DNA of 64,000 nucleotides from the NCBI GenBank assembly GCA_947172415.1, contig OX359201.1:2232001-2296000 (forward strand). Direction: 5' to 3'. The notes below the pieces were generated by a model. It did not search any database. It had not been told where the DNA came from and was given only the letters and a program-made list of their open reading frames with translations. The DNA comes from Chondrosia reniformis (Eukaryota > Porifera > Demospongiae > Chondrillida > Chondrillidae). Within the stretch, counting starts at the first letter, position 1, and every line of letters begins with the position of its first letter. The position numbers and the translations under genes are program-made. Of this stretch, positions 1 to 64,000 are shown piece after piece.

Positions 1-835
1 GGAGCGTGACAGAAAGGATTAACATGGTTAGGGAATTAGTGTGTGTACCTATTTATGATGTATAACAACATAAATTTTCAATTTTTGTCTATATATATAT
101 ATATATTTGTAGGTACATCAACTGTATATAGTCAGTGTATGTACATTGTGTTAAATATGTAAGGATATATATATAGCTGTAGAAACTATAATAAATCAAG
201 TGTATAGTGTAACTCGCGATCGTGCTGCATAAATGTTAACTAAAAGTAAAAGGGATTGTTAACTACAAGAGTAAGAGTGTGACAGAAAGAAGAGGTAGGT
301 TAGGAAAATAGTATATATCCTCTCAGAGGGAGTACTTCAAGCAAACAGAGACCCCACCCCCTAAATCTACCACTGTGCAAGATCAAGTTTACAAGATATT
401 AATACATTAAGTACAATTTTCTATATTATGTTATAGGTATTCACTTGTATATATTAGCACAGTAACGTTATTTAGTGATGTTGTGTGTATGTTCACTAAT
501 TAGAGTCAGTGTATATGACAATTATGTCAAATTTGTTGTTATATAACTGTTGTACACATTTTACTTATCTGAATCCTATATATAGTTTTACAGGAGATTT
601 ATAAGTGGGTTGGGATGTACTATAATCATAAACTTACTGCATGTGTGGTTTTACAGTGTATAGATATCTACATATGTATATATGTAGTTGGGAGATGTCC
701 TGAGAGATGTGACCACTCTGATCAAAGTGTACCAGAGTTGTACTGAATGTATGACTTGAACACACAACATGCAGCTCTAAATAGTATGTATATGCAGTTG
801 GGAATATGTATCTTATCAACGATTTACGTATATAC
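1..835 (-). other. 5' flank of a receptor copy lying left of the window
   Basis: This stretch matches the regions upstream of the start exons of the receptor genes inside the window, most closely 43778-44610. It carries the same shared blocks: the C-rich stretch around 350-380 and the block around 683-770 with the ATCAAAG word. No coding exon is visible. It shows that the minus-strand array continues beyond the left edge. The small minus-strand open frame here is not kept in other copies and I do not call it a gene. Confidence 0.65.
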
Positions 836-837
836 AG

Positions 838-1000
838 TGGAACACGTTTATAACTGACACGGATTTAACGAAATTTCGGTTGTAACGAAACGTTTTGAAA
901 AAACGGTTTTAGACAACTTCGGTTAACGTTTATAACGAAATTTTATGGGCGAATCTTGGAAAAATTCGTTTATAGCGATGCTTTCCTGGTCTTTCACATC
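838..1000. mobile_element. pogo/Tigger-type terminal sequence, MITE-like
   Basis: The sequence begins TA then CAGTGGAACACG and continues with AT-rich words related to TAACGAAATTTCGG, the style of pogo/Tigger-type termini. It marks where the flank shared with other copies is interrupted; shared sequence resumes near 1810. I could not find a clean matching right terminus, so the element may be partial or nested with the repeats that follow. Confidence 0.4.
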
Positions 1001-1210
1001 TTGTAGCCATAGAAAAGGAAATCAAGTAAGATGCGAAGGAGCTTGAAAATTGCAAAGTAAACTAACGAACTTCTTTAGTTACAGTCCTGCATGACATTCT
1101 ATAACTTGAAAATCGTACGTATACACAATCACGCGATCGTTTATAATTTATTTGGCAATGATGACAATGTACTACAAAAAACCGAACAAACGACTTAGAG
1201 TTAGAGTAAT

Positions 1211-1590
1211 GTATCAGAATTCGGCCACATCAGAATTCGGACGGCTTGTTCTCAGCAAGTATTAAAGGGACGAACCTCAAATGGATATTAAATTGTAGCC
1301 ACTTTTGAGAGAGACCAGCAGGCACGGTAAGAGGGGGCTGCGCCTCGGCTTCATCGAACACGAGCTGTTTAAGTGGGGTGGCCGAATTTAAGCAAAGTTC
1401 AGACGGTTTAATCAGAATTCGGACGAAAGCCTCTAGCGCCCTCAGTTTTGGACTGACATACTTGAATACTTCACAGCTGGTTGCTCTATCCTTCCCCTCT
1501 GACGTTGCCAGTTTTCATCGTGAAACGTTCAAGTTTGCGAAAATGCGAGCTCGATAACCACACCTAACAACATATAATCAGAATTCGGAC
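1211..1590 (+). repeat. dispersed ATCAGAATTCGG motif, four direct copies
   Basis: The 12-mer ATCAGAATTCGG occurs at 1213-1224, 1229-1240, 1411-1422 and 1577-1588. A partial inverted copy lies near 1382. The spacing is irregular (16, 182 and 166 bases). It lies in a stretch not shared with other copies of the array, so it belongs to the inserted material. Function unknown. Confidence 0.5.
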
Positions 1591-1684
1591 TATAGCTATA
1601 TATCTATACGAAGTTTCAACAGAACAAAAGAATACTTCACAGCATGGTAGTTCTATCCTTCCTCTACAAATTTCTTAACTTTCA

Positions 1685-1795
1685 ACGCATAACCTTTAAA
1701 ATCCAGGAAATGCGACGTTAAAATCAAGTCATATAATTAACTCACATATGACTTGATTTTAACGTCGCATTTCCTGGATCTTAAACGTTATGCGT
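1685..1795. repeat. foldback (inverted repeat) with about 50-bp arms
   Basis: The left arm at about 1685-1734 pairs with the right arm at about 1745-1795, with a spacer of about 10 bases and few mismatches. The arms contain TGCGACGTTAAAATCAAG and its reverse complement. No coding content is seen. It is probably a foldback-type or MITE end within the insertion at 838-1810. Confidence 0.8.
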
Positions 1796-2149
1796 ATGTG
1801 TACATATTTAGCAAGTTAAGTTACAATGTCATATAAGTGCTCATCCTTATAGCCAACTTCAGTAACTGCAACAAAGTATTCCTTTTGTGCTCAGAAGAGT
1901 TGAGGTATAGACTAGGCTAGGATTAAATGATAAGAAAATGGGGGAATTCTCACTAACAACAGTCTGCATATTTTGCACCGTAAAAGATTTAAAATATTCT
2001 GCTATCTACTTAACTACGTAATAATGTTGCATAAGGCTTTCTTTAATATCTTTTCAATATACTTTCAACAACAAGAAAGAGAATACAGATTATTAGAGCT
2101 TAAAACAGTTGTTTTTAATAGTAAATTCTTAGTACATAATGGACACTGT

Positions 2150-5100
2150 TCACGCACACTTTTCATATACAACTTCATTTGCACTGTCAGTTTTATCCTT
2201 TGTCATTGTAGAAACAGAAGCTGGGTTATGTTGTAGATCTACACCAGCACTGAAGGGGAAACAGAGGAAGTAGATACATATGGATTGCAATATTGCATTG
2301 TATGTATACTTTCACAAATAATCCTCTATATATGTCTTATCAGAGAGTATAGTCTTCCCTAAGGAGTAAAGATGGCAGAAAAACAGTATCTTATTCATCT
2401 TGGATGTCTATCATCTAAAAGTTGTAAAGAGGGAATATATAGGCAGCCTTAGGTTTGAAAACACTTTACATAATGCAAGTTAGTTCTGAGGGGATTGAAT
2501 TGGATTCTTTTTTAGCACACTATTTTTAATTAAAAATTCTTAATATCAATAATTGAATTCATAAATGTATACTCATTATATATGAATTCTATAAATTTTA
2601 GACTCCTTTATACTTGTTAGATTCTGTAATGTTTATGCATGTACATAACTAACTACATAAACCTTCATTCTATTGCATGTACGTACATGTTACATAACTT
2701 ACCACTTATATTCATTCTTATTCTTATTTTCTTCATGACTAAATCTCCTCTTTGTACTTCTCATGATAAGGACAAATATCACAACAGCAACAATAGAGGT
2801 TAGTACTGCACCTCCAAAGAAACCTCCAACAACTCCACCAACAACTATACCAACAACTCCACCAACAACTCCACCAATAACTCCACTTGTACAGTCACCC
2901 TTGATTGATGCAGCAGGTCCTATTTGTTAAATGTAATATATATTAAGACTACAAATCATTAAAAATACATTTTAAACCTTCATCCTATATACAGTAAAAC
3001 CTCTATTAACGGATACTCCCAATAGCGGACAGTCTCCATACAACGGACAGCATGCAATGTACCAACTTATTTTTATATACAATTAGTACATTGGCAACTC
3101 CAGAATAGCGGACAATCTCCAAATTACAGATAACGGACACTCTGCCCGAACTAAAGGACTTTTTGTAATACAAAAAACTCTTTTAACGGACAAAGAGGAC
3201 CTTATCTAGCTACGGTTGCAGTCAGAAAAAACTGAACAATTTCCATACGTAACGAGGGATACCTCTCACCAAGTATTGATGGAGCTATTAATAAAGTAAA
3301 AGCGTCCTATCGACTAATCTTGAATGTACTAACGAAGTAATGTACGTACGACTGAACCCGTTTCAGAAGCATTGTATACAGATATTTAGCTTTTATTATG
3401 AAAACCTCCCAGTATTGGCACCAACTTGTCCGTTATTGAGAGGTTTCACTGTATATACAAATCTACCAGCTATGTAGTGCAACTAATGAACAAAATAAAT
3501 AGTCAACTTACTCACTTTTATTATCATTTAAGGCAAGTTCTACAGACTGAGACTTTCCAACAGCATTCCCTGCTACAAGTGTGATGTAATATGTAGCATC
3601 TTCCACAAGTCCTGTTAAGTTGAAGTGTGTGTTGTTAGTTGTAATGTTAGTCACACTGCAAGTGCAAGTCTTGTCCATTGTATAACTCAATTCATACCAA
3701 GTAACTCCATCACATGTAGTTGGAGGTGACTCATCCCATTCAATGTAGAGAGATGTTTTTGCTTGTTCTGTCATTTTTCTCAATCCAATTGGATCATCTG
3801 GTGCTACACAGAATAGATAATGAAACCCTATAGTCAATGTTTACTAGCCAGTATCACAAAACCTTCAATGATGTATGATTATATACCTCTCTCTGTTCCC
3901 AAACAAATTTCAAGGACATTTGATGGCTCAGACAATGTACCAGTATCAGTGTTAGCTGAGTTGACTGCCCTCACTCTCATGTAGTATGTAGGGAACTCTG
4001 GTCCTGTCCAGTTGTAGTGTGTTGAGCTATTTTGAGTAAGTACAGTTCCACTGATTGTGGTAAAGGTACTGTTTGTAGTGTACTCAATCTCATAAGAAGT
4101 GATCACTCCATTTGGGTTAACAGGAGGTAGCCAGTTCAACTCAACTCCATTTTCGATATCTCTTGTATTTCTCAGCAGACATGGAGGACTAGGAACTGAA
4201 TAGAGAAATTGAATAACATAAATAATAGCTAGCAACATGTATATAAAATACATTCCCTCAGTGACATTAAACTCACTGTCATCTTCTGTTTTAACTGTCT
4301 TCTCTATGGGTTGACTGACTCCACTACCATCTGTAGCCCACACTCTAATCATGCATCTACTTCCAGCTTTCAGATTGTTCAGAGTAACACTTGTATTGTC
4401 AGATCCACCCAACCTCATGTAGGTTGGTGTGACTGGTACTGAGAAGTCCAGTCTTTCATAACTGATGTAATATCCAGAGCTTCCACTAACACTAGTCCAG
4501 TTGAGTGTAATGGAATGTTGAGTGAGTTGTGTCACTGACAGGTCATCAGTAGAAGTAAGAGAGGAAGTGTCTACAGCAAGATTATATATATCAACGTGCA
4601 TTCACTAAGGAATTTAAAGTCCTATATATACGTACATATAATTTAAAAAGGATTACTCCGTTAGCTACATATATAGCCACATATTATATATCAACATACA
4701 GTAAGATATATATAACAAGCTGCAAGTATATAAATATAAAAACATTTACACAAAAGCTATGTTAGAAATAGGAGTTCACTAGTACATCTGCAAAAGGTAT
4801 TGAAACAAGATACTCATTATATGATAAGGCTAATACAGAAGTTGCATATACGTAAACTGAAATTTAAGTAATTTAACCATACACGTCTGTGTTTGGGTGC
4901 ACCATTCCTACTTCAGCTTGCGCCCATAGTTAAGTTAAGTTACTGAATTTCAGCAACTTCTGTATGATTAACTGTGACAGCATCCCAAGATCAAAATAGC
5001 TAAAAATTTAAGGAATTCCAGAAATTTGCTTTACAGTCTAAAGAAATCACAGCAACTCAGAATAAGAGTGTATTAGATTTACTTCACTTTCTGTATTAAC

Positions 5101-6682
5101 TTGTTAATGCCGTATATCCTATTTTATCACAATTCACAATATATAAGCAAAAACTAATAGTAGAAAGTATAACATCGCCAAGTGTCCAAAGTCCAATCTT
5201 GGCTGGCGGACTGAATTCATATTAAATTGGCAACCAGTGATCTCCTCCCAGTCATCCAAGATGGAAACAATTCATCAAAGAACCACAGATAGCCTTTACA
5301 CAGCTCAATGTAATTAACTCCCTTTTTCATAATGTATAATAATTATGGTACAATATCAGTGGTTGCCTCTGGCAAAGGGGATACATATATACATACATAC
5401 ATACATACATACATACATACATACAAAAATGGTTTGCTAGCTGTTTGCAAACCTACTGTGTATTGTGTACAAAAATGCAATATTACATGAAAAAACATTA
5501 TACATAATGCTAACTTGGATTGACAAACATTCCAAACCATGCTGTCCTCTGATTTCCTTGACAGTAGAATTCTTTATTTGAAGGATTATTTTCAATTATT
5601 CTTGTTAACTGATTAAACCTACTTTGAGTGCTATAATATGCTGTATAAGGATAAGTATGACCTTGGTAGTGAGAGGGCACTTCAGTTCCATTTCTATAAT
5701 ACCATGACACTTTACTTGCACCACTACTATAACAGAGGACACGATATTTAGTATTCCTTCCTATTAATATTGGAGTCCCATCAGTGACAAAACTGTTTCT
5801 TGGAAAGTAGATTCCAGGATACTGTGACCTTGGTTTGTAATATATGGACACACCAGCTGTAAATAAACATATGGACTCGAGGTAGTGTGTGTATATTAAA
5901 ATTACAGTATATTTACAGGTACACCATTATTATGTATATTAATAAATACGTATATATGCACAGTAACAGTATGAGACTGGTACAGTGCATCATCTACGTA
6001 TATAATTAACCTTCTCCATTAAGCATGATTATAAACAATACCATACAGCCTTAAGAAATGATTGAACATTAAAGTCCAACTTGCATATAAACTCTATTAA
6101 ATGGCAATCATACAAAGAAATAAACAAACCTGTACCACTGATCCTGTGAGTATCACTCCCCAGTATCACTCCATCACTTCTATTAGATACATTACACTGG
6201 TAGTCTCCATTATCCCATTCCTTTACTATATCCACTACTACTGTGTTGTTGTACTGCCTCCTTGAACCATGCCGTGATGGTTCTGATGGATTGTCACAAG
6301 TACGTCCACTAGCACATGTCCAGCTGTAAGTCAGTTCACTTCCATAAGGTACTCCAACCACTCTACACACCAAAACCACTGTTGTTCCTTGCTCCACTTC
6401 AGTAGAGTTTGGATAAGCATCGATTTTAACTGTGAAACACAAATGCCATCGGATATTATACAGTATATAGCTGTAATTTATGATATATCGAACGAGTACT
6501 CTGTAGTAGCTCTTCTTACCTTGGATGTCGCCTGGTCGGGAAGAGGAAACTTGACCGATTAAAAGACCTGAAGGAAATTGAACTAACAGTTTTACGTAGT
6601 TATAATATTTATACATAAAACGCCTGTAAGATTTACCTTCGACGAAGAGTGTGACAATTATTCCTGCGTAGTAAGTTGCCAT
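2150..6682 (-). CDS. Receptor A: Ig-Ig-FN3x3 single-pass membrane protein
   Basis: Predicted cell-surface receptor of 647 aa. Exons, 5' to 3': 6637-6682, 6520-6567, 6130-6429, 5515-5856, 4277-4570, 3887-4195, 3516-3803, 2703-2919, 2150-2249. They sum to 1944 nt with no stop before the terminal TGA. Residues 1 to about 22 form a signal peptide (MATYYAGIIVTLFVEG, then LLIGQV). Ig1 spans 32-131 (Cys, Trp in YSWTC, Cys in GDYQC), Ig2 132-245, FN3 domains 246-343, 344-446 and 447-542. The TM exon (543-615) has the longest Gly-Val repeat in the array. The tail reads NPASVS where other copies have NPAYAS, so the NPxY tyrosine is lost; VVYEKC remains. A MITE lies in intron 7. Ligand unknown. The family is not one I can name; domain calls are firm and function is inferred. 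Confidence 0.85.
2992..3451. mobile_element. 460-bp MITE with TA target duplication in receptor A intron
   Basis: The element starts CAGTAAAACCTCTATTAACG and ends with the inverted GAGAGGTTTCACTG. TA flanks it at 2990-2991 and 3452-3453. The ends resemble Tc1/mariner-pogo-type MITEs. It sits between the third FN3 exon and the TM exon of receptor A and is missing at that place in other copies, so it inserted after the duplication. It has no coding capacity. Confidence 0.85.
4833..4965. mobile_element. small foldback/MITE in receptor A intron
   Basis: ATACAGAAGTTGC at 4833-4845 is matched by its reverse complement at 4953-4965, and the inner sequence is also partly complementary. It lies in the intron between Ig2 and the first FN3 exon. 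It is non-coding, about 133 bp. Confidence 0.55.
5391..5424. repeat. (ATAC)n microsatellite
   Basis: A run of about eight ACAT/ATAC tetranucleotides just downstream of the Ig2 exon of receptor A, within the intron. The Tyr-Val-Cys-Met open frame across it is an artefact of the repeat. Confidence 0.95.
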
Positions 6683-7500
6683 TCTTATCTAGTTAACGAT
6701 CAACAATAATAAAATGCAATAGGAACTGTAAACTCTTTTAAGTGTAGCTGTAGGAACAATAATAAATCACGTGTGTAACTCGTGCTGCATGCACTAGCAG
6801 ACTCAGGGATAAACAAGGGATTTAGGAAATTAGTATAAACATACGTATCTATATATTCTATTTTTCTATTTAGTATATAAAGGGGGATTACAAATTACAA
6901 GCTATGTAGGAGTGTGATAGAAAGTATAGAAGAGGTAGGTTAGAAAAATAATGCTCTCAGAAGGAGTACTTCAAGCACCCAGAAACCCCACCCCCTAAAT
7001 CTACCACTGTGCAAGGTCATTACAAGATGTCAATACATTAAGTACAATTTTCTATATTATGTTATAGGTATTCACTCTTATATATAATCAGCACAGTGAT
7101 GTTATATACGTATATAGTGATGTTGTGTGTATACATATGTTCACTAACTAGAGTAAGTGTATATGACAATTATTATTAGTATATAACTGTTGTACACATT
7201 GTTTACCAAATCCTATATGGTTTTACAGAACATAAGTGTGGATTGGGATGTAATATAAACTCTGTGCATGGTTTTACAGTGTATATATAAACCTATGTAT
7301 ATATGTAGTTGGAAATGTCCGGCCATTCTCATCAAAGTGTACCTTAATAAACTGAATGTATGTCTTGAACAGCAGTGAATGGTATTTATAGTATATCTAT
7401 ATATGTGTATGCATGCAGTTGGGTACGTATACACATACATATTTGATTTATTGCTACATTTTTTAATTTTTGTTAAGAAATATTTTACTTGAGTAATCTA
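6683..7500 (-). promoter_or_regulatory. 5' flank of receptor A with conserved CACGTG and ATCAAAG blocks
   Basis: A CACGTG E-box lies at 6768-6773, 86 bases upstream of the ATG. It sits in a context (TTATTGTTCC on the coding strand) kept in copies B, D, E, F, H and I. A C-rich block follows at about 6990-7020. A second shared block at about 7300-7375 contains ATCAAAG, the core TCF/LEF-type word. Conservation between copies is visible, but partly reflects recent duplication. Promoter function is inferred and no transcription start can be fixed. Confidence 0.45.
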
Positions 7501-9270
7501 TCTCAATTCCTGAGCAATAGTTAGTGTATGCCTTTGATATGGTTGAGCCTTGATATGTATAAAGATATTAACATAATGGTAACAGGAGGTTTTTATACAT
7601 ATGTACCTTAAAGTTTCATGATCAGTTCCTTCTATGTTGCTGTCCGTAGCACTTTACAAGGGTGCGTCCCTTATATAGATAGGACAAAGCAAATTTGTTA
7701 ATATCAATAGCCAATTAAAAGCTTATTGAATTTACAGACATTGAAAAAGAATAATTGCGTTATACATATGCATGAAGCACTTATACGAGTTAGGGTCCTG
7801 ACGTAGTGATTGTGTGTGTGTATATTTGCTGGATTACAAAAGTAATATAATATTTTAGATTGAAGTTATCATGAAAGTATTGTTTAAAGACTATATAGGA
7901 TGGAGACTTCTGCATGCTATTGTAATTATTATATATTATGCAAAAATTTGTGGTATAATCAAAATCATTCAAAAAGCAATACATAGGACCTATATATGTA
8001 TGTATGTAAAGTCACTCCACTGCAATGTCATGTTTATACAAAAAGCATTGCCTGTCCATTTTCTGTGATAAGAAATTAGAGAAATTCTTACAAACAATAG
8101 TCTTCTGTTACATACTTTGCATTATACAAGATCTAAAAAATTCTGTTATCTACATAACTGTTGTGTAGGCTACTTTTAAATTAACTGTACATAACACCAA
8201 CAAGGAATTAGAAGGCAGTTTTTATATAATTTGACAGGCACAATGCTAAACAGCTACACATATAGTACAAATTTACACACTTAAGAAAATAGGAAATTCC
8301 ACCATACAGTCTACAATTGTGAAACTAGACCAAGGATATACATAATTTTAAAGCAATGTAGTATTTTGTAGTAGGGACTGTATATATACATTACAATATT
8401 CTTATAAAGATATAAAGATGTTATGATCACATGTGTAAGAAGCCAAGGAAGTCTGTATTCTTATGTTATATAATGATATATATGTTGAGTAACTGATTTA
8501 TGCACATTCTGGTCATAGACTGATAATATATGGCAAGTTTTAAAAAGGCATTTTAATGCATTTCATAAATTCTGTGAATTAAAAATATCAATTTGGAAAG
8601 CCAAAATAACATCAATTTTACACATACGAGATTCAACAACTTCAAGACAAATTTCCACTCTATAAGGAATGTTTCCCAATGACTATTATAACCTGTATGT
8701 AAAGTATAACATATTTTAAACATCAGTATTAAACTTTAAAGCATTTGTTTTTAAATTAGCTAGTATACACACTGCATATCACGTACACTTTTCATATACA
8801 ACTTCATTTGCACTGTCAGTTTTATCCTTTATCATTGTAGAAGAATAAGCTGGGTTATGTTGTAGATCTACACCAGCACTGTAGGGGAAACAGAGGAAGT
8901 AGATATGACAATTAATAATGTTATACATATATACTTTCATGTATGTATGTATATGTACCTATAGTATAGTATTCTCTAAGTAGGGATGGCTTATAAAAGC
9001 ACTACTTTACCTTATTCAATGTATTATTGTTTTGGATGCACATCTTAATAGCAAATAGGCAGCCTTGGCTTTGAACACACTTGACATGAAGCAAGTTAGC
9101 TCTGAGGGGACCAAGTCAGGTGCTATTAGCACACCATTTTTAATTAAGAGTTTTGGTCTCTTTAACTGCAATGTTAGAACGTTCTAAATAAAATTTGACA
9201 AGTGTATGGGTCACTTAATTCCGTATATCCAATTCTGTATGATCAGTCTTTGTACATGCATCATTGTCTT
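6700..9270. repeat. segmental duplication, left copy (partner 46980-49545)
   Basis: About 2.5 kb running from the receptor 5' flank through a long AT-rich intergenic stretch to a tail exon and beyond. It is nearly identical by eye to 46980-49545, with small indels. In the right copy the tail exon belongs to the complete receptor H. In this copy the receptor body is missing. Apart from the tail exon, no gene is seen between 7500 and 9270. Confidence 0.85.
8779..8878 (-). pseudogene. orphan receptor tail exon
   Basis: A 100-nt final exon with acceptor AG, open frame and TGA, encoding an AGVDLQHNPAYSS-type tail ending VVYEKCT. The NPAY motif is intact. No TM, FN3 or Ig exons precede it: the sequence to its right breaks near 9277 into the intergenic repeat that leads to the next tail exon at 10331. 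It is the leftover 3' end of a receptor lost by deletion. It could serve as a donor for gene conversion, but that is speculation. Confidence 0.8.
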
Positions 9271-9277
9271 GTTTCAT

Positions 9278-10330
9278 TATTTTTCCAGAAATAAGTCATT
9301 ATTAATATATAAACAGAAACCAATTAAAGATTGAACATTTAATGCATGTGAAGCAGCAGTCCATAAGAACCAGTTACAAATTAGATAATACACTCTGTGG
9401 ATAGAGTACATAGTTAGCAATTGCAAGTTATTTGTAAACACAACTTTGTGACTATTGGCCTCTCTCAAAACTACCTCAGCTTAGAAATATATAGAGGAAT
9501 TCTCTTCTGCTGTATACATTGAAATGTACAAGATCCTATTAACTTAACTGTAAGCTACTTTCAAATTGTCTGTACACAACACCAAACATGGAACAAGAAG
9601 TCATTCATGATCGGTTTTTATGTTTTGACAATGCTTAACTGATTGACTTCACTTTCAAAGTGTCTGAAAAGGGACAACAAATTACAAAATTTAAAAGTAG
9701 GAAATTCTCTAAACCAAAAGTGTATATATACAGTTCTGTATTCTTATATCTTCACAGTCTAGAGTCTATCAAATTGTGTAAGTAATTACGTATATAAGAA
9801 GTCAAGGAAGTCAGTTTTCTTCATGTGTGTACTATGAATTATGAATACATTGGGTATATATGTATGTTGGTTACTGAACTGACAGAGTTTACATTTATGT
9901 ATGTATACTTACATATATATTAAAATACATCTTCTACATGTATAAACAACTTCAAGAGAAAAATCAAATTTAAATGTAGGAAATTCTGGCATCCTAATAT
10001 TATGAAACTAAACCAAAAGTGTATATAAATAAAAGCAATACAGCTCCGTATTCTTACATATATCTTTACAGTCTAGATACTATCAAATGTGTAAGTAATT
10101 ATATAAAAAGTCAAGGAAGTCATTTTTCTTCATGTGTAATTATGAATTATGAATACATTGGTTATTGGTCTGACAGATGTTTACATATACGTATACTTAC
10201 ATATATATTATAAGTACATATCTTTTTATATACATGTACTATATATAGTTTAAACAACTTCAAGACAATATCACCACTTTAAGATGTACAAGAATACAAA
10301 TTATTACATTTTAATTTATCATGAACACTG
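9278..10330. repeat. intergenic repeat block shared by copies B, C, D and F
   Basis: AT-rich sequence lying 3' of a receptor tail exon and repeated at about 13710-14750, 18990-19805 and 36660-37705. It contains runs of TATATA/TACATA words. I see no conserved coding frame: the short open frames at 10019-10213 and 19498-19692 survive only because the blocks are recent copies. Nothing else recognisable. Confidence 0.7.
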
Positions 10331-11136
10331 TCATGTACACTTTTCATACATAACTTCATTTGCACTGTCAGTTTTATCCTTTGTCATTGTAGAAGCATAA
10401 GCTGGGTTCTGTTGTAGATCTACACCAGCACTGTAGGGGAAATAGAGAAAGTAGACATATTATACGGATTGCAATATTGAGTAGTAGAGTAGTATTCCTT
10501 AAGTATTGCAATACCTGCAAGAGTGACATTACTGTAAACAAACCTGTAACACTGATCCTGTGAGTATCACTCCCCAGTATCACTCCATCACTTCTATTAG
10601 ATACATTACACTGGTAGTCTCCATTTTCCCATTCCTTTACTATATCCACTACTACTGTGTTGTTGTACTGCCTCCTTGAACCAGCCTGTGATGGTTCTGA
10701 TGGATTGTCACGAGTATTTCCACTAGCACAAGTCCAGTTGTAAGTCAGTTCACTTCCATAAGGTACTCCAACCACTCTACACACCAAAACGACTGTTGTT
10801 CCTTGCTCCACTTCAGATATGTTTGGATAGGCATCGATCTTAACTGTAACATTAATTGTAAAGCTCATACCATCAGATATTCTACGACACTGTGAAACAC
10901 AAATGCCATCGGATATTCTACAGTAGCTGTAATTTGTGATATATTTTCTAACGCCTACTCTGTAGTAGTTCTTCTTACCTTGTATGTTGCCTGGTCGGGA
11001 AGAGCAAACTTGACCAGTTAAAAGACCTGAAGGAAATTGATCAACTGAACTAACAGATTTAGCTATACTTAAAACGATTATAAGATATACTTTCGAAGAA
11101 GAGTGTGACAATTATTCCAGCGTAGTAAGTTGCCAT
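10331..11136 (-). pseudogene. Receptor B: truncated copy (start, Ig1 and tail only)
   Basis: Exons present: start 11091-11136, 48-nt exon 10979-11026, Ig1 10544-10843, tail 10331-10430. An internal deletion joins the remains of the small optional exon (from 10515) straight to the intron edge of Ig1 near 10535. Ig2, all FN3 domains and the TM segment are gone. Ig1 ends in phase 1 but the tail exon needs phase 2, so direct splicing would shift the frame. The Ig1 sequence matches receptor E almost exactly, including loss of the second extra Cys (GNTRDNP instead of GSTCDNP). Exon 1 ends GAAA before gtatat, not GAAG, changing one junction residue. It might encode a small secreted Ig protein, but a broken gene is more likely. 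Confidence 0.75.
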
Positions 11137-12156
11137 TCTTACCCAGTTACCGATCTACAATAATATAATAAAATGCTACAGTAAACTGTTTTAAGTGTAG
11201 CTGTAGGAACAATAATAAATCACGTGTAACTCGTGCTGCATTCATTATATAGCAGACTCTCAGGACGGATCATTAGTAAAGGGATTGTTAACTACAAGAG
11301 TACTAGTGTGACAGAAAGAAGAGGTAGGTTAGGAAAATAGTATATCTCCTCTCAGAGTGAGTACTTCAAGCAAACATAAACCCCACCCCCTAAATCTACC
11401 ACTGTACATGTGCAAGGTCAAGTTGTCAATACATAAAGTACATTTTCTATATTATCTTATAGGTATTCACTTGTATATATTAGCACAGTATAGTATTGTT
11501 GTGTGTATTCACTATATAGAGTCAGTGTATATGACAATTATGTCAAAATATGTATATAACTGTTGTACACATTTTATTATTATATGTTACTTTACTTTAC
11601 CTATATATAGTTTACAGAAGATTTATAAGGGTTGGGATGTAATATAAACTTTGTTGTATATGTCCACTAATGTTAGTTAATATGTAGTTGAGAGATGTCC
11701 TGAGAGATGTGGCCACTCTGATCAAAGTGTACCAGAGTTGTGCTGAATGTATGACTTGAACACAAACAGCTCTATATAGTATGTGGTGTGTGCATACATA
11801 ACCAATATTAGCTACGTATATAGCAGTATGATATTAGCTACTTATTTTTATACTACATATGTACCTATACGTACAAATATACACATGCAAACAATGAACA
11901 AATAATTACTGGAAAAGTCAAAACATTTGAGTATAACATGATCAATGTTCATATATATGCATGTATGTTATAGAGAATATATAAAAAAAATTATAACAAT
12001 TGTAATACCATGAAGGTCCTCACATACATGTTTTGTATATTTCATAAAGTTGATCATGCACTGCTGGACAAAGTAGTGCTTCCCTTCTTCCTCTCTCTCT
12101 CTTGCATTTACAAGGACATATGTAGCAGATCTTTTGACGAAGTGGCTGAAAATATA
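11137..12156 (-). promoter_or_regulatory. 5' flank of receptor B and 3' flank of GPCR-like gene 1
   Basis: CACGTG at 11221-11226 lies 85 bases upstream of the receptor B ATG. The C-rich block near 11380 and the ATCAAAG block at about 11681-11765 follow. A 96-residue plus-strand open frame (11357-11647) recurs identically at 15856 and nearly so at 33531, but is not preserved in the more diverged copies of the same region. I treat it as non-coding. Confidence 0.4.
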
Positions 12157-13002
12157 TTAAAATGAGAAGAGAGGTTGGAAAGAGGGAAAAAACACCAGCC
12201 AACCCTCAGCTGTTAACACTATGTCCTCTAAAAGTGCTTCTTCGGCACCATCTCCCTCAGGCAAAGCTTCAGTGATGACTACTGGAACAATTTGACCAAT
12301 AAAGCTTATTTTATTGCCAATTACAAGGAACAGAGTAAACCTTACAAGAGTCTTTTGTGACTTTAAGTCACCCGAAATGCTTCTGTGTCTTATGTAGAGG
12401 CACGACAATATGGGAATAACAATTGTTACTGCATAACTTAAAATACCATAAAGGAAGATGTACATTATTAGAAAAGGAAGTCCACCTTCATCATCCAGAG
12501 TAGGTGAACAGGTAACATTCTTGGCAATTGTAATAGTAATAACCTGCAGCTGAGGACTCCAAACCACTGCATTTAATGAGATATTAATGACCCATATCAT
12601 GCAACCAGTCAGCACTACATACCTCAGTACTACTCCATTGTGGCCATACCTTACAAACAGGAACACTACCACAGTGAAAACTGCCATAAATGAGAATCTA
12701 CAAGTTCCTCCACTTAAGTACATCCAAGTAAAGATGCGACAAAGGTGTTCTGAAGGTTTGACATACAGGTTAGTGGCTGATATAATGACATCAGCAGTAT
12801 TGAATATTACTCCACTCAACCCAACAGTAATATTAGCAGCCAGGAGGTTGAACATCAGAAGGTGCACAGGCTTTGGAAAAGTAGACTCTCTTAGAATCAT
12901 AAGCTGGACTAAAAGTATGCCAGGAATAAGGAGAACTATCAATTCAACCAAAGCACCAACTCTGAACCTTTCCTGATAGGGACTAGAGAGATTTGTATTC
13001 AT
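12157..13002 (-). CDS. GPCR-like seven-helix receptor, copy 1
   Basis: Single-exon open frame of 281 aa starting MNTNLSS with an N-glycosylation sequon near the N terminus. Seven hydrophobic stretches follow (about residues 14-38, 46-75, 87-115, 120-145, 175-200, 215-240, 250-275), as in a plasma-membrane GPCR. The loop after helix 3 has VRYG where rhodopsin-like receptors have DRY, so the family call is tentative. In helix 7 the frame passes through FFPSFQPLFSF and stops. In the related copy at 25740 one base fewer gives FFPLSN, closer to the usual helix 7 end, with about 30 more tail residues. The C terminus here may therefore be shifted and shortened. Ligand unknown. It lies between receptor genes B and C. 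Confidence 0.65.
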   Translation of the reverse strand: MNTNLSSPYQERFRVGALVELIVLLIPGILLVQLMILRESTFPKPVHLLMFNLLAANITVGLSGVIFNTADVIISATNLYVKPSEHLCRIFTWMYLSGGTCRFSFMAVFTVVVFLFVRYGHNGVVLRYVVLTGCMIWVINISLNAVVWSPQLQVITITIAKNVTCSPTLDDEGGLPFLIMYIFLYGILSYAVTIVIPILSCLYIRHRSISGDLKSQKTLVRFTLFLVIGNKISFIGQIVPVVITEALPEGDGAEEALLEDIVLTAEGWLVFFPSFQPLFSF

Positions 13003-14753
13003 ATTCAGACTATATGAAGATCCACTTTATATACATGTATAGTTATATACTATATATCATAAACAAAATATTTTATATGGACCCATGCAATGGTCAGAGG
13101 ATGAAGCATATTATATATACCAAACTTAATAGGTAAGAACAATTTCAGGAGTTCAAAATAGGAATAGGTATGCAATCATGCATAGAATGTCTGGTTTATC
13201 TCTTTACATGTTTGCCTTCCTTAGTATAGTCAAGTTATAGAAGGTCTAAACCTGGTAAACAGTCTCACTGAATAATGAAAGAGTAACAAGTCTGAATCCT
13301 CAAATAAACCCATTTTATATAATACCTAATCCCAGCCTATATGCGTGCATATGCTCAATAAAGTCTAGTATGTGCATGTATAGAAAAGTTCATTAAACAT
13401 TTAGTAAATGGTAATCAAAAAGTAATAAAGTATTACCTTAATGTTTAGCTTTTAGTGGTTTTAGTTAAGTGTGTGGTTACTATAGTTCACTCACAGAATT
13501 AAGGCATTTCATTGGCTATAATTTGGTATTCCCTAACCATTTAAAAAAAATTAAAGTGTGTCTTTTAAATGTACATGCACATTCAAAAGTGACAAAGTAC
13601 ATACAATTATTTTTTCATTAAATTCCACTGAAAATGAAGAGTCGTGATCCTTAAATAAGTCATGCTAACCACTTACCAGCAAATCAGCAAGGTGAGAGAG
13701 ACTTGCAAATAAGTCATAATTAATATAAACAGAAACCAATGAAAGATTGAACATTTAATGCATGTGAAGCAGCAGTCCATAAGAACCAGTGGCAGTTACA
13801 AATTAGATAATACACTCTGTGGATAGATTACATAGTTAGCAATTGCAAGTTATTTGTAAACACAACTTTGTGACTATTGGCCCCTCTCAAAACTACCTCA
13901 GCTTAGAAATATATAGAGGAATTCTCACAAACAACAGTCTTCTGCTGTATACTTTAAAATGTACAAGATCCTATTAACTTAACTGTAAGCTACTTTCAAA
14001 TTGTCTGTACACAACACCAAACATGGAACAAGAAGTCATTCATGATCGGTTTTTATGTTTTGACAATGCTTAACTGATTGACTTCACTTTCAAAGTGTCT
14101 GAAAAGGGACAACAAATTACAAAATTTAAAAGTAGGAAATTCTCTAAACCAAAAGTGTATATATACAGTTCTGTATTCTTATATCTTCACAGTCTAGAGT
14201 CTATCAAATTGTGTAAGTAATTACATATATAAGAAGTCAAGGAAGTCAGTTTTCTTCATGTGTGTACTATGAATTATGAATACATTGGGTATATATGTAT
14301 GTTGGTTACTGAACTGACAGAGTTTACATTTATGTATGTATAATTACATATATATTAAAATACATATCTTTTTACATGTGTAAACAACTTCAAGAGAAAA
14401 ATCAAATTTAAATATAGGAAATTCTGGCATCCTAATACCAAAAGTGTATATAAATAAAAGCAATACAGTTCCGTATTCTTATGTATATCTTTACAGTATA
14501 TAGATACTATCAAATGTGTAAGTAATTATATAAAAAGTCAAGGAAGCCACTTTTCTTTATGTGTAATTATGAATTATGAATACATTGGTTATTGGTCTGA
14601 CAGATGTTTACATATACGTATACTTACATATATATTATAAGTACATATCTTTTTATATACATGTACTATAGTTTAAACAACTTCAAGAAAAAATCATCAC
14701 TTTAAGATGTACAAGAATACAAATTATTACATTTTAATTTATCAAGCACACTG
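13003..14753. other. intergenic region between GPCR-like gene 1 and receptor C
   Basis: This holds the presumed 5' flank of the GPCR-like gene (13003-13680), which recurs at 17496 and 35947, then the intergenic repeat block shared with 9278-10330. No coding exon, tRNA or clear transposon is seen. Confidence 0.6.
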
Positions 14754-15706
14754 TCATGTACACTTTTCATACATAACTTCATTTGCACTGTCAGTTTTAT
14801 CCTTTGTCATTGTAGAAGCATAAGCTGGGTTATGTTGTAGATCTACACCAGCACTGTAGGGGAAACAGAGGAAGTAGACATATTATACGGATTGCAATAT
14901 TGAGTAGTAGAGTAGTATTCCTTAAGTATTGCAATACCTGCAAGAGTGACATTACTGTTGCAGACATTGTCATCCCTAATTCTATATTCATTGCTTAAAT
15001 GATGTTTATATATTCATAATCAAATAATTGAATTCTTAAATGTATACTCAATATATATTAATTCTATACGTATAAGCCTTAATCTAGACTCCTTTTTACA
15101 GTCTTAAATTTCATATGCATGTACATGTTACATAACTTACTATCTATATTCATTCTTATTCTTATTTGCTTTATGATTAAATCCCTTCTTTGTACTTCTC
15201 ACAATGAGGACACATATGACAACAGCAAAAATGGAGGTTAGTACTGCACCTCCAAAGAAACCTCCAACAACTCCACCAACAACTCCACTAGTACAGTCAC
15301 CATTGATTGATGCAGCAGACACTATTTGTTTATGCAATATATATTATACAATTATTAAAAAGTATATATACAGAATAGAAAATATAAGGGACAAAACATT
15401 TTAAATTATATGTAACAAATATTATACACAAATCTAGAGACAATAGTGTAACTTAAGAACACACTAAAATTAATAATGCATAGGCAACTTGCTCACTTTC
15501 ATTATCAAGTTCTACAGACTGAGACTTTCCAACAGCATTCACTGCTACAAGTGTGATGTAATATGTAGCATCTTCCATGAGTTTTGTTAACTTGTAGTGT
15601 GTGTTGTTAGTTGTAATGTTAGTCACATTGAAAGTGCAAGTCTTGTCCATTGTATAACTCAATTCATACCAAGTAACTCCATCACATGTAGTTGGAGGTG
15701 ACTCAT
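14754..15706 (-). pseudogene. Receptor C: 3' half only (partial FN3, TM, tail)
   Basis: Exons present: partial third FN3 exon 15497-15706, TM exon 15141-15321, optional 56-nt exon 14938-14993, tail exon 14754-14853. The FN3 exon is cut at the duplication junction near 15706, where sequence switches to a receptor 5' flank. There is no start codon, signal peptide, Ig domain or acceptor for the FN3 exon. TM and tail frames are open, with NPAYAS kept. It is a by-product of the tandem duplication and is not expected to make a surface receptor. Confidence 0.8.
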
Positions 15707-16655
15707 AACAATAATAAATCACGTGTAACTCGTGCTGCATTCATTATATAGCAGACTCTCAGGACGGATCATTAGTAAAGGGATTGTTAACTACAAGAGT
15801 ACTAGTGTGACAGAAAGAAGAGGTAGGTTAGGAAAATAGTATATCTCCTCTCAGAGTGAGTACTTCAAGCAAACATAAACCCCACCCCCTAAATCTACCA
15901 CTGTACATGTGCAAGGTCAAGTTGTCAATACATAAAGTACATTTTCTATATTATCTTATAGGTATTCACTTGTATATATTAGCACAGTATAGTATTGTTG
16001 TGTGTATTCACTATATAGAGTCAGTGTATATGACAATTATGTCAAAATATGTATATAACTGTTGTACACATTTTATTATTATATGTTACTTTACTTTACC
16101 TATATATAGTTTACAGAAGATTTATAAGGGTTGGGATGTAATATAAACTTTGTTGTATATGTCCACTAATGTTAGTTAATATGTAGTTGAGAGATGTCCT
16201 GAGAGATGTGGCCACTCTGATCAAAGTGTACCAGAGTTGTGCTGAATGTATGACTTGAACACAAACAGCTCTATATAGTATGTGGTGTGTGCATACATAA
16301 CCAATATTAGCTACGTATATAGCAGTATGATATTAGCTACTTATTTTTATACTACATATGTACCTATACGTACAAATATACACATGCAAACAATGAACAA
16401 ATAATTACTGGAAAAGTCAAAACATTTGAGTATAACATGATCAATGTTCATATATATGCATGTATGTTATAGAGAATATATAAAAAAAATTATAACAATT
16501 GTAATACCATGAAGGTCCTCACATACATGTTTTGTATATTTCATAAAGTTGATCATGCACTGCTGGACAAAGTAGTGCTTCCCTTCTTCCTCTCTCTCTC
16601 TTGCATTTACAAGGACATATGTAGCAGATCTTTTGACGAAGTGGCTGAAAATATA
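15707..16655. other. duplicated receptor 5' flank without a receptor
   Basis: Copy of 11207-12156, including CACGTG at 15720-15725 and the ATCAAAG block at about 16184-16265, but with no start exon beside it. These elements are stranded next to the broken FN3 exon of receptor C. No gene is seen here. Confidence 0.6.
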
Positions 16656-17495
16656 TTAAAATGAGAAGAGAGGTTGGAAAGAGGGAAAAAACACCAGCCA
16701 ACCCTCAGCTGTTAACACTATGTCCTCTAAAAGTGCTTCTTCGGCACCATCTCCCTCAGGCAAAGCTTCAGTGATGACTACTGGAACAATTTGACCAATA
16801 AAGCTTATTTTATTGCCAATTACAAGGAACAGAGTAAACCTTACAAGAGTCTTTTGTGACTTTAAGTCACCCGAAATGCTTCTGTGTCTTATGTAGAGGC
16901 ACGACAATATGGGAATAACAATTGTTACTGCATAACTTAAAATACCATAAAGGAAGATGTACATTATTAGAAAAGGAAGTCCACCTTCATCATCCAGAGT
17001 AGGTGAACAGGTAACATTCTTGGTAATTGTAATAGTAATAACCTGAGGACTCCAAACCACTGCATTTAATGAGATATTAATGACCCATATCATGCAACCA
17101 GTCAGCACTACATACCTCAGTACTACTCCATTGTGGCCATACCTTACAAACAGGAACACTACCACAGTGAAAACTGCCATAAATGAAAATCTGCAAGTTC
17201 CTCCACTTAAGTACATCCAAGTAAAGATGCGACAAAGGTGTTCTGAAGGTTTGACATACAGGTTAGTGGCTGATATAATGACATCAGCAGTATTGAATAT
17301 TACTCCACTCAACCCAACAGTAATATTAGCAGCCAGGAGGTTGAACATCAGAAGGTGCACAGGCTTTGGAAAAGTAGACTCTCTTAGAATCATAAGCTGG
17401 ACTAAAAGTATGCCAGGAATAAGGAGAACTATCAATTCAACCAAAGCACCAACTCTGAACCTTTCCTGATAGGGACTAGAGAGATTTGTATTCAT
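16656..17495 (-). CDS. GPCR-like seven-helix receptor, copy 2
   Basis: Single-exon frame of 279 aa, almost identical to copy 1 at 12157-13002. It lacks the 6-base CTGCAG duplication, giving SPQVIT instead of SPQLQVIT between helices 4 and 5, and has ITKN for IAKN. The same seven hydrophobic stretches, the same VRYG after helix 3 and the same short FFPSFQPLFSF end are present, so the doubt about the true C terminus applies here too. It sits between receptors C and D. Near-identity to copy 1 suggests duplication too recent for diverged function. Ligand and signalling partner unknown. Confidence 0.65.
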   Translation of the reverse strand: MNTNLSSPYQERFRVGALVELIVLLIPGILLVQLMILRESTFPKPVHLLMFNLLAANITVGLSGVIFNTADVIISATNLYVKPSEHLCRIFTWMYLSGGTCRFSFMAVFTVVVFLFVRYGHNGVVLRYVVLTGCMIWVINISLNAVVWSPQVITITITKNVTCSPTLDDEGGLPFLIMYIFLYGILSYAVTIVIPILSCLYIRHRSISGDLKSQKTLVRFTLFLVIGNKISFIGQIVPVVITEALPEGDGAEEALLEDIVLTAEGWLVFFPSFQPLFSF

Positions 17496-18182
17496 ATTCA
17501 GACTATATGAAGATCCACTTTATATACATGTATAGTTATATACTATATATCATAAACAAAATATTTTATATGGACCCATGCAATGGTCAGAGGATGAAGC
17601 ATATTATATATACCAAACTTAATAGGTAAGAACAATTTCAGGAGTTCAAAATAGGAATAGGTATGCAATCATGCATAGAATGTCTGGTTTATCTCTTTAC
17701 ATGTTTGCCTTCCTTAGTATAGTCAAGTTATAGAAGGTCTAAACCTGGTAAACAGTCTCACTGAATAATGAAAGAGTAACAAGTCTGAATCCTCAAATAA
17801 ACCCATTTTATATAATACCTAATCCCAGCCTATATGCGTGCATATGCTCAATAAAGTCTAGTATGTGCATGTATAGAAAAGTTCATTAAACATTTAGTAA
17901 ATGGTAATCAAAAAGTAATAAAGTATTACCTTAATGTTTAGCTTTTAGTGGTTTTAGTTAAGTGTGTGGTTACTATAGTTCACTCACAGAATTAAGGCAT
18001 TTCATTGGCTATAATTTGGTATTCCCTAACCATTTAAAAAAAATTAAAGTGTGTCTTTTAAATGTACATGCACATTCAAAAGTGACAAAGTACATACAAT
18101 TATTTTTTCATTAAATTCCAATGAAAATGAAGAGTCGTGATCCGTACATAAGTCATGCTAACCACTTACCAGCAAATCAGCA
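17496..18182. other. 5' flank of GPCR-like gene 2
   Basis: AT-rich sequence shared with 13003-13680 and 35947-36640. It may hold the promoter of the GPCR-like gene, but I see no defined motif that I would call. No gene. Confidence 0.4.
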
Positions 18183-19012
18183 AGGTGAGAGAGACATGTA
18201 AATAAGTCATTATTAATATAAACAGAAACCAATTAAAGATTGAACATTTAATGCATGTGAAGCAGCAGTCCATAAGAACCAGTTACAAATTAGATAATAC
18301 ACTCAGTGGATAGAGTACATAGTTAGCAATTGCAAGTTATTTGTAAACACAACTTTGTGACTATTGGCCTCTCTCAAAACTACCTCAGATTAGAAATATA
18401 TATATAGAGGAATTCTCTTCTGCTGTATACATTGAAATGTACAAGATCCTAGTAGGTGAGAGAGTAGGTGAGAGAGACATGTAAATAAGTCATTATTAAT
18501 ATAAACAGAAACCAATTAAAGATTGAACATTTAATGCATGTGAAGCAGCAGTCCATAAGAACCAGTTACAAATTAGATAATACACTCAGTGGATAGAGTA
18601 CATAGTTAGCAATTGCAAGTTATTTGTAAACACAACTTTGTGACTATTGGCCTCTCTCAAAACTACCTCAGATTAGAAATATATATATAGAGGAATTCTC
18701 TTCTGCTGTATACATTGAAATGTACAAGATCCTAGTAGGTGAGAGAGTAGGTGAGAGAGACATGTAAATAAGTCATTATTAATATAAACAGAAACCAATT
18801 AAAGATTGAACATTTAATGCATGTGAAGCAGCAGTCCATAAGAACCAGTTACAAATTAGATAATACACTCAGTGGATAGAGTACATAGTTAGCAATTGCA
18901 AGTTATTTGTAAACACAACTTTGTGACTATTGGCCTCTCTCAAAACTACCTCAGATTAGAAATATATAGAGGAATTCACTTCTGCTGTATACATTGAAAT
19001 GTACAAGATCCT
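18183..19012 (+). repeat. tandem triplication, 283-bp unit
   Basis: The unit begins AGGTGAGAGAGACATG at 18183, 18466 and 18749, an exact 283-base period. The copies are nearly identical; the third runs on into unique sequence after GATCC near 19010. Other array units have one copy of this segment (9278 and 13710). It is non-coding. Confidence 0.95.
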
Positions 19013-19993
19013 ATTAACTTAACTGTAAGCTACTTTCAAATTGTCTGTACACAACACCAAACATGGAACAAGAAGTCATTCATGATCGGTTTTTATGTTT
19101 TGACAATGCTTAACTGATTGACTTCACTTTCAAAGTGTCTGAAAAGGGACAACAAATTACAAAATTTAAAAGTAGGAAATTCTCTAAACCAAAAGTGTAT
19201 ATATACAGTTCTGTATTCTTATATCTTCACAGTCTAGAAACTATCAAATTGTGTAAGTAATTACGTATATAAGAAGTCAAGGAAGTCAGTTTTCTTCGTG
19301 TGTGTATTATGAATTATGAATACATTGGGTATATACGTATGTTGGTTACTGAACTGACAGAGTTTACATTTATATATGTATGTATACTTACATATATATT
19401 AAAATACATCTTCTACATGTATAAACAACTTCAAGAGAAAAATCAAATTTAAATGTAGGAAATTCTGGCATCCTAATATTATGAAACTAAACCAAAAGTG
19501 TATATAAATAAAAGCAATACAGCTCCGTATTCTTACATATATCTTTACAGTCTAGATACTATCAAATGTGTAAATAATTATATAAAAAGTCAAGGAAGTC
19601 ATTTTTCTTCATGTGTAATTATGAATTATGAATACATTGGTTATTGGTCTGACAGTTGTTTACATATACGTATACTTACATATATATTATAAGTACATAT
19701 CTTTTTATATACATGTACTATATATAGTTTAAACAACTTCAAGACAATATCACCACTTTAAGATGTACAAGAATACAAATTATTACATTTTAATTTATCA
19801 TGCACACTGTCACGTACACTTTTCATACATAACTTCATTTGCACTGTCAGTTTTATCCTTTGTCATTGTAGAAGCATAAGCTGGGTTATGTTGTAGATCT
19901 ACACCAGCACTGTAGGGGAAACAGAGGAAGTAGACATATTATACGGATTGCAATATTGAGTAGTAGTGTAGTATTCCTTAAGTATTGCAATAC

Positions 19994-20049
19994 CTGCAAG
20001 AGTGACATTTCTGTTGCAGACATTGTCATCCCTAATTCTATATTCATTG
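19994..20049 (-). other. candidate alternative tail exon of receptor D
   Basis: This 56-nt stretch has acceptor AG and donor GT on the minus strand, and recurs at 14938-14993, 29297-29352 and 37891-37946 with the same length. Entered from the TM exon in phase 2 it reads YNEYRIRDDNVCNSNVTLA, then joins the last exon one frame off and stops after three more residues. Inclusion would replace the NPAY tail. Copy E keeps the frame and the donor with conservative changes. Copies A, H and I lack an intact version. No expression evidence is available here. Confidence 0.45.
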
Positions 20050-22235
20050 CTTAAATGATGTTTATATATTCATAATCAAATAATTGAATTCTTAAATGTA
20101 TACTCAATATATATTAATTCTATACGTATAAGCCTTAATCTAGACTCCTTTTTACAGTCTTAAATTTCATATGCATGTACATGTTACATAACTTACTATC
20201 TATATTCATTCTTATTCTTATTTGCTTTATGATTAAATCCCTTCTTTGTACTTCTCACAATGAGGACAAATATGACAACAGCAACAATGGAGGTTAGTAC
20301 TGCACCTCCAAAGAAACCTCCAACAACTCCACTAACAACTCCACCAACAACTCCACTAGTACAGTCACCATTGATTGATGCAGCAGACACTATTTGTTTA
20401 TGCAATATATATTATACAATTATTAAAAAGTATATATACAGAATAGAAAATATAAGGGGCAAAACATTTTAAATTATATGTAACAAATATTATACACAAA
20501 TCTAGAGACAATAGTGTAACTTAAGAACACACTAAAATTAATAATGCATAGGCAACTTGCTCACTTTCATTATCAAGTTCTACAGACTGAGACTTTCCAA
20601 CAGTATTCACTGCTACAAGTGTGATGTAATATGTAGCATCTTTCATGAGTTTTGTTAACTTGTAGTGTGTGTTGTTAGTTGTAATGTTAGTCACATTGTA
20701 AGTGCAAGTCTTGTCCATTGTATAACTCAATTCATACCAAGTAACTCCATCACATGTAGTTGGAGGTGACTCATCCCATTCAATATAGACAGATGTTGTT
20801 GTTGCTAGTTTTGTTATTTCTCTCAATCCTATTGGCTCACTTGGTGCTACACAGAATAGTTCATGGTGATTTATATAGATCATTGACATTACGCAATAAA
20901 TGATAATTAAACATTCATCTCTGTGAGTGAATCAGTGAGGAGAGTAAAATATACGTATGAAAGTGGTTACTGATATGATTATATACCTCTCTCTGTTCCC
21001 AAACAAATTTCTAGCACATTTGATGGTTCAGACATTGTACCAGTATCAGTGTTAGCTGAGTTGACTGCCCTCACTCTCATGTAGTATGTAGGGAACTCTG
21101 GTCCTGTCCAGTTGTAGTGTGTTAAGCTATTTTGAGTAAGTACAGTTCTACTGATTGTGGTAAAGGCACTGTTTGTAGTGTACTCAATCTCATAAGAAGT
21201 GATCACTCCATTTGGATTAACAGGAGGTAGCCAGTTTAATTCAACTCCATTTTCAATATCTCTTGTAATTCTCAGCAGACTTGGAGGACTAGGAACTGAA
21301 TAAAGAAACATATATTCACTAGGTTATGTAGTTATAGTTTTACATTAAAATCACTGTCATCTTCTGTTTTAACTGTCTTCTCTATGGGTTGACTGACTCC
21401 ACTACCATCTGTAGCCCACACTCTAATCATGTATCTACTTCCAGCTGTCAGCTTGTTCAGAGTAACACTTGTATTGTCAGATCCACCCAACCTCATGTAG
21501 GTTGGTGTGACTGGTACTGAGAAGTCCAGTCTTTCATAACTGATGTAATATCCATAGCTTCCACTAACACTAGTCCAGCTAAGTGTAATGGAATGTTGAG
21601 TGGAGTTGTGTCACTGACAGGTCATCAGTGGAGGTGAGAGAGGTGGTGTCTACAGCAAGATTATATATCAGCATGCATTCACTAAGGAATTTAGAGTCCT
21701 ATATGTATACATATAATTTTATAAAGGGTTACTCTGTTAGCTATATACGTATAGCCATCTGTACATGTGCAGTTTCATAAAAATGTTTCTGCAATAATTG
21801 AAACTGACCTGGATAGAAACATTCATATCAATATGTAGTAAGTTATATGTAATAGGAAATTTGGAGTGTGGCTGAGTATAGAAGTATTATTATAGATAGT
21901 GTGGACTTTAGTATATAATATTTCGTTATTAGGTGATGGGCTATAATCAATTAATCAATCATTTATAAAATGGCTAGAAAACATTTATGGTCTTGATAAT
22001 ACTAAAACGGATATATACCCTATCAGCATTTGAGCAGGAATTCCAGAAACTTTCTTCAGGGTCTCTAACTATTACCGGCAAGTAAGAAAACCAATTGCAA
22101 AGCATAAGGTTTACTACAATTCCTCTATTATCGCAATATATCCTATAATCAGTGATTCACAATATATATGGTAGATAATCCACCATTATTAGCTTGTTAC
22201 CCTGGCAATGGGAGAAATATATATATTTATACCCT

Positions 22236-22249
22236 GTTGCTATGGCAAC
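22236..22249. promoter_or_regulatory. X-box-like dyad (RFX-type) in receptor D intron
   Basis: GTTGCTATGGCAAC, one mismatch from the perfect dyad GTTGCCATGGCAAC found at the same intron position in receptors E and F. This matches the known RFX X-box pattern. Function here is inferred. Confidence 0.4.
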
Positions 22250-23754
22250 TGATTGCTTAATGGTTGGGTATTCTGGATTTGTGTATTAATATCTGATTGG
22301 TCACATATATATCCTGAGAAAAGTCAAACAGGATGTGAATCAATTTGTCACCTTTTACAGCATTGCATTACTGAAAATCAATATCATCACACTATGGACA
22401 ACAGAGAAATGAGTTACAGCCCATGGACTGAGACATCCACCAGAATATATATAATACTCAGTCAGCTTTGCCTCAGCCTTGTGGCTACCATCCTCATCTC
22501 TGGTCTATAACTTATACGTAAATAATTTGGTAGCTATAAATGTGGACTATTTTGTAAAAATGCACAATCTGCAAAGTACATGAAAAAACATTCTACATAA
22601 TGCTAACTTGGATTAACAAACATTCCAAACCATGCTGTCCTCTGATTTCCTTTACAGTAGAATTCTTTATTTGAAGGATTCAGAGAAAGTATTCTTGTTA
22701 ACTGATCATACCTATATTCAGTTCTATAACGTGCTGTATAAGAGTGACCTGAGAAGGGAGGTTTAGTTCCATTTCTATAATACCATGACACTTGACCTGC
22801 ACCACTACTGTGACAATTGATACGATATCTACTATTCCCTTCTAATAATATTGGAGTTCCATCAGTGACAAAACTGTTTCTTGGAAAGTATATTCCAGGA
22901 TACTGTGAACGTGTTTTGTAATATATGGACACACCAGCTGTAAAATGTACAGTATTTACAGAGTCAGCATTATTATAAAAGTATAAACATAATACACATT
23001 TATAATACCCTATGGAATATACATTCCTTAAAAGAATATCATCCTTAGTATACGTACATTCTTTTCTGGACTTATTGAGACTATGTTATCTAATTAAGTT
23101 TCCAATTCACTTTATTAAACTGACATAATTCTAAACAATATCCATACAGAATGTTTGGAATTGCTTGAATATTAAAGTTCAACCTCTATTAAATGGCAAC
23201 CATACAAGGAAATAAACAAACCTGTAACACTGATCCTGTGAGTATCACTCCCCAGTATCACTCCATCACTTCTATTAGATACACTACACTGGTAGTCTCC
23301 ATTATCCCATTCCTTTACTATATCCACTACTACTGTGTTGTTGTACTGCCTCCTTGAACCAGCCTGTGATGGTTCTGATGGATTGTCACAAGTACTTCCA
23401 CTAGCACATGACCAACTGTAAGTCAGTTCACTTCCATAAGGTACTCCAACCACTCTACACACCAAAACCACAGTTGTTCCTTGTTCCACTTCATAAGTGT
23501 TTGGATAGGCATCGATCTTAACTGTGAAACACAAATGCCATTGGATATTCTACAGTAGCTGAAATTTATGATATATCGAACGAGTACTCTGTAGTAGCTC
23601 TTCTTACCTTGGATGTTGCCAGGTCGGGAAGAGCAAACTTGACCGATTAAAAGACCTGAAGGAAATGGAACTAACAGTTTTACGTAGAAAAAAACGCCTA
23701 AGACTTACCTTCGAAGAAGAGTGTGACAATTATTCCTGCGTAGTAAGTTACCAT

Positions 23755-24605
23755 TCTTATCTAGTAAACTGTTTTAAGTGTAGCTGTAGGAACAATAATA
23801 AATCACGTGTGTAACTCGTGCTACATGCACTAGCAGACTGGGACGGTCCAGAATTTTGTAACAGAAAGGATAAACAGGGGATTTAGGGAATTAATACCGT
23901 ATATAAACATACGTATATGTATCTATTTATGATTATAAGTTATAAATACATATTTTCTATTTTCTATTTAGTATTATAGAGGGGGATTGCTAATTACAAG
24001 CTATGTAGGAGTGTGATAGAAAGTATAGAAGTATATAGAGGTTAGAAAAATATGGCTCTAAGAGAGAGTACGTATATACGTATACTTCAAGCACCCAGAG
24101 AGCCCATCTCCTTAAATCCACCATTGTGCAAGGTCAATTTAATACATTAAGTACAATTTTCTATATTATGTTATAGGTATTCACTCATATAATCAGCACA
24201 ATAATGTTATATAGTGAAGTTGTGTGTATGTTCACTAACTAGAGTCAGTGTATATGACAATTATGTCAAATATGTTGGTATATACATTTACTGATATAGT
24301 TCTACAGAAGATTTGGGATGTAATATAAACTATGTGGTTTTACAGTATATATGTAGTTGGGAGATGTCCTGAGAGATGTGGCCACTCTGATCAAAGTGTA
24401 CCAGAGTTGTGCTGACTGAATATGTATACATCAAATTAATGTTTACAACACTAGCCAACAATTCATTACTTGTAGTAGCTTAATATTATATGTATATATC
24501 TATTGCTATCATCAACTATATAATCATGAGTATATACTTGACATATCATTAAAATTTTTAATAGTTTACATTTTAGCAGATACTCTTATGTATGCGTATG
24601 TAATC
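23755..24605 (-). promoter_or_regulatory. 5' flank of receptor D
   Basis: CACGTG at 23804-23809 is only 50 bases from the ATG here, against 82-91 in other copies, because of a local deletion. The ATCAAAG block lies at about 24351-24425. The region matches 60250-61330. No coding exon is seen. Confidence 0.4.
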
Positions 24606-25335
24606 AGGGAGTACGGTAGTACTCCCTATGTAGGGATGACACGGTTTTTTTCGTTTTCCCCATACATCGGTATAGGAGCAAAATCCCGAAATAGGCCGAA
24701 AATTGACAAAACAAGGCTATGTATAGCTAAATATACCATATATATACTCTAAATTGACCTTAAAGGCAAGCGAATATGTCCCGCAGGCGAAATAATAAAC
24801 TTTAAAAATTCCAATTTTCGTCTTCTTCTTCATCTTCTTCGCTCGCTATAACTATAAAAGGAAACAAGCTTTCGGACTACTTCTAAAGCGAAAAAACTCT
24901 AAATTTTCCGCGCTGTATTCTTTTGTAGAAGCGAGAGCGATTACTATATTATTGAGCATGACGGTTTTCATGGCCCCAGAGTCAAGGCCTCAATAAATTC
25001 GCCATTTTAATGACGTCATATTCAGTCGAAGATTGCGAAACCAAAGTGGTTTAAAATACAACGAATTCCTAGCTTATGCTCCATAAAAAGTACAGAAACT
25101 AAAAATTTTCTACAAAAATAGTGAAGATGTAGGGATGGCACAAAAAGCACAGAAACAAGAAAGGGATGTTACACAGTGAAGCATTAGCTATGCATGAATC
25201 CTACAAGCAAGGGTGTTGTATGATTCATGCATAACTAATGCTTCACTGTGTAACATCCCTTTCTTGTTTCTGTGCTTTTTGTGCCATCCCTACATCTTCA
25301 CTATTTTTGTAGAAATTTTTATTGTTCTCTAGTTT
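24606..25335. mobile_element. 730-bp unclassified insertion with terminal foldback
   Basis: Compared with the related region at about 61330-61350, this stretch is extra. The word TGTAGGGATG occurs near 24632 and 25130, and its inverse near 25287, so the ends look like inverted repeats. The right third is a near-perfect foldback (25101-25320). A central region has polypyrimidine runs and a TGACGTCA palindrome near 25012. No transposase frame is visible. It is probably a non-autonomous DNA transposon of unknown family. Confidence 0.65.
25101..25320. repeat. long near-perfect inverted repeat, arms about 100 bp
   Basis: The left arm at about 25101-25200 pairs with the right arm at about 25215-25320, separated by a short loop containing CAAGCAAGGGTGTTG. 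The match is almost complete over the whole arm. A transcript would form a long hairpin. Confidence 0.85.
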
Positions 25336-25739
25336 ATACATAAGAGTAAACTGATAAACTGCAGCTGGACATTTTTTCTGTACAATACTTCCATTCACGT
25401 GCACATGGTCAAATGAATTCCATTAATACACTATTTTAGAAATACTTTATATAGCCTTTCATCAAAATGTATGTCAGATAACAGATTCTTCACACCAATA
25501 CGTATGTAGCCAATAAAGATGTCTAAGCAATGTTTTGTCATATTCATAATATATATAAAAGTAAATTAAAGTCAAAACATTTCAGTATAACATGATCAAT
25601 GTTTATATGCATGTATGTTATTGAGGATATATATAAAGAAATCATAACAATACCATAAAGGTCCTCACACAGATGTATTGTAAAATTTTGCTTATCATAA
25701 TAGCCTTTGCACGGCTCAGTGCAATTAACTCCCCTTTTT

Positions 25740-26574
25740 TCATAGCGCTTCCCTTCTTCCACTCTCTCTTGTATTTACAAGTACATATGAAACAGATTTT
25801 TTTGACGAAGTGGCTGAAAATATAGTAAAATGAGAAGAGATGTTGGAAAGAGGGAAAAAAACAAGCCAGCCCTCAGCTGTTAACACTATGTCCTCTAAAA
25901 GTGCTTCTTCAGCACTATCTCCCTCAGGCAAAGCTTCAGTAATGACTACTAGAACAATTTGACCAATAAAGCTTATTGTATTGCCAATTACAAGGAACAG
26001 AGTAAACCTTACAAGAGCCTTTTGTGATTTTAAGTCACCTGAAATGCTTCTGTGTCTTATGTAGAGGCACGACAATATGGGAATAACAATTGTCACTGCA
26101 TGACTTAAAATGCCATAAAGGAAGATGTACATTATTAGAAAAGGAAGTCCACCTTCATCATCCAGAGTAGGTGAACAGGTAACATTCTTGGCAATTGTAA
26201 TAGTAATAACCTGAGGACTCCAAACCACTGCATTTAATGATATATTAATGACCCATATCACACAAACAGTCAGCACTACATACCTCAGTACTACTCCATT
26301 GTGGCCATACCTTACAAACAGGAACACTACCACAGTGAAAACTGCCATAAATGAGAATCTACAAGCTCCTCCACTTACAGTACATCCAAGTAAAGATGTG
26401 ACAAAGGTGTTCTGAAGGTTTGACATACAGGTAAGTGGCTGATATAACGAGGTCAGTAGTATTGAATATTAATATAAGGTAAAGATGCAATATACCAGTA
26501 TGTATGTAAATGTATATATTGTGAGAAAACCAATAGGAAAATGTACATGTATATGAAAATGTCATAAAATTCAC
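25740..26574 (-). pseudogene. GPCR-like receptor, copy 3, 5'-truncated and frameshifted
   Basis: Homologous to copies 1 and 2 from the end of helix 2 onward (VISATYLYVKPSEHLC). Helices 1 and 2 and the start codon are replaced by unrelated AT-rich sequence near 26470. One extra base between TGGATGTACT and GTGGAGG near 26380 splits the frame inside helix 3. From there the frame is open through helix 7, where it reads FFPLSN and continues about 30 residues past copies 1 and 2. That tail makes it useful for judging the ancestral C terminus. A non-functional relic, or part of a spliced form I cannot see. Confidence 0.7.
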
Positions 26575-27030
26575 TAATTGGCAATCGAAAAGTAATAAAG
26601 TATTACCTCACTGTTTAACGTTAGCTTTCGGTGGTTTTGGGTAAGTGTACATGTGTGGTTACTATAGTTCACTAACAGAATTAAGGCATTTCATTGGCAC
26701 TAAATTGAAGAATTTCATATTGTTCCCTTATTTATATGTGTCTGTTAAGTGTGAATGTACATTCAAAAGTGACAAAGTATATACAATTATTTTTCTCCTT
26801 ATATTCCATTGAAAATGAAGAGGAGTGTATTGCTGTGATCCTTAAATAATTCATGCCAACAACGAATCAACAAGTTGAGCAGGCATGCAAAAAGTCATTA
26901 TATAGGTTTTAAATATACATGTATACATACATATGTTTAACCAATGTAAGATTGACATTATCTCACGGTTAGTTTTAAACCCCACATATACCTATATTAA
27001 CTGAAGTAATTTAATTGGAATAATGACTTG

Positions 27031-27081
27031 GGAAGTGGCTTTGATCATAAATTATTACATAATATGATCAAAGCCACTTCC
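27031..27081. repeat. perfect 19-bp dyad with inverted GATCAAAG sites
   Basis: GGAAGTGGCTTTGATCATA at 27031-27049 is followed after 13 bases by its exact reverse complement at 27063-27081. The same dyad recurs at 62685-62735 and, with one extra T, at 63173-63225. Each arm carries CTTTGATC, a TCF/LEF-type word. It could be a cruciform, a MITE core or a binding site. Confidence 0.7.
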
Positions 27082-27454
27082 TATACATTTTCAATCATGA
27101 AGCTTACTAAGTAGTTAATGCAGTGGTTGATGTGAAAATATTAATGATATAAAGGCAGACTGCAGCTGCAGATTCATCTTCAAAATAAAATGTCATGATC
27201 ATATATATAAGTGCTAGTTCTACCTTATAGACAACTTCAGTAACTGAATTAAAATTAAAATATATAAAATATTCTGTTTGTGCTGAGAAGAATTGAGGTA
27301 GACTAGGTTAGGGTGAAATGAAAAGAAAATAGGAAAAAAAGAAAAAATTCTCACAAACAACAGTCTGCATATACTGTACCGTACAAGATTTAAAATATTC
27401 TGTTATCTACTTAACTAGTACTGTTGCATAAGGCTTTCTGCTAACTTCCTCAAA

Positions 27455-27562
27455 CTTATCTTTTGAAAGGATCATCATTCGACTTCTAGAGCATCTAAAG
27501 ACACAGATTTAGTCTGATCAAGAGAGACAACAAAACTGTGATGATATCCTATCAAAAGATAG
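27455..27562. mobile_element. small MITE-like inverted repeat
   Basis: The ends are imperfect inverted repeats: ATCTTTTGAAAGGATCATCA on the left against the reverse complement of ATGATATCCTATCAAAAGAT on the right. A related copy lies at about 63590-63705. Non-coding. Confidence 0.55.
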
Positions 27563-28062
27563 TATAGTTGCATTAGCTACTTTTAAATTGCTTTATGTAC
27601 TTAACACCAAAATGGAATAAGAACTCATTCAATTTTTATATTTTGACATGTACAGGTTCCATGCTAAAGTGATTGATTTCACTTTCTAAAGCATCTGAAA
27701 GATAAAACAAAGTATAATACCATAATAAAATTTACATACTTACATAAATATTATAACATATTTCATTAATATCTTTTTAATATAGCACCAACAAGAAAAA
27801 TTAACACTCTGAGAATACAGATTAGTAGAGCTTAAAATAGTCGTTTTTAACAGTTATTACTTAGTACATAATGTACAATGTCATACACACTTTTCATAAA
27901 CAACTTCATTTGCACTGTCAGTTTTATCCTTTGTCATTGTAGAAGCATAAGCTGGGTTATGTTGTAGATCTACACCAGCACTGTAGGGGAAATAGAGGAA
28001 GTAGACATATTATATGGATTGCAATATTGCATTGTATGTATACTTTCACAAATAATCATCTA

Positions 28063-28236
28063 TACCGTATAATGGGAAAATTGCGCTGAAGAAAATTTCG
28101 CAAAATTGTGCAAAATTGAACATTTCACGGTTTTAATTTCGCTTTTTGAAGTTTTTGTGATTCCTATACTCGTGTATTACTTACTTCACAATGCGAAGAT
28201 TTCGCAAATTAGGTCAAATAAACCTCGTGAAATTTT
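28063..28236. mobile_element. about 175-bp AT-rich insertion, MITE-like
   Basis: Present in the last intron of receptor E but absent at the same place in receptor A (about 2320). It contains repeated TTTCGCAAA-type words and weak inverted ends (GAAAATTTCGC against GTGAAATTTTC). No coding content; family unknown. Confidence 0.45.
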
Positions 28237-28344
28237 CTTATCAGAGAGTATAGTCTTTCCTAAGAGTAAGGATGGCTGAAAAACAGTATCTTATTCATCT
28301 TGGATATCTATCATCTAAAAGTTGCTTAAAGCGGCCAGGAAATA

Positions 28345-29123
28345 CAGTGAAAACTGGTTAACGAGAAATTCATGGTGCAAGCCAAATCATTTCTCATTAA
28401 CAGTATTTCTTGTTATCAGATCTCCATACATGTAATGTAATGATCCAAAAGTATATATATATATATATGCATATAAACACATTGATACACTAAAAATGAA
28501 CTGCATACACAAAACCCAAAATATCAAAGCATAATAAATGTCAAGTTATGCAACTGAATTGTGTACTGTTTGGTCAAGTCAAGAGAAAAAGTTATTTAAT
28601 GTCGTTTAGTTCTTTAACCATACTATGGCTGTCTCCAAAGCTAAAAGATCTTTTATTTTGCTTGGGTCTTTGTACAGAAAGTGCGGAAGGGTATGATGGA
28701 GGGGTAGGTAGCTCATCATCATCCGAATCTTCATCTTCTCTATCCTGCTGCACCTGTGAAGGAATCTCCTCATCAGACACGTTTCCTATACTCCCATTGG
28801 CGCTGGAGTTTTCTCCCTCGACTTTAGTCCTGTTCTTCAAGAGCGTAGACAGTGTCGAATTGGGAATGTCGTACTTTTTACAAATTTCCGACTTAGAGAG
28901 CCTTTTGGCGTCAATCTCTTCGAAACATTTTTATCTTGAAATCTATCGAGTAGCTTTGTTGCTTCTTCGTGACTGCCCTCTTGACAAATTACACGTGTTA
29001 ATGCAATCGTGTTAACAGGCACTTTTTGCGTAAAACAGTATGGTAAATAACCTGGTCTCGGTGAATTGTTTGTGTTAAGCAATATTTCGTATAAAGCAAC
29101 TTCGTGTTAATCAGTTTTCACTG
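28345..29123 (-). mobile_element. Tigger/pogo-type DNA transposon, internally deleted
   Basis: The 779-bp element is bounded by TA at 28343-28344 and 29124-29125. Terminal inverted repeats of about 24 bp begin CAGTGAAAACTG at both ends. On the minus strand the interior encodes a CENP-B/Tigger-like DNA-binding segment (SKSEICKKYDIPNSTLSTLL, at about 28840-28910). It is fused to an acidic, Pro-rich part (EDSDDDELPTPPSYPS) that resembles the C-terminal region of such transposases. The DDE catalytic core is missing and the 5' part is frameshifted. The receptor A locus lacks it, showing the empty site. Confidence 0.85.
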
Positions 29124-31255
29124 TATAGGCAGACTTAGGTTTGAACACACTTTACATACGTAATGCAAGTTAGTTCTGAGGAGACTAAAGTTGGATAGTG
29201 TTAGCACACTATTTATAATTATGAATTCTTGGTTATCTGCTTTTATCATTACAGTAACTACTTAATATTCCAGATATGCTAACTAGCAATATATACTTGC
29301 AACAGTGACATTACCGTTGCAGGCATTGTCATCCCTAATTCTATATTCATAGCTTATTTTACTTGTACATATATCAATTGAATAATTGAATTCATAAATG
29401 TATACTCATGTTATATATGAATTCTATAAGCCTTCCTTTTATACTTTTTAAATAATTTATTGTTCATGCACGTACACAACTCACTACGTATGTTCATTCT
29501 TATTCTTATTTTCTTTATGATTAAATCTCTTCTTTGTACTTCTCATGATTAGGACATGTATCACAACAGCAACAATGGAGGTTAGTGCTGCACCTCCAAA
29601 GAAATCTCCAACAACTCCACCAACAACTCCACTAGTACAGTCACCGTTTATTGATGCAGCAGACACTATTTGTTAATGCAATATATATTAAGAATACAAA
29701 ACAATAAAAATACACTTTAAACCTTCATCCTGTATATACACAAATCTAGCAGCTACGTAGTGTAACTGTAATGAACATAATAAATAATGCATAGTCAATT
29801 GCTCACTTTCATTATCACTTAAGGCAGGTTCTACAGAATTAGACTTTCCAACAGCATTCACTGCTACAAGTTTGATGCAATATGTAGCATCTTCCACAAG
29901 TCCTGTTAAGTTGTAGTGTGTGTTGTTTGTAATGTTAGTCACATTTCAAGTCTTGTCCATTTTATAACTCAATTCATACCAAGTAACCCCATCACATGTA
30001 GTTGGAGGTGACTCATACCATTCAATGTAGACAGATGTTGTTGTAGCTTGTTCTGTTATTTCTCTCAATCCTGTTGGATTATCTGGTGCTACACAGAATA
30101 GTTCATGGTGATTTATGCATATCATTGACATAACACAATAAATGATAAACATTCATTTCTGTGAATCAGTGAGGAGAGTGAAATATATGAAAATGGTTAC
30201 TGATGATTATATACCTCTCTCTGTTCCCAAACACATTTCCAGCACATTTGAAGGCTCAGATATGGTACCAATATTAGTGTTAGCTGAGTTGACTGCCCTC
30301 ACTCTCATGTAATATGTAGGGATTTCTGGTCCTGTGCAGTTGTAGTGTGTTAAGCTATTTTGTGTAAGTTCAATTCCACTGATTGTGGTAAAGGTACTGT
30401 TTGTAGTGTACTCAATCACATAAGAATTAATCACTCCATTTGGGTTAATAGGAGGTAGCCAGTTCAACTCAACTTGATTTCCAATATGTCTTGTAATCCT
30501 CAGTAGACGTGGAGGACTAGAAACTGAATAGAGAAACAGATTCAGTTATGTAGTTATAGTATTTGAATAATGTAAATAATAGCTAGAAATTACATAGTGC
30601 AACATATATACAAAATACATTCCCTCAGTGATGTAGTTATAGTTTTACATTAAACTCACTGTCATCTTCTGTTTTAACTGTCTTCTCTATGGGTTGACTG
30701 ACTCCACTACCATTTGTAGCCCACACTCTAATCATGTATCTAGTTCCAGCTGCCAGCTTGTTCAGAGTAACACTTGTATTATCAGATCCACACAACCTCA
30801 TGTAGGTTGGTGTGACTGGTACTGAGAAGTCCAGTCTTTCATAACTCATGTAATATCCAGAGCTTCCACTAACACTAGTCCAGATGAGTGAAATGGAATA
30901 TTGAGTGAGTTGTGACACTAAAAGGTCTTCAGTGGAAGTAAGAAAGGTAGTGTCTACAGCAAGATTATATATATCAATGTGCATTCACTAAGGAATTTAA
31001 AGTCCTATACGTACATATAATTTAAAAAGGATTACTCCGTTAGCTACGTATATAGCCATCTGTACATGTGCAGTTTTGTAAAAATGCTTCCGTAATAGTA
31101 CATGAAAACAAAAATGCATCTTAGATAGAAACATTCATATCAATATGTAGTAAGTAATAGGATGTTTGGTGTGTGGCTGAGTATTATTATAGCTCGGAAG
31201 TGTGGACTATAGTTTAGTATAATTATTTCGGTAGACATATTAGTTGATGGGCTAT

Positions 31256-31415
31256 AATCAATCAATCAATCAATCAATCAATATCTTATTTTAGGTGGGA
31301 GGGCCTATTAGCTAACATAGCTACTTTACAAGGAGCCCACCATATAGGTATATACAATATGGATTTGAGAATATAATTAAAGTTTAAAATATGTAATATA
31401 AGTTTAATTAAACAA
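31256..31415 (-). mobile_element. LINE 3'-end fragment with (TTGA)n tail in receptor E intron
   Basis: On the minus strand a short unique segment (with GGTGGGCTCC and AGGCCCTCC) ends in a (TTGA)n run at 31256-31284. Receptor F has the same insertion at 41838-41985; receptor D does not. It looks like a 5'-truncated LINE tail that inserted before E and F separated. The right boundary is approximate. Confidence 0.5.
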
Positions 31416-31673
31416 ACCAATGGATTTATTAAATGTTTAGAAAAACATTTAAGGTCTTAATTATAACTACAACGGATATATACCCTATCAGCATTTGAGC
31501 ACAAATTCCAGAAACTTTCTTCTGGGTCTCTAATTATTACCGGCAACTAAGAAAACCAATTGCAATGCATAAGGTTTACTTCACTATATCCTATAATCAG
31601 TGATTCACAGTGTATATGGTAGATAATCCACCATCATTAGCTCGTTACCCTGACAATGGAAGAAATATACCTT

Positions 31674-31687
31674 GTTGCCATGGCAAC
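31674..31687. promoter_or_regulatory. perfect X-box dyad in receptor E intron
   Basis: GTTGCCATGGCAAC is a perfect 14-base palindrome matching the RFX X-box consensus. It lies in the intron between Ig2 and the first FN3 exon. A second related site, CGTTACCCTGACAATGG, lies near 31642. Regulatory use is inferred. Confidence 0.45.
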
Positions 31688-33310
31688 TGACTGGTTAATG
31701 GTTAATGGTGGGGTATATTCTGAATTTATCTGTTATTATCTGATTGGTCACAGATATATCTGGAGAAAAGTCAAACAGGATATGAATCAATTTAATTTGT
31801 CACATTTTACAACATTGCATCACTGAAAATCAATAACATCACACTATGGACAAGTAAAAGAGTAAAATGAGTTACAGTCCATGGACTGCGACATCCACCA
31901 GAATATAATACTCAGCCAGCTTTGCCTCAGCCTTCTATTATATTGTGGCTACCATCCTCACCTCTGGGCTACAACTTAAATATACATATAGTTTGCTAGC
32001 TATAAATGTGGGCTATTTTGTAAAATGTACAATCTGTATAGACTAAGTACATGAAAAAACTTTCTACATGAATGCTAACTTGGATTGACAAACATTCCAA
32101 ACCATGCTGTCCTTTGATTTCCTTGACAGTAGAATTCTTCATTTGAAGGATTCCTAGAAATTATTCTTGTTAACTGATTACGCCTACCCTCAGTGTCGTA
32201 AAATGATGTATAAGGACCTGAGAAGGATGGTTTAGTTCCATTTCTATAATACCATGACACTGGACCTGCATCACTACTGTAACAGAGGACACGATATCTA
32301 GTATTCCTTTCTATTAATATTGGAGTTCCATCAGTGACAAAACTGTTTCTTGGAAAGTAGATTCCAGGATACTGTGAACTTCTTTTGATGTATATGGATA
32401 CACCAGCTGTAAAATATACAGTATTTAGTAAACAGAGTCAGCATTATTATATATTTTACACATATATAACACCCTATGGAATATATATACGTACATTCCT
32501 TAAAAGAATACCATCCTTATTATATATACATACATTCTTTCCGGGGCTTACTTGAGACTATGTTATCTAATTATCCTTCCAATTCCCTCTATCGTGACGT
32601 AATTCTAAACAATATCCATACAGAATGTTTGGAATTGCTTGAATATTGAAGTTCAACTTGAATCTAATTATTAAATAAACTCTATTAAATGGTAATAATA
32701 CAAAGAAGTAAACAAACCTGTAACACTGACCCTGTGAGTATCACTCCCCAGTATCACTCCATCACTTCTATTAGATACATTACACTGGTAGTCTCCATTA
32801 TCCCATTCCTTTACTATATCCACTACTACTGTGTTGTTGTACTGCCTCCTTGAACCAGCCTGTGATGGTTCTGATGGATTGTCACGAGTATTTCCACTAG
32901 CACAAGTCCAGTTGTAAGTCAGTTCACTTCCATAAGGTACTCCAACCACTCTACACACCAAAACGACTGTTGTTCCTTGCTCCACTTCAGATATGTTTGG
33001 ATAGGCATCGATCTTAACTGTAACATTAATTGTAAAGCTCATACCATCAGATATTCTACGACACTGTGAAACACAAATGCCATCGGATATTCTACAGTAG
33101 CTGTAATTTGTGATATATTTTCTAACGCCTACTCTGTAGTAGTTCTTCTTACCTTGGATGTTGCCTGGTCGGGAAGAGCAAACTTGACCAGTTAAAAGAC
33201 CTGAAGGAAATTGATCAACTGAACTAACAGATTTAGCTATACTTAAAACGATTATAAGATATACCTTCCAAGAAGAGTGTGACAATTATTCCAGCGTAGT
33301 AAGTTGCCAT

Positions 33311-34330
33311 TCTTACCCAGTTAACGATCTACAATAATATAATAAAATGCTACAGTAAACTGTTTTAAGTGTAGCTGTAGGAACAATAATAAATCACGTG
33401 TAACTCGTGCTGCATTCATTATATAGCAGACTCTCAGGACGGATCATTAGTAAAGGGATTGTTAACTACAAGAGTACTAGTGTGACAGAAAGAAGAGGTA
33501 GGTTAGGAAAATAGTATATCTCCTCTCAGAGTGAGTACTTCAAGCAAACATAAACCCCACCCCCTAAATCTACCACTGTACATGTGCAAGGTCAAGTTGT
33601 CAATACATAAAGTACATTTTCTATATTATCTTATAGGTATTCACTTGTATATATTAGCACAGTATAGTATTGTTGTGTGTATTCACTATATAGAGTCAGT
33701 GTATATGACAATTATGTCAAAATATGTATATAACTGTTGTACACATTTTATTATTATATATTACTTTACTTTACCTATATATAGTTTACAGAAGATTTAT
33801 AAGGGTTGGGATGTAATATAAACTTTGTTGTATATGTCCACTAATGTTAGTTAATATGTAGTTGAGAGATGTCCTGAGAGATGTGGCCACTCTGATCAAA
33901 GTGTACCAGAGTTGTGCTGAATGTATGACTTGAACACAAACAGCTCTATATAGTATGTGGTGTGTGCATACATAACCAATATTAGCTACGTATATAGCAG
34001 TATGATATTAGCTACTTATTTTTATACTACATATGTACCTATACGTACAAATATACACATGCAAACAATAAACAAATAATTACTGGAAAAGTCAAAACAT
34101 TTGAGTATAACATGATCAATGTTCATATATATGCATGTATGTTATAGAGAATATATAAAAAAAATTATAACAATTGTAATACCATGAAGGTCCTCACATA
34201 CATGTTTTGTATATTTCATAAAGTTGATCATGCACTGCTGGACAAAGTAGTGCTTCCCTTCTTCCTCTCTCTCTCTTGCATTTACAAGGACATATGTAGC
34301 AGATCTTTTGACGAAGTGGCTGAAAATATA
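33311..34330 (-). promoter_or_regulatory. 5' flank of receptor E
   Basis: CACGTG at 33395-33400, 85 bases from the ATG, with the C-rich block near 33554 and the ATCAAAG block at about 33856-33940. Nearly identical to 11137-12156. No coding exon is seen. Confidence 0.4.
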
Positions 34331-35946
34331 TTAAAATGCGAAGAGAGGTTGGAAAGAGGGAAAAAACACCAGCCAACCCTCAGCTGTTAACACTATGTCC
34401 TCTAAAAGTGCTTCTTCGGCACCATCTCCCTCAGGCAAAGCTTCAGTGATGACTACTGGAACAATTTGACCAATAAAGCTTATTTTATTGCCAATTACAA
34501 GGAACAGAGTAAACCTTACAAGAGTCTTTTGTGACTTTAAGTCACCTGAAATGCTTCTGTGTCTTATGTAGAGGCACGACAATATGGGAATAACAATTGT
34601 CACTGCATAACTTAAAATACCATAAAGGAAGATGTACATTATTAGAAAAGGAAGTCCACCTTCATCATCCAGAGTAGGTGAACAGGTAACATTCTTGGCA
34701 ATTGTAATAGTAATAACCTGCAGCTGAGGACTCCAAACCACTGCATTTAATGAGATATTAATGACCCATATCATGCAAACAGTCAGCACTACATACCTCA
34801 GTACTACTCCATTGTGGCCATACCTTACAAACAGGAACACTACCACAGTGAAAACTGCCATAAATGAAAATCTGCAAGTTCCTCCACTTAAGTCATCATC
34901 ATCATCATCATCATTCAATAATGGCAAAAATCTCCTATGCAGGAGGTAGCCTGATATACATAGAGTTCATGTTCCTTAGTCAAAATATTAGCTATAGATG
35001 AGTCATTTATTTAAAATTATCTGTCCACCGCTTCTTTGGTCTTCCTCTAGGTCTCTTTTCTGTCATTTCTTCTTCATACACTTGCTTCACCAATCGGTCT
35101 GCATTCATTTCCTCCATCTTCACCTTCCATCTTCTTTGCTTCTCCTTCACCATATCTACTACTGCTTCCTGTCCAAGTGATCTCCTCACATCTTCATTTC
35201 TAACTCTGTCCAGCCTTGACACACCTTCCACTCTCCTTAAAAACATCATTTCAGATGCTTGTAACTTGCTTTCATGTCTTCTCTGCATGGTCCAGGTCTC
35301 GCAACCATAGATGAGGGTAGGCACCACCATTGCATTGAATACCCTCAACTTTGTTTTCTTCAGTAACTCTCTTCTTTCCAGCACCTCCTTCCTCATAGCA
35401 CCTACCACCTTTGCTGCTGCCCCCACGCGCTGTTCAATTTCTTCATCACATAACCCATCTGAACTGATCATTGCTCCTAGGTACTTCAGCTTCTTGACAG
35501 TTTCAATGTCTTCACCTTCTATGTTCAGGTTACAATCCTCTTCTGTCCTGCTCACCATCATCACCTTTGTCTTCCCCAAGTGCATCTTCATTCCCCACTT
35601 ATCCATCACTTTCTTCATCTCACCCAAGTTTGTCTGCATATCTTCCTTCTTCTCCACTTAAGTACATCCAAGTAAAGATGCGACAAAGGTGTTCTGAAGG
35701 TTTGACATACAGGTTAGTGGCTGATATAATGACATCAGCAGTATTGAATATTACTCCACTCAACCCAACAGTAATATTAGCAGCCAGGAGGTTGAACATC
35801 AGAAGGTGCACAGGCTTTGGAAAAGTAGACTCTCTTAGAATCATAAGCTGGACTAAAAGTATGCCAGGAATAAGGAGAACTATCAATTCAACCAAAGCAC
35901 CAACTCTGAACCTTTCCTGATAGGGACTAGAGAGATTTGTATTCAT
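34331..35946 (-). pseudogene. GPCR-like receptor, copy 4, split by a LINE insertion
   Basis: The N-terminal part (MNTNLSS to WMYLSG, helices 1 to 3) lies at about 35652-35946. The rest (SGGTCRFSF onward, helices 3 to 7) lies at 34331-34892. Between them sits a LINE fragment with an 11-bp target duplication. Without the insertion and one target-site copy the frame would match copy 1, so this gene was whole when hit. As it stands, the first part reads into the LINE and stops. Confidence 0.85.
34893..35651 (-). mobile_element. 5'-truncated RTE-type LINE fragment
   Basis: Target duplications CTCCACTTAAG at 34882-34892 and 35652-35662 flank 759 bp. On the minus strand an open frame of about 210 aa (35007-35651) encodes the C-terminal part of a non-LTR reverse transcriptase: LKYLGAMISSDG, LIYGCETWTM, then RPRGRPKKRW at the end. 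The 3' end is a (TGA)n run of seven repeats, typical of RTE-type elements. The intact frame and clean target duplications point to recent insertion. Confidence 0.85.
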
Positions 35947-37709
35947 ATTCAGACTACATGAAGATCCACTTTATATACATGTATAGTTATATACTATATA
36001 TCATAAACAAAATATTATATATGGACCCATGCAATGGTCAGAGGATGAAGCATATTATATATACCAAACTTAATAGGTAAGAACAATTTCAGGAGTTCAA
36101 AATAGGAATAGGTATGCAATCATGCATAGAATGTCTGGTTTATCTCTTTACATGTTTGCCTTCCTTAGTATAGTCAAGTTATAGAAGGTCTAAACCTGGT
36201 AAACAGTCTCACTGAATAATGAAAGAGTAACAAGTCTGAATCCTCAAATAAACCCATTTTATATAATACCTAATCCCAGCCTATATGCGTGCATATGCTC
36301 AATAAAGTCTAGTATGTGCATGTATAGAAAAGTTCATTAAACATTTAGTAAATGGTAATCAAAAAGTAATAAAGTATTACCTTAATGTTTAGCTTTTAGT
36401 GGTTTTAGTTAAGTGTGTGGTTACTATAGTTCACTCACAGAATTAAGGCATTTCATTGGTTATAATTTGGTATTCCCTAACCATTTAAATAAAAATTAAA
36501 GTGTGTCTTTTAAATGTACATGCACATTCAAAAGTGACAAAGTACATACAATTATTTTATCATGAAATTCCACTGAAAATGAAGAGTCGTGATCCTTAAA
36601 TAAGTCATCCTAACCACTTAAGAGCAAATCAGCAAGGTGAGAGAGACTTGCAAATAAGTCATAATTAATATAAACAGAAACCAATGAAAGATTGAACATT
36701 TAATGCATGTGAAGCAGCAGTCCATAAGAACCAGTGGCAGTTACAAATTAGATAATACACTCTGTGGATAGATTACATAGTTAGCAATTGCAAGTTATTT
36801 GTAAACACAACTTTGTGACTATTGGCCTCTCTCAAAACTACCTCAGCTTAGAAATATATAGAGGAATTCTCACAAACAACAGTCTTCTGCTGTATACTTT
36901 GAAATGTACAAGATCCTATTAACTTAACTGTAAGCTACTTTCAAATTGTCTGTACACAACACCAAACATGGAACAAGAAGTCATTCATGATCGGTTTTTA
37001 TGTTTTAACAATGCTTAACTGATTGACTTCACTTTCAAAGTGTCTGAAAAGGGACAACAAATTACAAAATTTAAAAGTAGGAAATTCTCTAAACCAAAAG
37101 TGTATATATACAGTTCTGTATTCTTATATCTTCACAGTCTAGAGTCTATCAAATTGTGTAAGTAATTACATATATAAGAAGTCAAGGAAGTCAGTTTTCT
37201 TCGTGTGTGTATTATGAATTATGAATACATTGGGTATATACGTATGTTGGTTACTGAACTGACAGAGTTTACATTTATGTATGTATGTATACTTACATAT
37301 ATATTAAAATACATCTTCTACATGTATAAACAACTTCAAGAGAAAAATCAAATTTAAATGTAGGAAATTCTGGCATCCTAATATTATGAAACTAAACCAA
37401 AAGTGTATATAAATAAAAGCAATACAGCTCCGTATTCTTACATATATCTTTACAGTCTAGATACTATCAAATGTGTAAGTAATTATATAAAAGTCAAGGA
37501 AGTCATTTTTCTTCATGTGTAATTATGAATTATGAATACATTGGTTATTGGTCTGACAGATGTTTACATATACGTATACTTACATATATATTATAAGTAC
37601 ATATCTTTTTATATACATGTACTATAGTTTAAACAACTTCAAGACAATATCACCACTTTAAGATGTACAAGAATACAAATTATTACATTTTAATTTATCA
37701 TGCACACTG
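35947..37709. other. intergenic region between GPCR-like copy 4 and receptor F
   Basis: Copy of 13003-14753, with the single-unit version of the segment triplicated at 18183. No genes. Confidence 0.6.
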
Positions 37710-38069
37710 TCATGTACACTTTTCATACATAACTTCATTTGCATTGTCAGTTTTATCCTTTGTCATTGTAGAAGCATAAGCTGGGTTATGTTGAAGATCT
37801 ACACCAGCGCTGTAGGGGAAACAGAGAAAGCAGACATATACGAATTGCAATATTGAGTAGTAGAGTAGTATTCCTTAAGTATTGCAATACCTGCAAGAGT
37901 GACATTACTGTTGCAGACATTGTCATCCCTAATTCTATATTCATTGCTTAAATGATGTTTATATATTCATAATCAAATAATTGAATTCTTAAATGTATAC
38001 TCAATATATATTAATTCTATACGTATAAGCCTTAATCTAGACTCCTTTTTACAGTCTTAAATTTCATAT

Positions 38070-40382
38070 GAAAAATCTAAGATACCATTTTCCTACATGC
38101 TATATGCCTATTCTGTAAAAAGAGCCTATAGGGGAACTAAACCTAAAGAGAGCTTTAGATGAAGATACAGTAGTCTTTTCTTCCTTCTTTTCCCTTCTTT
38201 CATCTTCTTCTCCACTGGGTCAGACAGCCGTTTCTGGGAATTCCACCCTTCATCAGTGATCCTGGGAGTCTTTGTCTTTTTCTTTATCTTGATCTTCTGT
38301 GAATCCTTGGCTCACTATGCTAAATCTAGGGGCCTTATATACACTATTTTGGCGCCAAAAGTTAAATAAGGTGTTAACTAAGACACATGATGAAATTTAA
38401 TTTTATGAAAGGAATGTAGGTCCAATTAACTTTTATGAATTAATTATAAATCTATTAGTAATCTTGCTTGTACAGGTAAAACAGACTCAGCATAACTATA
38501 GACACAAGTAGGACATATTACGTAAGTCTACCCTTAGGTCTTCTAGTAGTAACATTTCTTTGGAGGTGGGGTAACACAATATGGGGTAACACAAGACAGT
38601 CCTTAAGCATACTAGCTACTTTTTGCTTATACTTGATTCTAACTAGAGGCTGCCGGGATAGGAAGGTTTTAAAGGTTGATTTTAGCTTAAAGTATTTGTA
38701 ACCCTGCTTAATAAGCCTACTGCATAACTGCAAACTTTTAGCCTGAAAACTGGAGAAGTCACTACATATTCTAGAATACCTAATTAGTTGTGAAATAAAG
38801 ACACCATAGGCTGGGGTATTAGGAATATTACTATCTAAATGGGGGAAATTTACTATATCAAAGTTAAAGTCCTCTCGCTTATCATATACTTTAGTGATAA
38901 ATTGATTGTTAGTAATGGTTATATCTAAGTCTAAAAAGGGGGATTTTTTAGGGCTGGTATTTGTCTTTTTAAGAATAAGTTCTTTGGGGTAAATATCACT
39001 AATTGACAGTTCAAAATCCTTGTTATTAATACATAAAAGGTCATCAATATACCTATAAGTATTGGAAAATTTAATAGCTAGGGTGATGTTATCCTTAAGT
39101 AGTCCTTTCATAAACTCATACTCATAGGCAAACAGAAAAAGATTAGCAACTACAGGGGCACAGTCAGTACCCATAGGGATACCTACACATTGCTTAAATA
39201 CAGAACCGTCTACACATACATAAATGTTGTCAATAAGGTAATTAAAGAGCTCTACTAAATGAACAGCTGTGACTGCTTTATTGGAGACATTGTTAGACCA
39301 AAAGGCTTTATCCTGACAGACTTCTATATATTGGGACTTTCTACAGGTATAGGCACTATGAATTAGGTTAGTAATCTTATCTTTTAGTAGATTATGGGGG
39401 ATCGCTGTATATAATGTAGAAAAATCAAAACTAGCTAGCTGGGCTTTTCTAGTGGGTATAGACCTAAGACTATCTAAGACTTCTAGTGAGTTTTCTACTA
39501 TCCAAAAGGCATTAACACCAGTATTCCTATATATACCTAGGCAGTATTCTCTAAAATGTTTGAGAATTAGTCTGAGCGCCGAATTTAGAAATCTAGAAAG
39601 GGGTTTGGTAGTACATTTGTGAGAGGCGGCTATGAATCTGTAGCTGTAAGGGTTCTTATGTAGCTTAGGCATCCAGTAAAAAGAGGGAAGGTTACACCAG
39701 TCTGGTTTAGGTTCTAAGTTCTCTAGTTTTAAGAAATCTATGTGTTTCCTAATTAACTGTTGGGGTTCTACTGTACATTTAGCATAAGTGGAGGTACTGC
39801 CTAGTTCTTCATTAATAATTTGTCTACAGTAGGACTTACATATAAAAATTATATTATTAGAGGCCTTATCGGCAGGGGCTATAACATACTTATCATGTAG
39901 GTCTGCTAAGAATTTCTTAATTTTAGGGCAAGTAAGGGTCTTCTTGGCTACTGAGGATTTGGTATACGATTTAGACAGCTTAGAGATCCTATCATTAATT
40001 TTCTTAAGTACAGCATTTTCCCACTCACTAAATACAGAAGTAGATACATTTTCTCTACGGGCCCAGGTAATTTTATATTTTCTAAGACCTTCCTTACACA
40101 TTTTTAAAGCAGTTACCCAATTAAAGTTATTAGGTTCTCTAAATTTTGGTCCTTTCTTAAGAAGTTTTCTAAGTTTTGGGTTACTAACAATACGTAGATC
40201 ACCTGTTAAAACATGGCCTAGGGGCTTGTAAATGATGGGGGACTTGTGACACTCACATGGTTCTGGTTTTCTAAAGACATCTGACTTAGAGGTTTGTGAA
40301 AAGTTAAAGATTTGAGGTCCTATTGGTTGGGTATACTTATATACTACACATGGGGGCTCTTTGTTTTGTATAAAGGGTGGGA
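38070..40382 (-). mobile_element. Penelope-like reverse transcriptase element, 5'-truncated
   Basis: Inserted sequence defined by comparison with receptor D: homology breaks after TTTCATATG at about 38069 and resumes at CTAGAGACAATAG near 40383, with about 330 bp of host sequence lost. The minus-strand frame (38518-40392) is open for 624 codons and reads into the flank without an initiating ATG, so the 5' end is missing. Reverse transcriptase motifs are clear: MPKLHKNPYSYRFIAAS, SFDFSTLYTAIP, GIPMGTDCAPVVANLF, YRYIDDLL and PFLDLDI. Their wording is that of Penelope-like elements. No GIY-YIG endonuclease is seen at the C terminus. The downstream 450 bp is non-coding. The DD of YRYIDD is intact. 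Confidence 0.75.
38518..40382 (-). CDS. reverse transcriptase ORF of the Penelope-like element
   Basis: About 620 residues open without a stop. An N-terminal basic region (KLRKLLKKGPKFREP) leads into the reverse transcriptase core. Motif order: ADKASNNIIF, MPKLHKNP, FDFSTLYTAIP, GIPMGTDCAPV, YRYIDDLL, PFLDLDI, then TPAYGVFISQLIRYSRICSDF. The catalytic Asp residues (FDF and IDD) are present. There is no ATG near the 5' end, because the element is truncated at its junction with receptor F. It copies RNA into DNA in the parent element; this copy is likely incapable of starting its own translation. Family assignment to Penelope-like is from motif wording and has not been tested by a tree. Confidence 0.75.
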
Positions 40383-41837
40383 CTAGAGACAATAGTGTAA
40401 CTTAAGAACACACTAAAATTAATAATGCATAGGCAACTTGCTCACTTTCATTATCAAGTTCTACAGACTGAGACTTTCCAACAGCATTCACTGCTACAAG
40501 TGTCATGTAATATGTAGCATCTTCCATGAGTTTTGTTAACTTGTAGTGTGTGTTGTTAGTTGTAATGTTAGTCACATTGAAAGTGCAAGTCTTGTCCATT
40601 GTATAACTCAATTCATACCAAGTAACTCCATCACATGTAGTTGGAGGTGACTCATCCCATTCAATATAGACAGATGTTGTTGTTGCTTGTTCTGTTATTT
40701 CTCTCAATCCTATTGGCTCACTTGGTGCTATACAGAATAGTTCATGGTGATTTATATAGATCATTGACATTACGCAATAAATGATAATTAAACATTCATC
40801 TCTGTGAGTGAATCAGTGAGGAGAGTAAAATATACGTATAAAAGTGGTTACTGATATGATTATATACCTCTCTCTGTTCCCAAACAAATTTCTAGCACAT
40901 TTGATGGTTCTGACATTGTACCAGTATCAGTGTTAGCTGAGTTGACTGCCCTCACTCTCATGTAGTATGTAGGGAACTCTGGTCCTGTCCAGTTGTAGTA
41001 TGTTAAGCTATTTTGGGTTAATACCGTTCCACTGATTGTGGTAAAGGTACTGTTTGTAGTGTACTCAATCTCATAAGAAGTGATCACTCCATTTGGATTA
41101 ACAGGAGGTAGCCAGTTCAACTCAACTCCATTTTCAATATCTCTTGTCATTCTCAGCAGACGTGGAGGACTAGGAACTGAATGGAGAAACAGATTCTGTT
41201 ATGTAGTTATAGTTTTACATTAACTCACTGTCATCTTCTGTTTTAACTGTCTTCTCTATGGGTTGACTGACTCCACTACCATCTGTAGCCCACACTCTAA
41301 TCATGTATCTACTTCCAGCTGTCAGCTTGTTCAGAGTAACACTTGTATTGTCAGATCCACCCAACCTCATGTAGGTTGGTGTGACTGGTACTGAGAAGTC
41401 CAGTCTTTCATAACTGATGTAATATCCAGAGCTTCTACTAACACTAGTCCAACTGAGTGTAATGGAATGTTGAGTGAGTTGTGTCACTGAAAGGTCATTA
41501 GTGGAGGAGAGAGAGGAAGTATCTACAGCAAAATTATATATCATTCATATATCATGCATTCACTAAGGAATTTAAAGTCCTATATACTAAAAGTAAAAAT
41601 ATAATTTTATAAAGGGCTACTCTGTTAGCTACGTATATAACCATCTGTACATGTGCAGTTTCGTAAAATTGCATCTGCAATAGTACATGAAAAACAAACT
41701 TCATAGAAACATTCATATCAATATGTAGTAAGTAATAGGATGTTTGGTGTGTGGCTGAGTATTATTATGGCTCGGAAGTGTGGACTATAGTTTAGTATAA
41801 TTACTTCGGCAGATATATTAGGTGGTGGGCTATAATA

Positions 41838-41985
41838 AATCAATCAATCAATCAATATCTTATTTTAGGAGGGAGGGCCTATTAGCTAACATAGCTACTT
41901 TACAAGGAGCCCACCATATAGGTATATACAATATGGATTTGAGAATATAATTAAATTTTTAAATAGTATTATGTAATAAGTTTAA
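41838..41985 (-). mobile_element. LINE 3'-end fragment with (TTGA)n tail in receptor F intron
   Basis: Same insertion as in receptor E at 31256. The shared breakpoints mean that E and F derive from one ancestor that carried it. Right edge approximate. Confidence 0.5.
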
Positions 41986-42291
41986 TTAATTAAACAAACC
42001 ATTAATTTATTAAATGGTTAGAAAACATTTATGGTCTTAATTGTAACTAAAACGGATATATACTCTATCAGCATTTGAGCAGGAATTCCAGAAACTTTCT
42101 TCAGGGTCTCTAAATATTACTGGCAACAAAGAAAATGATTTGCAATGCATAAGGTTTACTTCGCTTCCTGTATTAACTTATTATCACCATATATCCTATA
42201 ATCAGTGATTCACAATGTATATGGTAGAAAATTTTCTCCCATCATTAGCTCGTTACCCTGGCAATGGGAGAAATAGAAATATTTATACCCT

Positions 42292-42305
42292 GTTGCCATG
42301 GCAAC
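42292..42305. promoter_or_regulatory. perfect X-box dyad in receptor F intron
   Basis: GTTGCCATGGCAAC, identical to the receptor E site. A second related site, CGTTACCCTGGCAATGG, lies near 42251. Confidence 0.45.
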
Positions 42306-43633
42306 TGACTGGTTAATGGTGGGGTATTTGTCTTATTATCACATAAAAGTCGAACAGGATGTGGATGTAAATCAATTAGTCAGTCAACTTTTACAGCATT
42401 GCATCACTGAAAATTAATATCATCACACTATGGACAAAGCAGAGAAATGAGTTACAGTCCATGGACTGAGCCAGAAAAAAATTCTCAATCAGCAAGAGTA
42501 CATGAAATAAATATTCTACATAATGCTAACTTGGACTGCCAAACATTCCAAACCATGCTGTACTCTGATTTCCTTGACAGTAGAATTCTTCATTTGAAGG
42601 ATTCAGAGGAATTTTTCTTGTTAGCAGATTATATTGAGTGTAATTATATGATACATAAGAGTGACCTGAGAAGGGCACTTTAGTTCCATTTCTATAATAC
42701 CATGACACTTGACCTGCACTACTGTGACATCGGATGCGATATTTAGTATTCCCTCGCACTAATATTGGAGTTCCATCAGTGACAAAACTGTTTCTTGGGA
42801 AGTAGCTTTTTCTGAATTGATTATATATTGCTATTCCACCTGTAAATAATATGTACATAAGAAAAAATGTATATACAGCATTTACAACATGACGCCTCTT
42901 TTAGCTGGTCTATATTATAAGAATGAGACCATCATGAAAAGAAACGTTTATATAATATCTTTGCCTCCATTAAGTGTCTTGGCTTGCCTTGTAAGTTTAA
43001 AAATTGTCTCTCGAAGTGTTTGAATGTTATAGGCATCAATCAATAAAATTAAATTAAATGGCAATCATACAAAGAAGTAAACAAACCTGTAACACTGATC
43101 CTGTGAGTATCACTCCCCAGTATCACTCCATCACTTCTATTAGATACATTACACTGGTAGTCTCCATTATCCCCATTATGTACTATATCCACTACTACTG
43201 TGTTGTTGTACTGCCTCCTTGAACCAGGCTGTGACGGTTCTGATGGATTGTCACAAGTACTTCCACTAGCACATGTCCAACTGTAAGTCAGTTCACTTCC
43301 ATAAGGTACTCCAACCACTCTACACACCAAAACCACTGTTGTTCCTTGTTCCACTTCAAAAGTGTTTGGATAGGCATCGATCTTAACTGTAACATTAACT
43401 GTGAAACACATATGTATATCAGATATTTTACAACACGGATACAGTAACCTATACAGGTGTAATTTGTGATATATCTAACGTGGTAGCTCTTCTTACCTTG
43501 GATGTTGCCTGGTCGGGAAGAGCAAACTTGACCAGTTAAAAGACCTGAAGGAAATTGATCAACTGAACTAAAACGCCTAAGATTTACCTTCAAAGAAGAG
43601 TGTGACAATTATTCCTGCGTAGTAAGTTTCCAT

Positions 43634-45709
43634 TCAAGTTAACAATCAACAACAATAAAATGCAATAGGGAACTGTAAACTGGTTTAAGTGTAGCTGTAG
43701 GAACAATAATAAATCACGTGTGTAACTCGTGCTGCATGCACTAGCAGACTCGGGGACGGTCCAGAATTTCGTAAAGAGGAGCGTGACAGAAAGGATTAAC
43801 ATGGGGGTTAGGGAATCAATAAAAACATCAACTATATATAGTCAGTGTATGTAGAGTGTGTTAAATATGATATAGCTGTATATAGGAACTATAATAAATG
43901 AAGTGTAACTCGTGCTGCATCCATTATACAACAGACTCAGGGACGGATCATTAGTAAAAGGGATTGTTAATTACAAGAGTAAGAGTGTGACAGAAAGAAG
44001 AGGTGAGTTAGGAAAATAGTATATATCCTCTCAGAGGGAGTACTTGAAGCAAACAGAAACCCCACCCCCTAAATCTACCACTGTACAAGGTCAAGTTTAC
44101 TAATTCATTAAATACAATTTTCTATTATGTTATAGGTATTCACTCATATATTAGCACAAGTTATATAATGATGTTGTGTGTATATATACGTGTGTTCACT
44201 AACTATATAGAGTCACTGTATATGACAATTATGTCAAATATGTAAGTATATAGCTGTTGTATTCTTATATAAACAAGAATGTATTATTTTTACCAAATCC
44301 TATATGGCTTTACAGAACATAAGTGTGGATAGGGATGTAATATATACTTTTTGCATGGCCTTATATAAACTTACTGTGTGGTTTTACAGTGTTATATCTC
44401 TCTATGTATATATGTAGTTGAGAGATGTCCTGAGAGATGTGGCCACTCTGATCAAAGTGTACTGGAGTTGTTTTGAATGTATGACTTGAACACACAACAG
44501 CTCTAAATAGTATACATAACTAATATTAGACATTTGTATACTATATACTGTATATACGTATACAAATATACATATTGAATGCCTTTGACCTTGAGATGTA
44601 TAAAACACTCTACATGTATATGGTACAATATTTAATTATTTACGATATTTAATGTGGCATACTGTACCTCAATTATCTTGCCATCATTAATATTGACTGT
44701 TAATTTGACAGGCTACTTAGATTTTTCATTGTTTAGGAAATATACATAAATATAATGTAAATGACAAACACTTCATACTGGCAGTTATTTGCCACTGCTA
44801 TATAGGTGGTTGCTATGTGTATTGAGTGACAATAAAATTGCTATTTGTTGTGAGATTGTGGGTTTGTTTGTGGTTGTGGGTTAAAGAGGTTGGAGTTATA
44901 GCAAGAGACAGAGTGCTACACCTTCCACAGGGAATAAGACAGAGAAGATCAGTACAAGAAGTTGCACAAGACAGCAATTTGTGGAGGAAGATACGCATGA
45001 CTAACTGAATTGAACTTTTGTGACTGTCTGACTGTGTCTGCTTTCTGTTATGTATGGCCCTACGTGCCACACCAGGCATAAGGGTAATTAATTGATTGAT
45101 TGATTTGTTGTGAGAGGTGAAACTTTCCCTTCAGATGGCGATTAATGGATTCAGTGAGATTCAATTATATACACCCCGCCCAGTTGCACCTGGCCAGTTC
45201 AATTCTAAGCAACATTAGCAAAATCAATCTTCATACTTTTGATCGGCAAATAAATCACATAAAACACCCCCATTTCGGGATGTCACTGATTGTTAAGTAA
45301 CATCGATCCCTCGGGTGTGATAACAAATACATAATCATCTCGTTACCATGATAATGAGGGATATATAGATATATAAATAACTTGCTAGCTATTTACAATC
45401 CTTTCAAAAGATAAATTCAACTCAGTTAGAAGGAATCCTTACTCTTTTAGATACGTATTAACAAACTGTTAAAAAGGAAAAAGAATGTGTTAGATTTACT
45501 TCACTTCCTGTATTAACTTGCTAATGCTGTTTATTAGCAATTCATGGCAGATAATTTACCAATATCATCTCGTTGCCCTGGTAATGGGGGATATATAATT
45601 AATATACTATTTACAAACTATGTAATTGTGTGATTTTGTAAAAATGCACATTCTCCAATAGTACTGCAATAGACAAAGTACATGAAAACACATTGCACAT
45701 AATGCTAAC
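43634..45709 (-). promoter_or_regulatory. receptor F 5' flank and remains of the receptor G 3' half
   Basis: CACGTG at 43715-43720, 82 bases from the receptor F ATG. A second flank-like copy follows from 43778 (matching 1-835), with the ATCAAAG block at about 44412-44500. From about 45480 the sequence matches the receptor intron between the first FN3 exon and Ig2, so the FN3, TM and tail exons of receptor G are deleted. A LINE 3' end lies at 44855-45102. Otherwise no coding exon. Confidence 0.45.
44855..45102 (+). mobile_element. 5'-truncated LINE 3' end with 12-bp target duplication
   Basis: The 12-mer ATTTGTTGTGAG flanks the 248-bp insert at 44843-44854 and 45103-45114. The plus-strand reading is the last part of a LINE reverse transcriptase protein (ARDRVLHLPQG, then DSNLWRKIRMTN and a stop), followed by a short 3' end and a (TTGA)n tail. 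Receptor H has the corresponding site without the insert near 51750. Confidence 0.75.
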
Positions 45710-46946
45710 TTGGCCGGATTGACAAACATTCCAAACCAAGCTGTCCTCTGATTTCGTTTACGGTAGAATTTTTCATTTGAGGGATTCATAGACATTGATC
45801 TTGTTAACTGATTCCACCTTTGAGGACTATAATATGATGAATAAGAGTGACCTGAGAAGGGAGGTTTAGTTCTATTTCTATAATACCATGACACTTGATC
45901 TGCACCACTACTGTGACAGAAGACACGATATCTAGTATTCGCTTGCACTAATATTGGAGTTCCATCAGTGACAAAACTGTTTCTTGGAAAGTAGGTTCCA
46001 GGATATTGTGAAATTGCTTTAATATATATGGCTACACCAGCTGTAAATAAACATGGTAATGTGTGTGTTTATTAAAATTACAGTTTATTTACTATAATAT
46101 GTATATATGCACAGTAACAATACATGTATATGTAATACTAAGAAATAATGATTATTGGTCTAAGGAATACTGGCTTATTATATATGTATACTACGTGCAA
46201 CATCTATATAATTAACCTTCTCCATTAAGCCCACCAAGCATGATTCTAAACAATACCCATACAGCCTTAATAATTGCTTGAACATTAATTTAAAAATCCA
46301 ACTTGAATAATAAACTCTATTAAATGGTAATCATACAAAGAAGTAAACAAACCTGTAACACTGATCCTGTGAGTATCACTCCCCAGTATCACTCCATCCC
46401 TTCTATTAGATACACTACACTGGTAGTCTCCACTGTCCCATTCCTTTACTATATCCACTACTACTGTATTGTAGTACTGCCTCCTTGAACCATGCTGTGA
46501 TGGTTCTGATGGATTATCACAAGTACTTCCACTAGCACATGTCCAGCTGTAAGTCAGTTCACTTCCATAAGGTACTCCAACCACTCTACACACCAAAACC
46601 ACTGTTGTTCCTTACTCCACTTCAGTAGTGTTTGGATAGGTATCGATCTTAACTGTAACTTTAACTGCGAAACACAAAATTTAATGCCATGAGATATTTT
46701 ACAAGACACACAGTAGCTGTAATTTGTGATATACTTTCTAACGAGTACTCTGTAATAGCTCTTCTTACCTTGGATGTTGCCTGGTCGGGAAGAACAAACC
46801 TGACCAGTTAAATGACCTGAAGGAAATTGATCAAATTATTTGAAATTGAACCAACAGATTTAGTTATGATATATTTATACTTAAAACGTCTAAAATTTAC
46901 CTTTGAAGAAGAGTGTGACAATTATTCCTGTGTAGTAAGTTACCAT
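45710..46946 (-). pseudogene. Receptor G: decayed 5' half (start, Ig1, Ig2)
   Basis: Exons: 46901-46946, 46769-46816, 46353-46652, 45710-46040. FN3, TM and tail exons are deleted. Lesions in what remains: a CAA to TAA stop in Ig1 at 46612-46614 (EVE then stop); loss of the second Ig2 cysteine (KFYRKRNQR where others have EFYCQGNQR); and a 4-base CCGG insertion near the Ig2 donor (about 45715), which makes the exon 331 nt and shifts the frame. The nearby E-box is mutated to CACATG. This is the most decayed full-domain copy in the array. Confidence 0.9.
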
Positions 46947-49021
46947 TCTTATCAAGTTAACGATCAATAATCATACAACAATAGGAACTGTAAACTGGTT
47001 TAAGTGTAGCTGCATGTAGGAACAATAACAAATCACATGTGTAACTCGTGCTGCATGCACTAGCAGACTCAGGGATAAACAGGGGATTTAGGGAATTAGT
47101 ATAAACATACGTATCTATTTATGTTTTTTATTTTTCTATTTAGTATATAAAGGGGGATTGCAAATTACAAGCTATGTAGGAGTGTGATAGAAAGTATAGA
47201 AGAGGTAGGTTAGAAAAATAATGCTCTCAGAGGGAGTACTTCAAGCACCCAGAAACCCCACCCCCTAAATCTACCACTGTGCAAGGTCATTACAAGATGT
47301 CAATACATTAAGTACAATTTTCTATATTATGTTATAGGTATTCACTCTTATATATAATCAGCACAGTGATGTTATATACGTATATAGTGATGTTGTGTTT
47401 AGACATATGTTCACTAACTAGATTAAGTGTATATGACAATTATTATTAGTATATAACTGTTGTACACATTGTTTACCAAATCCTATAGGGTTTTACAGAA
47501 CATAAGTGTGGATAGGGATGTAATATAAACTCTTTGCAGTGTATATAAAAAACTTAGGTATATATGTAGTTGGAAATGTCCGGCCATTCTCATCAAAGTG
47601 TACCTTAATTAAACTGAATGTATGTGAAGCTGTGAATGGTATTTATAGTATGTATATGCATGCAGTTGGATACGTATACACATACATATTTGATTTATTG
47701 CTGAATTTTTGTTAAGAAATATTTTACTTGAGTAATCTATCTCAATTCCTGAGCAATAGTTAGTGTATGCCTTTGATATGGTTGAGCCTTGACATGTATA
47801 AAGATATTAACATAATGGTAACAGGAGGTTTTTATACATGTGTACCTTAAAGTTTCATGATCAGTTCCTTCTATGTTGCTGTCCTTAGCACTTTACAAGG
47901 GTGTATCTCTTATATAGATAGGACAAAGCAAATTTGTTAATATCAATAGCCAATTAAAAACTTATTGAATTTACAGACATTGAAAAAGAATAATTGCGTT
48001 ATACATATGCATGAAGCACTTATACGAGTTAGGGTCCTGATGTAGTGATTGTGTGCGTGTATATATTTGCTGGATTACAAAAGTAATATAATATTTTAGA
48101 TTGAAATTATCATAAGAATATTGTTTAAAGACTATATAGGATGGAGATTTCTGCATGCTATTGTAATTATTATATATGCAAAAATTTGTGGTATAATCAA
48201 AATCATTCAAAAAGCAATACATAGGACTTTACATATGTATGTATGTAAAGTCACATGTTCCCCTGCAATTTCATGTTTATACAAAAAGCATTGCCTGTCC
48301 ATTTTCTGTGATAAGAAATAAGAGAATTCTTACAAACAACAGCCTTCTGTTACATACTTTGCATTATCAAGATCTAAAAAATCCTGCTATCTACATAACT
48401 GTTGTGTAGGCTACTTTTAAATTACCTGTACATAACACCAACAAGGAATTAGAAGGCATGCAGTTTTTATATAATTTGACAGGCACAATGCTAAACTGTT
48501 TCACTTATAGTACAAATTTACACACTTGAGAAAGTAGGAAATTCCACCATACAGTCTACAATTGTGAAACTAGACCAAGGATATACATAATTTTAAAGCA
48601 ATGTAGTATTTTGTAGTAGGGACTGTATATATACATTACAATATTCTTATAAAGATATAAAGATGTTATGATCACATGTGTAAGAAGCCAAGGAAGTCTG
48701 TATTCTTATGTTATAATGATATATATGTTGAGTAACTGATTTATGCACATTCTGGTCTCAGACTGATAATATATGGCAAGTTTTAAAAAGGCATTTTAAT
48801 GCATTTCATAAATTCTGTGAATTAAAAATATCAATTTGGAAAGCCAAAATAACATCAATTTTACACATACGAGTTTCAACAACTTCAAGACAAATTTCCA
48901 CTCTGTAAGGAATGTTTCTCAATGACTATTATAATCTGTATATAAAGTATAACATATTTTAAACATCAGTATTAAACTTTAAAGCATTTGTTTTTAAATT
49001 AGCTAGTATACACACTGCATA
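46947..49021. repeat. segmental duplication, right copy (partner 6700-9270)
   Basis: Holds the receptor G 5' flank (ATCAAAG block at about 47566-47625) and the long AT-rich stretch leading to the receptor H tail exon; the duplication itself runs to about 49545. Open frames at 47971-48222 and on the opposite strand have partners at 7790-7984 and 7871-8068 but differ by indels that change the frame, so I reject them as genes. Confidence 0.8.
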
Positions 49022-52000
49022 TCACGTACACTTTTCATACACAACTTCATTTGCACTGTCAGTTTTATCCTTTGTCATTGTAGAAGCATAAGCTGGGTTA
49101 TGTTGTAGATCTACACCAGCACTGTAGGGGAAACAGAGGAAGTAGATATGACAATTAATAATATTATACATACTTTCATGTATGTATGTATATGTACCTA
49201 TAGTATAGTATTCTCTAAGTAGGGATGGCTTATAAACGTACTACTGTACCTTATTCAATGTATTATTGTTTTGGATGCACATCTTAATAGCGAATAGGCA
49301 GCCTTGGCTTTGAACACACTTGACATGAAGCAAGTTAGCTCTGAGGGGACCAAGTCAGGTGCTATTAGCACACCATTTTTAATTAAGAGTTTTGGTCTCT
49401 TATTATTTTGAGTTATCACTTTTCTATTATCTATTTTCTAAATAAAATTTGACAAGTGTATGAGTCACTTAATTTCCGTATATCCAATTCTGTATGATCA
49501 GTCTTTTTACATGCATCATTGTCTTGTTTCATTATTTTTCCAGATCTGCTAGTCATGGTTGCAGGCATCATCATCATTTATCCTATCTTAATTTTTATAA
49601 TGTTTTTATTTTACTAGTACATATATATACACACCATAATTGAATTCTCACTTCTTAAATTTTTATATCATTTCTGCATGTACATAACTTACTACTTATA
49701 TTCATTCTTATTCTTATTTTCTTTATGATTAAATCTCTTCTTTGTACTTCTCATGATGAGGACAAATATCGCAACAGCAACAATAGAGGTTAGTACTGCA
49801 CCTCCAGAGAAACCTCCAACAACTCCACTAGTACAGTCACCGTTTATTGATGCAGCAGACACTATTTGTTAATGCATTATATATTAAGAATACAAATCAT
49901 TAAAACACATTTTAAACCTTTATATACACAATATATAAACATATAATTTACAGAATTCTAGCAGTAGTAGTGTAACCGATTAACAAAATATAAAATGTAA
50001 ATATAGTCAACTTGCTCACTTTTATTATCATTTAAGACAAGTTCTACAGACTGAGACTTTCCAACAGCATTCACTGCTACAAGTGTGATGTAATATGTAG
50101 CATCTTCCACAAGTTCTGTTAACTTGTAGTGTGTGTTGTTAGTTGTAATTTCAGTCACACTGCAAGTACAAGTCTTGTCCATTGTATAACTCAATTCATA
50201 CCAAGTAACTCCATCACATGTAATTGGAGGTGACTCATCCCATTCAATGTAGACAGAAGTTGTTCTTGCTTGTTCTGTCGTTTCTCTCAATCCTGTTGGC
50301 TCATCTGGTGCTACACAGAATAAAGTGTATGGAATAATACAGTATTATTAAGATAACATATGCAGATCATTGACATTATATAGAGTGGAAGGCGTAAACA
50401 TTCACCTCTCTAGTACAGTCACTGCACTGTATATATGTAAGTGATCATTGACATTACACAATAAATGATAAACATTCATGAATCATTAAGGAGAGTGACT
50501 CTTTACTAGCCAGTATCATAAAACCTTCAATTATATTCATTTGTACCTTCCACAAATAAATGTGAATCTCTGAATTAAGTCGGTTTAAATATATGAAAGT
50601 GGTTACTGATATGATTATATACCTCTCTCTACTCCCAAACACAGTTTTATGACATTTGATGGTTCAGATATTGTACCAGTATCTGTGTTAGCTGAGTTGA
50701 CTGCCCTCACTCTCATGTAGTATGTAGGGAACTCTGGTCCTGTCCAGTTGTAATGTGTTAAGCTATTTTGGGTAAGTACAGTTCCACTGATTGTGGTAAA
50801 GGTACTGTTTGTAGTGTACTCAATCTCATAAGAAGTGATCACTCCATTTGGATTAACAGGAGGTAGCCAGTTCAACTCAACACCATTTTCAATAGGTAAT
50901 TGGTAGGCTCTTGTAATTCTCAGCAGACGTGGAGGACTAGGAACTGAACAGAGAAACAGATATATTTGAATAACATAAACAATAGCTAGAAACTAAATAG
51001 TGCAACATACATATAAAATAAATTCACTTGGTTATGTAGTTATAGTTTTACATTAAACTCACTGTCATCTCCTGTTTTAACTGTCTTCTCTATGGGTTGA
51101 CTGACACCACTACCATCTGTAGCCCACACTCTAATCATGTATCTACTTCCAGCTGTCAGCTTGTTAAGAGTAACACTTGTACTGTCAGATCCACCCAACC
51201 TCATGTAGGTTGGTGTGACTGGTACTGAGAAGTCCAGTCTTTCATAACTGATGTAATATCCAGAGCTTCCACTAACACTAGTCCAGCTGAGTTTAATGGA
51301 ATGTTGAGTGAGCTGTGTCACTGACAGGCCATCAGTGGAAGTAAGAGAGGTAATGTCTACAGCAAAATTATATATATTATATACATATATATCAACATAC
51401 AGTAAGATATATAATACAGTGTAGCTATATATAGCCCATGGCCAGATGCAAGGACTACAGCTGAGCTGAGTATATTTATAATACGTTGGTCCAACTATAA
51501 CTGACTATATCCCATTGTGACAGCATTCGAACAACCCAGGATCAAAATGGACAAAAAATTTAAAGGAATTCCAGAAATTTGCTTCAGAGTCTAAAGAAAT
51601 CACGGCAACTCAGAAAAAGGAATGCAAAAGATTTTCTTTAGCTTGTTAATGCCATATACGTATCCTATATATTAATCAGCAATTTATATTGTAGTAAATG
51701 GTAGTTATTTACCACTGGTTGCTATTTTTATTGAGTGACTATAAAATTGTTATTTGTGACACTTTCCCTTCAGACAGCGGTTATATTGTATTGGAGAGCA
51801 AAATATCTAATAAATAAATGACAAAATAATCAGGTTCAGTGTGATTCAATCAATAACAATAATACCGCACCGTATAACCCCAAGTTTAAACATAACGCTA
51901 GCAAAATCAGTCATCACAACTTTCCCATCCTTTGAACTGCAAATAACTCACTTAAAACACCCTCATGGGAGTGTTATAACTAATACATAATCCATCAATA

Positions 52001-55000
52001 TCATCTCGTTACCCTGGTAATGGATATATACGTAGATGTATAATTAATATTCATATATACATGTGTTTACAAACTGTGTATTGTGTGGTTTTGTAAAAAT
52101 GCACATTCTGCAATATTATATACATACATACAAGTACATGAAAAAACATTCTACATAATGCTAACTTGGATTGACAAACATTCCAAACCATGCTGTCCTC
52201 TGATTTCCTTGACAGTAGAATTCTTCATTTGAAGGATTCAGAGAAATTATTCTTGTTAACTGATTAAACTTATTTTGAGTGAAATAATATGATGTATAAG
52301 AGTAACCTGAGAAGGGTGGTTTAGTTCCATTTCTATAATACCATGACACTTGACCTGCACCACTACTGTAACAGAAGACACGATATCTAGTATTCCCTTC
52401 CACTAATATTGGAGTTCCATCAGTGACAAAACTGTTTCTTGGAAAGTAGGTTTCAGAATTTTGTGAAATTGCTTTAATATATATGGCTACACCAGCTGGA
52501 AATAAACATGGTAATGTGTGTGTTTATTAAAATTACAGTTTATTTACTATAATATGTATATATATATATGCACAGTAACAATACATGTGTATGTAATACT
52601 TAAAATACTTACTTGGTTTAAGCTAGGAATATAGAATATATTACTTATAGGAATACTATACTGGCTTATTATATATGTATACTTCAGACCATGCAACATC
52701 TACATAATTAACCTTCTCCATTAAGCCCACCAAGCATGATTCTAAACAATACCCATACAGCCTTAAGAATTGCTTGAACATTAAAGTCCAACTTGAATAT
52801 TAAACTCAATTAAGCTGACATAATTCTAAACAATATCCATACAGAATGTTTGGAAGTGCTTGAATATTAAAGTCCAACTTGAATTTAATTATTAATTTTA
52901 ATAATATTAAATGGCAATCATACAAAGAAGTAAACAAACCTGTAACACTGATCCTGTGAGTATCACTCCCCAGTATCACTCCATCCCTTCTATTAGATAC
53001 ATTACACTGGTAGTCTCCATTATCCCTCTCATTTACTATATCCACTACTACTGTGTTGTTGTACTGCCTCCTTGAACCAGGCTGTGATTGTTTTGATGGA
53101 TTGTCACAAGTTCTTCCTCTAGCACATGTCCAGTTATAAGCCAGTTCACTTCCATAAGGTACTCCAACCTCTCTACACACCAAAACCACTGTTGTTCCTT
53201 GCTCCACTTCAGAAGTGTTTGGATAGGCATCGATCTTAACTGTAACATTAATTGTGAAACACATATATACCATCAGATATTCTACAACACGTATGCTAAC
53301 TGTAATTTGTGATATCATAATATATAATAATGATTTTTATTAATGTGACATGCTATTCTGAAAAAAATCAGTCAGGAATAGCCCAACCCATGGTGGGTTT
53401 ACAAGTCACTGGCAGGGGGTATACATTTCCAGGGCCATGCAGGGAGTGTGTGTGTAATATATACAAAACCTTTATGGAACAAACATTAATGAGAATGAGT
53501 GAAAGATTTACAATGAATGTACATACTGTAAATATAATTTGAGATCTTTTGATTTGGGTATGTTAGGATGAAGTGTTTTTTTTGGATACTTGGGTAAGAG
53601 TAGAAGTTAGGGGATAAAAGTGAGCACTCAGCAAAAAGATTACATCTTATATGATTGAAAACTGGACAGGTTGTAATGGCTTCCAGTTAAGTTCACCCAT
53701 GAGTCCAACAAGAGGAGCAGTCTTACCAAGGCCTCTAAACGATCTCATGACATTATTTTGTACCAATTCAAGAGCCTGATATTCTTTTGTACCCCAGACA
53801 TGTGAGCTATAACTAATTATACTTAGGACTAGTGTTCGGTATAGATGACTAAAGACATTATAATGGAAGTTACCATACGCTCAAGATTTAGCTGTTAAGA
53901 GGTTGGCAGCTTTGGAAGCTTTCTTGGATATTAATGCAATGGATTTGCTCCGGGTTAAATGTTCATTAATTTTAGTGATAAACCTAAGTAAATATAATCT
54001 TTGGTGTATTCTATGTGAGAGGAGCCTATATGAAATTTGAACTGTGATAGTTTGTGTTGAGTCGGGCGGAAATGAATCACCTTAGTCTTATTGGTGTTAA
54101 TTTGGAGTTGCCATTTAGCACACCAAACAGGGAGTATATCTAGTAGACGTTGTAAATCATTTACTGATTCGGCACAGGTTGCAATATCATCTGCATAGAG
54201 AAGGTAACTTAATTTATCATTATATATATATATTGATGCCAAGATGGCACTTTTTGAGGTCTATGGCTAAGTCATTAATGTAAATATTGAAAAGTGTAGG
54301 GAGAGGGGGCATCCTTGTTTTACATCTTGATCTACCTTAAAGTATTCTGTAACAAGTAAATCATTAATTTCTAGTACGAACTCAGTCTTTTGTTAAGTAT
54401 GTGGCAGAAAACCTTTAGGATGATTGATTGTGTGGCAATATATACCTCTGTAATTTTCAGGGGAGTAGGGGTCATTAGGGATATATAGGACATATTAAGG
54501 TGTTATCCCAAGAGGAAGGAATTAGTCCAGAGGCAAAGCAGTAGTTATGAAGCACAAGTATAGGTATCTCCTGACTATTTCGTTTTTAAGAATTGAGGTA
54601 GTAAGTCCATCTAATCCGGGGGATATGTTTTCTCCTAATAGGCTAATAGCTAAATCAATCTCTTCAGGGGTAATAGTCACATCTAATTCCATTGGGGGCA
54701 TTAGAGGGTTAGGTAACTCATTACTGGGTTCATGATCAGCATTAATGTGGTTTACATCATAGTCAGGTGTTATTTGGGAGACCAAAGGGTTACCTGCTGG
54801 GTTACAGTCAGTTGTTCCTGCATAAATACTTTTGAAGAAGGACAACCAAGAATCTTTGACAACCCTAGGATCATTACTAAGATTACCATTATGCAGTTTA
54901 ACTTGTCTAGGCATGCCTCTTTTTGTGCCCTTTCACTAGCTACTGAGATTCTGTCAAAGGTTTTCCAAAACTTCCTTTGGTTTTTGGACAGCATTCATAA

Positions 55001-55521
55001 TAGATTCTCTCGTTTCTTCCTAATTAGATATCGTTTATATAGAATTTTTGACTTATCAAAATGTCTTTGGGCATCCTTGTAATTTATAAACAGGTTCCGA
55101 CCTGATTTATTCTTAACCATCTCCTCTATGTACTTTTAAGGGTTTTCCTAGCTGCAGTAAGGGAGCTACTCCACCAAGGCTTTTTAGAGGATCTAATGTA
55201 ACTGGAGGAAGATTTATGTAAAACTGAAGTAGTACGGAGGGCGGGGGATAATAGCACTGAGAAATGTACTGTAGTTGGCTTCTAGGGAGGGGTGTGTAAC
55301 TATAGAAGGGTCCTGGAGGTTTTCTATTAGTGTATATATAACGCGTACTCTGCAGCTCTTCTTACCTTGGAGGTTGCCTGGTCGGGAAGAACAAACTTGA
55401 CCAGTTAAAAGACCTGGAGGAAATTGATCAAATTATTTAGTTATAATATTTAGATTTATAACGCCTAAGATTTACCTTCGAAGAAAAGTGTGACAATTAT
55501 TCCTGCGTAGTAAGTTACCAT
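49022..55521 (-). CDS. Receptor H: Ig-Ig-FN3x3 single-pass membrane protein
   Basis: Predicted 632-aa cell-surface receptor with open exons, 5' to 3': 55476-55521, 55366-55413, 52940-53239, 52166-52495, 51063-51356, 50623-50943, 50020-50310, 49693-49861, 49022-49121 (1899 nt). Signal peptide about residues 1-22; Ig1 32-131; Ig2 132-241 (variable patch KPPFSGYSYTSYYFTQ); FN3 domains 242-339, 340-446 and 447-543; TM about 555-578, preceded by a short GVVGGFSGG; tail with NPAYAS and VVYEKCT. FN3-2 has an in-frame 12-nt insertion (RAYQLPIENG where others have RDIENG). NPxY motifs are known to bind PTB domains or endocytic adaptors; its use here is inferred. Intron 2 is about 2.1 kb because of a LINE. 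No lesions seen. Confidence 0.85.
53320..55333 (-). mobile_element. degenerate LINE in intron 2 of receptor H
   Basis: Minus-strand fragments in order: KKPWWSSSLTAARKTLK-type linker (about 55130-55200), KFWKTFDRISVASERA (54770-54994), NISPGLDGLTTSILKN (54522-54914), LSYLLYADDIATCAES (53955-54242), then VWGTKEYQALELVQNNVMRS (about 53720-53830). This is the order of a non-LTR reverse transcriptase. Frameshifts and a stop (TGA near 53881) break it, and the endonuclease is missing, so it is 5'-truncated and dead. Insertion borders are inferred from receptor I, whose intron 2 is short. An AAT-rich tail lies near 53320. The clade is not settled. Confidence 0.85.
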
Positions 55522-56439
55522 TCTTATCTAGTTAACGATCAACAACAAATTGCAATAGGAACTGTAAACTGGTTAAAATGTAGCTGTAGGAACAATAATA
55601 AATCACGTGTGTTTTATATATATAAGTATAATCAAGACCATTCAAAATGCATTAAGTACGGTGTACATATACATACGTATATAGAGTCACATGTTCCCCT
55701 GCAACGTCATGTTTATACAAGAAGCATTACCTGTCCATTTTCTATGATAACATATTAGAGAAATTCTTACAAACAACAATCTCCTCTTGCATACTTCGCA
55801 CTATACAAGATCTAAAACAATTCTGTTATCTACATAATTGTTGTGTAGGCTACCTTTAAATTACCTGTACATAACACCAACAAGGAATTAGAAGGCATGC
55901 AGTTTTTATATTTGACAGGCCAATGCTAAACTGTTTCACTTCACTATCAAAAGTGTTTCAACAGCTATACATATAGTACAAATTTACACACTTGAGAAAG
56001 TAGGAAATTCCACCATGCAACCTACAATTGTGAAAATAGGACAAGGGATTGTATACAATGCAGTATTCTTATAAAGATATATATCTAATGCATGCGTAAG
56101 AAGTCAAGGAAGTCTGTATTCTTATGTTATAATGACATATATGTTGAGTAACTGATTTATGCACATTCTGGTCTCAAACTTATAATATATGACAAGTTTA
56201 AAAAGGCATTTTAATGCATTTCATAAATTCTGTGAATTAAAAATATCAATTAGGAAAGCCAAAATAACATCTATTTTACACATATGAGTTTCAACAACTT
56301 TAAGACAACTTTACACTCAATAAGGAATGTTTCCCAATGACTCTTATATATAAAGTACAACATATCTTAAACATCAGTGTAAGAATAAATTAAACTTTAA
56401 AGCATTTGTTTTTAAATTATCTGGTATACACATGGCATG
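55522..56439 (-). promoter_or_regulatory. short receptor H to receptor I spacer with E-box
   Basis: CACGTG at 55604-55609, 83 bases from the receptor H ATG. Just beyond it the shared flank breaks, and sequence related to 7930 or 48190 onward follows, leading to the receptor I tail. The C-rich and ATCAAAG blocks are absent, so this copy has the shortest 5' flank of the complete genes. Confidence 0.45.
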
Positions 56440-59400
56440 TCACGTACACTTTTCATACACAACTTCATTTGCACTGTCAGTTTTATCCTTTGTCATTGTA
56501 GAAGCATAAGCTGGGTTATGTTGAAGATCTACACCAGCACTGTAGGGAAACAGAGGAAGTATATATGAATAATTAATAAAAGGCATCATCATCATCACTA
56601 ATCCTATCTTCATTTTTTAAAAGTCTTTATTTTACTAGTATGTATATACACACCATAATTGAATTGTCACTTCTTAATTTTATATATCATTTCTGCATGT
56701 ACATAACTTACTACGTATATTCATGTTTATTCTTCATTTCTTTATGATTTAATCTCTTCTTTGTACTTCTCATGATGAGGACAAATATCACAACAGCAAC
56801 AATGGAGGTTAGTACTGCACCTCCAAAGAAACCTCCAACAACTCCACTAGTACAGTCACCGTTGATTGATGACACTATTTGTTAAGGTAATATATATTAT
56901 ACAATTATTAAAAATACATTTTAAACCTTTATTCACAAATCTAGCAGTTATATATAGTGTAACTAATGAACAAAACAAATATCAACTTTCTCACTTCTAT
57001 TATCATTTAAGACAAGTTCTACAGACTGAGACTTTCCAACAGCATTCACTGCTACAAGTGTGATGTAATATGTAGCATCTTCCACAAATACTTTTAAGTT
57101 GTAGTGTGTGTTGTTAGTTGTAATGTTAGTCACATTTACAGTGAAAGTCTTGTCCATGGTATAACTCAGTTCATACCAAGTAACTCCATCACATGTAGTT
57201 GGAGGTGACCTATCCCATTCAATGTAGACAGATGTTGCTGTTGCTTGTTCTGTCATTTCTCTCAATCCTGTTGGCTTATCTGGTGCTACACAGAATAAAG
57301 TATATGGAATAATCAGTATACTATTAAGAAACATTGTAACAAATGCAGATCATTGACATTACATAGAGTGGAAGGTGTAAACATTCACCTCTCTAGTACA
57401 GTCACTGCACTGTATATATGATAGTCAGTATCACAAAACCTAAAATATTCATTTACTGATTCCATAGTTAAAAAATTAAATACACTATCATTTATGCTAT
57501 TAACAAATGGCAATATATTATATACAATGCCCCTTTACATTATTCACTGATTTACTATGAACTACGTACATATATATACGACATTCCACTCCAGATAATG
57601 TCTAAGTAAGATTTACAGTGTATGTACTAAATAATTACTTAAGTACTTAACTTAACTTAAATAAAGTCAGTGAATCAGGCCAGTTAAAATATATGAATGT
57701 GGTTTCTGATATAATTATATACCTCTCTCTGTTCCTAAACAAATTTCTAGCACATTTGATGGCTCAGACATTATACCAGTATCAGTGTTAGCTGAGTTGA
57801 CTGCCCTCACTCTCATGTAGTGTGTAGGGAACTCTGGTCCTGTCCAGTTGTAGTGTGTTGAGCTATTTTGGGTAAGTACAGTTCCACTGATTGTGGTAAA
57901 GGTACTGTTTGTAGTGTACTCAATCTCATAAGAAGTGATCACTCCATTTGGATTAACAGGAGGTAGCCAGTTCAACTCAACTCCATTTTCAATATCTCTT
58001 GTAATCCTCAGCAGACGTGGGGGACTAGGAACTGAATCAAAAACATATATTCACTAGGTTATGTAGTTATAGTTTTACATTAAACTCACTGTCATCTTCT
58101 GTTTTAACTGTCTTCTCTATGGGTTGACTGACTCCACTACCATCTGTAGCCCACACTCTAATCATGTATCTACTTCCAGCTGTCAGCTTGATTAGAGTAA
58201 CACTTGTATTGTCAGATCCACCCAACCTCATGTAGGTTGGTGTGACTGGTACTGAGAAGTCTAGTCTTTCATAACTGATGTAATATCCAAAGCTTCCACT
58301 AACACTAGTCCAGCTGAGTGTAATGGAATGTTGAGTGAGTTGTGTAAGTGATAGGATTTCAGTGGAGGAGAGAGAGGAAGTGTCTACAGCAAAAATATAA
58401 TATTTATAGAGGCGAGTACTACAGCTGAGTATATGTATAATAATTTGGGCAGAAGTCCAACTATACTTAATATTATATCTACATCCCATTGTGACAGCAT
58501 TCGAGCATCCCAGGATCAAAATGGCTAAAAATTTAAAGGAATTCCAGTTTTAACATAAATTTAAAATTTACAATAGATGGATACAATAATATGTGATTGC
58601 TGTTACTGTATTATTATTATTTCTAATGTGCTCTAATAATATAAGTCTTTGCACAAATTGTTTTGAAATTGAAAGGAATTCCAGAAATTTGCTTCTGGGT
58701 CTAAAGAAATTATGGCAACTAAGAAAAGGAATAGATTTTCTTTACTTCCTTGCTAATGCCTATATATTCAGCGATTTATACTGTATATGGCAGATAATCC
58801 CCCTATATCATCTTGTTGTAATTGGGGATATACCTACAATTAATATATGCTAGCTATTTACAAACTGTATTAAATTGTGTGGTTCTGTAAAATGCACATT
58901 CTCCAATAGTACATAATGCTAACTTGGATTGACAAAAATTCCAAACCATACTGTCCTCTGATTTCCTTGACAGTAGAATTCTTTATTTGAGGGTTTCAGA
59001 GAAATTATTCTTGATAACTGATTAGACATACCTTGAGTGTTATAATATGCTGTATAAGGACCTGAGAAGGGCACTTCAGTTCCACTTCTATAATACCATG
59101 ACACTTGACCTGCACCACTACTGTAACAGAAGACACGATATCTAGTATTCCCTTCCACTAATATTGGAGTTCCATCAGTGACGAAACTGTTTCTTGGAAA
59201 GTAGATTCCAGGATACTGTGAACTTGTTTTGTAATATATGGACACACCAGCTGTAAACAAGCATATGTAAGTAATAGTAGAACGCTTTCTTTGGACGATC
59301 AAGCACGCCAATAAATCACGTATAGATCACTTTTAATGCAATGTTTCGCATGGGCTGTGTATATGTTTATTTACAGAGTACACCATTATTATGTATATTA

Positions 59401-60248
59401 ATAAATACATACATATGCACAGTAACAATACATGTGTATGTAATACTTAGAAATTGGTCTAAGGAATATCAAATATACTATTTAAAAGAATACAATACTG
59501 GCTTATTATATATATACGTAGGTACATTTGAGACCGTCCAACATCTATATAATTAACCTTCTCATTAATCCCACTAAGCATTTTTCAAAACAACATCCAT
59601 ACAGCCTTAAGAATTGCATGAACATTAAAGTTCAACTGAGTATTAAACGTTATTATATGGCAATCATACAAAGAAGTAAACAAACCTGTAACACTGATCC
59701 TGTGAGTATCACTCCCCAGTATCACTCCATCCCTTCTATTAGATACATTACACTGGTAGTCTCCACTGTCCCATTCCTTTACTATATCCACTACTACTGT
59801 GTTGTTGTACTGCCTCCTTGAACCATGCTGTGATGGTTCTGATGGATTGTCACAAGTACTTCCACTAGCACATGTCCAGCTGTAAGTCAGTTCACTTCCA
59901 TAAGGTACTCCGACCACTCTACACACCAAAACCACTGTTGTTCCTTGCTCCACTTCAGATATGTTTGGATAGGCATCAATCTTAACTGTAACATTAACTG
60001 TGAAGCACATATATACCATCAGATATTAATTCTACAACACGTACAAAAGTGTAATTTGTGATATACTTTCTAACGCGTATTCTGTAGTAGATCGTCTTAC
60101 CTTGGATGTTGCCTGGTCGGGAAGAGCAAACTTGGCCAGTTAAAAGACCTGAAGGAAATTGATCAAATGATTTAGTTATTCCATAAAACGCCTAAGATTT
60201 ACCTTCGAAAAAGAGTGTGACAATTATTCCAGCGTAGTAAGTTACCAT
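56440..60248 (-). CDS. Receptor I: Ig-Ig-FN3x3 single-pass membrane protein
   Basis: The most compact complete copy, 625 aa. Exons, 5' to 3': 60203-60248, 60101-60148, 59686-59985, 58924-59250, 58090-58383, 57723-58031, 56995-57285, 56712-56874, 56440-56539 (1878 nt, no stop). Signal peptide MVTYYAGIIVTLFFEG plus LLTGQV; Ig1 32-131 with Cys, Trp and the GDYQC Cys; Ig2 132-240 with variable patch EVPFSGPYTAYYNTQG; FN3 domains 241-338, 339-441 and 442-538. The TM segment is about 550-573 after a short GVVGGFFGG. The stop-transfer RSTKKR is basic, and the tail carries NPAYAS and VVYEKCT. Two residues (AA) are missing before INGD in the TM exon. Several N-x-T sequons lie in FN3-3 (NVTNITTNNTHY). 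Function is inferred: surface recognition or adhesion. Confidence 0.88.
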
Positions 60249-61686
60249 TCTTAACTAGTTAACGATCAACAACAATAATAAAATGCAATAGGAACTGTAT
60301 AAACTGATTAAAGTGTAGCTGTATGAACAATAATAAATCACGTGTGTAACTCGACTCAGGACGGTCTAGAATTTGTAAAGAGGAGCGTGACAGAAATGTT
60401 ACATCAAGTCAGTGTATGTACATTGTGTTAAATATATAAAGATATAGCTGTATATGGGAACTATAGTGTAACTCGTTATTATATATTCCTGCGTAGTAAG
60501 TTGCCATTCTTATCAAGTTAACGACCAATAATTATACAACAATAGGAACTGTAAACAGTTTTAAGTATAGCTGTAGGAACAATAATAAATCAAGTGTAAC
60601 TCGTGCTGCATGCATTATATCGCAGACTCAGGGACGGATCATTAGTAAAGAGGATTGTTAACTACAAGAGTAAGAGTGTGACAGAAAGAAGAGGTAGGTT
60701 AGGAAAATAGTATATATCCTCTCAGAGGGAGTACTTCAAGCAAACAGAGACCCAATCCCCTAAATCTACCTCTTGTGCAAGGTCAAGTTTACAAGATGTT
60801 AATGCATTAAGTACAATTTTCTATATTATGTTATAGGTATTCATTCAAATAATCAGCACAATAATGTTATATAGTGATGTTGTGCGTATGTTCACTAACT
60901 AGAGTCAGTGTATATGACAATTACGTATGTCAAATACGTTGGTATATAACTGTTGTGCACATTTTATTATTATATATTACTTATCCGAATCCTATATATA
61001 GTTTTAGAGAAGATTTATAAGTGGGTTGGGATGTAATATAAACTTACTGTGTGGTTTTACAGTGCATGTATCCACTATGTATATGTATGTAGTTGGGAGA
61101 TGTCCTGAGAGATGTGGCCACTCTGATCAAAGTGTACCAGAGTTGTGCTGACTGAATATGTATACATCAAATTAATGTTTACAACACTAGCCAACAATTC
61201 ATTACTTGTAGTAGCTTAATATTATATGTATATATCTATTGCTATCATCAACTATATAATCATGAGTATATACTTGACATATCATTAAAATTTTTAATAG
61301 TTTACATTTTAGCAGATACTCTTACGTATATGTATGTAATATACATAAGAGTACACTGGACTAAACTGATAAACTGCAGCTGGACATTTTTTTCTGATGC
61401 AATACTTCCATTCACATGCACATGGTCAAATGAATTCAATTAATACACTATTTTAGAAATACTTTATATAGCCTTTCATCAATATGTTATGTCAGATAAC
61501 AGATTCTTCACACCAATACGTATGTAGCCAATAAAGATGTCTAAGCAATGTTTTGTCATACTCATAATATATATAAAAGTAAATTAAAGTCAAAACATTT
61601 CAATATAACATGATCTCATATGCATATATGTTATTGAGGATATATATAAAGAAATCATAACAATACCATAAAGGTCCTCACACAGA
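60249..61686 (-). promoter_or_regulatory. receptor I 5' flank with a second, partial flank copy
   Basis: CACGTG at 60339-60344, 91 bases from the ATG. A second copy of the flank begins near 60480, with a broken start exon, the C-rich block near 60750 and the ATCAAAG block at about 61088-61155. From about 60780 it matches 24100-25700 but lacks the 730-bp insertion found there. No complete gene. Confidence 0.45.
60487..60507 (-). pseudogene. orphan start exon fragment
   Basis: ATG with MATYYAG and about the first half of the signal peptide, then divergence with no donor. A remnant of another receptor start that recombined with the flank of receptor I. Confidence 0.65.
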
Positions 61687-62230
61687 TGTATTGCAAAACT
61701 TCTGTGTCTTATGTAGAGGCACGACAATATGGGAATAACAATTGTCACTGCATAACTTAATATGCCATAAAGGAAGATGTACATTATTAGAAAAGGAAGT
61801 CCACCTTCATAGGTGAACAGGTAACATTCTTGGTAATTGCAATAGTAATAACTTGAGGACTCCAAGCTACTGCATTTAATGATATATTAATGACCCATAT
61901 CATGCAAACAGTCAGCACTACATACCTCAGTACTACTCCATTGTGGCCATACCTTACAAACAGGAACACTACCACAGTGAAAACTGCCATAAATGAGAAT
62001 CTGCAAGCTCCTCCACTTACAGTACATCCAAGTAAAGATGCGACAAAGGTGTTCTGAAGGTTTGACATACAGGTTAGTGGCTGATATAACGAGGTCAGTA
62101 GTATTGAATATTAATATAAGGTAAAGATGCAATATACCAGTATATGTATGTAAATGTATATATTGTGAGAAAACCAATAGGAAAATGTACATGTATATGA
62201 AAATTTCATAAAATTTAGTAATTGGCAATC
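61687..62230 (-). pseudogene. GPCR-like receptor, copy 5, truncated at both ends
   Basis: Related to copy 3 (25740), with the same loss of helices 1 and 2 and the same extra base inside helix 3. In addition helices 6 and 7 are deleted (junction near 61697), and about 10 bases are lost near 61808 in the loop before helix 5. It shares its ancestry with copy 3 and is not expected to make a receptor. Confidence 0.8.
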
Positions 62231-62474
62231 GAAAAGTAATAAAGTATTACCTCACTGTTTAATGTTAGCTTTTGGTGATTTTGGGTAAGTGTACATGTGT
62301 GGTTACTATAGTTCACTAACAGAATTAAGGCATTTCATTGGTGCTAAATTGAAGAATATAATAGTGTTCCCTTATTTATATGTGTCTGTTAAGTGTGAAT
62401 GTACATTCAAAAATGACAAAGTATAATTATTTTTCTCCTTATATTCCATTGAAAATGAAGAGGAATGTATTGTT

Positions 62475-63465
62475 GTGATCTTTAAATAGTTCATGCCAAC
62501 AATGAATCAACAAGTTGAGCAGGCATGAAAAAGTCATTATATAGGTTTTAAATATACATGTATACATACATATGTTTAACCAATGTAAGATTGACATCTC
62601 ACGGTTAGTTTTAAACCCCACATATACCTATATTAACTGTAGTAAATTAATTGGAAAATGAGATATTCATATAATAATGACTTGGGAAGTGGCTTTGATC
62701 ATATATTATTACATAATATGATCAAAGCCACTTCCCATACATTTTCAACCATGAAGCTTACTACAGTACTTTAAGTAGTTAATGCAGTGGTTGATGTGAA
62801 ATATTTATGATATAAAGGCAGACTGCAGCTACAGATTCATCTTCAAAATACAATGTCATGATCATATATATAAGTGCTTGTTCTACCTTAGACAACTTCA
62901 GTAACTGCAATAAAATTAAAATATTCTGTTTGTGCTGAGAAGAGTTGAGGTAGACTAGGTTAGGGTGAAATGCTGTGATCCTTTAATAGTTCATGCCAAC
63001 AATGAATCAACAAGTTGAGCAGGCATGCAAAAAGTCATTATATAGGTTTTAAATATACATGTATACATACATATGTTTAACAAATGTAAGATTGACGTTA
63101 TCTCACGGTTAGTTTTAAACCCCACATATACCTATATTAACTGCAGTAATTTAATTGGAAAATTTAGACTTGGGAAGTGGCTTTTGATCATAATATTATT
63201 ACATAATATGATCAAAGCCACTTCCTATACATTTTCAACCATGAAGCTTACTACAGTACTTTAAGTAGTTAATGCAGTGGTTGATAGGAATGATATAAAA
63301 GCAGATTGCAGATTCATCTTCAAAATTCAATGTCATGATCATATATATAAGTGCCCGTTCTACCTTATAGACAACTTCAGTAACTGCAATAAAAATAAAA
63401 TATATAAAATATTCTGTTTGTGCTGAGAAGAGTTGAGGTAGACTAGGTTAGGGTGAAATGAAAAG
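62475..63465 (+). repeat. tandem duplication, 500-bp period
   Basis: TCATGCCAAC recurs at 62491 and 62991, an exact 500-base spacing, and the flanking sequence matches throughout both units. Each unit carries the GATCAAAG dyad (62685-62735 and 63173-63225). The related locus at 26840-27340 has one unit. Confidence 0.9.
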
Positions 63466-64000
63466 AAAATAGGAAAAAAGAAAAAATTCTCACAAACATC
63501 AGTCTGCATATATTGCACCGTACAAGATTTAAAATACTCTGTTATCTACTTAACTAGTACTGTTGTATAAGGCTTTCTGCTAACTGCCTCGAACTTATTT
63601 TTTGAAAGGATTATTATTCGACTTCTAGAGCATCTGAAGACGTAGTTTTTGTCTGATTTAGAGACAACAAAACTGTGATGATATCCTATCAAAAGATAGT
63701 ACCGTTGCATTAGCTACTTTTAAATTGCTTTATGTACTTAACACCAAAATGGAATAAGAACTCATTCAATTTTTATATTTTGACATGTACAGGTTCCATG
63801 CTAAAGTGATTGATTTCACTTTCTAAAGTATCTGAAAGATAAAACAAAGTATAATACCATAATAAAATTTACATACTTACATAAATATTATAACATATTT
63901 CATTAATATCTTTTTAATATAGCAACAAGAAGAAAAATTAACACTCTGAGAATACAGATTAGTAGAGCTTAAAATAGTCGTTTTTAACAGTTATTACTTA
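63466..64000. other. 3' flank of a receptor copy lying right of the window
   Basis: Matches 27300-27850, which ends about 30 bases before the tail exon of receptor E. Another receptor tail exon is therefore expected just beyond 64000, and the array continues to the right. Confidence 0.7.
63590..63705. mobile_element. second copy of the small MITE at 27455
   Basis: Same inverted-repeat ends and same position relative to the next receptor tail as at 27455-27562, so it was carried by segmental duplication. Confidence 0.5.

Follow-up and report, generated by a model that had tools for sequence, protein, structure and literature searches.

Organization of the Locus

The window (the whole stretch of 64,000 nucleotides that was analysed) is the middle part of a tandem array of Ig-type receptors of about 180 kb on chromosome 13 (C13) of the sponge Chondrosia reniformis, here named array A. 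This array contains 25 receptor segments on one strand and extends over C13:2177677-2356603, overshooting the window by 54 kb to the left and 61 kb to the right, with zero N in the joined 204 kb sequence that crosses it. The original prediction of nine receptors on a single strand (three intact, three lesioned, and three truncated), accompanied by five GPCR-like copies, in an array continuing past both window edges, was borne out by exon matches, spliced models, and the extended sequence; none of the five GPCR-like places is open at full length. Gapped blastn aligns the window exons to the query copy at 82-100% identity, far above chance, and the ectodomain exons of array A are mostly 84-98% identical to it. 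The features of the window, all on the minus strand, are the following, where E1 to E9 are the receptor exons:

2150..6682 (-), receptor #17, intact, nine exons, 647 aa (spliced model), with the tail NPAY changed to NPAS
8779..11136 (-), receptor #16, truncated: E1-E3 joined directly to an E9-bearing tail segment, plus a second E9
12160..13026 (-), GPCR-like copy whose frame breaks near TM7, changing at about residue 276 relative to the open copy
14754..15778 (-), receptor #15, truncated: partial E7, then E8 and E9
16659..17519 (-), GPCR-like copy with the same TM7 break, a tandem duplicate of 12160..13026 (98.9% over 2.7 kb)
19810..23754 (-), receptor #14, lesioned: frame of FN3-1 (E5) lost
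25790..26472 (-), GPCR-like copy without about the first two TM segments
27881..33310 (-), receptor #13, lesioned: stop codon within FN3-3 (E7)
34254..35946 (-), GPCR-like copy interrupted by an insertion
37710..43633 (-), receptor #12, lesioned: no TM exon E8 found between E7 and E9
38521..40401 (-), reverse-transcriptase-like ORF inside receptor #12, between E7 and E9
45714..46946 (-), receptor #11, truncated: E1-E4 alone, E3 with a stop
49022..55521 (-), receptor #10, intact, nine exons, 632 aa (spliced model; three Pfam fn3 and Ig_3 above cut-off)
56440..60248 (-), receptor #9, intact, nine exons, 625 aa (GT/AG spliced model with open frame; Ig and fn3 Pfam matches on its family), with the five exon groups below from the same model
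60248-60203 and 60148-60101 (-), leader exons E1 and E2 of #9
59985-59686 (-), Ig1 exon E3 of #9
59250-58924 (-), Ig2 exon E4 of #9, example of the variable exon (family Ig2 dN 0.115)
58383-58090, 58031-57723, and 57285-56995 (-), FN3 exons E5, E6, and E7 of #9
56874-56712 and 56539-56440 (-), TM exon E8 and tail exon E9 of #9
61692..62114 (-), GPCR-like fragment

Array-wide, nine of the 25 copies are intact, as are three of the nine in the window, and the 16 non-intact copies include #19, counted there since its TM exon would not splice. Segmental duplication in blocks of 1-12 kb, truncation, and loss of frame are the routes of turnover in this family, and the birth-and-death evolution proposed for it is well supported. 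Reverse-transcriptase-like ORFs also occur at the locus: the ORF inside receptor #12, putatively Penelope-like, has a 97.7% identical copy at C13:2173573-2175609 and no Pfam match at E up to 1, and the insertion in the GPCR-like copy 34254..35946 carries a weak reverse-transcriptase-like ORF at 35010-35657 (RVT_1 17.8 bits, cut-off 29.6).

The Receptor Protein and Its GPCR-like Neighbor

The intact array-A genes encode a type I receptor with the plan leader-Ig1-Ig2-FN3-FN3-FN3-TM-tail, in which receptors 9, 10, and 24 have one C-terminal hydrophobic segment and an in-frame stop ends the spliced models after the tail exon. Ig1 matches Pfam Ig_3 with 40 bits against a cut-off of 30 (32.6 bits on the full receptor), and three fn3 domains lie above cut-off on receptor #10, where Pfam lists neither SRCR nor TIR. 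The short tail is nearly constant within array A and contains the tyrosine motifs NPAY and VVYEKC. For Ig2, Pfam gives nothing above cut-off and a profile search of the PDB no credible match (best E 1.6), and its AlphaFold model (copy w22609-22935) is all-beta with eight strands at a low confidence of pLDDT 48.5; in seven window copies Cys41 and Trp51 are invariant, and six of them carry Phe-Tyr-Cys.

The GPCR-like gene occupies 13 places in array A, two of them open at full length. An open copy, located outside the window, possesses a separate start along with seven hydrophobic segments, and it matches no Pfam family at E up to 1; the protein had no match in the PDB, and the window copy 12160..13026 reaches Pfam 7tm_1 at E 2.3e-4 with 21.2 bits, under the cut-off of 30.5. 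Close copies were found in array A and in one displaced unit on C9 only, and none of the 114 scored matches falls in the second receptor array described below. The GPCR-like genes are thus probably passengers of the array-A duplication unit, judging from where their copies lie and how few are open, so that finding two receptor families side by side calls for no special explanation, and the earlier suggestion that it is meaningful for two unrelated receptor families to be amplified together is left unsupported.

Ig2 as the Variable Domain

Ig2 is the variable domain of the receptor. Its dN of 0.115 is about twice that of Ig1, FN3-1, and FN3-2 (0.046-0.051), with FN3-3 at 0.089, among 17-20 open copies per exon, in sets that exclude exon copies with stops or with less than 80-90% coverage, and also copy g18 for E5. 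In the nine intact array-A copies, omega is 0.99 (0.65-1.55) for Ig2, 0.54 for Ig1, 0.47 for FN3-1 and FN3-2, and 0.22 for the tail, and FN3-3, with 1.20 (0.72-2.42), is as high as Ig2. Since the omega of Ig2 is not significantly above 1, diversifying selection is not demonstrated.

Exchange among Copies and the Second Array

Within a single receptor gene the exons differ in their history, with the closest partner copy shifting along the gene, and this points to copies having exchanged pieces. Distances between exons were uncorrelated (Mantel p > 0.05 in all ten comparisons), in a test that could fail on a star-like tree, and linkage disequilibrium in array A is near the no-association value between exons, declining with distance within Ig1 (p 0.002) and Ig2 (p 0.012); four-gamete counts alone do not tell recurrent mutation from recombination. 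All 20 cross-exon AU tests reject, but a control with interleaved halves also rejects in five of ten cases (likelihood gaps of 15-61 versus 33-112 cross-exon), and the cross-exon AU p-values are therefore too small; by the SH test, the E7 tree was not rejected by the E8 data (0.087), the one exception among the 20 comparisons. A GENECONV-type permutation test for single conversion tracts gave no significant pair among 171 with concatenated exons, and by single exon it gave none in E3, E4, E6, E7, and E8 and 12 of 300 pairs in E5, where the five pairs inspected all include copy A18, which is frameshifted in E5 and was excluded from the LD, anchored-intron, AU, and AU-control analyses.

Gene conversion limited to exons was also considered for array A and rejected: anchored introns, with pairs more than 60 bases apart in length excluded for three introns, mismatch at 0.10-0.18 with many indels, which is about the synonymous divergence and therefore argues against exon-limited homogenization there. 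Un-anchored flanks of 100-120 bases had looked unrelated though the exons are up to 94-95% alike, and the GPCR-like gene has a flank pattern equal to that of the receptor exons.

The Ig1 exon family has at least 44 members at 73% identity or more, 21 of them in array A, 22 in a second array, B, and one on C4, among 85 matches. Array B lies at C13 1.62-1.96 Mb, about 225 kb from array A and mostly on the opposite strand, and our conclusions on it come from six of its 22 Ig1 places. Several elements go beyond the original prediction: array B and how it relates to array A and, within the receptor genes, the exons for leader, TM, and tail. Leader exons E1 and E2 were not found in the 362-399 bases 5' of Ig1 in the six array-B copies and the C4 copy. 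Between the arrays, dS is 0.096-0.119 for Ig1, FN3-1, and FN3-2, about the within-array level and with no fixed differences, versus 0.307 for the TM exon, and such weakly differentiated ectodomain exons beside a strongly differentiated TM exon suggest that copies have exchanged sequence. For the tail exon E9, dS is 0.114, which is not raised, and the difference is chiefly in amino acids. The shortest intron (E5-E6, 53 bases) mismatches at 0.185 between arrays versus 0.191 within B, and the mismatch of longer introns is possibly inflated by indels; the contrast between the arrays survives, being only partly independent of this indel problem.

Interpretation of the Array

We lean modestly towards a family of surface receptors under turnover and exchange that binds a variable partner mainly through Ig2, keeps a constant tail, and carries the GPCR-like gene as a passenger. 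The receptors would sit on the cell surface, where Ig2 would mainly contact the partner, either the receptor of another cell or a microbial ligand, while the tail may relay a common signal by being phosphorylated on tyrosine or by binding adaptors; new Ig2 surfaces would arise through duplication and exchange, with the output kept the same by the tail.

A narrower reading, in which these are innate receptors of a symbiont-dense sponge facing microbes and not self, overlaps the preferred one, which leaves the partner open, and is a real possibility that falls short of probable. It is in line with C. reniformis being described as a high-microbial-abundance sponge (PMC12181767) and with work on three other sponges, in which Ig-containing genes respond to signals from microbes (PMC8242945).

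It is rather unlikely that we are dealing with a relaxed, largely neutral tandem family of adhesion receptors, formed by unequal crossing-over, with weakly constrained Ig2 and FN3-3 and no recognition role. The omega near 1 of both domains, with no significant excess, and the 16 of 25 non-intact copies (#19 by its unspliced TM exon) agree with it, but Ig1, FN3-1, FN3-2, and TM are constrained in the intact copies (omega of 0.43-0.54, with upper bounds of 0.82-0.97), Cys41 and Trp51 of Ig2 do not vary among seven window copies, Ig2 length changes are mostly in frame, and the tail is nearly constant.

Bolder, and improbable at present, is a sponge histocompatibility complex in which two mostly opposite arrays would share a pool of ectodomain exons by ectopic exchange, each with its own TM/tail type; if true, a changing recognition surface would be coupled to two fixed outputs. 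Very unlikely is that part of array A was created by the assembly through false duplication, with sequence of the other haplotype placed beside the first, as could be thought from collinear, 96-99% identical blocks 134-138 kb apart and from an assembly note of four haplotypic duplications removed by hand, given that many tiles lack any partner above 90%, partners change along genes, the 204 kb lack any N, and the primary assembly has a reported consensus quality of 69.8. Finally, a single adhesion-GPCR-like protein encoded jointly by the Ig/FN3 exons and the 7TM gene can practically be dismissed: on the minus strand the GPCR-like gene often comes after the last FN3 exon of a receptor, but the receptor ends in a TM exon, a tail, and an in-frame stop of its own, the open GPCR-like copy has a separate start and seven segments, and 13 GPCR-like places stand against 25 receptor segments in A, with none among the array-B matches.

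Comparison with Known Systems

The best solved relatives by sequence, among 27 weak PDB matches (E 1.6e-12 to 8e-4), are vertebrate LAR-type receptor phosphatases, contactins, DSCAM, fibronectin, and titin, with Ig and/or FN3 domains common to both sides; unlike the LAR-type phosphatases, the sponge receptor has no phosphatase domain. None of these relatives is known to form tandem arrays. Primate KIR differ from the sponge receptors in lacking FN3 and in having known ligands and both activating and inhibitory tails. They are alike in being tandem genes, with gene conversion, domain shuffling, copy-number change, and minisatellite sequence named for KIR in PMC5103432. The same source describes sea urchin Sp185/333 as clustered, similar immune genes with segmental duplications and mosaic coding sequence, but on another plan, with two exons and, in its account, generally lacking pseudogenes, in contrast with the many non-intact copies of the sponge array.

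Clustered Ig receptors together with pseudogenes, as looked for in an allorecognition locus, are present here, and the likening to allorecognition or innate receptor clusters seems reasonable by architecture and evolution. In the 2024 Hydractinia genome, gene models of the allorecognition complex (Alr family) include likely pseudogenes, and Alr proteins are described as having low overall mutual identity (PMC11067881), in contrast to the close resemblance among array-A ectodomain exons. The three-FN3 stalk also sets the sponge receptors apart from the Alr proteins, by published description, and for Alr1/Alr2, polymorphism and a fusion phenotype are described as established, whereas the sponge array is known from the genes of one haplotype. 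Known sponge SRCR/Ig/FN3 proteins and Ig-TIR receptors likewise use Ig or FN3 domains but are described as carrying SRCR or TIR (PMC4772301 and PMC8242945), both missing from the Pfam result on receptor #10.

No sponge Ig/FN3 receptor array is named in the titles and opening lines of abstracts listed by literature searches in an open-licence library. Which genes underlie self/non-self recognition in sponges is, to our knowledge, not settled. Because it combines live and dead receptor copies with one variable domain, the array is a concrete candidate for a sponge system that recognizes self versus non-self, or microbes. Intact copies in a named chromosomal interval, whose proteins join a variable domain to a constant tail, make the sponge recognition question directly testable, in a species that has a chromosome assembly and a deposited alternate haplotype (GCA_947172445.1). 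If this is confirmed, sponges, cnidarians, and vertebrates would all have arrived at clustered Ig receptors with exchange between copies as a solution.

Genomic Setting and Copy States

The genome comprises 117,379,552 bases in 15 contigs, and the window (C13:2232001-2296000) forms part of chromosome 13, here contig C13, of 6,903,244 bases; the odChoReni1.1 assembly of Chondrosia reniformis is described as 14 chromosomes plus the mitochondrial genome, with a chromosome 13 of 6.9 Mb (PMC12181767). On C13, a one-strand tandem array of 25 receptor gene segments (array A) extends from 2177677 to 2354486, and its segments #2 and #3 could together represent a single, internally duplicated locus. The nine window copies of the original prediction, three intact, three lesioned and three truncated, were borne out by spliced models; in the whole array, 9 of the 25 segments are intact, including #22 with an altered tail end, and #19 is scored among the 16 non-intact copies because its transmembrane (TM) exon could not be spliced. 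An Ig1 protein search across the genome gave at least 85 matches, with lower bounds of 21 in array A, 22 in a second array (array B), one on contig C4 (73% identical), and a further 41 weaker matches. In the open-licence literature searched, no sponge Ig/FN3 receptor array was named.

C13 1.627-1.951 Mb, 19 on + and 3 on -: array B, from the Ig1 search
C13 2337470, +: lone receptor tail fragment outside the window
C4:2008903-2011536 (L023): lone divergent receptor relative, far closer to the arrays in the FN3-1 exon (dS 0.12) than in Ig2 (0.46)

Gene Model, Domains and Selection

Splice signals and conservation define nine receptor exons: E1-E2 encode the leader, E3 Ig1, E4 Ig2, E5-E7 three FN3 domains, E8 the TM segment, and E9 the tail. 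The introns, read as phase 1 from E1-E2 through E7-E8 and phase 2 at E8-E9, were borne out by open spliced frames. In E8, the helix is preceded by a 12-base repeat coding GVV, whose length differs among copies.

12-base GVV-coding repeat at the TM exon start (window positions; number differs by copy)
2826-2886
15264-15288
20322-20358
29608-29632

Ig1 and the three FN3 domains match Pfam above cut-off, and the Pfam search gave no accepted match for Ig2. The latter retains Cys41, Trp51 and Phe92-Tyr93, with Cys next in six of the seven window copies, and its AlphaFold model is all-beta with eight strands at poor confidence (pLDDT 48.5); we take it to be an Ig-like domain, an assignment that is not proven.

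The receptor outside Ig2, FN3-3 excepted, is more constrained. In array A, dN/dS was 0.54 for Ig1 (19 copies), 0.89 for Ig2 (17), 0.60 for FN3-1 (17), 0.49 for FN3-2 (20) and 0.96 for FN3-3 (17), and in the nine intact copies it was 0.54, 0.99, 0.47, 0.47 and 1.20 in the same order, besides 0.43 for the TM exon and 0.22 for the tail; no exon significantly exceeded 1 in these array A sets. Ig2 has the highest dN among exons (0.115), its variable residues lying near the start, ahead of the first Cys, and from the Trp to the E-strand, with low variation in YFPRNSFVTDG and at the C-terminal end. In Ig1, the four residues after DIV vary in blocks.

Mosaic History within Array A

The history of the receptor family is reticulate. 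The closest partner copy shifts along the receptor genes, and blocks 96-99% identical measure 0.9-8 kb, two of them joining into about 12 kb. Pairwise distances are uncorrelated between exons (Mantel p > 0.05 in 10 of 10), which alone could be noise on a star-like tree. Within array A, LD decays with distance in Ig1 (p 0.002) and Ig2 (p 0.012) and shows no such decay in E5-E8; with array B included, Ig1 is still significant (0.0045) and Ig2 no longer is (0.31). Mean r2 across exons is 0.072 vs. 0.056 under no association. In AU tests among five exons, no exon accepts another's tree (20 of 20 rejected, p at most 0.0024), and given that interleaved halves of the same exons also mutually reject in 5 of 10 control cases, weight falls only on the larger likelihood gaps (33-112 vs. 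15-61 in the control). Where one flank was at least 95% identical, the exon was less alike than that flank, by at least 3 points, in 9/14 cases for Ig1, 3/5 for Ig2, 4/19 for FN3-1, 3/17 for FN3-2, 1/9 for FN3-3, and 0/6 for the TM exon. A GENECONV-type test on the receptor copies was negative.

Proposed Exchange between the Two Arrays

We prefer the reading, not proven, that ectodomain exons have been exchanged between arrays A and B. With array B sampled at 6 of its 22 places (4 for E8, 3 for E9), A-B dS is roughly at the within-array level, without fixed differences, in Ig1 (0.096), FN3-1 (0.097) and FN3-2 (0.119), while in Ig2 (0.204, 3 fixed differences) and FN3-3 (0.133, 2 fixed) it lies at the within-B level and above that of A. 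The TM exon reaches 0.307 between arrays vs. 0.165 and 0.207 within them, with 6 fixed differences, and the tail exon has a dS of 0.114, a dN of 0.145 and 2 fixed differences. A-B Fst is 0.08-0.11 in E3-E6, the low values still being nonzero (p at most 0.0045), 0.20 in E7, 0.44 in E8, and 0.35 in E9. Exon-anchored introns mismatch between arrays at 0.19-0.32 vs. about 0.33 for shuffled sequence, the longer ones being perhaps inflated by indels; the shortest, E5-E6, mismatches as much within B (0.191) as it does from one array to the other (0.185).

The Interleaved GPCR-like Gene and Other Neighbors

The GPCR-like gene occupies 13 places in array A and one on contig C9. Two of the 13 are open across at least 316 residues of the 318-residue query; the five window places all fall short of this. 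One open copy encodes a protein with seven hydrophobic segments, and Pfam support for the gene is weak. With a dN/dS of 0.27 (seven open, ungapped cores), the gene was under constraint in the past. The C9 unit keeps the array A order of tail, GPCR-like gene and FN3 exons. Since none of the gene's scored matches lies in array B, its pairing with the receptors is probably explained by hitch-hiking; the two open copies may have a function.

C13 2355650-2356603: open GPCR-like copy, the query itself
C13 2315863-2316804: open GPCR-like copy
C9:4207025-4214472 (L024 in part): displaced unit with receptor E8-E9, GPCR-like gene, FN3 exons and a second tail

Other elements in the window and to the right of array A
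Window 18183-19013: 283-base unit, three in tandem, 99% alike, downstream of receptor #14
Window 28595-28930: transposon piece, a CENP-B-type DNA-binding fragment slightly below the Pfam cut-off, in the E8-E9 interval of receptor #13
Window 38521-40401: reverse-transcriptase-like ORF, recently mobile given a 97.7% copy at C13:2173573-2175609
Window 53958-54260: transposon piece, a reverse-transcriptase fragment within intron 2 of receptor #10
L021:2206-6182 and L022:2269-3519: alternating Death-domain (Pfam E 1.7e-13 and 3.1e-11) and KH-domain (4.1e-26 and 5.3e-24) ORFs
L022:4704-5294: laminin N-terminal ORF beyond these

Possible Role of the Receptors

Receptors of this architecture, found in intact and damaged states in two arrays and carrying a variable Ig2, would be displayed on the cell surface, with Ig2 as the putative ligand-binding part. 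Tyrosine motifs, named by eye in the tail, may carry signalling; the NPxY motif binds PTB adaptors. Recognition would be the selective cause for the receptor family. It is improbable, in our judgment, that the two arrays constitute a sponge histocompatibility complex, pooling their ectodomain exons by ectopic exchange while each keeps its own TM/tail type.
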